From positions 4,223,501 to 4,287,500 of the forward strand of contig NZ_CP150667.1 of NCBI RefSeq assembly GCF_038024065.1: a stretch of DNA of 64,000 bases. Direction: 5' to 3'. The position numbers and the translations under genes are program-made. Positions 1 to 64,000 of the stretch are shown piece by piece (position 1 is the stretch's first letter; every line of letters begins with the position of its first letter). This stretch comes from Polaribacter sejongensis. Its GTDB lineage: Bacteria; Bacteroidota; Bacteroidia; Flavobacteriales; Flavobacteriaceae. The notes below the pieces were generated by a model. The model ran no database searches. It saw nothing but the letters and a program-made list of their open reading frames with translations, and was not told where the DNA came from.

Positions 1-244
1 AAAACGCTTTTTGCAATCCAAATTTAACTTTATGAAAAAGTGTATTTGCAGTAGCACTTTCTACATGATGGCAAGCATAACAGTGATAATTATATCCAGC
101 TTTTTCACAACCTTTTGTATGTCCACATTTACTACATTTAAAACCATCCTGCCATTTTATTTTTGATAAATAAGCTTTACAGGCTTCATCATTTGGTAGT
201 TCTTTTATAAAGTTTAGTATATCTTGACCTTCAAAATTATCCAT
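1..244 (-). CDS. IS1595-family transposase, N-terminal part (runs off the window)
   Basis: The minus strand reads from an ATG at 244 to the window edge without a stop and begins MDNFEGQDILNFIKELPND. A zinc ribbon follows (CSKCGHTKGC, then CYACHH), then TLFHKVKFGLQKAF. This is the typical N-terminus of IS1595-type transposases: a Zn ribbon ahead of an ISXO2-like DDE domain, which would lie beyond base 1. It sits at the left edge of the cassette array, and the 3' attC expected next to the first cassette gene is missing, so the element probably disrupts that cassette. Family call is firm; whether the gene is intact cannot be seen. Confidence 0.8.
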   Translation of the reverse strand, partial: MDNFEGQDILNFIKELPNDEACKAYLSKIKWQDGFKCSKCGHTKGCEKAGYNYHCYACHHVESATANTLFHKVKFGLQKAF

Positions 245-361
245 ATATCAATGTTTTAAAGCTATAAGATACGGAAACTAAATGACTAACTCAATAATAT
301 TAATTATTAAAATCCAAATCATAAAATGGAAAGCCCATTTTTTAAAATTTATATTATTCAT
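245..361. other. Junction between IS1595 end and first cassette
   Basis: AT-rich non-coding stretch. No attC-like end (GGTGTT plus the GTTGGCAA expected to match TTGCCAAC at 773-780) is found before the stop codon at 362, although other cassettes have it within about 20 bp of the stop. The left part of this cassette has therefore been lost or replaced by the IS. I could not identify the IS terminal repeat. Confidence 0.4.
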
Positions 362-754
362 TTAAGTTAGTTTTTCATTTATTCGGTCAAATTTCTTTTC
401 TCCGAGTTCATTTTTTATTATTTCAGAATTCTGTTCCACAATATTTTTAAAAGTCAGAAATTCAGTTTGATTTTCATTCCAAAATTCAGTAGATAAACTT
501 GATACAGTCATAAGTAAATCGCCTTCGTAAAAATCACATTCGGTCAAAATATTCCGTTCGAGTTTTTCGAGTGCGATTCCGATTAGATGTTCAATTCCGA
601 TTTTTTGAGAAATCAGAAGTCTTATCTGTTCGTTTGTCAATTCCGCAATACTGATTTTCCGATAATGATAACATTTTTCAACCAAATCAGTCGGAAATTT
701 GGAAGGATTTTTCCAAATATCTTTTTCTAATTGTTCGATTGATTTTGTTTCCAT
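362..754 (-). CDS. CDI-immunity-like protein (CdiI_2 type)
   Basis: 130-residue soluble protein beginning METKSIEQLEKDIWKNPSKF. The pattern KSIEQLE..W..P, R.I.IAELT.EQIRLLISQKIG..LI.IALEKLE.N, then the acidic FYEGDLL is that of contact-dependent growth-inhibition immunity proteins, which neutralise a CdiA toxin tip in the same cytoplasm. I chose the ATG at 754: the longer frame (to 814) would start inside the attC-like site, and the start at 754 matches its paralogue at 25204-25605. No cdiA/cdiB toxin lies in the window, so this is an orphan immunity gene carried as a cassette. Family by pattern recognition; toxin partner unknown. Confidence 0.65.
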   Translation of the reverse strand: METKSIEQLEKDIWKNPSKFPTDLVEKCYHYRKISIAELTNEQIRLLISQKIGIEHLIGIALEKLERNILTECDFYEGDLLMTVSSLSTEFWNENQTEFLTFKNIVEQNSEIIKNELGEKKFDRINEKLT

Positions 755-777
755 AAGAGTGATTTCAGCTTGTTGCC

Positions 778-902
778 AACGTGTTTGTGTATGATTAGTT
801 GCGTGGTTAAGCAACTAATTTAGCAAATAAATCACAGATAGAATATTCCGCAGGAATGTTCGTAAGGCGGCAGTGACCTAGCAATTAATTATACACGGTG
901 TT
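778..902 (-). repeat. attC-like site 1
   Basis: Starts AACGTGTTTGTGTAT and ends ATACACGGTGTT, with inner hairpin ATATTCCGCAGGAATGT. It is the 3' site of the 1539-1769/885-1532 cassette. The stop codon of the 215-residue gene (885) lies inside it. Confidence 0.85.
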
Positions 903-1532
903 ACCCAACGTTTTTATTCTTTTAATTAGATTTTCATATTCGTTTAAATAAAGTTCGTTTTCCTTGAGTAAAACTTTATTTTCAATCCAAGGAAAAATCC
1001 ATTCTTTATTTTTATCAGATGCTCTACCAAAAAAGCAATATTTTCCATCTGCTTGAATATTTTTTTTAAGTGATTCCCAATTATTGTGAGTTTTATTAAT
1101 TCTGTCTTTAAATCGCAAACAGACAAGTAAATAATCCAATTCAGGAAAGTATTGTTTGAATTTTCGATATTCAGTTTCTATTTTTCCTCCTTTAGAAATC
1201 ATTTTAGGGTTTCCCCATTTTTTCAATTCAATTACTCCTAAAACCTGTTCTCTTTCGACAATACTGACGTAAGGATTTATACTTTTAATAAATTCAGTTT
1301 GTTGAGTTGTGTTTTTCGCTATTATTATATCAAATTGTGAAGAAAAATTTCTTCCCTCTCTTATTTGTCCTTTGAAAAAGCAAAATTCAGGTAAATCTTC
1401 TCTTAAAAACTTTATTAGAATATCTTCGTAAAGTGAGCCATTTATTCCTTTATGCCTTAAACCCTCGTGATAAACTCTTTCTGAAAATTCAACAATTTCT
1501 AATTGTCTTAAATTATATTTTTTTTCAAACAT
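885..1532 (-). CDS. DUF6602-like putative nuclease
   Basis: 215-residue soluble protein. The segment from about residue 30 (G..YEDILIKFLREDLPEFCFFKGQI) through FDIIIAKN (about 68-75) to VLGVIELKKW (about 97-106) resembles DUF6602 proteins and has the spacing of a PD-(D/E)xK nuclease core: Asp in FDIII, then ExK in IELKK. It is the second gene of a two-gene cassette, 6 bp downstream of the 76-residue gene. The last codons (NTVYN) lie inside attC-like site 1, as often happens with integron cassettes. Possible role: nuclease effector or defence gene. Nuclease activity is inferred from motif spacing only. Confidence 0.5.
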   Translation of the reverse strand: MFEKKYNLRQLEIVEFSERVYHEGLRHKGINGSLYEDILIKFLREDLPEFCFFKGQIREGRNFSSQFDIIIAKNTTQQTEFIKSINPYVSIVEREQVLGVIELKKWGNPKMISKGGKIETEYRKFKQYFPELDYLLVCLRFKDRINKTHNNWESLKKNIQADGKYCFFGRASDKNKEWIFPWIENKVLLKENELYLNEYENLIKRIKTLGNTVYN

Positions 1533-1538
1533 CTTCTT

Positions 1539-1769
1539 TTATTCAAAAGACGCTGGGTCGAATTGTATTCCAGTTTCATTATTTTCCAAAAGCCAACCTC
1601 GTGCATCTAATTCGTTAATTACTTCACTCAAACTCTCTTTTTTTGCGTTTGAGTCAACTTTAATAATATAATTCCATAAGTCAGTTTTCTTTAATTGAGA
1701 ATTACCATTTTGTGATTGATTTTTGGCATATTCCATTACTTTTTCAAGAAGTTCATTTGGTCCGAGCAT
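1539..1769 (-). CDS. Small hypothetical protein, first gene of cassette
   Basis: 76 residues, beginning MLGPNELLEKVMEYAK; no membrane segment or signal. The pattern LKKTDLWNYIIKVDSNAKKESLSEVINELDARGWLL could be a small winged-helix fold. It lies 6 bp upstream of the putative nuclease gene in the same cassette and direction, so the two are probably co-translated and may be functional partners. I do not recognise the family. Confidence 0.6.
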   Translation of the reverse strand: MLGPNELLEKVMEYAKNQSQNGNSQLKKTDLWNYIIKVDSNAKKESLSEVINELDARGWLLENNETGIQFDPASFE

Positions 1770-1836
1770 ATTCTATTTTTTTAAAATTCAAAAGTTTGAT
1801 TTTTCTACTAAAGTTCGTTTTTAGTAAATGTTGGGT

Positions 1837-1963
1837 AACGTTGTTGTGTTATGGAAAGTTGCGTTTAAAGTGAACGGCTATTTTCCGCAGGAAAATTGAT
1901 GTTCACAAAAAAGCAACTACTTTTGGTTAGGATAAAAATAAGCAATTTTTTATACACGGTGTT
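1837..1963 (-). repeat. attC-like site 2
   Basis: Starts AACGTTGTTGTGTTATGG and ends ATACACGGTGTT, with inner hairpin ATTTTCCGCAGGAAAAT. The cassette to the left closes CGTTGGGTAAC, the exact complement of its own opening GTTACCCAACG at 900. It belongs to non-coding cassette 1837-2638. Confidence 0.9.
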
Positions 1964-2638
1964 GGGCGTAGGTTATTTTATTTATCGATTTTTCTAAATT
2001 AAATCCCTAATTTACATTTAGAACATTTTTCGTTTCCTTAAAACTCTAAATTTTTCAACTTTTTCTAATTTGTCTTAAACCTTGAAATTTTAGTTCTCAC
2101 AAAGTTTGGTTGCGTTCAATTTTTCGTTTTCTTAAAACTCTAAATTTTTCAACTTTTTCTAAATTGTCTTAAATCTTGAAATTTTAGTTCTCACAAAGTT
2201 TGGCTGCGTTCAGTTTTTCGTTTTCTTAAAAACTCTAAATTTTTCAACTTTTTCTAAATTGTCTTAAATCTTGAAATTTTTGTTCTCACAAAGTTTGGTT
2301 GCGTTCAATTTTTCGTTTTCTTAAAAACTCTAAATTTTTCAACTTTTTCTAAATTGTCTTAAATCTTGAAATTTTTGTTCTCACAAAGTTTGGTTGCGTT
2401 CAATTTTTCGTTTTCTTAAAACTCTAAATTTTTCAGTTTTTTCTAAATTGTCTTAAATCTTGAAATTTTTGTTCTCACAAAGTTTGGCTGCGTTCAATTT
2501 TTCGTTTTCTTGAAACTCTAAATTTTTCAGTTTTTCTAAATTGTGTAAAAATTAAATATTTTCCTTTTTTTTTGTTTAATTTGTCTTTAAAATAACAGAT
2601 TTTTATAGCTTATCTGAGTTTCCTTTTAACTTACGCCC
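1964..2638. repeat. Non-coding cassette with ~94-bp tandem repeats (copy 1)
   Basis: No credible gene on either strand. The core (about 2026-2540) holds about six tandem units of 93-95 bp. Each unit runs CGTTTTCTTAAAACTC, AAATTTTTC, TTGTCTTAAA, CTTGAAATTTT, CTCACAAAGTTTGG. Unit starts at 2126, 2219, 2314, 2409 and 2503 give periods of 93, 95, 95 and 94. The cassette opens GTTGGGCGTA and closes TTACGCCCAAC. The unit length is not a multiple of three, which argues against a repetitive protein. Confidence 0.85.
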
Positions 2639-2765
2639 AACGTTGTTGTGTTATGGAAAGTTGCGTTTAAAGTGAACGGCTATTTTCCGCAGGAAAATTG
2701 ATGTTCACAAAAAAGCAACTACTTTTGATTAGGATAAAAATAAGCAATTTTTTATACACGGTGTT
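2639..2765 (-). repeat. attC-like site 3
   Basis: Same subtype as site 2 and almost identical to it (inner hairpin ATTTTCCGCAGGAAAAT). It is the site of non-coding cassette 2639-3452. Confidence 0.9.
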
Positions 2766-3452
2766 GGGCGTAGGTTATTTTATTAATCGATTTTTTAAAT
2801 TAAATTCCTAATTATTTTAATTTTCAATTTACATTCAGAACATTTTTCGTTTTCTTAAAACTCGAAATTTTTCAGTTTTTTCTAAATTGTCTTAAACCTT
2901 GAAATTTTAGTTCTCTCAAAGTTTGGCTGCATTCAATTTTTTGTTTTCTTAAAACTCGAAATTTTTCAGTTTTTTCTAAATTGTCTTAAACTTCTAAATT
3001 TTTGTTCTCCCAAAGTTTGGCTGCGTTCAATTTTTCGTTTTTTAAAACTCTAAATTTTTCAGTTTTTTCTAAATTGTCTTAAACTTCTAAATTTTTGTTC
3101 TCTCAAAGTTTGGCTGCTTTCAATTTTTCGTTTTTTAAAGCTCTAAATTTTTCAGTTTTTTCTAAATTGTCTTAAACTTCTAAATTTTTGTTCTCTCAAA
3201 GTTTGGCAACGTTCAATTTTTTGTTTTCTTAAAACTCTAGATTTTTCAACTTTTTTCTAAATTGTCTTAAATCTTGAAATTTTAGTTTTCACAAAGTTTG
3301 GCTGCGTTCAGTTTTTCGTTTTCTTGAAACTCGAAATTTTTCAGTTTTTCTAAATTGACTTAAAATTCAATATTTCACTTTTTTTTTGGTTAATTTGTCT
3401 TTAAAATAACAAATTTTTATAGCTTATCTGAGTTTACTTTTAACTTACGCCC
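2766..3452. repeat. Non-coding cassette with ~94-bp tandem repeats (copy 2)
   Basis: Diverged relative of the cassette at 1964-2638, with about six degenerate units and the same opening GTTGGGCGTA and closing TTACGCCCAAC. Two such cassettes sit next to each other here. No gene seen. Confidence 0.85.
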
Positions 3453-3577
3453 AACGTTGTTTTGTATGGAAAGTTGCGTTTTAAGTCGACGGCTATTTTC
3501 CGTAGGAAAATAGGAGTTGACAAAAATGCAACAACCTTTGATTAAGCCAAATTTAGCAATTTTTTATACAAGGTGTT
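3453..3577 (-). repeat. attC-like site 4
   Basis: Variant starting AACGTTGTTTTGTATGG and ending ATACAAGGTGTT, with hairpin CTATTTTCCGTAGGAAAATAG. The L-box changes (TTGTAT against ATACAA) are compensatory, so pairing is kept. Identical to site 30 (30568-30692). Confidence 0.9.
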
Positions 3578-4109
3578 GTAAAATGCGTGTTTAATTTCGA
3601 CTTTATAAGTTATAAAATTCCTATTTCTTTTTTCTCCTTTTTAGAGTTTCTGAGTAAATTCCTTAATTTTGATTTTTCAGCGTTTTCACAATTTTTTAAT
3701 TCAGAATATGAGTAAACCTTTATTTTACTCTTAGAAATCTCTCAGCCTTTCTAAATTTGTCTTTAAGAACGAATTTCTCCGACTTTTGCTCAACACTTTG
3801 TCAATTCAGCGATTTTAGTTTCAAACAGTAATGAAGTTTCAAGTTTTTAGATATTTTCAAACAAGCTAAATTCCGCAAACTTTTTCCTTTTTTTTGCGTT
3901 TTAAAACTCCGAACGAAAAGAACTATTTTTCCTTTCTTAAAATTCTAAAAACCTTCTATTTTTTTCAAAATTTTGATTCACGAAAGAGTGTTTCAAAAAC
4001 CTAATTTTTCAAACGTTTTATTTCGCTTTTTTGAGTTTTCAGACTTTAAAGCTAAATGTATTTTTAAATATCTGTTGTTCTTAAATTATACTTTCAGCTA
4101 GTTTTTTAC
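3578..4109. repeat. Non-coding cassette family A (copy 1)
   Basis: About 530 bp without a gene on either strand. It is AT-rich with scattered AATTCCG/CCGCAAA words. It opens GTTGTAAAATGCG and closes TTTTACAAC. With its site, the 657-bp cassette has the same length and sequence, as far as I compared, as 30568-31224, and is related to 26035-26689. Confidence 0.8.
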
Positions 4110-4235
4110 AACGTTGTTGTGTATGGTTAGTTGCGTGTTTTAAGCGACTAATTTACTAAATAAAACACGAACCAAGAAAGTCCGTTTGGACTTTCGTAAA
4201 TTGGCTAAAACCAGCAATTAATTATACACGGTGTT
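4110..4235 (-). repeat. attC-like site 5
   Basis: Starts AACGTTGTTGTGTATGG and ends ATACACGGTGTT, with hairpin GAAAGTCCGTTTGGACTTTC. It contains the stop of the 221-residue gene (4218). Identical to sites 11 and 31. Confidence 0.9.
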
Positions 4236-4883
4236 GTACACAGTTTTTAATTTCCCTTCCTTTATTTGTTCAATCAATTCGCATCTTTTTTCGGTATTAC
4301 TTTGTTCTTTAAAATCTTTTCCAATTCTTACAAAATCATACGGAATATATTTGATTTCAGATTCTACAGTTTTTTCAAAACGACTTTCTCCATAGGCTAA
4401 AAGTGTGTTTTTTTCAGAAGTCTCCGAACTTAATAGTATTTGTTTTAATTCTCCATTTTTTTGTTTGGTAAAAACTCTAAACTTTGACCTGTCCATTTCT
4501 AATTCCGTTGGATAAAATGCAATTCCGTTTTCATCGAATATTATTTGCTCACGTCTATGTTTTTTTTCGAAAGTTTGACCAAAATCAGAATTGTCGATTA
4601 TTATCGCTGTTCCTTTAAAATTTTCGGGTAGAATTATGTCGAATTTCTGAATGTCAGCAAAATAAAACGAAACGGAAGAATAGATTTTCGAAACTGGAAC
4701 AAACAAAATTGCTGGTATTAAAATCCAAAGCAATTTTTGTTTAATTTTTAGATTTCCAAATAGAAGTATAATAATTCCAATAATATAAATTGGAAGTCCG
4801 ATTATAAAACCGAAATAAATAAAGAATGGGATTAAAAATCCAAGAACTAATAATGATATTCCAATTTTGTCAATTTTGTTCAT
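4218..4883 (-). CDS. Hypothetical membrane protein (copy 1 of 3)
   Basis: 221 residues. Two or three hydrophobic segments lie in the first 70 residues (ISLLVLGFLIPFFIYFGFII; then LPIYIIGIIILLF; then LLWILIPAILFVPV), followed by a soluble domain of about 150 residues, so it is probably anchored in the inner membrane. The end, KTVYNTVYN, is encoded by the start of the attC. The 811-bp cassette occurs three times (4110, 11110, 31225) with identical protein. I do not recognise the family. Perfect conservation of three copies indicates recent duplication. Confidence 0.75.
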   Translation of the reverse strand: MNKIDKIGISLLVLGFLIPFFIYFGFIIGLPIYIIGIIILLFGNLKIKQKLLWILIPAILFVPVSKIYSSVSFYFADIQKFDIILPENFKGTAIIIDNSDFGQTFEKKHRREQIIFDENGIAFYPTELEMDRSKFRVFTKQKNGELKQILLSSETSEKNTLLAYGESRFEKTVESEIKYIPYDFVRIGKDFKEQSNTEKRCELIEQIKEGKLKTVYNTVYN

Positions 4884-4920
4884 TTCTTAATCTCTGTTCG
4901 ATTTTTTTTTAATTGTGTAC

Positions 4921-5045
4921 AACGTTGTTGTATAAGCTTTGTTGCGTGGTTTCAGCAGTGAATTTACTAAATAAAACACGAACGGCGAAATTCCGGAGGA
5001 ATTTCCCAAGTGAGCTAAAACCAGCAATAAAGTTTATACGGTGTT
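4921..5045 (-). repeat. attC-like site 6
   Basis: Subtype TATAAGCTTTGTTGCG with hairpin GAAATTCCGGAGGAATTTC. Site of the DUF4240 lipoprotein cassette; identical to site 19. Confidence 0.9.
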
Positions 5046-5057
5046 ACCACCAGTTTT

Positions 5058-5753
5058 TTATTTCCACATTTTCTCAAATAATTTTGGACAAATCACTTTC
5101 ATTGTTTCAGGTTTTTCGTCACTCCAAGTAAATTCAAAATTCTGATAATTTCCTTCGTTTGTTTTAAAATCGTCAGAAATATAATCATACAATTCCTTTC
5201 CTGTTTTATTTTCAAATGCTGTTAATGCAACATACCAAAAACTTTCAAAATCATAATAATCTTCTCCTTCTATAAATTCAGAAATTAAACTATCAGGGTT
5301 TTCTTTTCCTTTGTAATAGGTTTCTTTTCCTCTTGAAATTACCCAATTTCTAAAATACTCAAAACCATCATCAGAACATCCGCCATTCATTATATATCCA
5401 GCACACCACATTTCCGAATTATATGTGTCATAAAGGAATTTGTCAGTTCTTAATCGAAAACCAATGATTTCTTTTGGTGTCAATTTTTCAATTTCTTTTA
5501 CTAAAAATCTTTCTTGAGAATCTTGATTATTTGTATTCTTAACGGATAAATTCACAATATTCCAGAATATTGTTTCATCTAACATTTCACTCGTTTTTTC
5601 AATTTCTTGATTATAAGTTTTTGGTAGTTCTTTCTTGGTTGTTTCTTTCTTTCCAAAAAGTTTGTCAAATATTCCCATTTGGTTATTGTTTTTCGTGTTT
5701 TGATTACAACTTAATATTAAAAAAAATGTAAATATTATTGTAGCGAATTTCAT
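5058..5753 (-). CDS. DUF4240 lipoprotein (copy 1 of 2)
   Basis: 231 residues. A lipoprotein signal peptide (MKFATIIFTFFLILSC; lipobox Cys16) is followed by a polar linker and a DUF4240 domain from about residue 57. Recognisable features are MLDETIFWNIV, LTPKEIIGFRLRTDKFLYD, and the family signature MNGGCSDDGFEYFRNW with RGKE. Expected to face the periplasm or outer membrane. DUF4240 has no established biochemical role that I know of; it recurs in polymorphic-toxin and immunity neighbourhoods. The 848-bp cassette (4921-5768) is repeated at 20167-21014. Confidence 0.8.
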   Translation of the reverse strand: MKFATIIFTFFLILSCNQNTKNNNQMGIFDKLFGKKETTKKELPKTYNQEIEKTSEMLDETIFWNIVNLSVKNTNNQDSQERFLVKEIEKLTPKEIIGFRLRTDKFLYDTYNSEMWCAGYIMNGGCSDDGFEYFRNWVISRGKETYYKGKENPDSLISEFIEGEDYYDFESFWYVALTAFENKTGKELYDYISDDFKTNEGNYQNFEFTWSDEKPETMKVICPKLFEKMWK

Positions 5754-5768
5754 TTTCTAATTGGTGGT

Positions 5769-5893
5769 AACGTTGTTGTATAAGCTTTGTTGCGTTGATT
5801 AAGCAGTGAATTTACTAAATAAAACACGAACGGCGAAATTCCGAAGGAATTTCCCAAGTGAGCTAAAACCAGCAATAAAGTTTATACGGTGTT
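5769..5893 (-). repeat. attC-like site 7
   Basis: Subtype TATAAGCTTTGTTGCG with hairpin GAAATTCCGAAGGAATTTC and GTTGATTAAGC arm. Same sequence as site 32, where it borders a different downstream cassette. This shows that the site travels with the 184-residue gene on its 3' side. Confidence 0.9.
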
Positions 5894-5971
5894 GTGGTGT
5901 CGTTTTTTATTTTTCCCTTCAATTCTTTATATATTATTCAGCTTTTTTGTTTTCCTAAATAGATTTTTTTG

Positions 5972-6526
5972 TCAGCTAATTTTATATATTGTTTCGGTTT
6001 GTTTCTTTTTCCAATTTTTGAAATTCATTTTTACAATTACTTCTTGAATTCCGTGTATTTTTTCTTTAAAATCAAGTTTCAATTCGTAACAAATTCCGTA
6101 TTTTTCTAATACTTCTTCTATATTATTTTTCTTATGTCTTGCAGTTCCAAATTCCCCCTTAAATGCTCTTAGTTTAAAGCAAGCAACTATTATGTTTGAA
6201 ACTCCGACACTAATTAGTCCAACTTTGTAATACCAAAAGTAAATAGGACTGAGCATCATTTTAGCAAAAGCACTACTTTTATAAATTAATAAAAATCCAA
6301 CTATTATTAAAAAGAAAAAAGAAAATAGAATTGTGTTTTTCTTTTTTTTTATTGTTTCGAGTTCCAAATTAGCAATTTCTAATTTTTTCACAAATTTATT
6401 ATCAAGTTTAATTTCTGGACAAGTATTCTTAAATTCAGGCTTTTTGTTAGTTAATTTACAAGTCAATCCTTTCTCAAGAGATGTTATTTCATTTTCACAT
6501 AAATCACAATGTTTTGAGAAATTCAT
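5972..6526 (-). CDS. Zinc-ribbon membrane protein (copy 1 of 2)
   Basis: 184 residues. The N-terminal CDLCENEITSLEKGLTC plus a later Cys (NTCPEI) look like a small zinc ribbon. Two hydrophobic segments follow at about residues 66-83 (ILFSFFFLIIVGFLLIY) and 93-112 (IYFWYYKVGLISVGVSNIIV), then a charged tail of about 70 residues. Probably an inner-membrane protein with both ends in the cytoplasm. No function recognised. The 820-bp cassette (5769-6588) is repeated exactly at 32036-32855. Confidence 0.7.
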   Translation of the reverse strand: MNFSKHCDLCENEITSLEKGLTCKLTNKKPEFKNTCPEIKLDNKFVKKLEIANLELETIKKKKNTILFSFFFLIIVGFLLIYKSSAFAKMMLSPIYFWYYKVGLISVGVSNIIVACFKLRAFKGEFGTARHKKNNIEEVLEKYGICYELKLDFKEKIHGIQEVIVKMNFKNWKKKQTETIYKIS

Positions 6527-6588
6527 TTAGTTTTTAATTTTCGAGTGATTAATTCAGGTTTCTTGGATTCAATGTTGTAATGCACCAC

Positions 6589-6713
6589 AACGTTGTTGTG
6601 TATGGTTTGTTGCGTGGTTAAGTAGTAAACTTAGCAATTAAAACACGAACCACGAAAGTCTGAAAGGACTTTCGTAAATAGGCGATTACCAGCAATAAAT
6701 TATACACGGTGTT
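6589..6713 (-). repeat. attC-like site 8
   Basis: Starts AACGTTGTTGTGTATGG and ends ATACACGGTGTT, with hairpin GAAAGTCTGAAAGGACTTTC. Site of the helicase-nuclease cassette. Confidence 0.9.
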
Positions 6714-6724
6714 GGGCACAGTTT

Positions 6725-9250
6725 TTAGCTCGTTTTCTTATAATATTTTTCAGAATATTCCTTTAATAAACTATCAATATTTAATTTATGAGCATTAATA
6801 AATTCTTGAATTTTTTCATCAGACAATGAATCAATCTCATACTTATTAAATTCTTTAAAAAAACCTTTTATATTGTTTCTAAGGTTTCTCAATTTTCCCC
6901 TTTTCATTATTTCAACGTTATGAGTAAAATCAGCGTGATAAGAAACATTCTTGGTTGGTATTATTAATATTCGTTTAACAGGTGAATCATTATACTGATT
7001 TTGAAACCATCCACAATGAGTATTCATTTGTCCTATTTCGTGCTTATTTACTTCTTGTCTTTCAATTTTTACCTCACTTTTACACTCAAATATAAAATAT
7101 TGATTTCCAACACCACACCACAAATTGTCAGGTCCTTTTTTGAACTCTTTGTCGGGTCTTTCACTTAGAAAACCGAGCATTAAACCTAATTCTTTTAAAG
7201 CTCGTTCAAATTTTTCAGCTGTTGTTCCAAACTCTAAATCTGATAATACTCCTTCTACAGATAACATTAATTCTTCAAAATCAGTGTGATTTTTTATCCA
7301 ATCTACAATTCGTTTAGTTCTATTTTCATTGACATATTCTAATTTTTTATAAGTTATTCCTTCACTTGGTTTAAGTAATTCATTGTTTTTTAGAAATGCA
7401 CTCTTTTGTAGTTCGTTAGAAACCGTTTTACTTTGTAAAAACTTGTATCGAGCCATTATTTGAAGATACCAACCTTTCTCACTATTATCAATGCAGTGTT
7501 TGTCAATTATTTGTTGAATTAAACTACTTGCTTTTTCGTAATTTCCTGTGTAGTTCAGAACTGCTGCTTTTCTTTCAAGTGTTAAAACATCATATATTTT
7601 GCTCAAATCATTATTGGGTTGAATTTTGTTCATTTCTTCTTTGTAAAATTGTTTCCAACCTTCGTCTCTTTGTAAACTTTGTTTCATAAGCGACTTGACA
7701 ACATCAAAAGGCTCATTGTCATCTGAAACTTCATCAGATGCCATTTGAGCTATTTCCATACCTATTTCAATTTGTTTTTTAGTTTGTGGTGAAAAATATT
7801 TAATTGTTCTTGAACTTTTAATAAATTTCACTAAATCAGCACCAATAATAAGTATTAGACAATAGTCTTTTTCTCCTCGTACACTTCTTCCCAAACCTTG
7901 TTCAATTTTCTGAGCTATTTTAATGTTAATTGAGTCACTATTCATCCTATTAGATTCTTCATATCTATCAGATAGAGAATAGAAAAATGGTCTACCGTCT
8001 AAAACTAAAATTCTACAAGTTTCATCTGGTAAGTCTATTCCGTCATATCTATTTGCGAAAACGACAGTTTGTCTAAATTTAGACTTTTTTAGATGGTCAA
8101 CAGCTGCTGAAATTTCGTTTGATTTTGGTACAATTGACTTTAGGTTTTCATATGTTTTAGACTTAGAGAAAGAGGAAACAAGAGAAACTACCCCATAATT
8201 CTTATCGGATGGTTTTGCAAGAGTGTTAACCATTTTGTCTCTATCTAAACTGTCATCAACTAAAGAAGGAATAATTAACATCTTTTCACCAGACCATATT
8301 TGACTTGGATTTTCCAAAGGGTTTTTAATAGCCTTAGAATTAAATCCAAGACCTTTAATGAAAAATGAGTCGTCTTGAGTAGTTGCTGACATCAAGATTC
8401 TTTGGTTGGCTTTATCAAAAGACGAGAATTTTTCGATTGGTATATGTATCGGTGTGATTTCAATATTTTGACCAGAAATAAAAGCTTGACAATTTTTGAT
8501 ACTATCTTTTATAAAGGGCCACGAAAACATTATTGATAATTCTTCGCGGTAATTAGATAGTATTTTAAGAACTTCTTCTGATTTGTCAATCCAATTCCAA
8601 TAAGGTATTGGTAAGAATGAATTATAATCTCCATTCTCTATTTCTAAAAATGTTCCTTCTCCTTGTTCAGGTAAAGCGTCACTAAAAAGTTCTAATAGTT
8701 CTTTGTATGCAGAATGGTCACTATTTAAGCTAATTGTAAATGTATTTTTTATTGAGTCAATACAAGCGTGAGAATCATCCAGTATTACATTTTCAACAGG
8801 AATGAAGTCATTACCTAAACCAAAAATTGTCTTACCGTTAAAAACTTTCTGAACGTGTGTTATTAATATTTTTTCCCCATCCACAAATTCATTTGGTAAA
8901 GAATTGTCATCTCCAATTGTGCAATAACTAATACCAAATTTTTTTGCATCTCTTCTTACTTGTTGTACAAGATAAATATTTGGACAAATAAATAAACAAG
9001 GACCTTCTCCAGAATTGATTTTAGATTGAAGAATTAAAAGCCCTATCAAGGTTTTGCCTTCTCCAGTATGCAATTTTATAATTAAATCTTTTTCATTTTT
9101 ACGGGATTCGAACCATTCAGAAAGTATTTTCTGTTGAGCTGGTCTCAAAGGACCTGCAACACTTCTTCTGTCTAATGAGTCATATATCTCGATTGGATTT
9201 GTTTTCTTTTCAATTTCAGATTTACTGAGTCTTTTTCTAAAGTCTACCAT
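6725..9250 (-). CDS. DEAD/DEAH-type helicase fused to a PD-(D/E)xK-like domain
   Basis: 841 residues, by far the largest gene in the array. LRPAQQKILSEW (Q-motif region) precedes Walker A HTGEGKT (about 61-67), Walker B ILDDSHA (about 155-161) and SAT motif ILMSATTQDD; motif VI is QGLGRSVRGE (about 450). A C-terminal domain around residues 700-725 carries DNLW then FIFECKSEV, the spacing of a PD-(D/E)xK nuclease. Helicase-nuclease fusions of this kind are common in phage and plasmid defence. The cassette opens GTTGGGCACA and closes TTGTGCCCAAC. Helicase assignment is firm; nuclease and defence roles are inferred. Confidence 0.8.
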   Translation of the reverse strand: MVDFRKRLSKSEIEKKTNPIEIYDSLDRRSVAGPLRPAQQKILSEWFESRKNEKDLIIKLHTGEGKTLIGLLILQSKINSGEGPCLFICPNIYLVQQVRRDAKKFGISYCTIGDDNSLPNEFVDGEKILITHVQKVFNGKTIFGLGNDFIPVENVILDDSHACIDSIKNTFTISLNSDHSAYKELLELFSDALPEQGEGTFLEIENGDYNSFLPIPYWNWIDKSEEVLKILSNYREELSIMFSWPFIKDSIKNCQAFISGQNIEITPIHIPIEKFSSFDKANQRILMSATTQDDSFFIKGLGFNSKAIKNPLENPSQIWSGEKMLIIPSLVDDSLDRDKMVNTLAKPSDKNYGVVSLVSSFSKSKTYENLKSIVPKSNEISAAVDHLKKSKFRQTVVFANRYDGIDLPDETCRILVLDGRPFFYSLSDRYEESNRMNSDSINIKIAQKIEQGLGRSVRGEKDYCLILIIGADLVKFIKSSRTIKYFSPQTKKQIEIGMEIAQMASDEVSDDNEPFDVVKSLMKQSLQRDEGWKQFYKEEMNKIQPNNDLSKIYDVLTLERKAAVLNYTGNYEKASSLIQQIIDKHCIDNSEKGWYLQIMARYKFLQSKTVSNELQKSAFLKNNELLKPSEGITYKKLEYVNENRTKRIVDWIKNHTDFEELMLSVEGVLSDLEFGTTAEKFERALKELGLMLGFLSERPDKEFKKGPDNLWCGVGNQYFIFECKSEVKIERQEVNKHEIGQMNTHCGWFQNQYNDSPVKRILIIPTKNVSYHADFTHNVEIMKRGKLRNLRNNIKGFFKEFNKYEIDSLSDEKIQEFINAHKLNIDSLLKEYSEKYYKKTS

Positions 9251-9269
9251 TTTTTTTTAAATTGTGCCC

Positions 9270-9395
9270 AACGTTGTTGTGTATTGAAAGTTGCGTTTTT
9301 AATGAGCGGCTATTTTCCGAAGGAAAATTGAAGTGAATAAAAATGCAACTGATTTTGGTAAGGCACTAATTTAGCAATTTTTAATACACGGTGTT
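9270..9395 (-). repeat. attC-like site 9
   Basis: Starts AACGTTGTTGTGTATTG, with hairpin ATTTTCCGAAGGAAAAT. Identical to site 26. Site of the two-smORF cassette. Confidence 0.9.
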
Positions 9396-9487
9396 GGCTT
9401 TTAGTGCTTTTTTGTTTGTTTCATTTTTCTTTTTGTTCAATTATTAATTCAGAAATTATGATTAATATTCTAAATTATTTTCCTTTT

Positions 9488-9601
9488 TTAATTATTTGTA
9501 AAAGGAAATAATATTCCTGATATGAATGATGAACCAACTTCTGTTACGACAAGGATCAACATTACAAATAGAAAGAATTTTTTCTTTGTTATATTTTTCA
9601 T
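9488..9601 (-). CDS. 37-residue small membrane protein (copy 1)
   Basis: Short frame beginning MKNITKKKFFLFVMLILVV and ending FPFTNN. A lysine-rich start is followed by one hydrophobic helix. It shares a 680-bp cassette with a second small membrane ORF and has no longer competitor on either strand. Coding is suggested by correct orientation toward the attC, ATG start, single TM segment and preservation in the second copy. No family recognised; it could be a type I toxin-like peptide. Confidence 0.45.
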   Translation of the reverse strand: MKNITKKKFFLFVMLILVVTEVGSSFISGILFPFTNN

Positions 9602-9729
9602 ATTTGGATATTTCTTAATTCAGATTTTGAGTGAGAAATTTTGAGGATTGTAAATTCAATTTTCAGTTTAATTTATACATTGAATTCAGAATTTAATTCC
9701 GAAAACAACTTAAACAATTGGATGAATTG

Positions 9730-9879
9730 TTATTTCGAATGATTCTCAGAATTTGGAATTGTTGTTTTTTTATTGTAACGTTTTGCAATTAGAAAAGTAA
9801 TAAAAATAATTGCTATTCCTGATAATGCTCCAAGTATTAACATTGTTCTATTTGATAATGTAATTTCTAAAAAATTCAT
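9730..9879 (-). CDS. 49-residue small membrane protein (copy 1)
   Basis: Begins MNFLEITLSNRTMLILGALS. A single hydrophobic helix covers about residues 13-32, followed by a basic tail AKRYNKKTT. It is the first of two small ORFs in the cassette, in the array direction. No family recognised; membrane location is inferred from hydrophobicity. Confidence 0.45.
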   Translation of the reverse strand: MNFLEITLSNRTMLILGALSGIAIIFITFLIAKRYNKKTTIPNSENHSK

Positions 9880-9949
9880 ATTTTATTGTTTTTTATATTT
9901 TCAATTCTTAATTTTAGTTTTAAACTACGATTTCTCGAGCATTAAAGCC

Positions 9950-10075
9950 AACGTTGTTGTATATGGTTTGTTGCGTGTTTCAAGCACCTAATTTAGTAAA
10001 TAATTACCGACCAAGAAAGTCCGCGAGGACTTTCGTAAGTAGGCGAGAAGCCAGCAATAAATTATATACGGTGTT
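9950..10075 (-). repeat. attC-like site 10
   Basis: Starts AACGTTGTTGTATATGG and ends ATATACGGTGTT (compensatory L-box pair), with hairpin GAAAGTCCGCGAGGACTTTC. Site of the MORN-repeat cassette, and nearly the same sequence as the IS-interrupted site 14. Confidence 0.9.
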
Positions 10076-10086
10076 GTAAGTAGTTT

Positions 10087-11082
10087 TTATTCGGATTCTT
10101 TTTTATAAATCAAAACGTAATTTTTTTCATATTCGATTTTCATTATTGTATCTGTTAATGAAATTATTTTACTTGTAGAAGAATCAAGATAATTTCCTTT
10201 TTCATCTTCTTTCCATTTTTTACCCATAGCTTTTTGAGCTATAGCAATAAATTTTGCTTGTTCAGAATTTTTAGGAATAACCATTTCAAATTTAATTTCA
10301 TCTTTTTTTAGCATTTCCCAATTCCCGTAATCTGTATTTTCTTTCGTGAATTTTTTCTCGTAAGTACCATCATTTTTAATAATAATATTTGGCCCACTTG
10401 CAACAATTTTCATTTCTTTCCCATTTGGGTATTTACGAATAACGTGTTTAATAGATTTATTTTCTTTGTCAGTAGATTTTATATAATTCCATTTCCCAAT
10501 TATTAATTTATTAAAGGCTTTATTTTCTAATTTTTCAGAAAAATCCTTTTCGTGAATTAATTCTCCTTTTTCATTCCACCAAAACCATTTTCCAATATTA
10601 GTTTCGCTTAATAATTTTCCTTCAGACTCTTTTTGTCCGTTATTAAAGTACCAAGTCCATTTCCCATTAGAAGTTCCATTTTTATAAAAACCTCTCTTTT
10701 TTAATTTTCCGTTTTCATACCACCAAGTAAATTTTCCTTCTTCTTTATTGTCTTTGTATATTCCTTCTCTCAGTTTATTACCATTAGAAAACCAAGCTAT
10801 CCAATTACCATTTTTTTTTCCTTTAACCATTTTTCCGGAAACTTCAATTTTTCCGTTAGGAAACCATTTTTTCATTTCACCGTTCAATTCTCCATCAGTG
10901 AATTCTGTAAATGTTTCTTTTTTGTTTTCAGAATAGAAGGTATAAGATTCTCCAGTAAAAGGAATCTCTTTTCCTATTTCATAATATTTACCATTACGAT
11001 TTTCTAATTCAATCTTTTTAACCTGTGCTTGACTTGCTAATGTTATAAAAATTAAAATAACGTTTGTCAATATTTTCTTCAT
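10087..11082 (-). CDS. Secreted YwqK/MORN-repeat protein
   Basis: 331 residues with a signal peptide (MKKILTNVILIFITLASQAQ). Residues about 45-180 hold six or so YwqK/MORN-type repeats of the form NGK..G.W..W..NG.. (for example MKKWFPNGKIEVSGKMVKGKKNG). The C-terminal half (about 190-331) carries WNYIKSTDKEN...GTYEKKFT, lipocalin/DUF-like. Such proteins are often annotated as YwqK-family antitoxin. Expected in the periplasm or at the surface. It occupies a single-gene cassette opening GTTGTAAGTAG and closing TTACTTACAAC. Function unproven. Confidence 0.7.
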   Translation of the reverse strand: MKKILTNVILIFITLASQAQVKKIELENRNGKYYEIGKEIPFTGESYTFYSENKKETFTEFTDGELNGEMKKWFPNGKIEVSGKMVKGKKNGNWIAWFSNGNKLREGIYKDNKEEGKFTWWYENGKLKKRGFYKNGTSNGKWTWYFNNGQKESEGKLLSETNIGKWFWWNEKGELIHEKDFSEKLENKAFNKLIIGKWNYIKSTDKENKSIKHVIRKYPNGKEMKIVASGPNIIIKNDGTYEKKFTKENTDYGNWEMLKKDEIKFEMVIPKNSEQAKFIAIAQKAMGKKWKEDEKGNYLDSSTSKIISLTDTIMKIEYEKNYVLIYKKESE

Positions 11083-11109
11083 TTTCTATTGTTCTGGTAA
11101 ATTACTTAC

Positions 11110-11235
11110 AACGTTGTTGTGTATGGTTAGTTGCGTGTTTTAAGCGACTAATTTACTAAATAAAACACGAACCAAGAAAGTCCGTTTGGACTTTCGTAAA
11201 TTGGCTAAAACCAGCAATTAATTATACACGGTGTT
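11110..11235 (-). repeat. attC-like site 11
   Basis: Identical to sites 5 and 31; belongs to the second copy of the 221-residue membrane-protein cassette. Confidence 0.9.
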
Positions 11236-11883
11236 GTACACAGTTTTTAATTTCCCTTCCTTTATTTGTTCAATCAATTCGCATCTTTTTTCGGTATTAC
11301 TTTGTTCTTTAAAATCTTTTCCAATTCTTACAAAATCATACGGAATATATTTGATTTCAGATTCTACAGTTTTTTCAAAACGACTTTCTCCATAGGCTAA
11401 AAGTGTGTTTTTTTCAGAAGTCTCCGAACTTAATAGTATTTGTTTTAATTCTCCATTTTTTTGTTTGGTAAAAACTCTAAACTTTGACCTGTCCATTTCT
11501 AATTCCGTTGGATAAAATGCAATTCCGTTTTCATCGAATATTATTTGCTCACGTCTATGTTTTTTTTCGAAAGTTTGACCAAAATCAGAATTGTCGATTA
11601 TTATCGCTGTTCCTTTAAAATTTTCGGGTAGAATTATGTCGAATTTCTGAATGTCAGCAAAATAAAACGAAACGGAAGAATAGATTTTCGAAACTGGAAC
11701 AAACAAAATTGCTGGTATTAAAATCCAAAGCAATTTTTGTTTAATTTTTAGATTTCCAAATAGAAGTATAATAATTCCAATAATATAAATTGGAAGTCCG
11801 ATTATAAAACCGAAATAAATAAAGAATGGGATTAAAAATCCAAGAACTAATAATGATATTCCAATTTTGTCAATTTTGTTCAT
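11218..11883 (-). CDS. Hypothetical membrane protein (copy 2 of 3)
   Basis: Protein identical to those at 4218-4883 and 31333-31998, with N-terminal TM segments and a soluble C-terminal domain. The surroundings differ on both sides: the MORN cassette to the left and a gene-free cassette to the right. Only the 811-bp cassette (11110-11920) is shared, as expected for independent cassette insertion rather than segmental duplication. Confidence 0.75.
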   Translation of the reverse strand: MNKIDKIGISLLVLGFLIPFFIYFGFIIGLPIYIIGIIILLFGNLKIKQKLLWILIPAILFVPVSKIYSSVSFYFADIQKFDIILPENFKGTAIIIDNSDFGQTFEKKHRREQIIFDENGIAFYPTELEMDRSKFRVFTKQKNGELKQILLSSETSEKNTLLAYGESRFEKTVESEIKYIPYDFVRIGKDFKEQSNTEKRCELIEQIKEGKLKTVYNTVYN

Positions 11884-11920
11884 TTCTTAATCTCTGTTCG
11901 ATTTTTTTTTAATTGTGTAC

Positions 11921-12046
11921 AACGTTGTTGTGTAATGAAAGTTGCGATTTTTGTGAACGGCTATTTTCCGCAGGAAAATTGTTGTTTGCAAAAATGCAAC
12001 TGCTTTTAGTTAAGCACTAATTTAGCAATTTTTAATACACGGTGTT
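11921..12046 (-). repeat. attC-like site 12
   Basis: Starts AACGTTGTTGTGTAATG, with hairpin ATTTTCCGCAGGAAAAT. Site of gene-free cassette 11921-12448; very close to site 27. Confidence 0.85.
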
Positions 12047-12448
12047 GCAAGTAGTAGTTTTTTTTTCACAATTCGGGTTTCATATTTTCCAATTTCACTT
12101 TTTTCTGCATTTTTCATAAATTATTATATTCCTCTCTTTTTGGAATACAATTCAAATTTTTCGTGCTCGTGATTATTCCGCAAAACTGCTCAATTCCGAA
12201 CGAAGCTCAATTCCGCAATTTTGGAAACCTTTTTTCCTGTTTTGAGTAAGGGAGAAAATTCCGCAAACGTGCTTAATTCCGAACTTTGCTAAATTCCACA
12301 ATATTGGAAATTCCGCAATTTGATAAAATTTTTGATTCGCGAGTGAGTGTTCAGCAATTTTCAGTTTTCTCGAACTTTAAAAAGCAAAAAAATGAAGAAT
12401 TTCGAACCACAATTTTATTCAGCCTGAGTTTTTTCCGCTATTACTTGC
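12047..12448. other. Gene-free cassette (family C)
   Basis: About 400 bp opening GTTGCAAGTAG and closing TTACTTGCAAC. No convincing ORF. It is rich in ATTCCGCAA-type words and includes a TTGATTCGCGAG string shared with the gene-free cassettes at 21137, 26158 and 30038, so these may have one origin. Confidence 0.65.
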
Positions 12449-12573
12449 AACGTTGTTGTATAAGCTTTGTTGCGTTGTTTAAGCAGTGAATTTAGTAAAT
12501 AAAACACGAACGGCGAAATTCCGGAGGAATTTCCCAAGTGAGCCAAAACCAGAAATAAAGTTTATACGGTGTT
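12449..12573 (-). repeat. attC-like site 13
   Basis: Subtype TATAAGCTTTGTTGCG with hairpin GAAATTCCGGAGGAATTTC. Site of the PH-SHOCT cassette. Confidence 0.9.
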
Positions 12574-12591
12574 AGGCAACGTTTTTTTATT

Positions 12592-13086
12592 TCACATTTT
12601 AGCTAATAATTCACTCTTCTTTAAATTGAATTCATTTTCAGTTAAAATTCCTTGTTCTTTTAATTCCGCAAGTTTTTTAATAAGTTCAGGAATATTATTT
12701 TCGGTTTGAACAATGGTTTTATTTTCAGACTCTGAATTACCTATTTTTGAATTCACATATGTAGTAAATTCTTCAATATTTCCGTCATTTATCCATTTCA
12801 TTTTAGCTTTATTTCCAGAAGCAAAAAATGTTATTGAATGTCCCATAAAACCTTTCGATTTCTCAATTGATGAAATGTTTTTAAGAGGAAACGATTCTAA
12901 ATCATATCCAAATAGCTTTTTAGCGTAAAAGACAATTCGTTTTTCAGTCGCAACAAAAATTCCACTTCTTATAGAATCTTTTCCCATTAGTTTAATTTCG
13001 TAAGTTCCATAAATTGAAAACAGAATAGTTTCCTCTTTTTCTAAATGTTCTTTAACTAAAATTAATGATTTTTTATAGTTCGCCAT
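12592..13086 (-). CDS. PH-like domain protein with C-terminal SHOCT motif
   Basis: 164-residue soluble protein. Residues about 15-110 form a bacterial PH-like (bPH) domain: GIFVATEKRIVFYAK, then LKNISSIEKSKGFMGHSITFFASGNK. A linker leads to a C-terminal SHOCT motif (LIKKLAELKEQGILTENEFNLKKSELL, about 135-161). PH-SHOCT proteins are widespread and bind lipid or protein partners, often as oligomers; their role is unclear. Single-gene cassette opening GTTAGGCAAC and closing GTTGCCTAAC, the canonical integron GTTRRRY form. Confidence 0.8.
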   Translation of the reverse strand: MANYKKSLILVKEHLEKEETILFSIYGTYEIKLMGKDSIRSGIFVATEKRIVFYAKKLFGYDLESFPLKNISSIEKSKGFMGHSITFFASGNKAKMKWINDGNIEEFTTYVNSKIGNSESENKTIVQTENNIPELIKKLAELKEQGILTENEFNLKKSELLAKM

Positions 13087-13262
13087 ATTTTTTTTCTTTC
13101 TTTCTTTTTCAATTTTATATTTCCTTCTTTTCTCGATTTCAACTTATGTTGCCTAACGTTGTTGTATATGGTTTGTTGCGTGTTTCAAGCACCTAATTTA
13201 GTAAATAATTACCAACCAAGAAAGTAGACTGCACCCAAAAGCTTAGACAAATTTATAATTAA

Positions 13263-14042
13263 TTATTGATAATAAAGAGCTCTATATTCTACTGGGCTCA
13301 TTCCATTTAAATTTAGTTTAATTCTTTCTGTATTATAATATTTTATATACTCTTTAATTTCTTTTTTCAATTGAATAATCGATATGTATTTGTTTAAATA
13401 AAATAATTCAGATTTTAAGATACCAAAGAAATTTTCAATTATTGCATTGTCTAGACAGTTTCCTTTTCTAGACATACTTTGTGTAATTCCTTTTTCTTTT
13501 AATAACCGTTGATATTGTTTCATTTGATATTGCCAACCTTGATCTGAATGTAATATAATGTTTGCTTGGTTAGGAACCTTCTTAAAAGACTTTTTTAGCA
13601 TCTTAACCACTTGTTCGAAGTTAGGTCTTTCAGATAATTCATAACTAACTATTTCGCCATTGTATAAATCAATTATTGGTGATAAATATAATTTATTTCC
13701 AAAGACTTTAAATTCGGTAATATCAGTTGCCCATTTTGTATTAGGTTTGGTTGTTTTAAAATTACGTTGAAATATATTGGGTGCTATTTCACCTATCTGT
13801 CCTTTGTAAGATTTATATTTTTTAATTCTTATCAAACTTTTTAAACCTAATTTTCGCATTAATCTTAAAATTGTTTTATGATTTATAACAAGTCCTCTTT
13901 TGTTTATTTCTAAGGTGATTCTTCTATAACCATATCTTCCTTTATGATAATGATATATCTCTTTAATTAAGATTTTTACCTCTTCATATTTATCTGTTAA
14001 TTGACTTCTTTTTTTGTGATAATAATAACTGCTTCTTGCCAT
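13263..14042 (-). CDS. IS3-family transposase OrfB (DDE integrase core)
   Basis: 259 residues from this ATG. It starts MARSSYYYHKKRSQLTDKYE, followed by an HTH_21 segment (GRYGYRRITLEINKRGLVINH) and an rve integrase core: DITEF (first Asp), LHSDQGWQY (second Asp) and SMSRKGNCLDNAIIENFFGILKSEL (catalytic Glu). The open frame extends upstream without a stop (ELRHKYSLELLLNHTNMARS), so the normal product is probably an OrfAB fusion by -1 frameshifting at the AGCAAAAAGC run at the end of orfA. Confidence 0.9.
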   Translation of the reverse strand: MARSSYYYHKKRSQLTDKYEEVKILIKEIYHYHKGRYGYRRITLEINKRGLVINHKTILRLMRKLGLKSLIRIKKYKSYKGQIGEIAPNIFQRNFKTTKPNTKWATDITEFKVFGNKLYLSPIIDLYNGEIVSYELSERPNFEQVVKMLKKSFKKVPNQANIILHSDQGWQYQMKQYQRLLKEKGITQSMSRKGNCLDNAIIENFFGILKSELFYLNKYISIIQLKKEIKEYIKYYNTERIKLNLNGMSPVEYRALYYQ

Positions 14043-14098
14043 ATTGGTATGATTTAGTAATAATTCTAAACTATACTTATGCCTTAATTCTGTTATGG

Positions 14099-14614
14099 CT
14101 AGCGCTTTTTGCTTTGCGCTGCTAGAACTAAGGCTTGTAACTTTTTTAGCAAATCCAGCTCAGCTCTTAACGATTCATTTTCCAATAGAAGTTCATCTTC
14201 CCTTGTTAAAGGTTTATTAGACTTCTTTTTTGCTCTCTTAAATTCCATAGATCTAGGTCTTCCTCTTGGTTTATTATTTAAGCCTGTAATTCCTAGTTTT
14301 TTATAATTCCTTTGCCAATTCATTATTGCAGATTTGGTTGGAATATTAAACTTTAAACAAGCTTGACTTAAAGATAATGAATCATCTACAATAGATTCTA
14401 AAACTTTCAATTTAAATTTTAAGCTATATTCTTGATTTTCTCTAGGTAATAAACCTTTTTTACCATGCTTTTCATAAAAACTAACCCAGCTATGAAGAGA
14501 TGTGTGATGAATACCGTTCAATAACGAAACAGTGGAAACTGCTTGATTTTTTTTTAATACTTGTTCTACACAACGTAGTTTAAAATCGTAACTATACTTG
14601 ACTTTTCTTCCCAT
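14099..14614 (-). CDS. IS3-family transposase OrfA (helix-turn-helix)
   Basis: 171 residues. Two helix-turn-helix units (about 5-50: YSYDFKLRCVEQVLKKNQAV; about 60-105: YSLKFKLKVLESIVDDSLSL) are followed by a basic linker and a C-terminal leucine-zipper-like helix (EDELLLENESLRAELDLLKK). It binds the IS ends and supplies the N-terminal part of the OrfAB transposase. It ends AAQSKKR with a slippery AAAAAG just before the stop. Confidence 0.88.
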   Translation of the reverse strand: MGRKVKYSYDFKLRCVEQVLKKNQAVSTVSLLNGIHHTSLHSWVSFYEKHGKKGLLPRENQEYSLKFKLKVLESIVDDSLSLSQACLKFNIPTKSAIMNWQRNYKKLGITGLNNKPRGRPRSMEFKRAKKKSNKPLTREDELLLENESLRAELDLLKKLQALVLAAQSKKR

Positions 14615-14728
14615 AAAAATACCCTCAAATAGTGTCTAACTTTTTGGGGGCAGTGTAAAAGTCCGCGAGGACTTTCGTAAGTACGCAAGAAGCCAGCAAT
14701 AAATTATATACGGTGTTGGGTGCAGTTT

Positions 14729-15796
14729 TTATTCATTTCTATATTCTGTTATTATATCATCATCCATTTCGTAAGTGATATTTTCTTCTAATATTTGATA
14801 AGGGAATTCATATTCGAAATAGAATCTAATTTCAAATTCTCCTTTAAATTCTAAATTATTACTTCTGTTTAATTTTAGTTTTTCTTTTTCAAAAACTATG
14901 CTAATAGGTTCTTGAACGTCAGAAGTTGTAAGGTGAATTGATATTTCTGTATTAAATTTTCCAATTATTTTAAATCCAATTTGATTTTTAGAAATGTCAA
15001 AAATATGATAATCTAAAATAGTTCTATTAAAATGAATTATATGTGGTAATATATCTAAATCATATTTATAGAATAAAAGCTCCATTTTTACTTTAAGAGT
15101 AAGTTTTATTTCATCGTCAATAGTAGGCGTGAACTTATTTAAATTTTTTATTATAGAATTATAAATTAATTTCCTTTCTCCAAAAATTTCTGGATTCACG
15201 TTTTTAGCAACTTCTTCAAATATAAAATCAAGTTCATTTTTCTTTAATAAATAATTAGAATCTAAGAAATCGAAATCTGAATCTTTTGTAACAAAAAAAG
15301 CTTTTGATTTTATTTTCTTAAAATAATCTTCTGCAATCTTAAAAGAAATAGCATCTGGAAATTCATTTTTCTTATTTTCTTTGTCAAAAGGAGCTTTCGA
15401 TTCGAAATAATTTTTCATAATATCTCCAATGTTAAAATTTTCTTGTGGATATATTATTTCTACTTTTGAAAACTCTTTAAATCTTTCATATTTATTTAAA
15501 AGTCCATTTTCAATATGATTTGGTTTTATAAAATCATTAATATCAGTTTCTGAATATATATTCTTTATAAACTTAAATTTGTTATTTAGAATACGATTTG
15601 TTTTGTTTAATTCTGATTTTAGCTCTTGTGTTTTCTTTTTAATATTTGACTTAACTTCTTCGTCAATTACATCTGTTAAATAGATTTGTATTTTATCTTC
15701 ACTTGCAATTGTAGATAATCTATTCATTTTTGTTCCTTTGAAAAAATTCTCTTCAATTATAATCGAAGTGTCAATTATTAAATTTAGTTTTTCCAT
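14729..15796 (-). CDS. PIN-like (DUF4935-type) domain protein, putative RNase
   Basis: 355 residues. The N-terminus LNLIIDTSIII supplies the first PIN acidic residue (D9). FPDAISFKIAEDYF (about 147-160) and AFFVTKDSDFDFL (about 167-180) supply later acidic residues, the arrangement of the PIN_8/DUF4935 group. A C-terminal domain (about 215-350) is beta-rich and unrecognised. PIN proteins are metal-dependent RNases, often toxins. No antitoxin gene shares the cassette. Opening GTTGGGTGCAG, closing TTGCACCTAAC (one mismatch). Its attC is the one broken by the IS. Confidence 0.7.
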   Translation of the reverse strand: MEKLNLIIDTSIIIEENFFKGTKMNRLSTIASEDKIQIYLTDVIDEEVKSNIKKKTQELKSELNKTNRILNNKFKFIKNIYSETDINDFIKPNHIENGLLNKYERFKEFSKVEIIYPQENFNIGDIMKNYFESKAPFDKENKKNEFPDAISFKIAEDYFKKIKSKAFFVTKDSDFDFLDSNYLLKKNELDFIFEEVAKNVNPEIFGERKLIYNSIIKNLNKFTPTIDDEIKLTLKVKMELLFYKYDLDILPHIIHFNRTILDYHIFDISKNQIGFKIIGKFNTEISIHLTTSDVQEPISIVFEKEKLKLNRSNNLEFKGEFEIRFYFEYEFPYQILEENITYEMDDDIITEYRNE

Positions 15797-15815
15797 TTTT
15801 CTGTAATTGCACCTA

Positions 15816-15939
15816 ACGTTGTTGTATAAGCTTTGTTGCGTTGTTTCAGCAGTGAATTTAGTAAATAAAACACGAACGGCGAAATTCCGGAGGAATTTCC
15901 CAAGTGAGCCAAAACCAGCAATAAAGTTTATACGGTGTT
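15816..15939 (-). repeat. attC-like site 15
   Basis: Subtype TATAAGCTTTGTTGCG with hairpin GAAATTCCGGAGGAATTTC. Site of the two-gene lipoprotein/membrane-protein cassette. Confidence 0.9.
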
Positions 15940-15947
15940 GTAGGTAG

Positions 15948-16709
15948 TTATTTTTCTATTTCCTTTTTCTGTTTTGAATTAATTAACTCTATTAATTTTG
16001 TTAGAGACGATTTAATTTTATCGGATTCACTCTTTTTAAGCATCAATTCCGCTTTCTTTTTCATTCCGCTATAATTTGTGTCGGGATAAAGTTCAATAAG
16101 TTGAACAAAGTACTTATCTATTCCTTTAGCAAGTTTAGACTTTCCATTTTCCGAAAAAGATTTCTCTTCGTTTATTTCATCTAAATAAATGATGTAATTA
16201 CTTACAAGAGTTCCAATATTGGAGTTAATATTATTTTTAACTCTCGATGAATTTGGGTCGTCTGCACTTTCTTTAATTTCGTCATTCCCTAATTTAAAAT
16301 AGTCAATTTGTAAACTCAAACCAAATTGCCAAACAGATAACATTTCGATATCATAAAGATATTTATCTTTTCGGTCTCTTGCCTGATAAATTTGATTCAT
16401 ATCTTTCCAATGATTAAAGAATTCGGTTGCAACAGCATTACGATGTTTTAAACCTAATTCATTGTCTTTAAGAACGATTTTAAAATTTTGTTCGTCTGTT
16501 AGTTTTTGAACTATTATTCTTTGTTCTGGATTGTCAAAAGTTGGTTTTTTCTCATCTTTTTCATAACCATATCTTAATTCAAGAATTACTTTATCGTAAT
16601 CATTAGTGTCCCAATACCTTTTTTCTAAAGGAAATTCATGTTTCTCTGTTTCACAGTTTGTTAATGTTAAACAAATAAAGACTAATAGTAAATATTTAAT
16701 TTTTATCAT
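15948..16709 (-). CDS. Hypothetical lipoprotein
   Basis: About 253 residues from the ATG at 16709 (MIKIKYLLLVFICLTLTNC); an ATG three codons earlier is also possible. Lipobox LTNC, then a charged, mostly helical domain with no family I recognise. The start overlaps the end of the upstream membrane-protein gene by 14 bp, so the two are translationally coupled in one cassette. Probably anchored in the inner or outer membrane, facing the periplasm. Confidence 0.65.
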   Translation of the reverse strand: MIKIKYLLLVFICLTLTNCETEKHEFPLEKRYWDTNDYDKVILELRYGYEKDEKKPTFDNPEQRIIVQKLTDEQNFKIVLKDNELGLKHRNAVATEFFNHWKDMNQIYQARDRKDKYLYDIEMLSVWQFGLSLQIDYFKLGNDEIKESADDPNSSRVKNNINSNIGTLVSNYIIYLDEINEEKSFSENGKSKLAKGIDKYFVQLIELYPDTNYSGMKKKAELMLKKSESDKIKSSLTKLIELINSKQKKEIEK

Positions 16710-17397
16710 CAATTGCAATTTTCGGGTTTTTAAATTTATTTAACAAAGTTAATAAACTATCTACTTCTTTTTCATATCTTTTTTGTTCACTTAAGACATA
16801 ACTATGAAAAGTATTGTAATCATATTCTTTTTGAAAAGCTCTTTCTTTTGTTTTCGCTACTTTAATAATTCCTTTAATTTTGTTTTTATTGAATATTTTT
16901 AATTCAGATATTTCTTGTTTAGCTTTTCGAGTAAACAATTCTGTAATTTTGATATGATATTTTTCGTGAGTTAAAAGTTCTGGACTATTCGTGTTTTTCT
17001 TATAAACGAAAGAACGAGAAGGGTGAAATAAAGATTGTACAGTTATAGAATTATCTTCAATTTCGCTATCTATTGTTGTTACAACATAAGCAAATCTTTC
17101 ATTTCCATAAAGTGACTTTTTAAAAAACTCAAGACCTCGAAAGTTCTGAAATGTTATTTGTTCGTATTTGTCAAAAGTGATAGGTTTTTCGTAATTTAAA
17201 AAGTTTGTATGACTTAAAATTCCAATAATTAATGAGATAAAAAGAAGAATCAATAAACTATATTTTGATAATTTAATTATTTTTTTAAGTAGTATTTTAT
17301 TTTCAGATTTTCTTTCTCTTAATAATAAATACCATTGATAAATTGCTGGTGAAAATATTAATAATACAAATAATGTAACTATCAAATTGTCATTCAT
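16696..17397 (-). CDS. Hypothetical membrane protein
   Basis: 233 residues. Two hydrophobic segments near the N-terminus (LIVTLFVLLIFSPAIYQWYL, about 4-23; YSLLILLFISLIIGIL, about 46-61) are followed by a soluble domain of about 165 residues with a basic, coiled-coil-prone end. First gene of a two-gene cassette; its end overlaps the downstream lipoprotein gene. No family recognised. The membrane protein plus lipoprotein pair suggests an envelope-associated function. Confidence 0.65.
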   Translation of the reverse strand: MNDNLIVTLFVLLIFSPAIYQWYLLLRERKSENKILLKKIIKLSKYSLLILLFISLIIGILSHTNFLNYEKPITFDKYEQITFQNFRGLEFFKKSLYGNERFAYVVTTIDSEIEDNSITVQSLFHPSRSFVYKKNTNSPELLTHEKYHIKITELFTRKAKQEISELKIFNKNKIKGIIKVAKTKERAFQKEYDYNTFHSYVLSEQKRYEKEVDSLLTLLNKFKNPKIAIDDKN

Positions 17398-17424
17398 TCG
17401 TAGAGCTTGGTTTTAATTACCTAC

Positions 17425-17549
17425 AACGTTGTTGTGTATGATTAGTTGCGTATTTCAAGTAGTAAATTTACTAAATAAAGCACGAACGGCGAAATTCCGA
17501 AGGAATTTCCCAAGTGAGCTAAAACCAGCAATTAATTATACACGGTGTT
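17425..17549 (-). repeat. attC-like site 16 (hybrid subtype)
   Basis: Outer arms GTGTATGATTAGTTGCG / ATACACGGTGTT as in the AAGTCC subtype, but inner hairpin GAAATTCCGAAGGAATTTC of the AATTCC subtype. It looks like a mosaic of the two. Site of the 322-residue HEPN cassette. Confidence 0.85.
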
Positions 17550-17563
17550 GGCAACTGGCTTTT

Positions 17564-18532
17564 TTAATCTTCAAAAATTAAATTTAAAAAATAACTTTGT
17601 AATTCATCTTTGGAATTTTCTGTAAAAACACTAAATAATTCTTCGTCTGATATAAACTTGTTAAATACTAATCTTAGATAATTATCACAATTATTAACAG
17701 TCTCTTTTAGTAATTGAAATTCCATTTTTGAGTATCTCGACGGAATAGAATCTCCGTGAACAACTGCAGACCTTAAGTCGTAGGCTTTTTGAATATGTTT
17801 ATAGATGATGAGTTTTTCAGTTTTATCTTTTCCTATAGTTATACTTATTATTTCGGAAAGTCTATGTTTTAATTCTGATGTTGAAACAGAAAAAAGACAT
17901 TCGAAGGCGGTGCATAATTCAGCAACTTTAATTCCAATGTCATCGGCACATCTCGCTGATTGAATAAACAAAAATGCTCTTTGAACTCGATTATGTTCTT
18001 TAACAAGACTTGTATATGTTTGTTCAGTTTTATTTTTTAGAGTGTCAAATAGAAATTTTTGAAAACGACCTAAAGTTTGTAGCTCGTTTATGTTAAATTT
18101 TTTCGGTATTTGTTTTCCTAATTGTGTCGTATACATTGAACTAAGATAGTTTGAATGTAGACCTAATCTATTGCCTTTTTCGTAAATAAGATGACCTAAT
18201 TCCATTCTTACAGAATTATCTTTTATTAACCAGAAAGCTTGACATAAAATTGCATTTAAATCTAAGAAATTTATTAAAATAGTTCTTTCATTAAAAGCTT
18301 TTTCAGGAATTTCAACTATTGTATAAACAATTGCGTTTAGACTTAGTAAATTATTATATTCACTTAAACCCATTCCTGGAATTATCTTTTCAGGGATAAG
18401 CTCTTCTATTACTTTTTTGTTGTTAGTTAAGAATACATTTGTATCTAATTCAATACCCTTCTTTAAGTCAATATTATTATCAATTTCAATATCGTGAAGA
18501 CCAACTATTAATTTGCATTTTACTTTATTCAT
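17564..18532 (-). CDS. ApeA-like HEPN-domain protein
   Basis: 322 residues. The C-terminal half carries CADDIGIKVAELCTAFECLF and YDLRSAVVHGDS. The latter is an R-x4-H motif in the setting typical of ApeA-like HEPN domains; the N-terminal half is unassigned. HEPN proteins with R-x4-H are commonly metal-independent RNases in abortive-infection and toxin systems. Single-gene cassette opening GTTGGCAACTGG and closing TTGTTGCCAAC. RNase and defence roles are inferred. Confidence 0.65.
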   Translation of the reverse strand: MNKVKCKLIVGLHDIEIDNNIDLKKGIELDTNVFLTNNKKVIEELIPEKIIPGMGLSEYNNLLSLNAIVYTIVEIPEKAFNERTILINFLDLNAILCQAFWLIKDNSVRMELGHLIYEKGNRLGLHSNYLSSMYTTQLGKQIPKKFNINELQTLGRFQKFLFDTLKNKTEQTYTSLVKEHNRVQRAFLFIQSARCADDIGIKVAELCTAFECLFSVSTSELKHRLSEIISITIGKDKTEKLIIYKHIQKAYDLRSAVVHGDSIPSRYSKMEFQLLKETVNNCDNYLRLVFNKFISDEELFSVFTENSKDELQSYFLNLIFED

Positions 18533-18574
18533 AATATTGATAAGGTTTTCTGAGTTCGTTTTTTGCTTGTTGCC

Positions 18575-18700
18575 AACGTTGTTGTGTATTGAAAGTTGCG
18601 TTTAAAGTGAACGGCTATTTTCCGCAGGAAAATTGATGTTCACAAAAAAGCAACTACTTTTGGTTAGGATAAAAATAAGCAATTTTTTATACACGGTGTT
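18575..18700 (-). repeat. attC-like site 17
   Basis: Starts AACGTTGTTGTGTATTG, with hairpin ATTTTCCGCAGGAAAAT. Identical to site 33; site of repeat cassette 18575-19292. Confidence 0.9.
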
Positions 18701-19292
18701 GGGCGTAGGTTATTTTATTTATCGATTTTTTTAAATTAAATTCCTAATTATTTTAATTTTCAATTTACATTCAGAACATTTTCGTTTTCTTAAAACTCTA
18801 AATTTTTCAGTTTTTCTAAATTGTATTAAACCTTGAAATTTTAGTTCTCACAAAGTTTGACTGCGTTCAGTTTTTCATTTTCTTAAAACTCTAGATTTTT
18901 CAATTTTTTCTAAATTGTCTTAAATCTTGAAATTTTGGTTCTCTCAAAGTTTGGCAACGTTCAATTTTTTGTTTTCTTAAAACTCTAGATTTTTCAGTTT
19001 TTTCAAAATTGTCTTAAATATTGAAATTTTAGTTTTTCAAAGTTTGGCTACATTCAATTTTTTGTTTTCTTAAAACTCTAAATTTTTCAGTTTTTTCAAA
19101 ATTGTCTTAAATCTTGAAATTTTAGTTTTTACAAAGTTTGGTTGCGTTCAATTTTTCGTTTTCTTGAAACTCTAAATTTTTCAGTTTTTCTAAATTATCT
19201 TAAAATTCAATATTTCACTTTTTTTATGGTTATTTTGTCTTTAAAATAACGAATTTTTATAGCTTATCTGAGTTTCCTTTTAACTTACGCCC
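18701..19292. repeat. Non-coding cassette with ~94-bp tandem repeats (copy 3)
   Basis: About five degenerate units; opens GTTGGGCGTA and closes TTACGCCCAAC. The whole 718-bp cassette matches 32856-33573 in length and, wherever compared, in sequence, including every irregular repeat variant. No gene seen. Confidence 0.85.
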
Positions 19293-19417
19293 AACGTTGT
19301 TGTGTATTGAATGTTGCGTTTTTGTGAACGAGGAATTTCGCAAGAAATTCAGAAGTTGGCAAAAAAGCAACTAACTTTGATAAAGCACTAATTTAGCAAT
19401 TTTTAATACACGGTGTT
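19293..19417 (-). repeat. attC-like site 18
   Basis: Starts AACGTTGTTGTGTATTG, with a divergent inner hairpin GAATTTCGCAAGAAATTC. It contains the stop (19403) of the 246-residue gene. Confidence 0.85.
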
Positions 19418-20143
19418 GGCAGTAGTAATTATTTCTTTCAATTCATTATTTGACTCCTCAAGAAAATCTTTTATTAATTCGATTAATTCAAGAGTGCTTT
19501 TTCTTAATAAAGCTATTTCTTCTTTGATTTGTTCGTCCGTATTTTCTTTAAGAATTTCATCAGTTTCAATTCCAATAATTGCATTAATATCTTCCCATAT
19601 TACAACTCCATTAAAACCTTTAATATCAGCTTCTCCAGTATGTAGTTTTTTATGTCTTTCTGTTTTTAATTCACTAAGTTTTTCTGTTATTTTTTCTGCA
19701 ATTTCAGAAATTTTTTCATAACCTTCTTTTTTTGCTTTGTCTTTAAAAGTATAAGCAGAAACCTTTTCTAATTTTAGGTCTAAATTATAGATTATTGTAC
19801 CTAATTTTCCTAGTAAGTCTAAAATTGTAATTATTCTTATAAAATAATTTTCGTAATGGTATTTAAAATAAGTTTCTTGAGAGTCTAAAAAAGGATAGTT
19901 TTTTAAAATATCAGTACGTTCTTTTTCTAAAAAATTAAATGTTAAATCTATATCTCTCAATACATTATTTATGTTGCTGTACAGTTTTAGTATTTGTTTT
20001 ATTTTAACTTCATTTTCAGTTCCATAATCTTTGTAATTTAAATCAGTATTTTTTAGACATTCTTTCATATGTCTTGGGACAAATGTTAACAAAGCTTTTG
20101 CTAATTCAAATTGAAATTGAGTTCCTGATAAATGTTCTTCCAT
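19403..20143 (-). CDS. Putative HEPN-domain protein
   Basis: 246-residue all-helical soluble protein. RHKKLHTGEADI near residue 165-176 gives an R-x4-H motif, and YFIRIITILDLLGKLGTIIYNL fits the helical core of HEPN/Cthe_2314-like proteins. The last residues (ANTVY) are encoded inside attC-like site 18. Opening GTTGGCAGTAG, closing ACTGCCAAC. Possible RNase toxin or defence effector; family call is tentative. Confidence 0.5.
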   Translation of the reverse strand: MEEHLSGTQFQFELAKALLTFVPRHMKECLKNTDLNYKDYGTENEVKIKQILKLYSNINNVLRDIDLTFNFLEKERTDILKNYPFLDSQETYFKYHYENYFIRIITILDLLGKLGTIIYNLDLKLEKVSAYTFKDKAKKEGYEKISEIAEKITEKLSELKTERHKKLHTGEADIKGFNGVVIWEDINAIIGIETDEILKENTDEQIKEEIALLRKSTLELIELIKDFLEESNNELKEIITTANTVY

Positions 20144-20166
20144 AATCTGTTTCTTTTATTACTGCC

Positions 20167-20291
20167 AACGTTGTTGTATAAGCTTTGTTGCGTGGTTTCA
20201 GCAGTGAATTTACTAAATAAAACACGAACGGCGAAATTCCGGAGGAATTTCCCAAGTGAGCTAAAACCAGCAATAAAGTTTATACGGTGTT
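20167..20291 (-). repeat. attC-like site 19
   Basis: Identical to site 6; belongs to the second copy of the DUF4240 cassette. Confidence 0.9.
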
Positions 20292-20303
20292 ACCACCAGT
20301 TTT

Positions 20304-20999
20304 TTATTTCCACATTTTCTCAAATAATTTTGGACAAATCACTTTCATTGTTTCAGGTTTTTCGTCACTCCAAGTAAATTCAAAATTCTGATAATTTCCT
20401 TCGTTTGTTTTAAAATCGTCAGAAATATAATCATACAATTCCTTTCCTGTTTTATTTTCAAATGCTGTTAATGCAACATACCAAAAACTTTCAAAATCAT
20501 AATAATCTTCTCCTTCTATAAATTCAGAAATTAAACTATCAGGGTTTTCTTTTCCTTTGTAATAGGTTTCTTTTCCTCTTGAAATTACCCAATTTCTAAA
20601 ATACTCAAAACCATCATCAGAACATCCGCCATTCATTATATATCCAGCACACCACATTTCCGAATTATATGTGTCATAAAGGAATTTGTCAGTTCTTAAT
20701 CGAAAACCAATGATTTCTTTTGGTGTCAATTTTTCAATTTCTTTTACTAAAAATCTTTCTTGAGAATCTTGATTATTTGTATTCTTAACGGATAAATTCA
20801 CAATATTCCAGAATATTGTTTCATCTAACATTTCACTCGTTTTTTCAATTTCTTGATTATAAGTTTTTGGTAGTTCTTTCTTGGTTGTTTCTTTCTTTCC
20901 AAAAAGTTTGTCAAATATTCCCATTTGGTTATTGTTTTTCGTGTTTTGATTACAACTTAATATTAAAAAAAATGTAAATATTATTGTAGCGAATTTCAT
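20304..20999 (-). CDS. DUF4240 lipoprotein (copy 2 of 2)
   Basis: Protein identical to that at 5058-5753 (lipobox LILSC, DUF4240 signature NGGCSDDGFEYFR). The cassette is again 848 bp (20167-21014) but has entirely different neighbours: a HEPN cassette on the left and a gene-free cassette on the right. This supports movement as a discrete unit of gene plus 3' attC. Confidence 0.8.
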   Translation of the reverse strand: MKFATIIFTFFLILSCNQNTKNNNQMGIFDKLFGKKETTKKELPKTYNQEIEKTSEMLDETIFWNIVNLSVKNTNNQDSQERFLVKEIEKLTPKEIIGFRLRTDKFLYDTYNSEMWCAGYIMNGGCSDDGFEYFRNWVISRGKETYYKGKENPDSLISEFIEGEDYYDFESFWYVALTAFENKTGKELYDYISDDFKTNEGNYQNFEFTWSDEKPETMKVICPKLFEKMWK

Positions 21000-21014
21000 T
21001 TTCTAATTGGTGGT

Positions 21015-21139
21015 AACGTGTTTTTGTATTGAAAGTTGCGTTTTAAGTCGACGGCTATTTTCCGCAGGAAAATAGGAGTTGACAAAAATGCAACAACCTT
21101 TGATTAAGCCAAATTTAGCAATTTTTTATACAAGGTGTT
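21015..21139 (-). repeat. attC-like site 20
   Basis: Variant starting AACGTGTTTTTGTATTG and ending ATACAAGGTGTT, with hairpin CTATTTTCCGCAGGAAAATAG. Site of gene-free cassette 21015-21600. Confidence 0.85.
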
Positions 21140-21600
21140 GCCAAATGCGTTATTTTATTTCCATTTTTCAGGCATTTACAATTCCGCAAACTTGATAAAT
21201 TAAATTCTGAGTAAAAATTCCGAAATTTTGGTTTTTCAGCGTCTGAGTTTTTTCTCACGTGTTAAATTCCGACAATAATTTTCACTTTATTTAATTTTCA
21301 GAAAATTCTCAGCCTTTCTAAATTATTTTTTAGAGAAAATTCCGCACAATTTTTGTTTTGCATTTTGCTCAATTCCGCAAAGTTTAGAAATTCACATTTG
21401 AGTGATTTCTCCGCAATTTTGATTTCAGTGTTTGAGTAAATTCCTTTTTGTGAAACTTTGAAAATTCTCCAACTTTTCAAAATTTTAATTCGCGAGAGAG
21501 TGTTCCGTTTTTTTCAGAATTCCGATTTACAAACTAAAAAAAAGCCAAAATAATATTTAAATAAATGACTTGTATTCGGCTCGATTCACCAGTTTTTGGC
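21140..21600. other. Gene-free cassette family B (copy 1)
   Basis: About 460 bp opening GTTGCCAAATGCG and closing TTTTTGGCAAC, with no credible ORF. It contains repeated AATTCCGCA / TTCTCAGCCTTTCTAAAT words also found at 30041-30567, to which it is clearly related although shorter. Confidence 0.7.
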
Positions 21601-21725
21601 AACGTTGTTGTATAAGCTTTGTTGCGTTGTTTAAGCAGTGAATTTAGTAAATAAAGTACGAACGGCGAAATTCCGGAGGAATTTCCCAAGTGAGCCAAAA
21701 CCAGCAATAAAGTTTATACGGTGTT
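21601..21725 (-). repeat. attC-like site 21
   Basis: Subtype TATAAGCTTTGTTGCG with hairpin GAAATTCCGGAGGAATTTC. Site of the Mrr-like nuclease cassette. Confidence 0.9.
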
Positions 21726-21737
21726 GTGGCACGTTTT

Positions 21738-23318
21738 TTATCTTCCATAATATTTATAAGACCTCCTAAATCCACTTTCAGTTGCTTCCTTTATGTTCTT
21801 TGCAAGAAAACCTTGTCCTTTCTTTATTTTTGTTCTATCATAATGCTGGTCAAAAGGTAAATGATATATTTTAGTTTCAATGCCTTCTGAGTCAATTCCA
21901 ATATTGCATTTAATTCTTGGAAATTCTTTCATTTCCCATTTTTCAATTCTTACTCCCAAAATTTTAGCAAATTTCATTGCAGTTTCTGAAAGAGAAGTAT
22001 TAGTTATAAAAACAGGTGTGACAACTTTAAATAAATCAGGATTCATTAAAGTATCAATTATCGTTGTTCCATATAATTGTAAAATATGTTTTTCGTGTAT
22101 TGTCTTTGTTTTTTTCCAAAGCTTGCATTGTATAATTTCTACATCATTTCCTTTTCTCGCAATTAAATCACGTCCAAGGTCATTTAACCTTTTTTCCATT
22201 CCAAAATACTCAACTTCCCAACCTCTTTCTTCATATGTTATTCCGCAAGACATTTCATAATCTCTACCAATTTGCCAATTCGTTTTTTTTCCTTTTAAAT
22301 ATCTATCTAATGCTAATTGATTTCTATAATCTTCGTCGTAATCAAAATATTCTTCTTTAGAGAGATAATTCTGTACATTATCAAAATCCTCTTTAAATTC
22401 CTTTATTGAATTTACATCGTCAAGTTGCTTTAAAGTATCAAAATCGTCTACATAATTTGTAAGTTCTGGGAAAATATTTAAAAGATATTCATATTTGTAT
22501 AACATTTGGCGGTATTGCTCAATATGAAATTTACTTTGAGTTTTTAATTCTTTAATTCTTTTACTTTCAGATATTGCTGGTCTTTTTTTATTTTCTAAAC
22601 GTCTCGCTATTAAATCATATTCTAAAAGTAAAAAATCAGAATACATAGATGTTATTTTAGTTACCGAGTTTTCACTTTTACTTTCAATTGATAAGTATAA
22701 ATCGTGTTGTTCTTTTAGAGTGTTTTTCAAATCATCTCTTTCTCTTACAATACTTATTAATTTTTGATTTTTCTCAATATATTTTGTCTCTGAATTGATT
22801 AAGTCTGTCTCTAACTTATCTTTAATTAAAACTTGTTCATTTAAAATATCTATTTTTTTTAAAGCATCAATTAACTTTTGATTTTCTTCAATATATTTTG
22901 TTTCGAAATCTCTTAAGTCGCTTTTTAGCTCGAGATTAATTCTAACTTGTTCTTTTAGTTTTAATTCGGTTTCATTTTTTTCGATTTCGCAATCATTAAG
23001 TTCATTTCGAGAATTTTCTGAATATTTTATTGTCTTATCAAATTCTTTATTTTTAATGTTAATTCTTGATATTAAGTTTTGAAGAGTTATATTTTTGTGG
23101 GCAATCTCAGATGAAAATCTATTTGTTTTAAGTTTTTCATTCTCGTAATTCTCTTTATGTTTTTTGGATACTAATTTTTCGTTAGAAAGTTCTTTTAAAA
23201 TTTTCGGGTATTCTTTTACTTTTTTCTTGTTTTCTTTCCTTGTTTCTATAAAAGTAGTAGTGAAATTCCAAATTATTCCAATTATAATTAAACTTCCAAT
23301 AAAATATATTATTTCCAT
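21738..23318 (-). CDS. Membrane-anchored coiled-coil protein with Mrr-like nuclease domain
   Basis: 526 residues. One N-terminal membrane helix (IIYFIGSLIIIGIIWNFTTTF) and a long coiled coil (about 28-230, rich in K/E/N/L heptads) precede a C-terminal restriction-endonuclease-like domain. That domain has RDYEMSCGITYEERGWEV, LGRDLIARKGNDVEIIQCKLW (Asp then QxK, the Mrr/PD-(D/E)xK core, about 390-410) and a following THP-like strand VTPVFITNTSLS. Such proteins are suspected DNA-cleaving defence nucleases held at the membrane. Opening GTTGTGGCAC, closing GTGCCACAAC. Nuclease family firm; target unknown. Confidence 0.78.
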   Translation of the reverse strand: MEIIYFIGSLIIIGIIWNFTTTFIETRKENKKKVKEYPKILKELSNEKLVSKKHKENYENEKLKTNRFSSEIAHKNITLQNLISRINIKNKEFDKTIKYSENSRNELNDCEIEKNETELKLKEQVRINLELKSDLRDFETKYIEENQKLIDALKKIDILNEQVLIKDKLETDLINSETKYIEKNQKLISIVRERDDLKNTLKEQHDLYLSIESKSENSVTKITSMYSDFLLLEYDLIARRLENKKRPAISESKRIKELKTQSKFHIEQYRQMLYKYEYLLNIFPELTNYVDDFDTLKQLDDVNSIKEFKEDFDNVQNYLSKEEYFDYDEDYRNQLALDRYLKGKKTNWQIGRDYEMSCGITYEERGWEVEYFGMEKRLNDLGRDLIARKGNDVEIIQCKLWKKTKTIHEKHILQLYGTTIIDTLMNPDLFKVVTPVFITNTSLSETAMKFAKILGVRIEKWEMKEFPRIKCNIGIDSEGIETKIYHLPFDQHYDRTKIKKGQGFLAKNIKEATESGFRRSYKYYGR

Positions 23319-23368
23319 TAATATTTAGATATTTAATTAAAAGTTCAATTTTTTTTTAAATGTGCCAC

Positions 23369-23495
23369 AACGTTGTTGTGTTATGGAAAGTTGCGTTTAA
23401 AGTGAACGGCTATTTTCCGCAGGAAAATTGTTGTTCACAAAAAAGCAACTACTTTTGATTAGGATAAAAATAAGCAATTTTTTATACACGGTGTT
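23369..23495 (-). repeat. attC-like site 22
   Basis: Starts AACGTTGTTGTGTTATGG, with hairpin ATTTTCCGCAGGAAAAT. Site of repeat cassette 23369-24183. Confidence 0.9.
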
Positions 23496-24183
23496 GGGCG
23501 TAGGTTATTTTATTAATCGATTTTTTAAATTAAATTCCTAATTATTTTAATTTTCAATTTACATTCAGAACATTTTTCGTTTTCTTAAAACTCGAAATTT
23601 TTCAGTTTTTTCTAAATTGTCTTAAATCTTGAAATTTTAGTTCTCTCAAAGTTTGGTTGCATTCAATTTTTTGTTTTCTTAAAACTCGAAATTTTTCAGT
23701 TTTTTCTAAATTGTCTTAAACTTCTAAATTTTTGTTCTCTCAAAGTTTGGCTGCGTTCAGTTTTTCGTTTTCTTAAAACTCTAAATTTTTCAGTTTTTTC
23801 TAAATTGTCTTAAATCTTGAAATTTTAGTTCTCACAAAGTTTGTCTGCGTTCAATTTTTCGTTTTCTTAAAACTCTAAATTTTTCAGTTTTTTCTAAATT
23901 GTCTTAAATCTTGAAATTTTAGTTCTCACAAAGTTTGTCTGCGTTCAATTTTTCGTTTTCTTAAAACTCTAAATTTTTCAGTTTTTTCTAAATTGTCTTA
24001 AATCTTGAAATTTTAGTTCTCACAAAGTTTGGCTACGTTCAATTTTTCGTTTTCTTGAAACTCTAAGTTTTTCAGTTTTTCTAAATTGACTTAAAATTCA
24101 ATATTTTACTTTTTTTTTGGTTAATTTGTCTTTAAAATAACGAGTTTTTATAGCTTATCTAAGTTTACTTTTAACTTACGCCC
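23496..24183. repeat. Non-coding cassette with ~94-bp tandem repeats (copy 4)
   Basis: About six units. The middle units (about 23,780-24,040) are almost identical to each other, which points to recent unit duplication. Opens GTTGGGCGTA, closes TTACGCCCAAC. No gene seen on either strand. Confidence 0.85.
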
Positions 24184-24306
24184 AACGTGTTTGTATATGG
24201 TTTGTTGCGTGATTAAGCAACTAAGTTAACAAATAAAAACGGAATAGAAAATCCGCGAGGATTTTCGTAAGTAGGCTAGAACTAGCAATAAATTATATAC
24301 GGTGTT
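24184..24306 (-). repeat. attC-like site 23
   Basis: Starts AACGTGTTTGTATATGG and ends ATATACGGTGTT, with hairpin AAAATCCGCGAGGATTTT. Site of the one cassette whose genes run on the plus strand. Confidence 0.88.
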
Positions 24307-24341
24307 GGCAGTAGTATTTATTTTACTAAATGTAATGTTTG

Positions 24342-24373
24342 TTTGTCTTTTAGTATTATTTACTTTACATTTG
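24342..24373 (+). promoter_or_regulatory. Bacteroidetes-type promoter for the reverse-oriented cassette
   Basis: TTTG at 24342-24345, 20 bp spacer, TACATTTG at 24366-24373. This matches the Bacteroidetes -33 TTTG / -7 TAnnTTTG pattern and lies 23 bp ahead of the ATG at 24396. It would give this oppositely oriented cassette its own transcription. Confidence 0.6.
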
Positions 24374-24395
24374 TTTAAAATTAAATCATAATATT

Positions 24396-24851
24396 ATGAA
24401 AGTAAATTATTTATTTCCAAATAAATTCAAAATTATCGGTTGGTTTATTCTTATTCCATCCGCAATTATTGGTTTGGTAACACTTATTTATGAATATGAG
24501 CCAAGTTTTTTAGATTTCAATGTTCCTGCTATTTTTATAGATGACTTTTTTACGGATAAAAAACTATTCGGAATGGTTAAAAATAATATACTGAATGAAA
24601 TTTTCGGGATTTTAATTATTATCAGTTCCTTATTTGTCGCTTTTTCTAAAGAAAAATCAGAAGATGAATATATATCAAAAATCAGATTAGAGTCATTGGT
24701 TTGGGCTGTTTATGTAAACTATGGAATTCTTTTGTTTTCGTTTTTGTTTATTTTCGATTTTTCCTTTTTATGGGTTATGATATTTAATATGTTCACAGTC
24801 TTGTTATTTTTCATAATTAGATTTAACTGGCAAATTTCTAAACTTAAATAA
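24396..24851 (+). CDS. Hypothetical membrane protein with downstream HTH gene
   Basis: 151 residues with about four hydrophobic segments (IIGWFILIPSAIIGLVTLIY; EIFGILIIISSLFVAF; VYVNYGILLFSFLFIFDF; WVMIFNMFTVLLFFIIRF). Integral inner-membrane protein. It is followed 10 bp later by an XRE-type regulator of the short Cro/YozG type, a pairing often seen in bacteria as a self-contained regulatory unit. Unlike every other long gene of the array it reads toward the recombinase, and it has its own promoter. Confidence 0.7.
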   Translation: MKVNYLFPNKFKIIGWFILIPSAIIGLVTLIYEYEPSFLDFNVPAIFIDDFFTDKKLFGMVKNNILNEIFGILIIISSLFVAFSKEKSEDEYISKIRLESLVWAVYVNYGILLFSFLFIFDFSFLWVMIFNMFTVLLFFIIRFNWQISKLK

Positions 24852-24861
24852 TCAGCTAATT

Positions 24862-25068
24862 ATGAAGAATAGTATTAAAGTCGAAAGAGCAAAAAAGAAT
24901 ATTACTCAAGCTGAATTAGCAAAATTGGCGAAAGTTAGTAGGCAAACAATTAATGCAATGGAATTAGGGAAATATGTTCCGTCGACAGTTTTAGCTTTAA
25001 GATTAGCTCAAATTTTCGAAGTTGAAATTAGCGAAATCTTTACTTTGGAAGATTCAGATTGGGTTTAG
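24862..25068 (+). CDS. Short XRE-family transcriptional regulator
   Basis: 68 residues, almost entirely one helix-turn-helix: KVERAKKNITQAELAKLAKV, SRQTINAMELGKYVPS and LALRLAQIFEVEISEIFTLE. Closest to the small Cro/YozG-like regulators that accompany membrane proteins. Probably autoregulates the two-gene unit from the promoter at 24342-24373. Confidence 0.88.
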   Translation: MKNSIKVERAKKNITQAELAKLAKVSRQTINAMELGKYVPSTVLALRLAQIFEVEISEIFTLEDSDWV

Positions 25069-25082
25069 GACATATTACTGCC

Positions 25083-25205
25083 AACGTGTTTGTATATGGT
25101 TTGTTGCGTGATTAAGTACGTAATTTAGCAAATAAAAACCGAATAGAAAATCCGCGAGGATTTTCGTAAATAGGCTAGAACTAGCAATAAATTATATACG
25201 GTGTT
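25083..25205 (-). repeat. attC-like site 24
   Basis: Same subtype as site 23 (hairpin AAAATCCGCGAGGATTTT). It overlaps the stop codon (25204) of the immunity-like gene. Site of cassette 25083-26034. Confidence 0.88.
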
Positions 25206-25605
25206 AGCAACTGGCTTTTATCCTTTCCGAAATTCGTTCATATTCTTTTTCTCCGAGTTCCGATATAATTTTCTCTTTATTAGACTCAAAGGTATTCTTG
25301 AAATTCAGAAATTCAGTTGAGTTTTTATTCCAAAATTCAGCTGGCACTTTTGAAACAGAATCTAATAAATCTCCCTCATACAAATCTCCTTCGACAATTA
25401 TATTCTGTTCAAGTTTTTCTAATGCTATTCCAATTAAAAATTCAATTCCGATTTTTTGTGAAATCAAAAGTCGAATTTGCTCAATTGTTAATTCTGAAAC
25501 TTTTATTTTTCTGTATTCAAAACACCTTTTAACCAAGTTAGTTGGAAATTCAGATGGTTCTTTCCAATAGTCATTTTCTAATTGTTCGATTGATTTTGAT
25601 TGCAT
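25204..25605 (-). CDS. CDI-immunity-like protein (CdiI_2 type), paralogue
   Basis: 133 residues beginning MQSKSIEQLENDYWKEPSEF, with AELT-like SELTIEQIRLLISQKIG, IALEKLEQN and the acidic DLYEGDLL. It is clearly homologous to the protein at 362-754 but diverged, so the two may protect against different toxin variants. Second gene of a two-gene cassette, starting 1 bp after the upstream gene. No CDI toxin gene is present. Confidence 0.68.
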   Translation of the reverse strand: MQSKSIEQLENDYWKEPSEFPTNLVKRCFEYRKIKVSELTIEQIRLLISQKIGIEFLIGIALEKLEQNIIVEGDLYEGDLLDSVSKVPAEFWNKNSTEFLNFKNTFESNKEKIISELGEKEYERISERIKASC

Positions 25606-25606
25606 T

Positions 25607-26005
25607 TTAATCTGTTATTTCTACTAATTCTAAATCTTTAATTACTTGATTAATGTCAAATTCAAAATCTTTTGGAATATTCACAGTCGCAATACTCCCA
25701 AGGTCAACTTGCCAAAATCCGCCTCTTTTTGTTAATTCTTCTCCAAGCATTCGATAATCAGATTCCTTATAGTTTGGTGTCAGTTCAAATCTTCGAGTAA
25801 TAAATTCCGTTTCTTTCAGAATTTTCACAACCTCGTGTTTTTTTTCAGAGTTGATTTTAGTTTCAAATTCCACACCTAAAGTCAATTGTTTATTAAACAA
25901 GTCATTGTCAATCATCTGAAATTTGTTTTCAGATAATTGTTCAACATAAAGAGTAGTCGTAACTTTTTCTTTTCTGTTATAGACTTCAATTTTGACTTCT
26001 TTCAT
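25607..26005 (-). CDS. DUF4265-like hypothetical protein
   Basis: 132-residue soluble alpha/beta protein. LYVEQLSENKFQMIDNDLFN, TLGVEFETKINSEKKHEV, TRRFELTP and LGEELTKRGGFWQVDLGSIATVNIP resemble the layout of DUF4265 proteins, which accompany immunity genes in polymorphic-toxin loci. First gene of the cassette, with the CdiI-like gene directly downstream, so a joint immunity role is plausible. Family assignment tentative. Confidence 0.5.
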   Translation of the reverse strand: MKEVKIEVYNRKEKVTTTLYVEQLSENKFQMIDNDLFNKQLTLGVEFETKINSEKKHEVVKILKETEFITRRFELTPNYKESDYRMLGEELTKRGGFWQVDLGSIATVNIPKDFEFDINQVIKDLELVEITD

Positions 26006-26034
26006 TTTCAGCGTTCTGATTTTTGCTTGTTGCT

Positions 26035-26160
26035 AACGTTGTTTTGTATGGAAAGTTGCGTTTTAAGTCGACGGCTATTTTCCGCAGGAAAATAGAAGTT
26101 GACAGAAAAGCAACAAACTTTACTTAGGCACTAATTTAGCGATTTTTTATACAAGGTGTT
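26035..26160 (-). repeat. attC-like site 25
   Basis: Variant starting AACGTTGTTTTGTATGG and ending ATACAAGGTGTT, with hairpin CTATTTTCCGCAGGAAAATAG. Site of gene-free cassette 26035-26689. Confidence 0.88.
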
Positions 26161-26689
26161 GTAAAATGCGTGTTTAATTTCCACTTTATAAGTTATGAAT
26201 TTCCACTTTCTTTTTTCTCCTTTTGAAGTTTTTGGGTAAATTCCGTAATTTTGATTTTTCAGCGTTTTCACAAGTTTTTAATTCAGAAGATGAGTAAACC
26301 TTTATTTTACTCATAGAAATCTCTCAGCCTTTCTAAATTTCTCTTTAAAAACGAATTTCTCCGACTTTTTCTCAACACTTTGTCAATTCAGCGATTTTAG
26401 TTTCAAATAGTAAAATAAGTTTCAAGTTTTCAGATATTTTCAAACAGGTTAAATTCCGCAAACTTTTCCTTTTTTTTAGCGTTTTAAAACTCAGAGCTTA
26501 AACAACTTTTTTACATTCTTAAAATTCCCAAAATCAATAAAAACCTTTCAAAATTTTGATTCGCGAGAGAGTGTTTCAAAACCGATTTTCTCAAACGTTT
26601 TTTCCGCCTTTTACTTTTCAGACTTTTAAAGCCAAATGTATTTTAAAATGACTTTTGTTCTTAAATTATACTTTCAGCAAGTTTTTTAC
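26161..26689. other. Non-coding cassette family A (diverged copy)
   Basis: About 530 bp related along its length to 3578-4109 and 30693-31224, but with many substitutions and small indels. Same opening GTTGTAAAATGCG and closing TTTTACAAC. No gene seen. Its divergence shows this family is older than the recent exact duplications. Confidence 0.75.
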
Positions 26690-26815
26690 AACGTTGTTGT
26701 GTATTGAAAGTTGCGTTTTTAATGAGCGGCTATTTTCCGAAGGAAAATTGAAGTGAATAAAAATGCAACTGATTTTGGTAAGGCACTAATTTAGCAATTT
26801 TTAATACACGGTGTT
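26690..26815 (-). repeat. attC-like site 26
   Basis: Identical to site 9; belongs to the second copy of the two-smORF cassette (26690-27369, 680 bp). Confidence 0.9.
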
Positions 26816-26907
26816 GGCTTTTAGTGCTTTTTTGTTTGTTTCATTTTTCTTTTTGTTCAATTATTAATTCAGAAATTATGATTAATATTCTAAATTATTT
26901 TCCTTTT

Positions 26908-27021
26908 TTAATTATTTGTAAAAGGAAATAATATTCCTGATATGAATGATGAACCAACTTCTGTTACGACAAGGATCAACATTACAAATAGAAAGAATTT
27001 TTTCTTTGTTATATTTTTCAT
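26908..27021 (-). CDS. 37-residue small membrane protein (copy 2)
   Basis: Same frame as 9488-9601 (MKNITKKKFFLFVMLILVV...), lying exactly 17,420 bp to the right inside an identical cassette. Confidence 0.45.
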   Translation of the reverse strand: MKNITKKKFFLFVMLILVVTEVGSSFISGILFPFTNN

Positions 27022-27149
27022 ATTTGGATATTTCTTAATTCAGATTTTGAGTGAGAAATTTTGAGGATTGTAAATTCAATTTTCAGTTTAATTTATACAT
27101 TGAATTCAGAATTTAATTCCGAAAACAACTTAAACAATTGGATGAATTG

Positions 27150-27299
27150 TTATTTCGAATGATTCTCAGAATTTGGAATTGTTGTTTTTTTATTGTAACG
27201 TTTTGCAATTAGAAAAGTAATAAAAATAATTGCTATTCCTGATAATGCTCCAAGTATTAACATTGTTCTATTTGATAATGTAATTTCTAAAAAATTCAT
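27150..27299 (-). CDS. 49-residue small membrane protein (copy 2)
   Basis: Same frame as 9730-9879 (MNFLEITLSNRTMLILG...), 17,420 bp to the right. Neighbouring cassettes differ on both sides from copy 1. Confidence 0.45.
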   Translation of the reverse strand: MNFLEITLSNRTMLILGALSGIAIIFITFLIAKRYNKKTTIPNSENHSK

Positions 27300-27369
27300 A
27301 TTTTATTGTTTTTTATATTTTCAATTCTTAATTTTAGTTTTAAACTACGATTTCTCGAGCATTAAAGCC

Positions 27370-27495
27370 AACGTTGTTGTGTAATGAAAGTTGCGATTTT
27401 TGTGAACGGCTATTTTCCGCAGGAAAATTGTTGTTTGCAAAAATGCAACTGCTTTTAGTAAAGCACTAATTTAGCAATTTTTTTTACACGGTGTT
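27370..27495 (-). repeat. attC-like site 27
   Basis: Starts AACGTTGTTGTGTAATG, with hairpin ATTTTCCGCAGGAAAAT; nearly identical to site 12. The outer 3' arm reads TTTTTACACGGTGTT, one base weaker than usual. Site of the DUF4062 cassette. Confidence 0.85.
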
Positions 27496-27512
27496 GGGTA
27501 CAGTTATTGTAT

Positions 27513-28568
27513 TTAATTTTCTATACTATCTTCTTTCTCACTATCTTTTTTTCTTTTTGCTTGTAGATTTAATAAACTTTTCTCTCCTTTTCTTGTTAAA
27601 TTCCAATATGTTTCATTGTCAGAAACAGACCTTCTTTTAATTCCTGATTCAATTAAACCCAAAGCTTGTAGTTGAACTTTTACTTTGTCAAAAACAACTA
27701 AAGGAAGACCAATATTTTTATGCTTTATAGTTTCGTAGAGTTCTGGGTTTACATCGTGAATTTTGTGATAGATTAATAATCTTAATTTATATTTGAAATC
27801 AACTTCACTTCCTTCTCCTTGTAATGCAGGTCCAACGTATTTTATAATTTCATTCCAAGAAAATTCCACTTTGACTTCTTCATAATTATCTGGTTCACTC
27901 CAAGAAGGTTTTGTGTTAAATTTCTGAACTGATTTAATAGTATCTTCTCCTTGCTCTAAATCAGATGTGTCTATTTCTTGAATTTCCATTTTTTTCACTA
28001 ATTCAAGTTCCAATTCAGCAATTTTAGCTCTCATTTGGTCAAACTCTGATTTTATTTTGTCGGTCATTGCAAACTTACCACGAACCCAACCTTCTCCAGG
28101 GTGTTTTTTCCTTAATTGTATTAGACTTCTCGAAACTTTTCCTCCAAGATCTTCAGGACTATTATAAAATTTACAATGTCTGGATTTAACTTTATCCTTG
28201 AAGCTTTCTAATTTTATATTTATATCTTCTTTTTTTTCAATTTTAGAAGCAGGAAGTTCGTCAGTTTGAGAATGAAGAAAACAAATAATAGGTTTTCCTG
28301 TTTCTACAGCATAATCGTATTCCATTTCAGTGTAACTTATTCCTTTTGGTCCAACTGAACCATATTTTCCACTAATAATTAAAACATAATAGTCACAACT
28401 ATCAATTACTTCTTTTATTAATGACCAAGCATCTTCATCTGTTGCAGGAAATAATTCCATACCAGCAGGAATACAATCTAATTCTAATAAAGCGTGAATT
28501 ACGTGTTGTCTTTCTTCAATTAAATCTTTGTATGTTGAAGATACAAAGACTTGATGTTTAAATTCCAT
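27513..28568 (-). CDS. DUF4062 (TIR-like fold) protein
   Basis: 351 residues. The N-terminal 100 residues are a clear DUF4062 domain: HQVFVSSTYKDLIEERQHVI, PAGMELFPATDEDAWSLIKE, IDSCDYYVLIISGKYGSVGP, GISYTEMEYDYAVETGKP. A helical linker and a C-terminal winged-helix-like domain (about 270-340) follow. DUF4062 is distantly related to TIR/STALD sensor domains and is frequent in anti-phage and NLR-like proteins. Single-gene cassette opening GTTGGGTACAG and closing TTGTACCCAAC. Domain call firm; defence role inferred. Confidence 0.85.
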   Translation of the reverse strand: MEFKHQVFVSSTYKDLIEERQHVIHALLELDCIPAGMELFPATDEDAWSLIKEVIDSCDYYVLIISGKYGSVGPKGISYTEMEYDYAVETGKPIICFLHSQTDELPASKIEKKEDINIKLESFKDKVKSRHCKFYNSPEDLGGKVSRSLIQLRKKHPGEGWVRGKFAMTDKIKSEFDQMRAKIAELELELVKKMEIQEIDTSDLEQGEDTIKSVQKFNTKPSWSEPDNYEEVKVEFSWNEIIKYVGPALQGEGSEVDFKYKLRLLIYHKIHDVNPELYETIKHKNIGLPLVVFDKVKVQLQALGLIESGIKRRSVSDNETYWNLTRKGEKSLLNLQAKRKKDSEKEDSIEN

Positions 28569-28591
28569 AGTTATTTTCTTTAATTGTACCC

Positions 28592-28717
28592 AACGTTGTT
28601 GTGTATGATTTGTTGCGTGTTTTAAGCAGTGAATTTACTAAATAAAACACGAACAAAGAAAGTCCCAAAGGACTTTCGTAAATTGGCTAAAACCAGCAAT
28701 AAATTATACACGGTGTT
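28592..28717 (-). repeat. attC-like site 28
   Basis: Starts AACGTTGTTGTGTATGA and ends ATACACGGTGTT, with hairpin GAAAGTCCCAAAGGACTTTC. Site of the two-gene DUF4145/HEPN cassette. Confidence 0.9.
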
Positions 28718-28730
28718 AGCCACAGTTTTT

Positions 28731-29357
28731 TTATTTTCCGTCTCGTTTATTTATTCCATCTATTTTTCCTGTTGGTAGAGTAGAATAAATTCCGCTAACT
28801 TTTTTAGGTAATGCAATCATATATTCGACAATCACATTAATTAAATCAAAAAGTTGTCCAACCGTTTTGTGGTCATCAGTATCAATTTGCCCTGGATGTA
28901 CAGCATCATTTCCAGTTACTCTAACTATATCCAGTGATTGTTGTACAATATCTGGTAGTCCTTTTTTTACTAAACTTCCAATATCACTATTAATATTTTT
29001 TCCTTCTTCCCCGAGTTCTTTGCACAAAACTTGAATTCCAAGTCTTAATAATGCAGAAGCTCCTCGAGGTGACTTATTACTTATTGAAGAAGCTTCTAAA
29101 TATATTTTTTTAACATTTTCAGGCATTTCAGGATTTGGAAATGGTGAATTTCCTGTGTCTGGATAATGCATTTTTCCTTGAACCCAAATTGATGTTTCTC
29201 TACAATGCTGGCAGGTTGAAGAACCAAGTATGTTGTGGTTACGGTTTCCGTTATTTTCAAATCTCATTCCTCTATTTACCCACTCTTGCTTTGCTAAAAC
29301 TCCGCAACTTGGACAAGTAAACGATTCTTTATTCAATTGAGGTTGTATGTGTTTCAT
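28731..29357 (-). CDS. DUF4145 domain protein with N-terminal zinc motif
   Basis: 208 residues. CPSCG...CQHC near the N-terminus (about 19-57) looks like a zinc-binding pair. Residues about 80-190 form a DUF4145 (HEPN-clan) domain: ASSISNKSPRGASALLRLGIQVLC, GKNINSDIGSLVKKGLP, VRVTGNDAVHPGQ and LFDLINVIVEYMI. DUF4145 proteins occur next to restriction and defence genes. The start overlaps the stop of the upstream gene by 4 bp (ATGA), so the pair is translationally coupled. Confidence 0.82.
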   Translation of the reverse strand: MKHIQPQLNKESFTCPSCGVLAKQEWVNRGMRFENNGNRNHNILGSSTCQHCRETSIWVQGKMHYPDTGNSPFPNPEMPENVKKIYLEASSISNKSPRGASALLRLGIQVLCKELGEEGKNINSDIGSLVKKGLPDIVQQSLDIVRVTGNDAVHPGQIDTDDHKTVGQLFDLINVIVEYMIALPKKVSGIYSTLPTGKIDGINKRDGK

Positions 29358-29902
29358 TCGCAGTTTTTTATAATCATTATTAATTTTTTTCTTAAGTTAT
29401 TCCATTCAGTAGAATCCCATTCTGCTGTTTTAAGTGTTTGCCTATAATTTTCTAAAGTTTTCTTTAATCTATTTAAAAACAAAGTAGCATTGATTGTTTT
29501 AGTTGCCGAATTATAAATCATCCCTTTTCTCATTAATTTCCAACCAGAAGTTGTTTCTGATTGATGAAGAATTCCACATCTAACATTGATGTAAAATGGT
29601 TTATAAAGTTCTTTAAATTCGATAAATTCAGGTTCTGTAGTTAAAAATTTTCGGAATGCTTTTTTACTTTTATTTTTTGAATCTTCCCAACCATTTTTAA
29701 AAGAAACGAGAGACTCTATCATTAGACAAGAAACTGCCATTATGCTAAATCCATTTTTGTCATTTCTATCTAAACTTTCAATCGGACGGATATATCTTTC
29801 GTAAAACCTATCATAAACAAAATCGGCTATTTTATCCTGTTCTGAATTTTCGATTAAATCCTTCAATTCAGTACTATTAATATTTTCTGATAATTGTGTC
29901 AT
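29354..29902 (-). CDS. HEPN-like hypothetical protein
   Basis: 182-residue helical soluble protein. IMAVSCLMIESLVSFKNGWED and YINVRCGILHQSETTSGWKL supply an R-x4-H motif (RCGILH) in a HEPN-like setting. Coupled with the DUF4145 gene in one cassette, so two HEPN-clan proteins may act together. Family not identified by name. Confidence 0.55.
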   Translation of the reverse strand: MTQLSENINSTELKDLIENSEQDKIADFVYDRFYERYIRPIESLDRNDKNGFSIMAVSCLMIESLVSFKNGWEDSKNKSKKAFRKFLTTEPEFIEFKELYKPFYINVRCGILHQSETTSGWKLMRKGMIYNSATKTINATLFLNRLKKTLENYRQTLKTAEWDSTEWNNLRKKLIMIIKNCE

Positions 29903-29915
29903 TCAAATTGTGGCT

Positions 29916-30040
29916 AACGTTGTTTTGTATGGAAAGTTGCGTTTTAAGTCGACGGCTATTTTCCGCAGGAAAATAGAAGTTGACAGAAATGCAACAACCT
30001 TTGATTAAGCCAAATTTAGCAATTTTTTATACAAGGTGTT
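29916..30040 (-). repeat. attC-like site 29
   Basis: Variant starting AACGTTGTTTTGTATGG and ending ATACAAGGTGTT, with hairpin CTATTTTCCGCAGGAAAATAG. Site of gene-free cassette 29916-30567. Confidence 0.88.
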
Positions 30041-30567
30041 GGCAAATGCGTTATTTTATTTCCATTTCCATATTTCGTTCATTTTTCAGATTATTTTTAA
30101 TTTACAACAACGCATTTCAGTAATTTCCATTTTTCAGGCATTTATAATTCTGCAAACTTGATAAATTAAATTCTGAGTAAAAATTCCGCAATTTTGATCT
30201 TTTAGCGTTTGGGTGTTTTCTCACGAGCTTAATTCCGACAATAATTTTCATTTTGTTTAATTTTTAGAAAATTCTCAGCCTTTCTAAATGATGTTTTAGA
30301 GAAAATTCCGCACAATTTTTGTTCTGTATTTTGCTCAATTTCGCCCAGTTTAGAAATTCACATTTGAGTGATTTCTCCGCAATTTTGATTTCAGCGTTTG
30401 AGTAAATTCCTTTTTGGTGAAACTTTGAAAATTCTCCAACTTTTCAAAATTTTGATTCGCGAGAGAGTGTTCCGGTTTTTTCAGAATTCTGATTTACAAA
30501 CTAAAAAAAAGCCAAAATTATATTTTACTAAATGACTTGTATTCGGCTCGATTCAACAGTTTTTGCC
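30041..30567. other. Gene-free cassette family B (copy 2)
   Basis: About 530 bp opening GTTGGCAAATGCG and closing TTTTGCCAAC. Homologous over most of its length to 21140-21600 but with an extra ~65 bp near the opening end. No credible ORF. Confidence 0.7.
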
Positions 30568-30692
30568 AACGTTGTTTTGTATGGAAAGTTGCGTTTTAAG
30601 TCGACGGCTATTTTCCGTAGGAAAATAGGAGTTGACAAAAATGCAACAACCTTTGATTAAGCCAAATTTAGCAATTTTTTATACAAGGTGTT
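30568..30692 (-). repeat. attC-like site 30
   Basis: Identical to site 4; left edge of the block that matches 3453-4920 at a constant offset of 27,115 bp. Confidence 0.9.
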
Positions 30693-31224
30693 GTAAAATG
30701 CGTGTTTAATTTCGACTTTATAAGTTATAAAATTCCTATTTCTTTTTTCTCCTTTTTAGAGTTTCTGAGTAAATTCCTTAATTTTGATTTTTCAGCGTTT
30801 TCACAATTTTTTAATTCAGAATATGAGTAAACCTTTATTTTACTCTTAGAAATCTCTCAGCCTTTCTAAATTTGTCTTTAAGAACGAATTTCTCCGACTT
30901 TTGCTCAACACTTTGTCAATTCAGCGATTTTAGTTTCAAACAGTAATGAAGTTTCAAGTTTTTAGATATTTTCAAACAAGCTAAATTCCGCAAACTTTTT
31001 CCTTTTTTTTGCGTTTTAAAACTCCGAACGAAAAGAACTATTTTTCCTTTCTTAAAATTCTAAAAACCTTCTATTTTTTTCAAAATTTTGATTCACGAAA
31101 GAGTGTTTCAAAAACCTAATTTTTCAAACGTTTTATTTCGCTTTTTTGAGTTTTCAGACTTTAAAGCTAAATGTATTTTTAAATATCTGTTGTTCTTAAA
31201 TTATACTTTCAGCTAGTTTTTTAC
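30693..31224. repeat. Non-coding cassette family A (exact copy)
   Basis: Matches 3578-4109 line by line at an offset of 27,115 bp. No gene seen. As at 3453, it is followed by the 221-residue membrane-protein cassette, so the two cassettes were duplicated as a pair. Confidence 0.85.
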
Positions 31225-31350
31225 AACGTTGTTGTGTATGGTTAGTTGCGTGTTTTAAGCGACTAATTTACTAAATAAAACACGAACCAAGAAAGTCCGT
31301 TTGGACTTTCGTAAATTGGCTAAAACCAGCAATTAATTATACACGGTGTT
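31225..31350 (-). repeat. attC-like site 31
   Basis: Identical to sites 5 and 11; third copy of the 221-residue membrane-protein cassette. Confidence 0.9.
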
Positions 31351-31998
31351 GTACACAGTTTTTAATTTCCCTTCCTTTATTTGTTCAATCAATTCGCATC
31401 TTTTTTCGGTATTACTTTGTTCTTTAAAATCTTTTCCAATTCTTACAAAATCATACGGAATATATTTGATTTCAGATTCTACAGTTTTTTCAAAACGACT
31501 TTCTCCATAGGCTAAAAGTGTGTTTTTTTCAGAAGTCTCCGAACTTAATAGTATTTGTTTTAATTCTCCATTTTTTTGTTTGGTAAAAACTCTAAACTTT
31601 GACCTGTCCATTTCTAATTCCGTTGGATAAAATGCAATTCCGTTTTCATCGAATATTATTTGCTCACGTCTATGTTTTTTTTCGAAAGTTTGACCAAAAT
31701 CAGAATTGTCGATTATTATCGCTGTTCCTTTAAAATTTTCGGGTAGAATTATGTCGAATTTCTGAATGTCAGCAAAATAAAACGAAACGGAAGAATAGAT
31801 TTTCGAAACTGGAACAAACAAAATTGCTGGTATTAAAATCCAAAGCAATTTTTGTTTAATTTTTAGATTTCCAAATAGAAGTATAATAATTCCAATAATA
31901 TAAATTGGAAGTCCGATTATAAAACCGAAATAAATAAAGAATGGGATTAAAAATCCAAGAACTAATAATGATATTCCAATTTTGTCAATTTTGTTCAT
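31333..31998 (-). CDS. Hypothetical membrane protein (copy 3 of 3)
   Basis: Identical protein to 4218-4883 and 11218-11883. Here the 811-bp cassette directly abuts the zinc-ribbon membrane-protein cassette. In copy 1 the 848-bp DUF4240 cassette lies between them. Confidence 0.75.
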   Translation of the reverse strand: MNKIDKIGISLLVLGFLIPFFIYFGFIIGLPIYIIGIIILLFGNLKIKQKLLWILIPAILFVPVSKIYSSVSFYFADIQKFDIILPENFKGTAIIIDNSDFGQTFEKKHRREQIIFDENGIAFYPTELEMDRSKFRVFTKQKNGELKQILLSSETSEKNTLLAYGESRFEKTVESEIKYIPYDFVRIGKDFKEQSNTEKRCELIEQIKEGKLKTVYNTVYN

Positions 31999-32035
31999 TT
32001 CTTAATCTCTGTTCGATTTTTTTTTAATTGTGTAC

Positions 32036-32160
32036 AACGTTGTTGTATAAGCTTTGTTGCGTTGATTAAGCAGTGAATTTACTAAATAAAACACGAACGG
32101 CGAAATTCCGAAGGAATTTCCCAAGTGAGCTAAAACCAGCAATAAAGTTTATACGGTGTT
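32036..32160 (-). repeat. attC-like site 32
   Basis: Same as site 7 although the cassette on its left is different (TGTGTAC-AAC instead of GGTGGT-AAC). The change of flank falls exactly at the AAC that starts the site, so this position marks the recombination boundary. Confidence 0.92.
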
Positions 32161-32238
32161 GTGGTGTCGTTTTTTATTTTTCCCTTCAATTCTTTATATA
32201 TTATTCAGCTTTTTTGTTTTCCTAAATAGATTTTTTTG

Positions 32239-32793
32239 TCAGCTAATTTTATATATTGTTTCGGTTTGTTTCTTTTTCCAATTTTTGAAATTCATTTTTA
32301 CAATTACTTCTTGAATTCCGTGTATTTTTTCTTTAAAATCAAGTTTCAATTCGTAACAAATTCCGTATTTTTCTAATACTTCTTCTATATTATTTTTCTT
32401 ATGTCTTGCAGTTCCAAATTCCCCCTTAAATGCTCTTAGTTTAAAGCAAGCAACTATTATGTTTGAAACTCCGACACTAATTAGTCCAACTTTGTAATAC
32501 CAAAAGTAAATAGGACTGAGCATCATTTTAGCAAAAGCACTACTTTTATAAATTAATAAAAATCCAACTATTATTAAAAAGAAAAAAGAAAATAGAATTG
32601 TGTTTTTCTTTTTTTTTATTGTTTCGAGTTCCAAATTAGCAATTTCTAATTTTTTCACAAATTTATTATCAAGTTTAATTTCTGGACAAGTATTCTTAAA
32701 TTCAGGCTTTTTGTTAGTTAATTTACAAGTCAATCCTTTCTCAAGAGATGTTATTTCATTTTCACATAAATCACAATGTTTTGAGAAATTCAT
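32239..32793 (-). CDS. Zinc-ribbon membrane protein (copy 2 of 2)
   Basis: Protein identical to 5972-6526: N-terminal CxxC-type zinc ribbon, two TM segments, charged tail. It is the protein-coding cassette nearest the recombinase. Confidence 0.7.
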   Translation of the reverse strand: MNFSKHCDLCENEITSLEKGLTCKLTNKKPEFKNTCPEIKLDNKFVKKLEIANLELETIKKKKNTILFSFFFLIIVGFLLIYKSSAFAKMMLSPIYFWYYKVGLISVGVSNIIVACFKLRAFKGEFGTARHKKNNIEEVLEKYGICYELKLDFKEKIHGIQEVIVKMNFKNWKKKQTETIYKIS

Positions 32794-32855
32794 TTAGTTT
32801 TTAATTTTCGAGTGATTAATTCAGGTTTCTTGGATTCAATGTTGTAATGCACCAC

Positions 32856-32981
32856 AACGTTGTTGTGTATTGAAAGTTGCGTTTAAAGTGAACGGCTATT
32901 TTCCGCAGGAAAATTGATGTTCACAAAAAAGCAACTACTTTTGGTTAGGATAAAAATAAGCAATTTTTTATACACGGTGTT
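32856..32981 (-). repeat. attC-like site 33
   Basis: Identical to site 17; 3' site of the last cassette before the recombinase. Confidence 0.9.
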
Positions 32982-33573
32982 GGGCGTAGGTTATTTTATT
33001 TATCGATTTTTTTAAATTAAATTCCTAATTATTTTAATTTTCAATTTACATTCAGAACATTTTCGTTTTCTTAAAACTCTAAATTTTTCAGTTTTTCTAA
33101 ATTGTATTAAACCTTGAAATTTTAGTTCTCACAAAGTTTGACTGCGTTCAGTTTTTCATTTTCTTAAAACTCTAGATTTTTCAATTTTTTCTAAATTGTC
33201 TTAAATCTTGAAATTTTGGTTCTCTCAAAGTTTGGCAACGTTCAATTTTTTGTTTTCTTAAAACTCTAGATTTTTCAGTTTTTTCAAAATTGTCTTAAAT
33301 ATTGAAATTTTAGTTTTTCAAAGTTTGGCTACATTCAATTTTTTGTTTTCTTAAAACTCTAAATTTTTCAGTTTTTTCAAAATTGTCTTAAATCTTGAAA
33401 TTTTAGTTTTTACAAAGTTTGGTTGCGTTCAATTTTTCGTTTTCTTGAAACTCTAAATTTTTCAGTTTTTCTAAATTATCTTAAAATTCAATATTTCACT
33501 TTTTTTATGGTTATTTTGTCTTTAAAATAACGAATTTTTATAGCTTATCTGAGTTTCCTTTTAACTTACGCCC
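32982..33573. repeat. Non-coding cassette with ~94-bp tandem repeats (copy 5, recombinase-proximal)
   Basis: Exact-length copy of the 718-bp cassette at 18575-19292. It occupies the first position next to the recombinase, where the newest insertions are expected in an integron. It closes CGCCCAAC at 33569-33576, followed directly by non-attC sequence CGGTTATATGC. Confidence 0.87.
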
Positions 33574-33609
33574 AACCGGTTATATGCAAACAAATATATT
33601 GTTTTTTAG
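33574..33609 (-). other. Candidate attI-like primary site at the array/recombinase junction
   Basis: The final cassette boundary AAC is followed not by an attC but by CGGTTATATGCAAACAAAT, with no partner GGTGTT end. Read on the minus strand the junction is GCATATAACCG|GTTGGGCG, so the GTT of the first cassette is joined to a unique sequence. It lies 33 bp from the recombinase stop codon, as an integration (attI-like) site would. Confidence 0.6.
33591..33598 (-). promoter_or_regulatory. Possible cassette promoter -7 box inside the attI-like site
   Basis: On the minus strand this is TATATTTG, a perfect fit to the Bacteroidetes TAnnTTTG box. It points into the array and would start transcription about at the cassette junction. 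No good TTTG lies 19-20 bp upstream, so support is partial. If real it would be the equivalent of the integron Pc promoter. Confidence 0.3.
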
Positions 33610-34767
33610 TTAAATATTACGGGATAATAAAACATTTGACTTGTCTTTATCTTCATGCTTTATTTTTTGTAAGGCAATATCTAGCGGATTCTGAATCTTC
33701 ATTAAATCTTTACGTTGTACATGAGTGTAGATCATTGTTGTTTCAGGCCTAGAGTGCCCTAATAACGATTGAATATACCTTATATCTACACCATTTTCTA
33801 ATAAATGGGTAGCATAACTATGTCTTAAAGTATGTGGTGTAACAGGTTTTTTAATTTTTGCTCTTGAACAACTTTTTCTTAAAAACTGACGAACACTTTC
33901 TGGACTATATTTCCCTCCATTTTGTCCTTCAACAAAGTATATCTTTGGTTTATAAGAATGGTAATAATTAGATAACAAAGGTAAAAAACTATCGGCTAAA
34001 CTTACATACCTATCTTTTCTTCCTTTAGCATTTTCTATTATTAATTGCTTTCTCTCAATATGAAAATTAGACAACTTCAAATTAATCAATTCACTTATTC
34101 GTAAACCGCAAGAATAAATTAAAGCTATACATGCTCTGTGTTTTAAGTTCTGCGTACACCTAATAATCTCTAAAACTTCTTCCTGTGACAAAACATTAGG
34201 TAATTTTCTTGATTTTTTTGGTCTCTCTAATACTAGGTCATTAATTTTTGTCTGTGGGTAAAAGTTTATAAAAATCTTTAAAGCACTTATAAACTGTCTT
34301 TGTGAACTAATAGAATATTTACGTTCTATAAACACCTTTTCAATAAAGTGTTCAACATCTCTATTTGTTAATTCTTCTAGGGGAGTTTTTTTGTGAAAAT
34401 TAACAAAATCTGCAACAAAGAACGTGTAGGTTTGTATAGTGCTATCACTATATCTTTTACCTTTTAAGTATAAGTAGAAATTATTTAGAAGTTTTTTCTG
34501 ATCTTCGGTTAAATTTCGTTTAAAATTTTTCTTTTTAGGTAGTTTGCTAGAATCTACGGTGGTTATGTTTTTAAAAGTATTTAAAATTAAAGCTAAATTT
34601 TTTGTAGTGTCTTTTACATACCAAGATTTTAAAGAATAACTCCAAGTAGCATCAGGGATTTTTCTCATCAAATTGATTAAAGAATTGTTATATTTGAATT
34701 TAACGAGTAATTGAGACTCGTTTTTATAAGTCTTTTGTTCTAATAAAATTGTAGGTATTTTTTTCAT
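33610..34767 (-). CDS. Xer-like tyrosine recombinase linked to the cassette array
   Basis: 385 residues from the ATG at 34767 (MKKIPTILLEQKTYKNESQL); an upstream ATG at 34806 looks less likely. A ~65-residue N-terminal domain (SYSLKSWYVKDTTKNL) common in Bacteroidetes recombinases precedes a SAM-like core-binding domain (about 85-175) and the catalytic domain. Catalytic residues are R223 (GLRISEL), K248, H312-R315 (HTLRHSY), H338 (LLGHSR) and Y347 (MIYTH). Between K248 and H312 there is no room for the IntI-specific insertion. It is transcribed toward the array, co-directional with the cassette genes. Probably the cassette recombinase, by position. Confidence 0.85.
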   Translation of the reverse strand: MKKIPTILLEQKTYKNESQLLVKFKYNNSLINLMRKIPDATWSYSLKSWYVKDTTKNLALILNTFKNITTVDSSKLPKKKNFKRNLTEDQKKLLNNFYLYLKGKRYSDSTIQTYTFFVADFVNFHKKTPLEELTNRDVEHFIEKVFIERKYSISSQRQFISALKIFINFYPQTKINDLVLERPKKSRKLPNVLSQEEVLEIIRCTQNLKHRACIALIYSCGLRISELINLKLSNFHIERKQLIIENAKGRKDRYVSLADSFLPLLSNYYHSYKPKIYFVEGQNGGKYSPESVRQFLRKSCSRAKIKKPVTPHTLRHSYATHLLENGVDIRYIQSLLGHSRPETTMIYTHVQRKDLMKIQNPLDIALQKIKHEDKDKSNVLLSRNI

Positions 34768-34992
34768 AAAGCACTTAAATTTAATGAAAATTATATAAAT
34801 AATCAATTATTTGGGGAATTATATCTAATTCAACATTTTGGATCACCAGTAATATTTATTTTTTAGATTGAATTATATTCATGCTACATAAAACAAAACG
34901 ATTGGTAATTTTATCATAACAAACATAAATACCTATTGCATTTATTGTGTATCACATTTGTAAAATGGACAGCATCAAAACAATTACTATTA

Positions 34993-35302
34993 TCATCTAT
35001 TTTTAACCCAAATGCTTGTCCTCATTTCTAAAGGCATTTCTTTAATCATTTTTATTTTATCAACACCAAGGTTTCTAAGAATTTGATAGGTTTTATTGCC
35101 TACAGAAGACTTTTTTTTAATTGATAAAGGTGCTAAAATATCTTTTTTAAAACCTGCTTCAATCTATAATTGATTATTTAGTTTTTGCTTCTCTAGTGGC
35201 AATTTTAGAAACAATTTTGTTTTGCGACATTCCGAAGGAAATAGGCAATCTACTTTCTTTAATAATCCACTGACGTAATTTTGAATAAATCGAGATGTAA
35301 AA
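34993..35302 (-). pseudogene. dinB: dinB-like DNA polymerase IV fragment (relic)
   Basis: Minus-strand translation gives ISIYSKLRQWIIKESRLPIS and FGMSQNKIVSKIATREAKTK, then a stop and a frame change. It continues as SVGNKTYQILRNLGVDKIKM and IKEMPLEM, then a stop. This is the middle of a flavobacterial Y-family polymerase, including the helix-hairpin-helix GxGxKT region. Both ends are missing and stops interrupt it. It lies upstream of, and divergent from, an intact S24-type repressor gene, so it is what is left of a umuDC/dinB-like SOS pair. Confidence 0.75.
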
Positions 35303-35367
35303 TATTTTTTTTCACGATGTAAAGTTGGCTATAAATCCATACATTTGGTGTTTAATATTGTAGCTTT

Positions 35368-36141
35368 ATGTGTAATTTATCAAAAAACATCAAACATTTA
35401 AGAGGTTTAAAAGGGTTAACGCAAGAGTCTCTGGCGGAAGAATTGTCGGTAACAAGATCAAGAATAAGTTCTTATGAAGAGGGTAGGTCGTCGCCTAGCA
35501 TCGATTTTTTGATAGATTTTTCTAATTACTTTAAGCTGCCAATAGATATTATTGTAAGAAATGATTTGACAAAAGCAAAAGATGTTTCTTTTATTGAAGT
35601 TGGAAATAAAAGAGTATTGTTTCCGATAAGTATTGATGCTGAAAATGAAAATTTGATTGAGGTGGTTTCGGCAAAAGCATCTGCAGGTTATTTGTTAGGG
35701 TATGACGATCCTGAATATATTGAGCAATTGCAAAAAATAAAATTACCTTTTTTACCAACAGGAAAACACAGAGCTTTTCCGATAAAAGGAAATTCTATGT
35801 TGCCCATGAAAGACGGTTCTTATGTAGTGGCAGAATTTGTAGAAGATATAAAAGAAGCTAAAAGTGGACTCTCTTATATTGTAGTTACAAAAGACGATGG
35901 AATGACATATAAAAGGTTAGAGAATAGAGTAGAAGAAAGGCAATCTTTTTTATTGAAACCAGATAATCCTTCTTATCAACCTTATGAAGTGCCTGTTTCT
36001 GAAATTTTAGAATTATGGAAATTTACCTGCAGTATTAATACACAAGAATATGAAGAACACGAATTAAAATTGAGTAGTATTATTCAAATGTTTAATGGGT
36101 TAGGAGTGGAGTTAGAAGCTTTGAAGAAGTCTCTGATTTAA
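35368..36141 (+). CDS. XRE-S24 (LexA/UmuD-like) transcriptional regulator
   Basis: 257 residues. N-terminal XRE helix-turn-helix (about 4-60: NIKHLRGLKGLTQESLAEEL, SVTRSRISSYEEGRSSPS) and C-terminal S24 peptidase-like domain (about 125-215) with catalytic Ser in PIKGNSMLPMKDGSYV and Lys in DDGMTYKRLE. Such CI/LexA-like repressors cleave themselves after RecA activation and control SOS or mobile-element genes. Next to a dinB relic on one side and integrase relics on the other. It could control the neighbouring recombinases, but no operator was recognised. Confidence 0.85.
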   Translation: MCNLSKNIKHLRGLKGLTQESLAEELSVTRSRISSYEEGRSSPSIDFLIDFSNYFKLPIDIIVRNDLTKAKDVSFIEVGNKRVLFPISIDAENENLIEVVSAKASAGYLLGYDDPEYIEQLQKIKLPFLPTGKHRAFPIKGNSMLPMKDGSYVVAEFVEDIKEAKSGLSYIVVTKDDGMTYKRLENRVEERQSFLLKPDNPSYQPYEVPVSEILELWKFTCSINTQEYEEHELKLSSIIQMFNGLGVELEALKKSLI

Positions 36142-36300
36142 ATATTGTTTCAAGAAGAAATTTTTCCGATACGAGGTCAGGTATTCGTTTTTAGTGATGT
36201 TTTTAATTAAAAAAGCACTAGGATCAATTTCCCTTTTTCTATAGGAAGTTAGAATTTGTAAACGTTCTTCTTTTTTTTTGTGAAAAATTTGCTTTTCCAT
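36112..36300 (-). CDS. Small basic hypothetical protein
   Basis: 62 residues beginning MEKQIFHKKKEERLQILTSY and rich in K/R, overlapping the 3' end of the regulator gene on the opposite strand. The internal duplication of a LTSYRK motif (residues 17-22 and 41-46) is curious. It may be a real short gene or a chance frame; no family recognised. Confidence 0.25.
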   Translation of the reverse strand: MEKQIFHKKKEERLQILTSYRKREIDPSAFLIKNITKNEYLTSYRKNFFLKQYLNQRLLQSF

Positions 36301-36318
36301 AAATATTTTGCATTCTTT

Positions 36319-36516
36319 TTAGTTTACTCGTTTAAAGGCATCTAAAAAAAAATAGACACACCATCGTTTTGATAAATTTTCTTTAGCAGAGTATATTTTA
36401 GAAATAGAGAATTGTTTTTTGTTTTCCAAATCGTGCTCTAAATCGTGTTCAATTTTAGATTTAAAGGAAAGGAGTACTTGAATGTTATGCATAAAACAAC
36501 CGTTTAGCGTGAACAA
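36319..36516 (-). pseudogene. Integrase 5' fragment (copy 1)
   Basis: Minus-strand frame with MHNIQVLLSFKSKIEHDLEH, then FSISKIYSAKENLSKRWCVYFFLDA and a stop. The (F)S.PKIY.A..NLSKRW.VYF segment is how many Bacteroidetes tyrosine recombinases begin. The rest of the gene is absent. It lies directly beside a tRNA 3' fragment, the usual place for an integrase gene. A second copy of this fragment is at 40405-40516. Confidence 0.5.
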
Positions 36517-36583
36517 AACTGTTGTTTTGTAGGTGATTTTACTTGTAGCGAGAACGGGATTTGAAACCGTGACCTCAGGGTTA
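36381..36583. repeat. ~200-bp direct repeat, left copy
   Basis: Aligns with 40405-40608 with scattered mismatches. It contains the integrase 5' fragment and the tRNA 3' fragment. The two copies bracket about 3.8 kb holding the sugar-kinase relic, iron alcohol dehydrogenase, fbp fragment and an IS. Confidence 0.75.
36546..36583 (-). tRNA. tRNA-Met(CAU)-type 3' fragment, degenerate copy
   Basis: Minus strand gives AACCCTGAGGTCACGG, T-loop and acceptor end TCTCGCTA. One insertion/substitution (GGATTTGAAACCG against GGATTTGAACCCG) breaks the T-stem. Only the 3' part is present. It ends abruptly at a junction with integrase-like sequence, so it is an att-site remnant and not a working tRNA. Confidence 0.6.
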
Positions 36584-36835
36584 GATGATGACTGATATTT
36601 GAAAGCGAGAATAAAGACTACTACAAGAAACTTTAATAGACGCTTAAAAATGGTAGCAGATAAAGTAGGAATTGATAAAAACTAACCATGCACATCGCCT
36701 GTCATAGTTTTGGGAATATTTCAGGTGATAAAATTACAACTCAAATGCTTCAAAAGCTATATAAACATTCATCAACTACAACTACTATTTTGTATCAATC
36801 TAATTTTATGCAGCAAAATAATTATTTCATCAAAA
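36584..36835 (+). pseudogene. Tyrosine integrase C-terminal relic
   Basis: Closely matches the end of the intact integrase gene at about 41701-41945: DDDYLKARIKTTTRNFNRRL, KMVADKVGIDKN, then a frameshift where the H-x-x-R motif should be, then Q.LQKLYKHSSTTTTILYQSN in another frame. It is joined directly to the tRNA fragment, so about 1.1 kb corresponding to the N-terminal coding part has been deleted. Confidence 0.8.
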
Positions 36836-37319
36836 CCCCTTGTTAAATAGCTGCTAGAAGTAAGAATGCCACGTTTTTTGAAAAATAGAGAAAAGTAAAA
36901 GGTGATTTTATATATAAGTTCTCTGTGCTGTCTTTTAGTAAGTTTCTTCAATAAGTATTAATTCGCTTTCTTCATTTTGTTCCAATAAATTCTTCAGAAA
37001 AGGAAGGTAATATTATAGAGATATCATAATTTTAGCTACCAGTGCCTATAAAATTGTATTTTAAATTTTGAGTGTTTAAAATTATGAAAGAGGGAGGAAG
37101 GTCTTCTAATGTTCTCTTTTTTGAAAACTTATATAAGTGAGTTGTTTAAATTAGATACAAAAGTGCGGATTTCACATATTTAATCTTGTATGAGATATAA
37201 ATACTTTTGTGAAGTCAGCTTTACTAAAAATATGAAGCACTTCTATCAAAAGTGTAAATAGAATTTAAAAATAATCAAACTTTGTTTGTTATTTAAGGTG
37301 AAGCAAGTAGGAGTTATAA
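36836..37319. other. Gene-free decayed DNA
   Basis: About 480 bp of AT-rich sequence with stops in all frames. I recognise no gene, repeat or RNA here. It is probably decayed coding DNA upstream of the sugar-kinase relic. Confidence 0.4.
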
Positions 37320-37715
37320 AGTGAATGAAGACAAACACTTAAACCTTGCTTTAGATGAAAAATTATGTCAAAAATTAATTATAGAAAATGTACAGATTTT
37401 TATATCTGATGGTATAGATACTAATTTTGAAGCAAATGAGAATCTATTTAAATATTTTGGTTCTTACCAGACAGCCTATTATCAATAATATTCGAAATTT
37501 CTAAAAAAGTAATTGCAGGTATTAATTTAATAACAGACAAAGACAAGTCAATAAAAAACATTCATATTTTTGGCAGGTTTAATAAAAATGAAATCTTTAT
37601 TAAATATTTAACGCTGTTGAAAAAAGACATTATTATTATTATTATTAAAACTTCAGATTGTAAAAACGAAAGTGCCTTAGGTGCTGCTTTATTAATGAAA
37701 AATTATATAAAATAA
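37320..37715 (+). pseudogene. FGGY-type carbohydrate kinase C-terminal relic
   Basis: Frame 1 reads NEDKHLNLALDEKLCQKLII...GSYQTAYYQ to a stop. After a frameshift it continues FEISKKVIAGINLI, then IKNIHIFGRFNKNEIFIKYL and SDCKNESALGAALLMKNYIK, and stops at 37715. The GGFxxN-like and ESALGAALL motifs are those of the C-terminal ATPase half of FGGY sugar kinases such as rhamnulokinase or fuculokinase. It ends just ahead of the iron alcohol dehydrogenase gene, which fits a decayed deoxy-sugar operon. Includes a short ATT repeat (six units). Confidence 0.6.
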
Positions 37716-37722
37716 ATAGAAT

Positions 37723-38877
37723 ATGTTACAGAATAGAAGAATTTACTTACCGCCATTAAGTTTAATTGGCCCTGGTGCTTTAAATGATTTAGGTGAAGAA
37801 TTAAAAAGTTTACCTTACAAAAAAGCACTTTTTGTTACCGATGAAGTTTTGGTGAAAATTGGTGTTGCTCAAAAAATTATTGATGTAATGGAAGCTTCAG
37901 ATATTGAAGTAGTCCTTTTTGATAAAGTGCAACCGAACCCTACTTGCCAAAATGTAAACGCAGGTTTAGAATTGTTAAAAGACAATTCATGTGATTTTGT
38001 ATTGACTCTAGGAGGTGGTTCTCCACAAGATTGTGGTAAGGCTATTGGTATTTTAGCAACAAATGGTGGCGATATTAAAGATTACGACGGTATTAATATG
38101 TCAAAAAAGGCAGCGTTACCAATTGTAGCAATTAATACAACTGCTGGTACAGCGAGTGAGGTTACTATTAATTATGTGATTACCGATGCGGAACGTCATA
38201 TAAAAATGGTGATGGTTGATAAAAATTGTTTAGTATCAATTGCTGTAAACGATCCAGAATTAATGATAGGTATGCCTGCAGGGTTAACTGCAGCAACAGG
38301 AATGGATGCCTTAACACATGCTATTGAAACGTATGTAACAAAAGGAGCTTTTGGTTGGTCTGATGCTTTGGCATTAGAAGCAATTAAATTAATTTCTCAA
38401 AGCTTAGAAATTGCGGTTGTAGATAGTAAAAATTTAGAAGCAAGAAGTAAAATGGCTTGGGGGCAATTTATTGCAGGACAAGCATTTTCTAATGCAGGAC
38501 TTGGTTATGTGCATTCTATGGCGCATCAATTAGGAGGAATGTATGACATGCCTCATGGTGTTGCAAATGCAATTTTATTACCTCACGTAGAAGCGTTCAA
38601 CTTACCTGCTTGTGCCCATAAATTAAAAAGAGTAGCAAGAGCTATGGGAGTGGGCGTTTTAGAAATGAGCGACACACAAGGAGCCAATGCAGCTATTTCT
38701 GCAATTAAAGCTTTATCAAAATCTGTAGGAATTCCTTCTGGACTAAAAGAATTAGGTGTAAAAGAAGAAGATTTTGCTGAAATGGCTAAAAATGCCTTAG
38801 AAGATGTATGTACTGGAGGAAACCCTAGGGAAGTTACTTTAGAAGATACCATTGCAATCTATAAAGCCGCAATGTAG
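37723..38877 (+). CDS. Iron-containing alcohol dehydrogenase (lactaldehyde reductase/propanediol dehydrogenase type)
   Basis: 384 residues, full length for group III Fe-ADHs. NAD-binding loop GGGSPQDCGKAIGI (97-110). Metal ligands D195 and H199 (GMDALTHAIE), H264 (GYVHSMAHQLGG) and H278 (MPHGVANAILLPHV). Closest in pattern to FucO/DhaT, which interconvert lactaldehyde and 1,2-propanediol or similar short aldehydes and alcohols with NAD(H). Intact gene in a zone of relics, just after a decayed FGGY kinase, which would fit fucose or rhamnose catabolism. An aldehyde-detoxifying role with the nearby P450 operon is another possibility. Confidence 0.87.
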   Translation: MLQNRRIYLPPLSLIGPGALNDLGEELKSLPYKKALFVTDEVLVKIGVAQKIIDVMEASDIEVVLFDKVQPNPTCQNVNAGLELLKDNSCDFVLTLGGGSPQDCGKAIGILATNGGDIKDYDGINMSKKAALPIVAINTTAGTASEVTINYVITDAERHIKMVMVDKNCLVSIAVNDPELMIGMPAGLTAATGMDALTHAIETYVTKGAFGWSDALALEAIKLISQSLEIAVVDSKNLEARSKMAWGQFIAGQAFSNAGLGYVHSMAHQLGGMYDMPHGVANAILLPHVEAFNLPACAHKLKRVARAMGVGVLEMSDTQGANAAISAIKALSKSVGIPSGLKELGVKEEDFAEMAKNALEDVCTGGNPREVTLEDTIAIYKAAM

Positions 38878-38939
38878 TATTTTTATAAAAAAAAGATTTT
38901 ACCATATTTAATTAATTATTATTTTTAATGTAAGTGTCT

Positions 38940-39092
38940 ATGAATAGTCAAAAACCAACTTTAGGTGAATTTATTATCGAAAATCAATCAGCTTTCGCTT
39001 ATTCAAGTGGTGAATTATCTAGTCTGTTAAACGCAATAAGATTAGCTGCTAAAACAGTTAATCACAAAGTAAATCAAGCGGGGTTAGTAGAT
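38940..39092 (+). pseudogene. fbp: Fructose-1,6-bisphosphatase N-terminal fragment
   Basis: [20 protein letters not shown] then [20 protein letters not shown], then [11 protein letters not shown] is the start of class I fructose-1,6-bisphosphatase (the N-terminal helix region). After 51 codons the sequence switches to transposase. The missing 280 or so residues include all catalytic sites. The functional fbp must be elsewhere, unless the organism uses another class. This is a duplicated or displaced 5' fragment. Confidence 0.72.
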
Positions 39093-39120
39093 GATTATTT
39101 TAAATTAACCAAACACTAGG

Positions 39121-39395
39121 TAAAACAAGGAGAACTTCATTTCCATTTTACAGAATTAAATACAATTCCTGATGAATTTATAGTACTAAAATTAAGTTCT
39201 AAAGGCTTTTTTCCAGAAGCAACTATTCAAGATTTTCCAATCCGAGGTAAAAACGTTTTTCTACATGTTATTAGACGACGTTGGGTGGAAGAAAGCTCTA
39301 AGAAAGTAGTTGTAAGAGATTGGAAATTAGTAGCAAAAGGCACTAGGATTACTAGTGAATTTGCTGCTTTTTTAAAACAAATCAGTCAACAATAA
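39121..39395 (+). pseudogene. ISAon1-type transposase N-terminal-region protein (OrfA), 5'-truncated
   Basis: Reads VKQGELHFHFTELNTIPDEF, then IQDFPIRGKNVFLHVIRRRW, then VVRDWKLVAKGTRITSEFAA, and stops at 39393-39395. The QDFP.RGK.V.LH..RRRW signature is that of ISAon1 OrfA proteins. The natural start is missing and a TAG stands at 39118-39120. Confidence 0.72.
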
Positions 39396-39407
39396 CGCCA
39401 CAAGCAT

Positions 39408-40368
39408 AAGTATCGTCGCTAACTTTTACGGAGTTAACCCAAGGAGCTTACAGAGACAATACAAAGATTATTTAAGTGATTTTAAGCAATGGAACCAAAA
39501 ACCGCATGCTGAACAATGGTTACTTTTTCCTGAAAATATTGGAAGTTATCTTTCCATAGATGAAACAGCATTTTCTAATGGAGATTTATATACTATCGTG
39601 ACTAATAAAAATGCGAATGGAAAGAAAGGTGCTTTACTAGCTATGATTAAAGGTACTAAAGCTGAAGATGTTATTAGAATTCTTCATAAAATAGCTTTAA
39701 AACAGAGAAAAAAAGTAATTGAAGTGACCTTAGATATGGCAGGAAACATGGGGTTAATCGTTAAAAAATCATTTCCAAAAGGAGTATTAGTTATAGATCG
39801 ATTTCATGTACAAAAATTAGCTTTAGATGCTTTGCAAGAAATAAGAATTAAACATCGTTGGGAAGCAATAGATAAAGAAAACGATGCCATAGAAAACGCT
39901 AGAAATAACTCCTTAAAATATGTTCCTGAACTACAACCAAATGGAGATACTCTAAAATAATTATTAGCTAGAAGTAGATATCTATTATATAAATCTAGTA
40001 ACAAATGGAATAACACCCAACAGGAAAGAGCTGAAATACTATTTAAAAATTATCCAGATATAGAAAAGGCATACAATTTATGTCAAAACTTATCCTGGAT
40101 TTATAATCAAACAAAAGATAAAACTGTTGCCTTAATTAGACTTGCTAAATGGGATGAAAAGGTAAGACAAGCAAAATTTAAAAGCTTTAATAGCATTGCT
40201 AGAACAATGTCTATACATTATCAGAATATAATCAACTATTTTGACAATAGAAGTACAAATGCTACTGCAGAATCGTTTAATGCTAAAATTAAAGCATTTA
40301 GAGCACAATTTATAGGTGTTAGAAATATTGAATTCTTCCTTTTTAGACTCTCAAATATTTACGCATAA
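39408..40368 (+). pseudogene. ISAon1/ISL3-like DDE transposase (OrfB) with internal stop
   Basis: Reads SIVANFYGVNPRSLQRQYKD, then SIDETAFSNGDLYTIVTNKN (first Asp), VTLDMAGNMGLIVKKSFPKG and LVIDRFHVQKLALDALQEIR (second Asp). There is an in-frame TAA at 39958-39960. The remainder, LLARSRYLLYKSSNKWNN to ATAESFNAKIKAFRAQF (with the expected Glu) and the end FRLSNIYA, stays in the same frame. One nonsense mutation therefore splits an otherwise complete catalytic ORF. Confidence 0.8.
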
Positions 40369-40404
40369 ATACTAAATCCCACAACTTTTGGACTTGATCC
40401 TTTT

Positions 40405-40516
40405 CTTTTGCAGAATATATTTTAGGAAGAGAGAATTGTCTTTTGTTTTCCAAATCGTGTTCTAAATCGTGTTCAATTTTAGAGTTAAAGGTAAGGAATT
40501 CTTGAATGTTATGCAT
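40405..40516 (-). pseudogene. Integrase 5' fragment (copy 2)
   Basis: Minus-strand MHNIQEFLTFNSKIEHDLEH, then DLENKRQFSLPKIYSAKE, cut at the IS end. Homologous to 36319-36516. Kept in the right copy of the ~200-bp direct repeat beside the tRNA fragment. Confidence 0.5.
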
Positions 40517-40608
40517 AAAAAAACAGTTTAGAATGAACTAAACTGTTGTCTTGTAATTGATTTGTACTTGTAGCGAGAACGGGATTTGAACCCGTGACCT
40601 CAGGGTTA
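40405..40608. repeat. ~200-bp direct repeat, right copy
   Basis: Partner of 36381-36583, with integrase 5' fragment and tRNA 3' fragment in the same order. The intact tyrosine integrase follows at 40774. Confidence 0.75.
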
Positions 40609-40612
40609 TGAA
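40571..40612 (-). tRNA. tRNA-Met(CAU)-type 3' half used as attachment site
   Basis: Minus strand reads TTCATAACCCTGAGGTC, intact T-arm ACGGGTTCAAATCCCGT and acceptor 3' strand TCTCGCTA. It begins in the anticodon loop (TTCATAA, anticodon CAU). Upstream of that the sequence is unrelated, so no 5' half exists. This is the classic footprint of an integrative element that recombines into the 3' part of a tRNA gene. fMet versus elongator Met or Ile2 cannot be decided without the 5' half. Confidence 0.7.
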
Positions 40613-40773
40613 TTATAAATTAGATATATTAAATAAAACTAAATCACCTGTAAATCAATTAGTTAGTTGTGTTTTAATTTTGTTTGATATTGAATAATAT
40701 CATATAATATCATCAAATGTTGTACCTATGTTGTACCTAAATTTTGTATCTTTAGCTTAATAAATTTATTAAG

Positions 40774-41976
40774 GTGTCTTCAATTAAAGCAGTTTTAAGG
40801 AAAAAAGCAAATTCTCAAAAATTATATCCTATTGCACTTAGGATTATAAAAGATAGAAAAGCTACTTTTATTTATATCGGTCAATATATAAAACAAATTG
40901 ACTGGGATAATAAAAATTGTGCTGTTAAGAAGTCACATCCAGATTTTTTGTATATCAATCAACTTATTTTGAATAAAAAGTCTGAGGTCAATAAAAAGTT
41001 AATTGATGCTGAGATGGAAACGAACTATCAGTCGGTAACAGCTATAAAAAGTAAAGTTTTAAATAAAAAAAACGAAGACTTTTTTCTAGTATCAAACTAT
41101 TATTTGAATCAATTAAAAAATCGAAAACAATTCCATCAGGTAGATATAGAAAAACAGCGCCTTCAAGTTTTTAAAAATTTCATTAAAAAAGATACATTTA
41201 ACTTAGGTGATTTTGATGTACGTTTGATGAAGGAATTTGAAAATCATTTATCAACTAAAAGGAATCTATCTAAAAGAACGATTGCAAATTATATGATTAC
41301 AATCCGAACAATTCTGAATATTGCTATTTCTGATTTTTCGATTAAAAATGTAAGTTATCCATTTGGTAGAGGGAAGTATCAGATAAGGTTTCCGGAATCA
41401 GTTAAGATAGGTTTAACTATTGAAGAAATTAAAATTTTAGAAAATATAAAAGACCTCACTCAGGCACAACAATATGCCTTAAATGCTTGGTTACTTAGTT
41501 TTTATTTTGCCGGAATTAGAGTTAGTGATGTTTTATTATTGAAGTGGACAGATTTTTTAGATAATAGGTTGCATTATAGAATGGGCAAAAATAAAAAACT
41601 TGTTTCTTTAAAAATTCCAAATAAAGTAATAGGTATTCTTAGTCAGTTAGAGAAAAATGAGGAAACAGTTTATCTTTTTAAAGAGTTGGAAGGTGTTGAT
41701 TTAGATGATGATAGGTATTTGAAAACGAGAATAAAGACTGCTACAAGAAACTTTAATAGACGTTTGAAAATGGTAGCGGATAAAGCGGGTATTGACAAAA
41801 AACTAACGATGCACATTGCTCGTCATAGTTTTGGTAATATTTCAGGTGATAAAATTACAATTCAAATGCTTCAAAAGTTATACAGACACTCTTCAATTAC
41901 AACTACTATTTTGTATCAGTCTAATTTTATGCAACAAGATATTGATGATGCTTTAGATAAAGTTGTGGAGTTTTAA
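40774..41976 (+). CDS. Bacteroidetes integrative-element tyrosine integrase
   Basis: 400 residues from a GTG start. N-terminal arm-binding domain (about 1-60, IGQYIKQIDWDNKNCAVKKS), SAM-like domain (about 100-195) and catalytic domain with R249 (AGIRVSD), a Lys in GKNKK, H347-R350 (MHIARHSFGN), H372 (LYRHSS) and Y381 (TILYQSN). Typical of integrases of conjugative or mobilisable elements. It lies 160 bp from a tRNA 3' fragment, so it probably recombines at that att site. Unrelated in detail to the array recombinase. A C-terminal relic of a near-identical gene is at 36584-36835. Confidence 0.9.
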   Translation: MSSIKAVLRKKANSQKLYPIALRIIKDRKATFIYIGQYIKQIDWDNKNCAVKKSHPDFLYINQLILNKKSEVNKKLIDAEMETNYQSVTAIKSKVLNKKNEDFFLVSNYYLNQLKNRKQFHQVDIEKQRLQVFKNFIKKDTFNLGDFDVRLMKEFENHLSTKRNLSKRTIANYMITIRTILNIAISDFSIKNVSYPFGRGKYQIRFPESVKIGLTIEEIKILENIKDLTQAQQYALNAWLLSFYFAGIRVSDVLLLKWTDFLDNRLHYRMGKNKKLVSLKIPNKVIGILSQLEKNEETVYLFKELEGVDLDDDRYLKTRIKTATRNFNRRLKMVADKAGIDKKLTMHIARHSFGNISGDKITIQMLQKLYRHSSITTTILYQSNFMQQDIDDALDKVVEF

Positions 41977-42228
41977 GTAAAAAGAATAGATAATTTGAAT
42001 ATTAAATGATGGCTTTTTTACTTTTAAAATTTCGTTTGTTCTTTATCAAGAGTACTTGTTAAAAGAGATATCATTTCAATTTCTAACCCCATTTTTTAAA
42101 AAGCTTTTTCTAGATTATCTATTTTTATATTTCTGTTTTAATAAAATTAATATATTTTTATTCAGAAGGAGTTGAGTTTTCTGTTCAATTTATTATTGAA
42201 AATAATTAATCTTATATGTAAGATTTTT

Positions 42229-43026
42229 TTAAACCAATTTATCAAAAAAAAGTAATGTTTTTTCTAAATGCTCTATCCAATAAGACCATTCGTGTCCGCC
42301 TTTAAATTCTTCAAAATTATGGGGGATATTTTCCTTTATAAGTTCTTTATGAAGTAATTTATTAGCTTCAAATAAAGAATCATTAACACCACAATCAAAA
42401 CGAATAGGAGGTAAGCTTGTTTTATTTTTCTTTAAAATATCTATTAAATTTGACGTTTTACTTTCCTTTAGATATTCGTCTAAAGAATCATCTGTAAACA
42501 GTTGCATTTGTTCTAGTTTTGTAATAGAACTATGTCCAGAAATTGCTTTAAATTTTTCAGGAAATCTTCCGCCTAAAGATAAAGCACCATAACCGCCCAT
42601 AGACAAACCACCTATGCAAGTAGAAGTTGAGTTTTTTGCTTCAGGAATATTTTCTTTTATTGCAGTAATCACATCATTTACAATCCAATTATCAAATTGT
42701 TTTTGATGATGAGAAAAATATGCAGAACCATCTCCCCAAAGTCCATCAGAAGGCATTGCAATAATCGCAGGTTTAATCGTGTTATTTTTAATTAGTTTTT
42801 CTGTAGTTACATGCGCACCACCTTTCATTGCCCAAATCCAAGCACTTCCATAAACACCATGTAATAAGATGTAAATAGGAAGGTTATCAAAATTATCAAC
42901 TTCTGGAACATATAGGCAAATGTCTCCTCTTCCTTTTAAATTAGGCGTTTTTACGGTTAAGAATCTTAATCCTTGAGATTCAAAGTTTAAATCTGAAAGT
43001 TCTACGGTTTTAAAGCTACTTTTCAT
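42229..43026 (-). CDS. Esterase of the EstD/S-formylglutathione-hydrolase-like group
   Basis: About 265 residues from the ATG at 43026, 1 bp beyond the stop of the alcohol dehydrogenase gene. Alpha/beta hydrolase: oxyanion region LHGVYGSAWIW, nucleophile GGLSMGGYGAL (Ser in GLSMG), and a C-terminal His in FKGGHEWSYWIEHL. Related to S-formylglutathione hydrolase and Ser esterases of the putative_esterase family. As the last gene of the P450 operon it could hydrolyse a formyl ester produced during formaldehyde oxidation, or remove acyl groups from algal sugars. No signal peptide, so cytoplasmic. Confidence 0.78.
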   Translation of the reverse strand: MKSSFKTVELSDLNFESQGLRFLTVKTPNLKGRGDICLYVPEVDNFDNLPIYILLHGVYGSAWIWAMKGGAHVTTEKLIKNNTIKPAIIAMPSDGLWGDGSAYFSHHQKQFDNWIVNDVITAIKENIPEAKNSTSTCIGGLSMGGYGALSLGGRFPEKFKAISGHSSITKLEQMQLFTDDSLDEYLKESKTSNLIDILKKNKTSLPPIRFDCGVNDSLFEANKLLHKELIKENIPHNFEEFKGGHEWSYWIEHLEKTLLFFDKLV

Positions 43027-43027
43027 A

Positions 43028-44140
43028 TTAAAATACAATTACACCTTTTGCATTTTTACCCGCTAACATATCATCAAAAGCCTGTTGTAATTCTTCTAAA
43101 GGATATGTTCTGGTAATCATTTCGTCTAATAATAAATCGCCTTTATCATATAAATTCACCAATTTCGGAAAATCTATTTGTGGTCTACATTTCCCGTATA
43201 ATGGATTGATGTAAATTTTATCCCATTCAAAAAGGTTCATGTCAATACTAATCGTTTCTTCAATTCCACTAACTTGAACAGCGGTTCCAGCATTTCTGAT
43301 CATCGCTAAAGGAGCAGCGCCTAAAGCAGGAATAGCAGTACACTCAAAAGCAAAATCAGCACCTCTTCCTTCTGTTAACTTCTTTACTTCTTCTGATGCT
43401 TTCATCAATCCAATATCATTTTTATTTGCTAGAATAGTATGGGTTGCTCCAAATTGTTTTGCCATTTCTAAACGTTCAGCATTAATATCAATGGCAATTA
43501 TTTTTGCTGCTCCAGATATTCTAGCACCTTGAATTACGTTTAAACCAACACCTCCAGTTCCTAAAATTACGGCAGAACTTCCGGCAGTAACTTTCGCTGT
43601 ATTTACAGCAGAACCGTAACCTGTCATTACTCCACAACTAATTATACTTGCTGAAGGCATTGGCATTTCGCTTTCTAATTTTACACAAGCAGATTCTTTT
43701 ACCAAAGCATATTCTGCCAACGTACCAATATTAAAAGAACGTTCTATAGGTTGATTATTCCACTTAGAGCCTTCTAAATGTGCATGACCAGGAGTATAAC
43801 CATTTCCACCAGCAGTTACAGGTGAATTATTTTCACAAATATGCTGGTTGCCTTCTTGACATTGAAAACATTTCATACAAGGTGTTGCCCAGTTTAAAAT
43901 AACTTTGTCACCTATTTTAAAATCGGTAATATCGGCGCCAATTTTTTCTATAATTCCTGCACCTTCATGACCTAAAATAATTGGTTTTCCCCAGTTTAAA
44001 GAATCGTGATCTGTGTGACATAAACCAGCAGCTTTTATTTTTACAATAATCTCATCCCCTTTTGGGTCTGAGATTGTTATCGTGTCAATAATAAAAGAAC
44101 CATCCCCTTTTGCAATTGCAGATTTAGATTGTATACTCAT
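43028..44140 (-). CDS. Zinc-dependent alcohol dehydrogenase (class III-like), formaldehyde-linked
   Basis: 370 residues. Catalytic zinc ligands: Cys in GLCHTDHDSL and His in GHEGAGII. Four-cysteine structural zinc loop CMKCFQCQEGNQHIC. Rossmann motif GTGGVGLNVIQGA and cofactor strand AIDINAERL (Asp, so NAD preferred). Class III-like layout. In marine flavobacteria an ADH encoded beside the 6-O-methylgalactose P450 is thought to remove the formaldehyde released by demethylation; the operon position here fits that. 11 bp after the reductase gene. Exact substrate inferred. Confidence 0.82.
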   Translation of the reverse strand: MSIQSKSAIAKGDGSFIIDTITISDPKGDEIIVKIKAAGLCHTDHDSLNWGKPIILGHEGAGIIEKIGADITDFKIGDKVILNWATPCMKCFQCQEGNQHICENNSPVTAGGNGYTPGHAHLEGSKWNNQPIERSFNIGTLAEYALVKESACVKLESEMPMPSASIISCGVMTGYGSAVNTAKVTAGSSAVILGTGGVGLNVIQGARISGAAKIIAIDINAERLEMAKQFGATHTILANKNDIGLMKASEEVKKLTEGRGADFAFECTAIPALGAAPLAMIRNAGTAVQVSGIEETISIDMNLFEWDKIYINPLYGKCRPQIDFPKLVNLYDKGDLLLDEMITRTYPLEELQQAFDDMLAGKNAKGVIVF

Positions 44141-44151
44141 AAATTTATTTT

Positions 44152-45396
44152 TTATAAAAATGTTGTAGGTTTCATTGGTATTGAAACATCAACCAACTTC
44201 GTTTTATTAATTTTTTGTTTCCCTTTGATAAATCTTGTACCTAAAACAAAGGCTTTTCCATTGTTTATTGCATCTACAGCTAATAATGCATCATCTTTAA
44301 AATACCAAACAGAAAAACTAGTGTTTTCCGTTTCTTCTTTTCTAACAATCACATCATTATACCCATTTGATAAACCAACCATTTGTAGTTTTACATCATA
44401 TTGATCTGACCAAAACCAGGGAATCGTGTCATAAACAAGTTGTTTATCGCAAATTGATGCCGCTGCAACTTTACTTTGATCTACCGCATTTTGAACAGAT
44501 TCTAAACGTAGATATCTTTTGTAGTGTGGGTTGTAATGAAAAGTACAATCACCAATAGCATAAATATTCTCGTCATTTGTTTGTGAGAATTCATTGACTT
44601 TAATTCCTTGTTCAATTTCTAAACCAGCAGTATCAGCAAGTTCAGTATTTACTCTAATACCAACACCGACAATGACAATGTCTGCTTCAAAAGAAGTTTC
44701 ATTATCACAAAAAATAGTATTCAGACCGTTCTCAGTTTTTATAAAAGAGACATTGTTATTTGTAAGAATTTGAACATCATTTTGTTGATGTAATTCCATA
44801 AAATAATCTGACATAACTGGAGCGGTAACTCTAGCTAAAATACGTTCTTCTCTCTCTAAAACTGTTACTGATGCACCTGTCTTTTTTAATGACGCTGCAG
44901 TTTCAAGACCAATATAACCTCCACCAATAATGATTACTCGCTTTTTTTCTGATGAATCAATAGCTTTTTTTATTTCTATTGCATCATTAGCTGTTCTCAT
45001 AGGAAATAAATTGGCGGCAGAATCTATTCCAGAAATTGGTGGAATAAATGGTCTTGCACCTGTTGCTATTACTAATTTATCATATTTTTGAGTTCCTTTA
45101 TTTTCAATAGAAATTGTTCTGTTATTTCTATTAATTGAAGAAACTTTTACCCCTAATTTTAAAGTGATGTTGTCTTTTTTATAGCTTTCAAGCGGTTTTA
45201 AAAGGTTGCTATTTAAATCTCCATCGATGATGTAAGATTTTGATAATGGAGGTCTGTGATATGGAATATTTGGATCTGAATCAAATAATATAACTTCTCC
45301 TTGCCAACCTTCTTTTCTTAAATTGAAAGCAAAATTAACACCTGCATGACTTGCTCCAATAACTACACAAACTTGATTCGCTGTATCTAACATCAA
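44152..45396 (-). CDS. FAD-dependent ferredoxin reductase for the P450
   Basis: 414 residues. FAD-binding motif near the start (CVVIGASHAGVNFAFNLR), ATGARPF, NAD(P)-binding GGGYIGLETAASLKKTG (about 153-169) and second FAD motif NIYAIGDCTFHYN (about 270). Member of the putidaredoxin/rubredoxin reductase group. It passes electrons from NAD(P)H to the [2Fe-2S] ferredoxin encoded 3 bp upstream. Cytoplasmic. Confidence 0.9.
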   Translation of the reverse strand: MMLDTANQVCVVIGASHAGVNFAFNLRKEGWQGEVILFDSDPNIPYHRPPLSKSYIIDGDLNSNLLKPLESYKKDNITLKLGVKVSSINRNNRTISIENKGTQKYDKLVIATGARPFIPPISGIDSAANLFPMRTANDAIEIKKAIDSSEKKRVIIIGGGYIGLETAASLKKTGASVTVLEREERILARVTAPVMSDYFMELHQQNDVQILTNNNVSFIKTENGLNTIFCDNETSFEADIVIVGVGIRVNTELADTAGLEIEQGIKVNEFSQTNDENIYAIGDCTFHYNPHYKRYLRLESVQNAVDQSKVAAASICDKQLVYDTIPWFWSDQYDVKLQMVGLSNGYNDVIVRKEETENTSFSVWYFKDDALLAVDAINNGKAFVLGTRFIKGKQKINKTKLVDVSIPMKPTTFL

Positions 45397-45399
45397 AAT

Positions 45400-45708
45400 T
45401 TATTTTGCAACTTTAAAAACAACTCCATCTAAATCTTCACTTACTTGAAGCTGACAAGAAAGACGACTGTATTCGTTTGTTAAATCATCAAATTCTAACA
45501 TATCATTTTCTAGTTCTTCTGCTTGCCCTGTTTTTGCTACAAATTCTGGTTCAACATGTACATGACATGTAGCGCAGGAGCAAACACCACCACAATCTCC
45601 ATCTATTCCTTTTATGTTATTATTTACTGCTAATTCCATTACTGAACCAGAAGTACCTTCAACAGTTATTGATTCGTTGTCTGCTGTTATAAATGTTATT
45701 TTTGCCAT
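45400..45708 (-). CDS. [2Fe-2S] ferredoxin (adrenodoxin/putidaredoxin type)
   Basis: 102 residues. Cluster cysteines lie in DGDCGGVCSCATCHVHV plus a later RLSCQLQV, the CX5CX2C...C layout of vertebrate-type ferredoxins. It shuttles electrons from the reductase to the P450. Three bases upstream of the reductase gene and 6 bp after the P450 gene, ensuring joint expression. Confidence 0.93.
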   Translation of the reverse strand: MAKITFITADNESITVEGTSGSVMELAVNNNIKGIDGDCGGVCSCATCHVHVEPEFVAKTGQAEELENDMLEFDDLTNEYSRLSCQLQVSEDLDGVVFKVAK

Positions 45709-45714
45709 TTTATA

Positions 45715-46872
45715 CTATTTTTTAAATTGTACGTTCAATGAATCGAAACCTACTTTTCTATTAAATTCTCCTAAATTTTCTATATTTTCTTTTGAATCTA
45801 GAGTTGCTATTGAAGTTACTTTTTGTGATAATTTCGCCAATAGTATTCTTAAAATTTGACGAGCATGCGTTGCTCCTAAACAGTTATGAGTTCCAAAACC
45901 AAAACTAACATGTGGGTTTACTTTTCGGTCTAAAACGACTTCATTTGGGGTTTCAAAAACGTTTTCATCTCTGTTGGCAGATGCCCAATTTAAAGAAATT
46001 CTTGTATCTGCCTTAATAGCATGTTCACAGACGTGAGTATCTTTAGTTGCTACTCTTCCCATTTGAGTTAATGGAGAGAAATAACGAACCAATTCTTCAA
46101 CGGCATTGTTAATCATTTCTGGTTTTTCTTTTAAAACCGCCAAAGCTTTTGGATTCCCTGCAAAGTAAGCTATAGAGTTTGTAACTGCATTAATCACAGT
46201 ATCTCTACCACCTGCAAAAGTTAAAATCAATACGCCTTTTACTTCTTCTTTTGTCATTTTTTCACCATCAACTTCAGAATTTAAAAGCACAGAATACAAA
46301 CTCTCACTTGGTGTTTCTATAGCCAAATCTATTTGTTTATCAATATAATCATATAAAATATTTGCTTTGTCTGCATCTAAATCAGAATCATCACTTCTAA
46401 ATACGTGTGTTCCCCATGAAATCCATAAATTGGCTTCAGAATACGGTATGTTTAATAGTAATGTTAAAGCTCTAGATTGTAGTTTTAAAGCAAAATCGGC
46501 AACAACTTCAACTTCATTACTTTTTAAAGATTCATCAATAATCTCTTCAATAATGGTTGTTATTTTTGATGAATATTCTTCGTTTAAAGGTCTTTTAAAC
46601 CAAGGATCTAAAATGTCTCTAAACGATTTATGTTGCGGTGGATCTACTTCAAAAGGAATTTGCCTAGTGTCTCTAATTTTTACTTCAGACGGAATTACAA
46701 TTCGTCCAACTTCATCTCCACCAGATTGAAAAGCTTGCCATTGATGCGCACATTTACGTACTTCTTTATGACGCAAAACCATCGTTACAGGATCATCTTG
46801 GTCATTCATTTTACCAACACCTTCTTTTTGTCTTGCATCTTTAAACGCATCTGGAAATTCGCTTGCTTTCAT
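45715..46872 (-). CDS. Cytochrome P450, probable 6-O-methyl-D-galactose demethylase (CYP236A-like)
   Basis: 385 residues, soluble class I P450. I-helix LILTFAGGRDTVINAVTNSI, E-x-x-R in KSFRDILDPWF region and K-helix NAVEELVRYFSP; heme-ligand Cys in FGFGTHNCLGATHAR (about 345). First gene of an operon with its own ferredoxin, reductase, ADH and esterase. This is the arrangement described for P450s that oxidatively demethylate 6-O-methyl-D-galactose from porphyran in marine Bacteroidetes, releasing galactose and formaldehyde. P450 is certain; substrate is inferred from operon make-up. No agarase or porphyranase is in the window. Confidence 0.85.
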   Translation of the reverse strand: MKASEFPDAFKDARQKEGVGKMNDQDDPVTMVLRHKEVRKCAHQWQAFQSGGDEVGRIVIPSEVKIRDTRQIPFEVDPPQHKSFRDILDPWFKRPLNEEYSSKITTIIEEIIDESLKSNEVEVVADFALKLQSRALTLLLNIPYSEANLWISWGTHVFRSDDSDLDADKANILYDYIDKQIDLAIETPSESLYSVLLNSEVDGEKMTKEEVKGVLILTFAGGRDTVINAVTNSIAYFAGNPKALAVLKEKPEMINNAVEELVRYFSPLTQMGRVATKDTHVCEHAIKADTRISLNWASANRDENVFETPNEVVLDRKVNPHVSFGFGTHNCLGATHARQILRILLAKLSQKVTSIATLDSKENIENLGEFNRKVGFDSLNVQFKK

Positions 46873-46882
46873 ATTATTTAAA

Positions 46883-46903
46883 TTGACATTTTAGAGTTGT
46901 CAA
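46883..46903. promoter_or_regulatory. Inverted repeat TTGACA-N9-TGTCAA in the P450/araC divergent region
   Basis: Perfect 6-bp arms 10 bp upstream of the P450 start, in the 138-bp intergenic region shared with the divergent AraC gene. Possible operator or part of the P450 promoter. It resembles half of the CTTGACA motif found upstream of the sus genes. Confidence 0.4.
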
Positions 46904-46963
46904 AGATTATCTATTTATGAAATGAAAGATTCCCTTATTTATGCAATAAAGTACCTTATTATG

Positions 46964-46993
46964 TTGTGTGTTTTTGTTTATTGCATATATTTG
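46964..46993 (+). promoter_or_regulatory. Promoter of the AraC-family gene
   Basis: TTG at 46964-46966, 19-bp spacer, TATATTTG at 46986-46993. This fits the Bacteroidetes -33/-7 consensus, 18 bp ahead of the ATG at 47011. Confidence 0.5.
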
Positions 46994-47010
46994 AGATGTA
47001 ATAGAGACTT

Positions 47011-47847
47011 ATGCAGCCGAAATTTGAAAAAGTAGCTTTAAATAATCAGAAATCTATTATTGCGTTTAGGTATTCTGGAGATCGGTTTTATGCACCTTGG
47101 CATTTTCATCCTCAGCATGAGCTTACGTTTATAGAAAAGAGTAGTGGAACCAAATTTATTGGCGATTATGTTGGTCCGTTTGAGGAAGGTGAGTTGGTTT
47201 TAGTAAGAACAAATGTGCCGCATTGTTGGAAAAATAATTCGATAATCAATACTGGTTGCTCTTCAATTGTTATTCAATGGAATACGGGTATTTATGCTAA
47301 AGTACCGGAAATGGAAAGTGTTTTTAAAATGCTAAAAGCGGCATCGAAAGGTATTTTGTTTACAAAAGAAAATGCTTCTGAAGTGTTTACTTTACTAAAA
47401 GAATTATTGACTTTAGAAGGAACGGAATTGTATTTAAAATTTCAAAATATATTGGTATTACTATCTAGGTTTGAATATAGAGAACTCTCAGAAAAAAGTT
47501 TTATAGATGATTTGCCTTCAGAATATAGTTCTCGCATTCGAAAAGTACACGATTATGTAGAAAGCCATTATCATAAAAAAATACAATTAAAAGAATTAGC
47601 AGATTTAGTAAATATGTCTGAACAGTCTTTTTCTCGTTTTTTTAATAAAATAATGGGAAGGCCTTTTTTTACTTTTTTAAATCAATATAAGATAAATATG
47701 GCAAAAAGAATGTTAATGGACACCGATTGGTCTGTAAGAGAAATTTGTTTTGCTTGTGGCTATGAGTCTGTTCCTTTTTTTCATAGACAATTTAAGAAGT
47801 TTACAAATAATACACCTTCTTTTTATAAAAGAAAACAGAGTAAATGA
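47011..47847 (+). CDS. AraC-family transcriptional regulator with cupin sensor
   Basis: 278 residues. N-terminal cupin (about 20-90: YAPWHFHPQHELTFIEKSSG, LVRTNVPHCWKN) and C-terminal double HTH (about 180-275: LKELADLVNMSEQSFSRFFN, then DWSVREICFACGYESVPFFH and PSFYKRKQSK). Divergent from the P450 operon with a 138-bp shared upstream region, so it probably senses a sugar and controls the demethylation genes. A terminator follows directly. Confidence 0.9.
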   Translation: MQPKFEKVALNNQKSIIAFRYSGDRFYAPWHFHPQHELTFIEKSSGTKFIGDYVGPFEEGELVLVRTNVPHCWKNNSIINTGCSSIVIQWNTGIYAKVPEMESVFKMLKAASKGILFTKENASEVFTLLKELLTLEGTELYLKFQNILVLLSRFEYRELSEKSFIDDLPSEYSSRIRKVHDYVESHYHKKIQLKELADLVNMSEQSFSRFFNKIMGRPFFTFLNQYKINMAKRMLMDTDWSVREICFACGYESVPFFHRQFKKFTNNTPSFYKRKQSK

Positions 47848-47880
47848 TAAAGCCTCTAAGAATAATCTTAAAGGCTTTAT
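47847..47880. terminator. Bidirectional terminator between araC-type gene and sus operon
   Basis: Hairpin ATAAAGCCTCTAAGA-ATAA-TCTTAAAGGCTTTAT (one mismatch) followed by TTTGTAGTT. It begins at the last base of the AraC gene and faces the end of the convergent sus-operon lipoprotein gene. Confidence 0.75.
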
Positions 47881-47912
47881 TTGTAGTTAAATAACTATAC
47901 TTAATTATAAAA

Positions 47913-49487
47913 TTAAGGTCTTATGGTAACCTCTGCAATCGTTAAATTATCGATGTAAAACTTAACGTTATTTGGGTTTTTATTATTCCACCCTCTAATT
48001 ATTGTTTCATAATCACCATCTGCACCGAAATTAATAAATGCTTTTTGATACACCCATGTACCAGTAGGCATATCATCAGATAAAATAGCTACGGCAGGAG
48101 CATTCCAATCGTAATCTCCAGTACTTTTCCAATAGATTCTAACATCTGGAGCAAAACCAGTAGAATTACCATTGTCTAATAAATAAACCCAAGCCCCAAT
48201 TTCGTAAGTTTTACCAGCTTTAAAACTAACTTTTTTTTGTGCTCCATTGCTTACATGTTGTACCCAAGTAAAGCCATCTGCACTTGCAGGTAGTTCTACA
48301 TAAGCACTAGAGTTACCGTCTTGTGCTTGTGTTGTATTAATATTCCAAATACCAGCAGAGCCCCATGCTAATGGCCAATTTACATCTGTAGAGTTTTCAA
48401 AACTATAATCAAAATTAGAACCTTTTAAAATATTAGTTAAATTAAATTCAAGAGGTTTATCTTTAAAAACAGTTGCATTTACTTGATCTGTGGTTCTTAA
48501 AGTTCCTGGTGTATAAGAAACCTTTACAGTATCATTATTATAGATAACTTCATTTAAAGTAATAGTAATAATATTGTTTTCTCCTGCTTTAATTTCTGTT
48601 GATACTATAGAAGTAGGTATTGTAGTACCTCCATTTTCTAAAGAAATTACAAATGTAGAAACATCAAAAGAATCTGGATCCATATCTCTACTAAATTCTA
48701 AGTCAATTTTTCCTTCATTTGCTTTAACAGCATCTAACGATACCGGTTCTGTAGAAGGTATTACTTTAATTAAATCTTTTAGAAATATAGTATCACCACC
48801 AAAAGGTCTTAATCTAGAGGCAATAAATTTTAAATCATAGTTCCCTAAAGATTTATATTGTATATCTACTTCAGTATTTGTACCACCAAATGTTGTTGGA
48901 TCAACTCCACTAGTACCAAAAGTCCAATTAAAAACTTCTGGAGCACCAATTGTAGTATAAGAAAATCTTACTTTTTTACTTGCAGTAACTTCATTTAATG
49001 CAGCATCAGATATTGAAATTGGCGCACCTAAAGATCCATCATCATTTAAGTAATTACCAGTAATTTGTGCTTTAACAGCTGCTAAAACAGTTACTACAAT
49101 TGTAGTGTCTAATTCTTTTAAACCACTAGGCATTGAGCTGTCTTCGTTACGATAAACATCTCCTTTAAAAACTTGGTGTAAAGTTACATTATGCACTCCA
49201 ACTTCATTAAAGAAACCTTTTACAGTATTTTCTCCAGAAGTATTTTTGTCTGAACCAAAGATGCTTGATACGTTTTCTGGAAAGGTCCAGGTACGTGAAG
49301 CAACTCCACTAGAAATATCACCAAAATCTATATGACCACCAATATTTATGTTGTTTTCAACATTTGCTTCTGAAGTAACAATAACCCTATGATTTGCTTC
49401 TGGTAAATTTAACATTTGTTCATCATCGCATGCATAAAAGGCAAGAAGCGAAATGCATAATATCTTATATATATTTAAATTTCTCAT
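47913..49487 (-). CDS. SusE/F-position surface glycan-binding lipoprotein
   Basis: 524 residues with lipobox (ISLLAFYAC, Cys20). PKD-like repeats come first (IDFGDISSGVASRTWTFPEN about 50-130; FSYTTIGAPEVFNWTFGTSG about 175-230), then a SwmB-type Ig domain (DLEFSRDMDPDSFDVSTFVI, about 255-340) and a C-terminal carbohydrate-binding-module-like domain (NFDYSFENSTDVNWPLAWGS ... FYIDNLTIAEV, about 355-520). Third gene of the susC-susD operon, 2 bp after susD. Expected on the outer face of the outer membrane to capture glycan. Specificity unknown. Confidence 0.82.
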   Translation of the reverse strand: MRNLNIYKILCISLLAFYACDDEQMLNLPEANHRVIVTSEANVENNINIGGHIDFGDISSGVASRTWTFPENVSSIFGSDKNTSGENTVKGFFNEVGVHNVTLHQVFKGDVYRNEDSSMPSGLKELDTTIVVTVLAAVKAQITGNYLNDDGSLGAPISISDAALNEVTASKKVRFSYTTIGAPEVFNWTFGTSGVDPTTFGGTNTEVDIQYKSLGNYDLKFIASRLRPFGGDTIFLKDLIKVIPSTEPVSLDAVKANEGKIDLEFSRDMDPDSFDVSTFVISLENGGTTIPTSIVSTEIKAGENNIITITLNEVIYNNDTVKVSYTPGTLRTTDQVNATVFKDKPLEFNLTNILKGSNFDYSFENSTDVNWPLAWGSAGIWNINTTQAQDGNSSAYVELPASADGFTWVQHVSNGAQKKVSFKAGKTYEIGAWVYLLDNGNSTGFAPDVRIYWKSTGDYDWNAPAVAILSDDMPTGTWVYQKAFINFGADGDYETIIRGWNNKNPNNVKFYIDNLTIAEVTIRP

Positions 49488-49489
49488 AA

Positions 49490-51208
49490 TTAGTTATTTA
49501 TATTCGGATTAGTCTGTAATTCTTGTATAGGAATAGGGAAATAGTTATGATTTTCCGCATTGTAGTTAGTAGCACTTAACGCAAAATCGGGTCTAATTCT
49601 ACCAGGTATGTATAATGGAGCAGTATCAAATGAAAGGTCAGTGTTTTCCAGTCTCCAAACTTCGTCTGCTCTTAACTCTGTAAATACTTCTTTTACAATA
49701 CCCCATCTTACTAAATCTTTCCATCTATGACCTTCAAAACACAATTCTACTGCGCGTTCTACGCGTTGTAGGTGAGTTAATACTGTTTGTGCATTGGCTT
49801 GTACCATTGGGTGTGCTCCATGTACTTGCTTACTAACATGTAATTGTGGGAATTTACCGCCATTATCGTCCATGTATTTTTGAAGTGTTATTACTCCAGC
49901 TCTAGCTCTAACCATATCTATATACTCTATGGCTGTTGCATAATCATCACTTGCTCCAAGTACAGCTTCTGCATACATTAATAAAACGTCTGCATATCTA
50001 ATATGTCTAAAATTAATACCAGATCTGCGGTTAGCAGGTTCTGATGGTAAATGATACCAATTAGAGTGTTTTTTTACATAAGCACTTTGTCCAAATCCAA
50101 AACCTTTTACATCAGCAAAATCCAAACCATAATATTTTCCTTCCATAAATCTAACTGCAATCGTAGCATTCATTCTTGTAGATTCTATGTTCCCATTATT
50201 GATAGAATTATTTGGGTCCACTTCATCATAAACCAACATTTCTTGTAAGTTATAAGAAGCTAATAAAGTATTAAAACCTCCATATTGTATTGATCCAACT
50301 TCTGATGCAATTGAAGAAGATTCAGCACTAGTTTGCCAAGGAGTATCATCAACAGCACCTCCATTTACACCAGGAGCTAAGTCGAAAGAATAATTTACTT
50401 CAAAAATAGATTCTGAATTAAATTCATTTTCATGCTGAAAGTTGTCTGAAATATCTTTGGTTAAACTATATACTTTAGAATCTATAACTTGTTTAAATAA
50501 ACCAGCAGCTGTTGGCCACTCTTTATTGTATAAATGTACCTTTCCTAACAGTGATGTTGCAGCACCCCAAGTTGCTCTTCCCATATCGTTACTTTCCCAT
50601 GATTGTGGTAAATTATTCATTGCAAATTCTAAATCTGGAAGTATTATTGCGGCATTAATTTCTGCAATAGTAGAAAAAGGTTTAGAAAGTTCTTCTTTAG
50701 TTTCTGCTACTTTATCGTGAATTACACCTCCACCATAAGTATGTGCTAATTGAAAGTAAAAGAAGGCTCTTAAAAATTTTGCTTGCGCTTCAATTTCTGC
50801 TTTTGAGTTACCTGTAAAAAGACTAGCATCTGCATCTTGTATATTTTGAATAACTTGATTTGCTCTAAAGATACCTACATAAAGTTCGTTCCATTTATCC
50901 GTTACATGATAAATACCATCGTTATAGGTTAAGTTTCTAAAAAGATTTGGTCTGTACCAAGATTCTGTACCACCAATATCTCCCATAACCATTTCGTATA
51001 TTAGTTCTCCTCCACTAATGCTTTGAAACTGTAATGCACCATAAACAGTGGTTAATGCACTGTTGTATTGTCTTTCAGATTTCCAGAAAGTATCTGTAGT
51101 AATTGCATTTGGATTAACTTCTGTTAAAAAACTATCTTCATCACATGCTACGAAGAATAACGAGCATACAAGAGCAAATAGTAATGTATTATTTTTTATT
51201 AATTTCAT
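49490..51208 (-). CDS. susD: SusD/RagB-family nutrient-binding lipoprotein
   Basis: 572 residues, lipobox SLFFVAC. Typical SusD features: NAITTDTFWKSERQYNSALT, helical TPR-like repeats (AQAKFLRAFFYFQLAHTYGG), FRHIRYADVLLMYAEAVLGA and the C-terminal FEGHRWKDLVRWG...NYFPIPIQELQTNPNINN. It forms the lid on the SusC transporter and binds the oligosaccharide at the cell surface. 12 bp downstream of susC. Confidence 0.96.
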   Translation of the reverse strand: MKLIKNNTLLFALVCSLFFVACDEDSFLTEVNPNAITTDTFWKSERQYNSALTTVYGALQFQSISGGELIYEMVMGDIGGTESWYRPNLFRNLTYNDGIYHVTDKWNELYVGIFRANQVIQNIQDADASLFTGNSKAEIEAQAKFLRAFFYFQLAHTYGGGVIHDKVAETKEELSKPFSTIAEINAAIILPDLEFAMNNLPQSWESNDMGRATWGAATSLLGKVHLYNKEWPTAAGLFKQVIDSKVYSLTKDISDNFQHENEFNSESIFEVNYSFDLAPGVNGGAVDDTPWQTSAESSSIASEVGSIQYGGFNTLLASYNLQEMLVYDEVDPNNSINNGNIESTRMNATIAVRFMEGKYYGLDFADVKGFGFGQSAYVKKHSNWYHLPSEPANRRSGINFRHIRYADVLLMYAEAVLGASDDYATAIEYIDMVRARAGVITLQKYMDDNGGKFPQLHVSKQVHGAHPMVQANAQTVLTHLQRVERAVELCFEGHRWKDLVRWGIVKEVFTELRADEVWRLENTDLSFDTAPLYIPGRIRPDFALSATNYNAENHNYFPIPIQELQTNPNINN

Positions 51209-51220
51209 GATTTTTATTTT

Positions 51221-54200
51221 TTAAAAGCTTAATTGAAGACCTAACATGAATTGACGAGTAACTGGGTAGTTCCCTCTATCTACACCTCTTGTAAAGATTC
51301 CATCTCCACCAACTTCTGGGTCATACCCTGAGTAATTTGTAAACGTAAATGGATTCGTTGAAGTTAAATACACTCTAGCTTTATCAATACCAATATCTTC
51401 TATACCAGGAATAGTGTATCCAAGTGTTAAAGTTCTAATTCTTAAATACGTTCCGTCTTCTAAGAAATAATTAGAAGCAGCTCTTACATTATTATGAAAT
51501 GCACTTCGTCTAAAAGTTGGAACATCTGATGTTGGATTTTGTGGAGACCACATGTTATATAAATCTGTATGTCTTCCTTGAGTATAGGCGTACAATTTAG
51601 ACCCATTATATACTTCTGCGCCATGAGAATAAAAAGCTTGTACAAAGAAATCGAAACCTTTATAATCTAAGTTTAACCCTAAACCGGCTTCAAACTCAGC
51701 TTGTCCAGAACCAGAGTAAACACGGTCATTATCGTTAACAGCACCATCGTTATTAGTATCTTTATACATCATATCTCCTAATTGAGGCGTACCTGTAGCT
51801 GATACGTCAAGCAAATTATAGGCATCTAATTGTTCTTGTGTTTTTATAACACCATCGTTTTGCAATAAAAAGAATGATCCTGCTTCATAGCCTTTCGCTA
51901 AAAAAGTAGTGTAATCTATATTTTCGCCTAAAGAGGCTGTAGGTCTACCATTGGCATAACCTCTATCTATACCGTTTAAATCCGTTACTTCATTTATATT
52001 TTTAGTAAAAGTACCTGAAATACTATATTTTAAGTCATCTCCAATTCGATCTTTGTAACTTAAAGAAAGTTCTAGTCCTTTATTAACCATGTCACCAGCG
52101 TTAATTTGCTTAACATCATAAACTCCTGAAGCTCGTGTATGGTAAGTACCAGAAGATGCAGGAAGGCGCTCTTGTAAAAGCATATCTTTTTTGTCATTTT
52201 GATATACATCTGCAGTAATGTTTAGTTTATTCCTAAACATAGATAAATCTACACCAATATTTTTAGAAATAGTAGTTTCCCATTTAATATTAGGATCTAC
52301 ATAACGACGCTGAATAGAACCAAAATTTAATTCTTCATTAGGACCAAACGGATAATTTATACCAGATTCAATAATTGCTGTAAACTGATAAGGTGCAATA
52401 CCTTGGTTACCAACTTCTGCCCAACTTCCTCTTAATTTAAGATTGCTAATTGCATCTACGTTAAACCAATTTTCTTCACTAACATTCCAACCAGCAGAAA
52501 ATCCGAAGAAATTACCATATCTATTATTTTCCGAAAATTTTGAAGACGCATCTCGTCTATAACTAGCAGATAATAAATATTTTTCATCATAATTGTATTG
52601 AGCTCTTACTAATTTTCCAGCCAAAGTACTTGTTTGGTTGTTACTAGTAGGCTTTATTCCTTCTGCACCAGAACCTAAAGTTTGAAGGCTGTTACTAGCA
52701 TCTTTACTATATATGACACCAACTCCCAAATTTCTCTGTTTAAATCTTTCGTAAGAAATTACACCTAATAAATTAAGATTGTGTTTTCCGAAGTTTGTAG
52801 AATAATTAAGAATGTTTTCAATAGATTCTCTTTTAGAAAATATATAATCCTCATTTAGCAAGGCTTGTTCAGTTGAAGCAGTTGCATTAAGTGTTCCATC
52901 TCTAGCGTATGCTAAATATTGAGGACGGAAGAATTTTCTATAATAGTTATATTCATTTGAACCTAAATTTAGTTTGTACTTTAAACCTTTTGCAATTTCA
53001 TACTCTAAATTAAGTGCAATATTGCTAGACTTTGTTTCTCTTTCGTCTATATTTTCTAATTGACGAGATAGGTAACCGTAAAATATTTCATTCTCCACAT
53101 CTAGTGTAACACTATTTTCGCCAATGGATGGAATATCACTTAAAGGTCTGCTCCAAGGAGATTGACCAATACTATATTCGTAAAGAGCATAAGGTTCTTG
53201 TGTTCTATTTTCAATAGTATAACCAAGAGTTGCAAAGGCTTTAAATTTACCCTTGGTAAATTGCCCAGTTAATCTATTAGCTAACCTATTAAAACCAGAA
53301 TTAATTAGAACACCATCTTGTTTAAAGTAATTGGTATTAAAGTTTAAGGTTAAGTTCTCTACACCACCAGAAATATTTAAACTAACATTTTGAATAACAG
53401 CATTATCATTTTGAACGTCTTCTACAAAATTCGTATCAAAATCTAAAGCATTTGCGTTAATAAAAAAAGTTTGTGGTTGAGATCCTAACTGTTCTGTAGC
53501 TATCTCTAAACTATACAGTTGTTGAGCTGTATTCATTAAAGGGGTTCCAGAAGTAATGCTTTGGATACCTGTATAGGTTGAGAGGTCAATTTTCATTTTA
53601 CCTGCTTTTCCTTTTTTTGTAGTAATTAAAATAACTCCGTTAGAAGCTCTTGTACCATAAATTGAAGCAGCAGCTCCATCTTTTAAAATATCTAAAGATT
53701 CAATTTGATCTGGAGAAATGTTTGGGTTCCCTTCATAAGGAATACCATCTACAACATATAATGGTCCAGCTGCACCAGAGGAAACAGATCCTAAACCTCT
53801 AATTTGTACGTTTGCAGCTTCTCCTGGTCTACCACTTGATGCTTGTATGTTTACACCTGCTACCTTACCTTGTATTGCTGCACCTAAATCGGCTACTGGA
53901 GATCTACTAATTTCTTCAGCCCCAACGTTAACAACAGCTCCTGTAACTTCTTTCTTCTTTTGTGTACCGTAACCAACAACAACAATTTCATCTAACAAAG
54001 AAGCGTCAGAAAGTAATGTTACATTAATAGTGGTTTTACCAGTTTTAATTATTACTTCTTTTGTTTTGTACCCTAAATAACTAAAAACTAAAATGTCTCC
54101 CAACTTAGCTTTTAATTCATAAGTTCCATCCATTTCAGTACTTTGTCCATTGCTAGACCCTTTTACAATTACACTAGCTCCAGGTAAAGAATCTCCATCT

Positions 54201-54316
54201 GCACTTACTGTTCCTTTTATAGTAACATTTTGTGCTTGGATAAAACCAAAACTAAGCAGAAGTAATGCTGTTAATAGCATTTTTCTGTAATTGCATTTTT
54301 GCAAATTTAATTTCAT
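51221..54316 (-). CDS. susC: SusC/RagA-family TonB-dependent outer-membrane transporter
   Basis: About 1031 residues from the ATG at 54316, whose signal peptide is MLLTALLLLSFGFIQAQ; an upstream in-frame ATG at 54376 would put extra residues ahead of the signal. Carboxypeptidase-like domain (VTIKGTVSADGDSLPGASVI), TonB-box region, plug (LDEIVVVGYGTQKKKEVTGA ... LYVVDGIPYEGNPNISPDQI) and 22-strand barrel ending QFMLGLQLSF. It imports oligosaccharides with SusD using TonB energy. First gene of the operon, behind a 900-bp upstream region with the CTTGACA motif. Confidence 0.96.
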   Translation of the reverse strand: MKLNLQKCNYRKMLLTALLLLSFGFIQAQNVTIKGTVSADGDSLPGASVIVKGSSNGQSTEMDGTYELKAKLGDILVFSYLGYKTKEVIIKTGKTTINVTLLSDASLLDEIVVVGYGTQKKKEVTGAVVNVGAEEISRSPVADLGAAIQGKVAGVNIQASSGRPGEAANVQIRGLGSVSSGAAGPLYVVDGIPYEGNPNISPDQIESLDILKDGAAASIYGTRASNGVILITTKKGKAGKMKIDLSTYTGIQSITSGTPLMNTAQQLYSLEIATEQLGSQPQTFFINANALDFDTNFVEDVQNDNAVIQNVSLNISGGVENLTLNFNTNYFKQDGVLINSGFNRLANRLTGQFTKGKFKAFATLGYTIENRTQEPYALYEYSIGQSPWSRPLSDIPSIGENSVTLDVENEIFYGYLSRQLENIDERETKSSNIALNLEYEIAKGLKYKLNLGSNEYNYYRKFFRPQYLAYARDGTLNATASTEQALLNEDYIFSKRESIENILNYSTNFGKHNLNLLGVISYERFKQRNLGVGVIYSKDASNSLQTLGSGAEGIKPTSNNQTSTLAGKLVRAQYNYDEKYLLSASYRRDASSKFSENNRYGNFFGFSAGWNVSEENWFNVDAISNLKLRGSWAEVGNQGIAPYQFTAIIESGINYPFGPNEELNFGSIQRRYVDPNIKWETTISKNIGVDLSMFRNKLNITADVYQNDKKDMLLQERLPASSGTYHTRASGVYDVKQINAGDMVNKGLELSLSYKDRIGDDLKYSISGTFTKNINEVTDLNGIDRGYANGRPTASLGENIDYTTFLAKGYEAGSFFLLQNDGVIKTQEQLDAYNLLDVSATGTPQLGDMMYKDTNNDGAVNDNDRVYSGSGQAEFEAGLGLNLDYKGFDFFVQAFYSHGAEVYNGSKLYAYTQGRHTDLYNMWSPQNPTSDVPTFRRSAFHNNVRAASNYFLEDGTYLRIRTLTLGYTIPGIEDIGIDKARVYLTSTNPFTFTNYSGYDPEVGGDGIFTRGVDRGNYPVTRQFMLGLQLSF

Positions 54317-54384
54317 TTTTTTATCGATTTTTGAATTATCATACCCAAATATTGTGTTTTTCTTACAAAACACCAATTTAAGGT

Positions 54385-54403
54385 ACTTGACAAAAACTGA
54401 ACA
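54385..54403. promoter_or_regulatory. Shared upstream motif (susC copy)
   Basis: ACTTGACAAAAACTGAACA, about 70-90 bp upstream of the chosen susC start. The same CTTGACAAAAACT core occurs ahead of the 1293-residue gene (62581-62599), and CTTGACATAAACT in reverse sense ahead of the gene at 55280. Candidate operator. Confidence 0.55.
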
Positions 54404-55194
54404 GGTTAAATTTTTAATTTTTTGTTAAAATTAACAGTTCCTTAAGAGTCTTTTTTTTATTTTTTGTTAAAATTATTTTAAGGACTTGTTTTTCTTATTT
54501 TTTGTTTAGATTAAGTAATAATTATATTTTTAAAAACAGGTCTTTGTGTTGTTATTTGTCTGTTTTGTAGTGATTTATGTTTTTTTTAATCCTTTTTTAT
54601 AAAGATGTTTTTTTTGATAAAATAAGTGTGTTCAATTATGAACTTGACATGTCAAGTTGTAATTTTCTAATGGAACAGCTATTAAAAGGAGATTTATTTT
54701 TAGTCACTGTTTTGTCAGAAACGATACTTAAAAAAGTTAAATAAGAATAGAATAAAGGTAATTTAGTTGTTTGATTTGGGTACTTTTTTATCTTTTTACC
54801 TTAAAAACAAATTTAAAAGTTGAATTATAAATATCATTTTTTTATGATTTTAAGTTATAGTAAGATAAAATTCTGTTCTTATTTTAATTTAAAATAGGTC
54901 TAAATATAATTTTATTTATAATAGATAAAGTTTCAATTTATTTTTAAGTTTAATGGCAATTTAAAAACTACGTTATTTAATTTTTTATAGTATAACGTTC
55001 TCTTTTATTAAAATAAAAAAGGTGTAAAGCATAGAGAATCTTTTATGTTATAAAATTTTATCATTTTTTATATTAAAAAGATCAGGTTATAATAATTGTT
55101 AAAAGTGTGTCTCTAAATACGTTTTACTTTAAAAAGGATAAAAAAATCTATAAAGAGTTTTTTTTTTGAGTAAAAGAAACTTTTTTTTTAGAAT
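54404..55194. other. Long AT-rich divergent intergenic region
   Basis: About 790 bp without a gene between susC and the divergent secreted-protein gene. Very AT-rich, with runs of T and A. It holds the 18-bp palindrome at 54641-54658; no ORF or RNA was recognised. The size is unusual for a genome with short spacers, so multiple regulatory sites or an unrecognised small RNA are possible. Confidence 0.5.
54641..54658. promoter_or_regulatory. Perfect 18-bp palindrome AACTTGACATGTCAAGTT
   Basis: Two perfectly inverted copies of AACTTGACA, the same word as the shared motif of this locus. It lies about 325 bp upstream of susC and about 620 bp upstream of the divergent gene. Probable binding site for a dimeric regulator. 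Confidence 0.55.
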
Positions 55195-55212
55195 TGTTTA
55201 GTTTATGTCAAG
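55195..55212. promoter_or_regulatory. Shared upstream motif (copy ahead of 55280 gene)
   Basis: TGTTTAGTTTATGTCAAG. Its reverse complement CTTGACATAAACTAAACA matches the susC and 62581 copies at most positions. About 68-85 bp before the ATG, in the same orientation relative to the gene as the other copies. Confidence 0.5.
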
Positions 55213-55279
55213 ACGATAAGTTACCAATAAAAAGAGTAATACTGTAATTTTAGAGCTTATTAACTAAAATACATTTAAC

Positions 55280-56017
55280 ATGAAAAAAATTACTTTATTA
55301 TTACTTTTTATGAGTTCGCTAGCATTTTCTCAAAGAGTAGAACCTACCTTTAGTTGGGCAAACAAAGCAGATTATCAAGTTAACGGAGAAGAAGCAGTAA
55401 CGTTTTCGCCTGGACAAGAAATTAATTTTTCTATAACGCATACGCTTGGGGCCACAAATGGCGTTGATGATACACAAAGTTTTGTCCTTTTTGGAGTTCA
55501 AGATGAAGCTGTAGCTAATTTAGATCATATAGATGGTGTATGGGCTAATAAAAGTATAGGTGATTCAGATCCTTCTTATTTTGTATACGCTATGACAGGT
55601 ACTTATACAATTCCTGCAGATGCAACGTTAAGTTCTGCTAATGCAGATTTAACTTACAGAGTATTGTCTTATTTAGCATATACACCAGATGGAGGTACTG
55701 TTATTTATGGAGGTGATGGCGCAAGTGACACTCCATTAGTTTATATAAGGAGTGCCGCAGAAATAACAGCTTTGTCTACAACAGATTTTACAAAAGAAAC
55801 AGCTTTAATAATGTATCCTAATCCTGTAAAAAACACAATATTTTTAAAAGGACAAAATTTGCCTGAAACATATAAAATTACAAATACTCTTGGAAAAATT
55901 GTTAAACAAGGAAATTTTGAAGGAAGTATTGATGCTTCAGCTTTAAGTACAGGAATGTACTTTTTAGTTTATGATAATAAAACTTACACAAAGTTCTTGA
56001 AAAATAAGAGCTCTTAA
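55280..56017 (+). CDS. Secreted protein with T9SS sorting domain
   Basis: 245 residues. Signal peptide (MKKITLLLLFMSSLAFSQ), a beta-rich domain of about 140 residues (PTFSWANKADYQVNGEEAVT ... VYAMTGTYTIPADATLSSAN) and a C-terminal Por-type sorting domain (MYPNPVKNTIFLKGQNLPET ... GMYFLVYDNKTYTKFLKN). Exported to the surface by type IX secretion. The middle domain is unassigned; a glycan-binding role is plausible because the gene sits between sus genes and a glycosidase and shares their upstream motif. Confidence 0.75.
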   Translation: MKKITLLLLFMSSLAFSQRVEPTFSWANKADYQVNGEEAVTFSPGQEINFSITHTLGATNGVDDTQSFVLFGVQDEAVANLDHIDGVWANKSIGDSDPSYFVYAMTGTYTIPADATLSSANADLTYRVLSYLAYTPDGGTVIYGGDGASDTPLVYIRSAAEITALSTTDFTKETALIMYPNPVKNTIFLKGQNLPETYKITNTLGKIVKQGNFEGSIDASALSTGMYFLVYDNKTYTKFLKNKSS

Positions 56018-56082
56018 AATTAATCTTTTTAATCAATTGGATTTAAGATTAAATTCAATTGATTTTTATTTACAATAAATTT

Positions 56083-58293
56083 ATGAAAAATAGAACACTA
56101 CTTACTTTAATTTCTTTTTTCTTCCTTTTTTCTTGTTCTAAAAAAGAAGTAAAGAAAGATTTTATAGAAGATTTAATTTCAAAAATGACACTTCAAGAAA
56201 AAGCAGGTCAATTAAATTTAATTCCAACAACAGGTTTTAATAAAACTGATTCAGTTCACCTTTGGATTAAAAAAGGATTGGTTGGTCATGTACAAAAATC
56301 GATAGGAGTTAAAAATAATTATGAACTGCAAAAAATTGCAGTAGAAAACTCAAGATTGGGTATTCCGTTGCTGTTTCAAGAAGATATAATTCATGGTTAT
56401 AAAACCATAGCACCAGTTCCTTTAGCAGAAGCATCTAGTTGGGATTTGGCAGCAATTAGAAAATCGGCAGCGATTGCAGCAAGAGAAGCATCATCCGCAG
56501 GAATCCATTTAACATTTGCGCCAATGGTAGATATTGCAAGAGATCCTAGATGGGGAAGAATTTTAGAAGGAGCAGGAGAAGATGTTTATTTAGGAAGTTT
56601 AATTGCTGCAGCTAGAGTAAAAGGATTTCAAGAATCTAATAAAGAAAATAGCAATATTCTAGCAACCGTAAAACATTTTGTTGGTTATGGAGCTTCTTTA
56701 GCTGGTAGAGATTATAATATTTTAGATTTTTCAGAAAGAGAGTTAAGAGAGACCCATTTACCTCCTTTTAAAGCAGCAATTGATGCTGGTGTATCTAGTG
56801 TAATGACCGCATATTCTGCTTATGATGGAGTGCCTTTAGTAGCAAATAATTTTTTATTGAAAGATGTTTTAAGAGATGAACTAAAATTTAAAGGTTTAGT
56901 AATGACAGATTGGGAAACGGTTGGTAATTTAGTGAAAACAGGAATTGCGAAAAATGATACCATTGCTACAAAAATGTCTTTATTAGCAGGGAATGATATC
57001 GATATGTCTACTAAAAAATATGTGAATTTACTTCCAGAAATGGTGAGAAAAGGAATTATTTCTGAAGCTGTTTTAGATAATTCGGTAAGAAACGTATTGT
57101 TGTTAAAACAAAAAGCGGGTCTTTTTAAAGATCCTTATGCGTATTTTAATGAAGAACGAGAAGCTAAAGAGCTTTTATCCGAAGAAAACATACAAGCAAC
57201 AAAAGAGATGGCTGTAAAAAGTATGGTGCTTTTAAAAAATAAGAATAACGTTTTACCACTTTTAAAGAAGAAACAAAGAATTGCAATTATTGGTCCTTTT
57301 GCAAAAGCACAAAAAGATTTATTAGGTTGGTGGTCTAGTCAAGGTAACCCAAATGATGTTGTTTCTATTTTTGCTGGAATTAAAAAGAGAGTTCCACAAA
57401 CCTCAACTATTTCTTATGCTCAAGGTTGTATTGTAGAAGATTTTGAAATAAAAGGAGTAGAAATGATTGCTGACGCTGTAAGAGCTGCTAATAATGCGGA
57501 TGTTATAGTATTAGCCTTAGGAGAAAAAGAATGGATGAGTGGAGAAGGAGGAGGTACAGCATCTTTGCTTTTACCAGGAGCGCAACAACAATTATTAGAT
57601 GCAGTTGCAAAAACAGGAAAACCAATTATTACCTTAATTGTTTCTGGAAGACCTTATGTTTTAACAGATGTTGTAAAAAAATCTACCGCTGTTTTACAAG
57701 TTTGGATGCCAGGAACTACAGGTGGTACAGCAGTTGCTGAAATTTTGTTTGGAGATTATAATCCTTCAGGGAAATTAACGGTTACTTTTCCTTTTCATCA
57801 GGGGCAAGTTCCTATTTATTATAATTATAAGAAAACCAGTCATTCTTTTAATGCAGGACCTAAGAATAATAGATATACAACAACTCATAGAGATATTACT
57901 TCTGATCCATTATTCCCTTTTGGTTTTGGATTAAGTTACAATAGTTATTCTTACAAAAATTTAAAGCTTGATAAAACTACAATGAATAAAAATGATAGTA
58001 TAAAAGTTTCTGTTGATGTTACTAATAAAGGAAAATACAACGGAAGAGAAATTGTACAATTATATATTCATGATAAAGTTTGTTCGGTAACAAGACCAGT
58101 AAAAGAATTAAAAGACTTCTTAAGTTTAGAACTTAAACCAAATGAAACGAAAACGGCTACTTTTTATATTACCTCAGATAAATTAAGGTTTATAGGTCTT
58201 GATTATAAAACAACAATTGAAGAAGGAGCGTTTGAAGTTTTTGTTGGTAAGAATTCTTCTGATACTTCTAAACTAGACTTTTGGTTAGAATAA
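56083..58293 (+). CDS. GH3 family glycoside hydrolase lipoprotein (beta-glucosidase type)
   Basis: About 736 residues from the ATG at 56083 (MKNRTLLTLISFFFLFSC, lipobox). N-terminal TIM barrel with KHFVGYGASLAGRDYN and nucleophile Asp in LVMTDWE (about 276). C-terminal alpha/beta sandwich with probable acid/base Glu in WMSGEGGGTASLLLPGAQQQ (about 488). Fibronectin III-like end (VDVTNKGKYNGREIVQLYIH). BglX-like architecture. It releases terminal beta-linked sugars from oligosaccharides in the periplasm after SusC/D import. Separated from the previous gene by 65 bp and closed by a strong terminator. Confidence 0.93.
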   Translation: MKNRTLLTLISFFFLFSCSKKEVKKDFIEDLISKMTLQEKAGQLNLIPTTGFNKTDSVHLWIKKGLVGHVQKSIGVKNNYELQKIAVENSRLGIPLLFQEDIIHGYKTIAPVPLAEASSWDLAAIRKSAAIAAREASSAGIHLTFAPMVDIARDPRWGRILEGAGEDVYLGSLIAAARVKGFQESNKENSNILATVKHFVGYGASLAGRDYNILDFSERELRETHLPPFKAAIDAGVSSVMTAYSAYDGVPLVANNFLLKDVLRDELKFKGLVMTDWETVGNLVKTGIAKNDTIATKMSLLAGNDIDMSTKKYVNLLPEMVRKGIISEAVLDNSVRNVLLLKQKAGLFKDPYAYFNEEREAKELLSEENIQATKEMAVKSMVLLKNKNNVLPLLKKKQRIAIIGPFAKAQKDLLGWWSSQGNPNDVVSIFAGIKKRVPQTSTISYAQGCIVEDFEIKGVEMIADAVRAANNADVIVLALGEKEWMSGEGGGTASLLLPGAQQQLLDAVAKTGKPIITLIVSGRPYVLTDVVKKSTAVLQVWMPGTTGGTAVAEILFGDYNPSGKLTVTFPFHQGQVPIYYNYKKTSHSFNAGPKNNRYTTTHRDITSDPLFPFGFGLSYNSYSYKNLKLDKTTMNKNDSIKVSVDVTNKGKYNGREIVQLYIHDKVCSVTRPVKELKDFLSLELKPNETKTATFYITSDKLRFIGLDYKTTIEEGAFEVFVGKNSSDTSKLDFWLE

Positions 58294-58315
58294 AGGTTTA
58301 AATTATGTAAAGGTA

Positions 58316-58350
58316 AAAAGTCTCAACTTATAGAATAAGTTGAGACTTTT
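58316..58350. terminator. Strong terminator after the GH3 gene
   Basis: Perfect 15-bp stem AAAAGTCTCAACTTA / TAAGTTGAGACTTTT with a 5-base loop (TAGAA), 23 bp after the stop codon. A- and T-tailed on the two sides, so it can work in both directions. Confidence 0.85.
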
Positions 58351-58598
58351 AAATTTAGCATCCTTAATACATTAAAACCCAGTTCCTAGCGCTTCCATAC
58401 TTGCAGCTTGCTTGTATAAGAACATCTTCTTTATCACCACCATTATCTTCCATGTCAGCAATACTAGTTTGTAATTATAGAGACATTCCTATTAAGAAGA
58501 ATAATCCCCGAAAAAGTAATTTGTTTTTAATTTTGTTGTTTTAGTTAATAATTGAGTTATTTTTTTTCATAGCAATTATTAAACAGAATTGTATCTAT
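58351..58598. other. Intergenic region between convergent genes
   Basis: About 250 bp with no intact gene. The minus strand contains an isolated open stretch (MEDNGGDKEDVLIQASCKYG) that resembles the end of some larger protein, but I cannot assign it. Possibly a decayed gene 3' end. Confidence 0.35.
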
Positions 58599-61500
58599 TT
58601 ATTTTTTTATAAATTTTCCTGTTTTGTTATTGTTTTTTAAGTAGTAGATTCCAGGAGCAAGATTATTAATATCAATTCTACCAGAATTGTCTGATTTTAA
58701 TTTTAAAACTTCTCTTCCTTGAATATCAATTATTTTAAAAAAAGTATTACTTAAATCAGGATTCACAAATAAATGGGTGTTTGCAGGGTTTGGATATAAA
58801 AGGAAGCCATTTTTGTTAATATCAATAACATTTAAAGAGCCTTCTACAATATTTATATTAAGTGCTTGCAGGGTTATATGTTTGTCTCCATCACTTGAGT
58901 AAAAAGTTATCCATAACCAATAGAAATCTCCACTTGGTAAATCTGCAGTTGGTATTGCGTTTTCTAAAGAAATAGTTGCTGTAGAGGTTCCTGATTCAGT
59001 ATCTAATGCAGAAGCATCTACTACTAAATAATCATTTTGAGGAACCCAACCAGCATTTAGGTGTCTTAACCAATATTTAATTCCACCATATTCTTTAGCA
59101 ATAACTTTATGGCCAGAGCCTGCATGGTAATTTGTGGTTATCACTAAATCACCTCCAGTACTAAATGCAGTTGTTGTGTATTTGGATGCATCATCAAAAG
59201 TTAAAGAAGCAGTTACGCTTTCTGTAACTGTAATTATTGATGTATCGGTTTTGGCTCCATCTGTTGTAGTTGCTGTTATTGTAACAGTACCACTTGCAAC
59301 ACCGGTAACCTGTCCGTTTGAATTAACAGTTGCAATAACATCGTTAGAACTAGACCAAGTTATTGTTAAATCGTCTGCATTTGCTGGAGTAATTTCTGAT
59401 GTAAGTGTTATTTTTTGTCCACCAACTATATCCGCAGTTTCTGGAGTTATTGTTATAGATGCAATATTAATTCCATACCAAGCAACTACATTTATAGTAG
59501 CAGAACCAGAAATGGTATTTGCAGGAATAGAAGTTGCCGTAATTGTAACTGTACCTTCCAGTACTCCTGTTACATTACCTTCATTATCTACAGTTGCAAT
59601 TGTTTCATCACTAGAAGACCAAGTAACATCTTGACTTGCATTTACTGGTAAGAAAGCTAATGATAAACCTTCATCTTCACCAACTCTTACTTCTAATGGG
59701 TTAGGTGTTATTGTAATATCTGTTGGATCTACAGTATTAGTATCTATTATTTTATTAACGCCTTCATCAAGAATGGTTAACATTTCACCATCTCTCCATC
59801 TTACTTCTACTTTAACAATATGATTTTCTTGTCCTAAGCCAAAATGCGCAATGTTTAATAAACTTTGCGAATGTGCTTCACCAGCAGAACCAACTCTTCT
59901 TTTAAATGTTTTATTATCTGTAGTTACCGTAATTTCTGCACCTAATGGATCTACATTAGAATTTGGAGCATAACCAACATTTACAGTTACATAATTGTTG
60001 CTATTAGACATATTATTTTTATACATATGCCAAAGACCATATTCATCATCACCATTTAGAATGTCTAACTTTCCATCTTGATTATAATCAAAAGCTTGCC
60101 CCATATCTCCATGACTAGAAGCACCTCTGTTATTTGCAGTATGAGAAGTTGTAATTTCAAATTTACCTTGTCCTGTATTTAGTAACATGTAATCTGAAAC
60201 TCTATTTGTTAAATACCCAAACCGATACACATATAAGTCTTCAAAACTATCATTATTAAAATCTCCTTTAGTTACACCCCAATGATTTCCTCCCTTAGGG
60301 ATATTCCAAGCATCAGAAACATTGGTATAAGTCTGATTGTTATTCATTAATAGTACATCTTGGTAGTTTCTGTTGTTTGGTATCCAACCAGTTGGTGTAA
60401 ATTCTGTTACATCATCAATTCTAGCATGAATAGACCAAAATATATCTGCATTACGAACAAATTCCATTTTCCAAACACCATTTCCTGTATGACCAATGTA
60501 GAAACCGTTTTCCGTTCTTGCAGTTGGCCAACCATCTGCAGCAGCTTGTGTTATTTCTAAAGTAGTTGTTTTATCCGCTATGGTGTTTTCTTGCTTTGCG
60601 CTTCCTAGAAACACAGGATAACCGTCCGCATAAGCATTTCTCGTTACAAATTCGAAACCAGAAAGTGTAATTGAGTTGTCTGCTTTCAATTCAAAAGGTA
60701 AAGTTCCTTGGCTACCAGATACTCTCATATCTAACCTTTTTATTTGTGGTAAAAAGTCGGTAGCATTATTATCTGCAATTCCAAAATAGCCTTGCCCTTT
60801 CGCTAAATATAAATCTAAATCTCCATCATTATCTATGTCAATATCTGTCATAGATGTAATAGAATAACTACCAACTAAATCGGCTGGGAACCATGCTGTA
60901 GAAACATCCGTAAATGTGAAATCTCCATTTCCTTTCCAAATTGATAGTGGAGAGAAAATTACAATATCATCTATATGATCATTATCTAAATCTGTCAATA
61001 AAATTCTTTCTCCATTTGCATCTTCAACACCTGCAACATTTATAGTTTCAAAAGTTCCATCGCCTTTGTTTCTATAGAAAATGTGTTGTTCCCCATTATC
61101 CCCATTTATTCCTTCAGCATTTATAAGTACTAAATCTAAGTCTCCATCAGAATCTAAATCTGCCCATCTAGGAGAACGACCTCTTGCTCCTTTTGTAATT
61201 CCTACAGCTGCATCACTTCTTTCTAAAGTACCATTATTGTTTTTGTAGAACACAGGAGGGGTAGGAGCGGATCCATTTCCACCACCTAAGGTGATCAGTA
61301 AATCTAAGTCTCCATCATTATCGTAGTCTGCAGCTGCAGAACCATGTAAATCCATTAATGTCCAAAGAGATAAATCTGTAGCGTTTTTTGTAAATGTTCC
61401 GTCACCATCATTCCAATACAATTTACTTGGTGAATCATTATGGTTATTTAAGATTAAATCATAATCACCATCATTATCCATATCTGCAATTGTTGGACCT

Positions 61501-62480
61501 GCGTATTTTAAACTTGGTTCATCTATAATTCCTGCAGCAGCAGTTTCATCTGAATATTCAGGAATTACTACATTAGAAACATCTGTTAAACTAAAACTAT
61601 CTATTATTAAATCACTTCCTGTAGCTGCTAACTTTAATTCTGTTGCACCTGTTACAGAAAATTTTACAATACTATTTAAAGAAAAAGTGCCAGATCCTGA
61701 AACATCTATATTATCAGCAATAATTTTACCATCTGCATATAAAGAGAAATTTGCATAACTAGTAGCTGAGGTTAATTGAACGTCTAATCTTTTATATAAG
61801 CTACCAGAAACTATATAATTTGTTGTGATAGGAGTTAATGTTTGCAAAGTTGCAGGAACTGTTAAAATATCTGCAACAACAGGAGTTACTGTTGATGTTG
61901 GAGTCATTGCTATTTCATCTACAAAATAAACATCGTCAGCACCAACTGTACCTTCGTTAAAATGAATTCTTATATTAGATATCCATCCTCCAGCATTATT
62001 TATTACTGCGTCTGTATCATTACCAGAGAAATCAAACTCTACTTCTGTCCAAGTATTTAATGTTGTTGAAAAACTTTTAGTAATTTCAAAATGATTTACA
62101 TTTCCATTTCCTAAATGTAAAGTGATATCAAAATCTGTTTGATTTTGAGAATATACCATGAATTTAAAAAACTTATTTGCAGATAAAGCAAACCCTGTTT
62201 TTGTGGTATTTCCATTAAAAGCAAGCTGTAATGAGTTGTTTTTATTTGAACTAGCAGTTTCTGTATACTTAACAGAGTTCATTGTTGTATTAATGCCAGT
62301 GTTTTTAGGATTAACGACTAAAGAAATTAAAGGTACGTTTGGGTCTGTAAGCCATTCTGCTGTAGCGTCACAATCTGGTTTAGGATTATTAATATCATCA
62401 GTTTCAAAATCTGAAATTGATGTTTGTGCGATTAGACTTGATGTAAATGCAACAATAATTATAAGTAGTAATTTTTTCAT
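58599..62480 (-). CDS. Giant secreted FG-GAP/ASPIC-UnbV/Big_2 protein with T9SS sorting domain
   Basis: 1293 residues. Signal peptide (MKKLLLIIIVAFTSSLIAQ), N-terminal CBM-like sandwich (about 20-195), a second beta domain (about 205-305), then FG-GAP/VCBS repeats (ADMDNDGDYDLILNNHNDSP, ADYDNDGDLDLLITLGGGNG, ADLDSDGDLDLVLINAEGIN and others, about 330-560 and 730-850). These have calcium-binding DxDxDGxxD loops. An ASPIC/UnbV domain (about 860-935: DPLGAEITVTTDNKTFKRRV), two Big_2 domains (about 950-1110), another beta domain and a C-terminal sorting domain (YPNPANTHLFVNPDLSNTFF) follow. Surface-exposed; probably glycan binding or processing. Carries two upstream CTTGACA motifs. Confidence 0.85.
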   Translation of the reverse strand: MKKLLLIIIVAFTSSLIAQTSISDFETDDINNPKPDCDATAEWLTDPNVPLISLVVNPKNTGINTTMNSVKYTETASSNKNNSLQLAFNGNTTKTGFALSANKFFKFMVYSQNQTDFDITLHLGNGNVNHFEITKSFSTTLNTWTEVEFDFSGNDTDAVINNAGGWISNIRIHFNEGTVGADDVYFVDEIAMTPTSTVTPVVADILTVPATLQTLTPITTNYIVSGSLYKRLDVQLTSATSYANFSLYADGKIIADNIDVSGSGTFSLNSIVKFSVTGATELKLAATGSDLIIDSFSLTDVSNVVIPEYSDETAAAGIIDEPSLKYAGPTIADMDNDGDYDLILNNHNDSPSKLYWNDGDGTFTKNATDLSLWTLMDLHGSAAADYDNDGDLDLLITLGGGNGSAPTPPVFYKNNNGTLERSDAAVGITKGARGRSPRWADLDSDGDLDLVLINAEGINGDNGEQHIFYRNKGDGTFETINVAGVEDANGERILLTDLDNDHIDDIVIFSPLSIWKGNGDFTFTDVSTAWFPADLVGSYSITSMTDIDIDNDGDLDLYLAKGQGYFGIADNNATDFLPQIKRLDMRVSGSQGTLPFELKADNSITLSGFEFVTRNAYADGYPVFLGSAKQENTIADKTTTLEITQAAADGWPTARTENGFYIGHTGNGVWKMEFVRNADIFWSIHARIDDVTEFTPTGWIPNNRNYQDVLLMNNNQTYTNVSDAWNIPKGGNHWGVTKGDFNNDSFEDLYVYRFGYLTNRVSDYMLLNTGQGKFEITTSHTANNRGASSHGDMGQAFDYNQDGKLDILNGDDEYGLWHMYKNNMSNSNNYVTVNVGYAPNSNVDPLGAEITVTTDNKTFKRRVGSAGEAHSQSLLNIAHFGLGQENHIVKVEVRWRDGEMLTILDEGVNKIIDTNTVDPTDITITPNPLEVRVGEDEGLSLAFLPVNASQDVTWSSSDETIATVDNEGNVTGVLEGTVTITATSIPANTISGSATINVVAWYGINIASITITPETADIVGGQKITLTSEITPANADDLTITWSSSNDVIATVNSNGQVTGVASGTVTITATTTDGAKTDTSIITVTESVTASLTFDDASKYTTTAFSTGGDLVITTNYHAGSGHKVIAKEYGGIKYWLRHLNAGWVPQNDYLVVDASALDTESGTSTATISLENAIPTADLPSGDFYWLWITFYSSDGDKHITLQALNINIVEGSLNVIDINKNGFLLYPNPANTHLFVNPDLSNTFFKIIDIQGREVLKLKSDNSGRIDINNLAPGIYYLKNNNKTGKFIKK

Positions 62481-62537
62481 AAAAAGTATTTTGATGCGGT
62501 AAAATACTTTTTTATTGAAATATCTTTACGGTTGTGA

Positions 62538-62599
62538 ACTTGACAATAACTTAGTGTACTTTAAATCAGATTAATAATAAACTTGACAAAAACTTGACA
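62538..62599. promoter_or_regulatory. Shared upstream motif, two copies ahead of the 1293-residue gene
   Basis: ACTTGACAATAACTTA at 62538-62553 and ACTTGACAAAAACTTGACA at 62581-62599, 58-119 bp upstream of the gene start. The second is itself a direct repeat of ACTTGACAA. Same core as at 54385 and 55195. Confidence 0.55.
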
Positions 62600-62758
62600 A
62601 GCATACTGAACATTATGTGTTGTACTTAGTTTTATTTCATTTTTCAACAAAAATTAAAAAGTCAGTAATAACTTATTGTTTTTTTAAAACAATAAGTTAC
62701 CTTTAGCTTGATAAAAGTAATTTTTGACTAAACCTTTTTTACATTTTATATTGATTTT

Positions 62759-64000
62759 ATGAATTTTAAGCCACTTTTTTTTCTTTTAATAAGTATTGTT
62801 TTTCTAATTCAATCTATTGATTTTTATGCGCAAGAAAAATCAAATAAAGCTGAAGAAATATATAATAAAGCATTTAGTTTAAAGAATTCTAATCCAGATA
62901 GTTCTGTTGTTTTGTTCGAGAAAAGTTACTCGCTTTATTTACAATCTAAAGATACCTTAAATGCTATACAAGCATTATTTCAAGAAGGTTTTGTTTTTGA
63001 AACGAGTGCTAAATATGCCAAGTCATATGATGTACTTTGGAAAGCATTATTGTTAATGGATAATATTGAAAATAATGGAGTAAAATCTGTTATTTATCAT
63101 CGGTTAGGAAGGGTTTATAGTTATTATAAAAGAGAAGATAAAGCAATTGAGTTTTTAACAAAGGCATTAGGGTTACAGAAAAAAATGTTAGATTCTCGTG
63201 GTCTTAAAAACAAAGCAAGGTTAGTTTCATATTATTATTCTATTGCAGCTACCTACAGAGAGTTGAATAAGCCAGATTTAGCAAAAAAATATTTAGACTC
63301 AAGTTATCTCTATTATAGAGCAAAAGAATCTTTGACACCAAAATCTTATTTAGATTTTGAAAAAGCAATTCTGCTTACTAAAGAGCACAAAGAAAAAGAA
63401 GCTCTTAAGATAATGGAAGACATCTACCCTTGGTTTAATACGAATACACCATCTTATATGGTGCTTGTTTATAAGTATTGGGGAGATGCTTATAAGGGTT
63501 TAGGTGACGTTGATAAAAGCGAAAAATACTATTTAAAAGCATTAAAGGTTTCAGAAGAATATAAAAGTCATATAGATTTTACACCTTTAGTATATGAGAA
63601 ATTATCCGACGTATATTTATTAAAAAATAATTATCAAAAAGCTTTTAAAAACTTAAAAAAAGCTAAAGAGCTAGATCGTATTTTTTTTGATAGTAGAAGT
63701 AAGGAAAATCAGTCTTTATTAGAAATAAAAGATGATTACAGGTTAGAGAAAGAAAGACAAGAAAAAATAATTAAAGAACAGTATCTTAAGCAGTTAGAGC
63801 AAGAGGATCAAATCATTAAGCTGCAAAGAATTATTCTTATCGGTTCTTTAATATTCTTACTTGTATTAGGTTTCTTCTTTTTTAAACATTTAAGAGCAAA
63901 ACATCATGCAGAAAAAGAATTAATAAGAAAAACAAAAGAATTAGAAATAGAAAAAACAAAAGAACTTCTCGCCTTAAAAAATAAAGAACTAGCTACTTCT
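62759..64000 (+). CDS. TPR-containing transmembrane regulator, N-terminal part (runs off the window)
   Basis: 414 residues visible. Signal/anchor MNFKPLFFLLISIVFLIQSI, about six TPR units (for example VIYHRLGRVYSYYKREDKAI, YYYSIAATYRELNKPDLAKK, KYWGDAYKGLGDVDKSEKYY; about 30-320), a coiled coil, one TM helix (IILIGSLIFLLVLGFFFF, about 362-380) and the start of a cytoplasmic coiled coil. This layout is that of flavobacterial TPR-TM-LuxR regulators (HTH at the unseen C-terminus) or TPR histidine kinases. Placed at the end of the polysaccharide locus, it is the leading candidate for binding the CTTGACA motif. Confidence 0.8.
   Translation, partial: MNFKPLFFLLISIVFLIQSIDFYAQEKSNKAEEIYNKAFSLKNSNPDSSVVLFEKSYSLYLQSKDTLNAIQALFQEGFVFETSAKYAKSYDVLWKALLLMDNIENNGVKSVIYHRLGRVYSYYKREDKAIEFLTKALGLQKKMLDSRGLKNKARLVSYYYSIAATYRELNKPDLAKKYLDSSYLYYRAKESLTPKSYLDFEKAILLTKEHKEKEALKIMEDIYPWFNTNTPSYMVLVYKYWGDAYKGLGDVDKSEKYYLKALKVSEEYKSHIDFTPLVYEKLSDVYLLKNNYQKAFKNLKKAKELDRIFFDSRSKENQSLLEIKDDYRLEKERQEKIIKEQYLKQLEQEDQIIKLQRIILIGSLIFLLVLGFFFFKHLRAKHHAEKELIRKTKELEIEKTKELLALKNKELATS

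Follow-up and report, generated by a model that had tools for sequence, protein, structure and literature searches.

A sedentary integron-like cassette array headed by a non-IntI tyrosine recombinase lineage recurrent in Bacteroidota

The window analysed here, a stretch of 64,000 nucleotides from Polaribacter sejongensis, whose genus is also the one inferred from protein identity, contains part of a long cassette array (778..33575, minus strand, delimited with a covariance model and continuing leftward), an attI-like stretch and the gene of a tyrosine recombinase. A pattern search and the covariance model R1, built from sites found in this analysis, both give 33 attC-like sites between 778 and 32981, 32 of them intact and one split by an insertion sequence. 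The 33 window matches of the model have E≤2.1e-5, and the next-best match has E=2. All sites are on the minus strand. The intact ones lie at 778..902, 1837..1963, 2639..2765, 3453..3577, 4110..4235, 4921..5045, 5769..5893, 6589..6713, 9270..9395, 9950..10075, 11110..11235, 11921..12046, 12449..12573, 15815..15939, 17425..17549, 18575..18700, 19293..19417, 20167..20291, 21015..21139, 21601..21725, 23369..23495, 24184..24306, 25083..25205, 26035..26160, 26690..26815, 27370..27495, 28592..28717, 29916..30040, 30568..30692, 31225..31350, 32036..32160 and 32856..32981 (covariance model). In the remaining site (13155..14717, pattern search and covariance model), the halves start 1.55 kb apart, at 13155 and 14705, around an IS3-family element (about 13226-14656). 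It is thus a single interrupted site, and the count of 33 given in the preliminary description of this DNA is right.

The array extends well beyond the window. In total, it comprises 78 sites over 83.5 kb, all 78 in the same orientation, and runs on for about 50.5 kb past the left window edge to its end at C1:4172992. Hence, position 778, at which the span proposed earlier begins, is not an array end. One point of the earlier description needs correcting. Of the 26 non-overlapping ORFs in 1-33609 that reach 120 aa, 25 are on the minus strand, as are the recombinase gene and the cassette sense, so that each site marks the 3' terminus of the cassette on its right.

Some cassette genes of this marine host resemble anti-phage genes, as judged from domain and profile matches. 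Cassette genes identified include a helicase matching PADLOC PDC-S28, a candidate defence system (6725..9250), a DUF4145 protein matching the anti-phage PADLOC PD-T7-4 (28731..29357), and genes with an Mrr_cat restriction endonuclease domain (21738..23318), a HEPN domain (19403..20143) or a PIN domain (14729..15796), all on the minus strand. A CdiI_3 immunity family gene is found at 25204..25605 (minus strand) and a second one at 362-814.

The recombinase at the array head (33610..34767, minus strand, 385 aa) is composed of an N-terminal domain (aa 1-90; some relatives have a HARP-like one), a SAM-like core-binding domain and a catalytic domain with R223, K248, H312, R315, H338 and Y347. The catalytic R, K, H, R and H are present in 45/45 array recombinases and the tyrosine in 44, with one gap. 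The spacing between the catalytic lysine and histidine is 64 residues in the window enzyme and 64-69 in the 45 array recombinases, as compared to 106-107 in 19 IntI proteins. Array recombinases therefore lack the IntI-specific insertion near patch III, which bears out the earlier observation of a full catalytic set with no such insertion between K248 and H312. Against the IntI profile TIGR02249, the protein scores 205.6, in two pieces, for a cut-off of 265. The closest named family by score is XerA (NF040815; 219.8 for a cut-off of 220). A genuine IntI flanking the array on the left had been named as the finding that would overturn the non-IntI reading; no protein of this genome exceeds the IntI cut-off, which also rejects a hidden IntI at the far array end. 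An S24/HTH gene at 35368-36141 was considered as an SOS-type regulator and rejected, being found only at the window locus among 51 loci searched, many of which have only 1.5 kb upstream.

Each cassette carries complementary ends. In the window, the six bases after GTT match the cassette's own other end in full in 31 of 32 cassettes, as against 32 of 992 mismatched pairings; the GTT-N6 start complementary to an N6-AAC end, noticed at first reading, is thus real. Over the whole array, 68/77 cassettes match (188/5852 for mismatched pairings), and of the nine that fail, six involve sites split by an IS, where the boundary had been misplaced. A model-free chain test of these complementary ends gives a chain of 12 in the window, and chains of at least 4 occur downstream at five further loci (L049, L050, L055, L060 and L086). 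Ten arrays, each with sites according to the covariance model, were put through this test: four reached 4 or more (11, 11, 7 and 4), and the other six stayed at 1-2, not exceeding shuffled sequence. Because shuffling alone can yield a chain as long as 3, lengths of 2-3 were disregarded. The integron R box consensus is RYYYAAC/GTTRRRY. Here, GTTR fits 72/72 boxes and GTTRRRY only 17/72, so the classical consensus is not followed.

The unit that recurs in different contexts is TT...ORF...site...G, and its break falls at G^TT. Near-identical whole cassettes form ten clusters, and within each of these, two or more different upstream neighbours occur. Copies within clusters agree from G^TT onward, as do cassettes c1 and c17, and one copy sits at the attI-like stretch. 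This stretch (33576..33609, minus strand), defined by sequence and position, extends from the recombinase stop to the first cassette, ends in ATATAACCGG^TT and is our candidate attI. The same geometry is seen at 11 of 30 loci, at 27-42 bp, and 10 of these 11 contain TATAAC-N2-G.

The sites are imperfect inverted repeats with paired outer and inner boxes at each cassette end, as is characteristic of integrons. Over an alignment of sites from many genomes, 98.0% of 1158 cells are paired, with 144 two-sided changes as against 45 in shuffled alignments (0/500). In 89 matches from 19 sources that supplied no model sites, 98.0% of 1632 cells are paired (323 two-sided changes versus 80). This covariation is far above both shuffled and slid controls and confirms the pairing of the outer boxes (GTGTAT/ATACAC and variants) and of the inner boxes described previously. 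Predicted fold energy is lower for the bottom strand in 78/78 sites, and in 71/71 cassette circles built in silico. In addition, a G-T pair occupies end position 11 in 65/71 cases, never in the reverse arrangement, and two stem positions hold G-T pairs in 53/61 and 59/61. These conserved pairs stabilise the bottom strand only, the one antisense to the cassette genes, and together with the fold energies favour it as the folded strand.

Such repeats could also be structured RNAs, terminators or MITE-like elements, with the array grown by duplication. Hairpins can terminate transcription, and cassettes are indeed duplicated, some as neighbour pairs; the recurrence of c3-c4 and c29-c30 as pairs implies that block duplication contributes too. 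However, Rfam at gathering score matches no family in window positions 1-36000, the G-T pairs favour the antisense strand, all ten cassette clusters have copies with different neighbours, and complementarity of a cassette's own ends has no role in an RNA. This origin is therefore highly improbable.

The association of sites and recombinase recurs across Bacteroidota. The site tallies given here come from scans that scored up to 11 candidates in each genome and listed a limited set of matches, and are minimum counts. In a class sample, 22/22 listed sites with a recombinase no more than 25 kb away are codirectional with it and on its downstream side (14 genomes; contigs where both are listed were chosen by eye, genome G000 excluded). 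In a phylum-wide sample, the listed sites no more than 35 kb from a related recombinase number 46, and every one is array-oriented and points away from it (18 genomes); lower-scoring recombinase matches, from genomes with no typed site match, were omitted from this count. Of the 139 listed sites outside G000, 93 are more than 35 kb from any typed recombinase (higher-scoring matches only) or on a different contig. By Fisher tests, for which the genome-list overlaps (48/60, 38/59 and 18/59) were counted by eye, site presence is associated with the array recombinase (p=8e-10) and not with IntI (p=0.75). Among the matches listed, no recombinase exceeds the thresholds in 12 of at least 60 genomes with sites from the class sample, nor in 21 of at least 59 from the phylum sample. 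No array was seen at loci L014 and L031 (about 43% identical), nor at a Mesonia locus, L038.

The array could instead be a classical integron that has lost its IntI (CALIN), the neighbouring recombinase being the integrase of an unrelated island. The GTT/AAC core and the fold are common to these sites and attC, and IntI-less arrays are described as common in bacteria in a passage of PMC9024848. But the arrays of many genomes have one and the same recombinase lineage at their head, in a fixed orientation, and GTTRRRY is poorly followed. Moreover, 0/139 listed sites lie near an IntI, although 84/296 genomes hold an IntI over the cut-off (proximity was counted with 21 IntI-search matches from site-bearing genomes; a sub-cut-off match in genome G124 was omitted because it is the array recombinase itself). 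We consider this explanation very unlikely. One recombinase lineage is found repeatedly, across many genomes, next to one type of site, and this strongly supports the integron-type array run by a non-IntI recombinase that was proposed at the outset. Recurrence, fixed orientation and the lack of a nearby IntI point to a system that resembles an integron, has an integrase lineage of its own and occurs repeatedly in Bacteroidota.

Placed in a tree with IntI and Xer proteins, as had been suggested, the window recombinase falls outside the IntI clade, which is recovered as one group (support 100). Xer proteins form a separate clade (99), and the clade holding the array recombinases (82% SH-aLRT) also includes 24 proteins with no known array. 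Joining array recombinases and IntI in one clade is not rejected by the AU test (p=0.598). Hence, of the earlier wording "independently evolved or strongly diverged", a non-IntI integron-type system stands, and an independent origin does not follow.

Dif-module systems are known on plasmids, and two Xer-type genes in this genome (L151 and L152) raise the alternative that host XerC/XerD move the cassettes in that manner. Like pdif modules, the cassettes are small, exchangeable and linked to a tyrosine recombinase. Unlike pdif, which uses dif-like duplex sites and host XerC/D with no dedicated enzyme, the array has structured sites of about 125 nt, not 28-bp dif-like ones, and its own recombinase lineage at its head. 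As Xer proteins are separate from array recombinases in the tree, host XerC/D was rejected as the array recombinase, and this alternative deserves almost no weight. XerA-type recombinases likewise have no IntI insertion, but the array lineage carries an additional N-terminal domain and is located at cassette arrays; the role of XerA is chromosome dimer resolution, according to a passage of PMC8138268.

Overall, the locus very probably represents a sedentary chromosomal cassette system, integron-like in its working and run by a different tyrosine recombinase lineage. From the sequence features above, we infer that the neighbouring recombinase recombines the array sites. It would bind a cassette's site as a folded single strand, the bottom one, insert circular cassettes into attI or into other sites through exchange at G^TT, and excise cassettes between two sites. 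In the circle, the complementary cassette ends would make a 10-bp R box, which would make the circle the favoured form for folding. The job of the IntI insertion would have to fall to something else, in the codirectional subtype perhaps to the N-terminal domain. This domain is absent from seven divergent recombinases examined and cannot be the whole answer.

We lean, with moderate confidence, towards a broader model in which a second integron lineage runs through Bacteroidota. Its integrases, of two architectures (long, with the N-terminal domain and codirectional; short and divergent), would need no IntI insertion to recombine folded single-stranded sites, the lineage being either a sister line split from IntI before the insertion or a parallel invention. 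Conserved G-T pairs would replace extrahelical bases in strand choice, and phages would carry cassettes between hosts.

In full-text searches of one literature collection, none of the papers listed describes such an array-plus-recombinase system. The literature ties single-strand hairpin recombination in integrons to the IntI-specific insertion. A passage of PMC8138268 calls this insertion "not fully conserved" in an integron-like subgroup, so insertion-less IntI relatives had been noticed before. A recurrent lineage that seems to carry out such recombination without it makes the requirement directly testable and offers a view of integron origin from Xer-like enzymes. It also gives access to a pool of cassettes, some with defence-type genes, from a phylum for which a passage of a complete-genome survey (PMC9024848) reports very few complete integrons.

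The array shares with sedentary IntI integrons such as the Vibrio superintegron tandem cassettes, a folded site at the 3' end, the G^TT junction, an attI (here a candidate) next to a tyrosine recombinase, bottom-strand folding (here predicted) and defence-type cargo. It differs by a non-IntI recombinase without the roughly 40-residue insertion, codirectional with the array in the window subtype. Recombinase and cassettes also share a strand in the reverse-oriented integrons of Spirochaetota; those integrases, unlike the window recombinase, are IntI proteins according to a passage of PMC9668308. The R box here is GTTR-N6, not GTTRRRY, and conserved G-T pairs mark the strand. Extrahelical bases are a feature of integron sites. 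Next to the inner box, some sites of the array show a bulge.

The left half of the window contains 33 attC-like sites of about 125 nt, the number given in the preliminary description; an IS3-family element interrupts one of them, and the other 32 are intact. On the minus strand, the recombinase gene (34767-33610) is followed by a 34-bp attI-like stretch and then by the cassettes, whose genes point away from the recombinase (among non-overlapping ORFs that reach 120 aa, 25/26 are on the minus strand). The array extends leftward past the window to NZ_CP150667.1:4172992 and comprises 78 sites over 83.5 kb, all in one orientation. Tandem repeats of 93-95 bp are found within cassettes without a sizeable ORF (window 2026-3423, 18777-19357, 23479-24248 and 33058-33544).

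Within a cassette, the bases 3' of GTT at one end complement those before AAC at the other. This pairing of a GTT-N6 start with the cassette's own N6-AAC end, proposed earlier, is exact over six positions in 31/32 cassettes versus 32/992 mismatched pairings. For the whole array, the values are 68/77 and 188/5852, and six of the nine non-matching cassettes have IS-split sites. The two flanks of a single site match each other at 6/6 positions in only 1/32 sites (0-4 in the others), the outcome to be expected were the R' half part of the following cassette. Moreover, ten clusters of near-identical whole cassettes, 3' site included, each show at least two different upstream neighbours, the copies agreeing from G^TT onward. 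Cassette c1, at attI, and c17, behind another site, are near-identical throughout beyond G^TT. Block duplication also contributes to the array, since some neighbours recur as a pair (c3-c4 and c29-c30). One 811-bp cassette is present in five copies at 100% identity in this genome; in other genomes of the genus, only its site part matches, among the matches listed.

The sites share a 19-pair arm structure. Across 61 diverse sites, chosen by fuzzy patterns applied to each arm separately, a selection that does not impose covariation, standard pairs occupy 98.0% of 1158 cells. Two-sided changes affect 144 cells, compared with 45 after shuffling (0 of 500); when the structure is slid, pairing drops to 32-52%. 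A covariance model built from our sites also matched 89 stretches from 19 additional sources that had contributed no sites to it; 98.0% of 1632 cells pair, with two-sided changes at 323 versus 80, in an alignment that is model-fitted and hence leans to the model. The bottom-strand fold is the more stable in 78/78 sites (57/57 distinct; six are IS-split fragments) and in 71/71 modelled cassette circles. G-T pairs fit this strand preference: 65/71 cassettes have a bottom-strand G-T at end position 11 and none has the reverse, and G-T is found at stem pair 23/120 in 59/61 sites and at 16/125 in 53/61, the latter pair lying inside the selection pattern and the former outside. The R box is GTTR in 72/72 cases, whereas the integron R-box consensus, GTTRRRY, is found in only 17/72.

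The recombinase contains a SAM-like and a catalytic domain. As the preliminary description had stated, the catalytic set is complete (R, K, H, R and H in 45/45 array recombinases, Y in 44, with one gap) and the IntI insertion between K248 and H312 is missing, the K-to-H spacing being 64-69 residues in the 45 array recombinases versus 106-107 in 19 IntI. The IntI-specific domain is termed necessary in PMC9668308. A quick tree groups the IntI into one clade (100) and XerC/D-type proteins into another (99); array recombinases fall within one 69-row clade (82% SH-aLRT), 24 rows of which have no known array. The system had been viewed as independently evolved or strongly diverged. The recombinase lies outside the IntI clade, but an AU test did not reject array recombinases and IntI as one clade (p=0.598), so independence from IntI is only a possibility. 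Among NCBIfam models, NF040815 ("site-specific tyrosine recombinase/integron integrase") comes nearest, with a score of 219.8 for a cut-off of 220, and several relatives bear its name in databases. The closest organism-named relatives are Polaribacter proteins (84% identity). In some relatives, the N-terminal 90 residues are HARP-like (PF07443 matches 4/21 copies, best 5.1e-7; the window recombinase's own copy has no domain match in that search). Tandem arrangements of two or more copies of this domain occur in some relatives. One compared genome (G001) has, in addition to two intact recombinase genes, a third, stop-ridden copy of the gene (L018).

Sites and recombinase are associated across genomes. 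The recombinase was found at E<=1e-60 in 16/39 genomes, own included, and the adjoining stretches contain at least one paired site in its sense in 12/16; the model added a 13th (L033). Among 80 named loci, 17 have model matches at E<=0.021, all downstream and codirectional in 15; the matches are upstream of a divergent recombinase in L065, and L080 has a marginal upstream match. Of the remaining 63, several are ordinary Xer or IntI or extend only a short way downstream. In a class sample of 295 genomes, 150 have the recombinase and at least 60 have sites, 48 of these 60 having both (p=2.7e-7); among the matches listed, 22/22 sites within 25 kb, from 14 genomes, are downstream and codirectional. 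In a phylum sample sharing five genomes with the former, sites occur in at least 59/296 genomes; the recombinase is present in 38 of these 59 (89/296 overall, p=8e-10) and IntI in 18 (84/296 overall, p=0.75). Among the matches listed there, 0/139 sites are near an IntI, and 46/139 have a recombinase no more than 35 kb away. Of these 46, 29 are codirectional-downstream, in 11 genomes, and 17 divergent-upstream, in 7 genomes, with 0 in the other two arrangements. Seven divergent recombinases lack the N-terminal domain, present in nine codirectional ones compared alongside; L065, divergent yet possessing it, is an exception. In a Rufibacter locus (L060), sites of only ~59 nt lie beside the same recombinase type.

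The first cassette starts 27-42 bp past the recombinase stop in 11/30 loci, with TATAAC-N2-G^TT in 10 of the 11. In 15/30, the first complementary pair is 63-418 bp from the stop, some perhaps by chance, and 4/30 have no such pair after the recombinase.

Cassette cargo matches PDC-S28, PD-T7-4, Mrr, HEPN and PIN domains and CdiI_3 immunity proteins. The lytic Polaribacter phage P12002L carries one complete cassette (14503-15197), with its site at 14503-14624 and, ~560 bp to the right, a complementary end of 10 bp, G-T at position 11. Its sibling P12002S matches along this entire stretch and therefore offers no empty site for comparison. According to PMC9892861, attC sites are predicted in other parts of P12002L, and one of these is active with IntI1. 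Of 34 IMG/VR stretches chosen by arm pattern, some of them near-duplicates, 33 have a model match and 20 two or more.

No title or abstract start found in the open full-text literature describes the system, subscription papers and preprints being outside this scope. For Bacteroidetes, PMC9024848 reports only In0 and, further on, a single complete integron, that of Salinibacter ruber. IntegronFinder 2 detected no integron in a Tenacibaculum (PMC10013915), and Bacteroidota are among the phyla listed with integrons (PMC8618304).

The IS3-family element (~1.43 kb) lies at window 13226-14656 and in five places left of the window, where the split sites start at about -40223, -32001, -22981, -20203 and -8755 (window coordinates). 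In all six sites it interrupts the top hairpin at exactly the same point, and the six cassettes all differ in their end boxes. This pattern suggests either that insertion is hairpin-directed or that a site already bearing the IS has spread.

Close to the recombinase, an HTH and S24 peptidase (LexA/CI-like) gene points away from it (35368-36141, plus strand); a search of the flanks of related loci did not find this gene. At 40774-41976, also on the plus strand, lies a second integrase, an ordinary one of the arm-domain type (Arm-DNA-bind_5, SAM_5). Acinetobacter and other plasmids encode recombinases ~45% identical over the catalytic part, one annotated TnpF.
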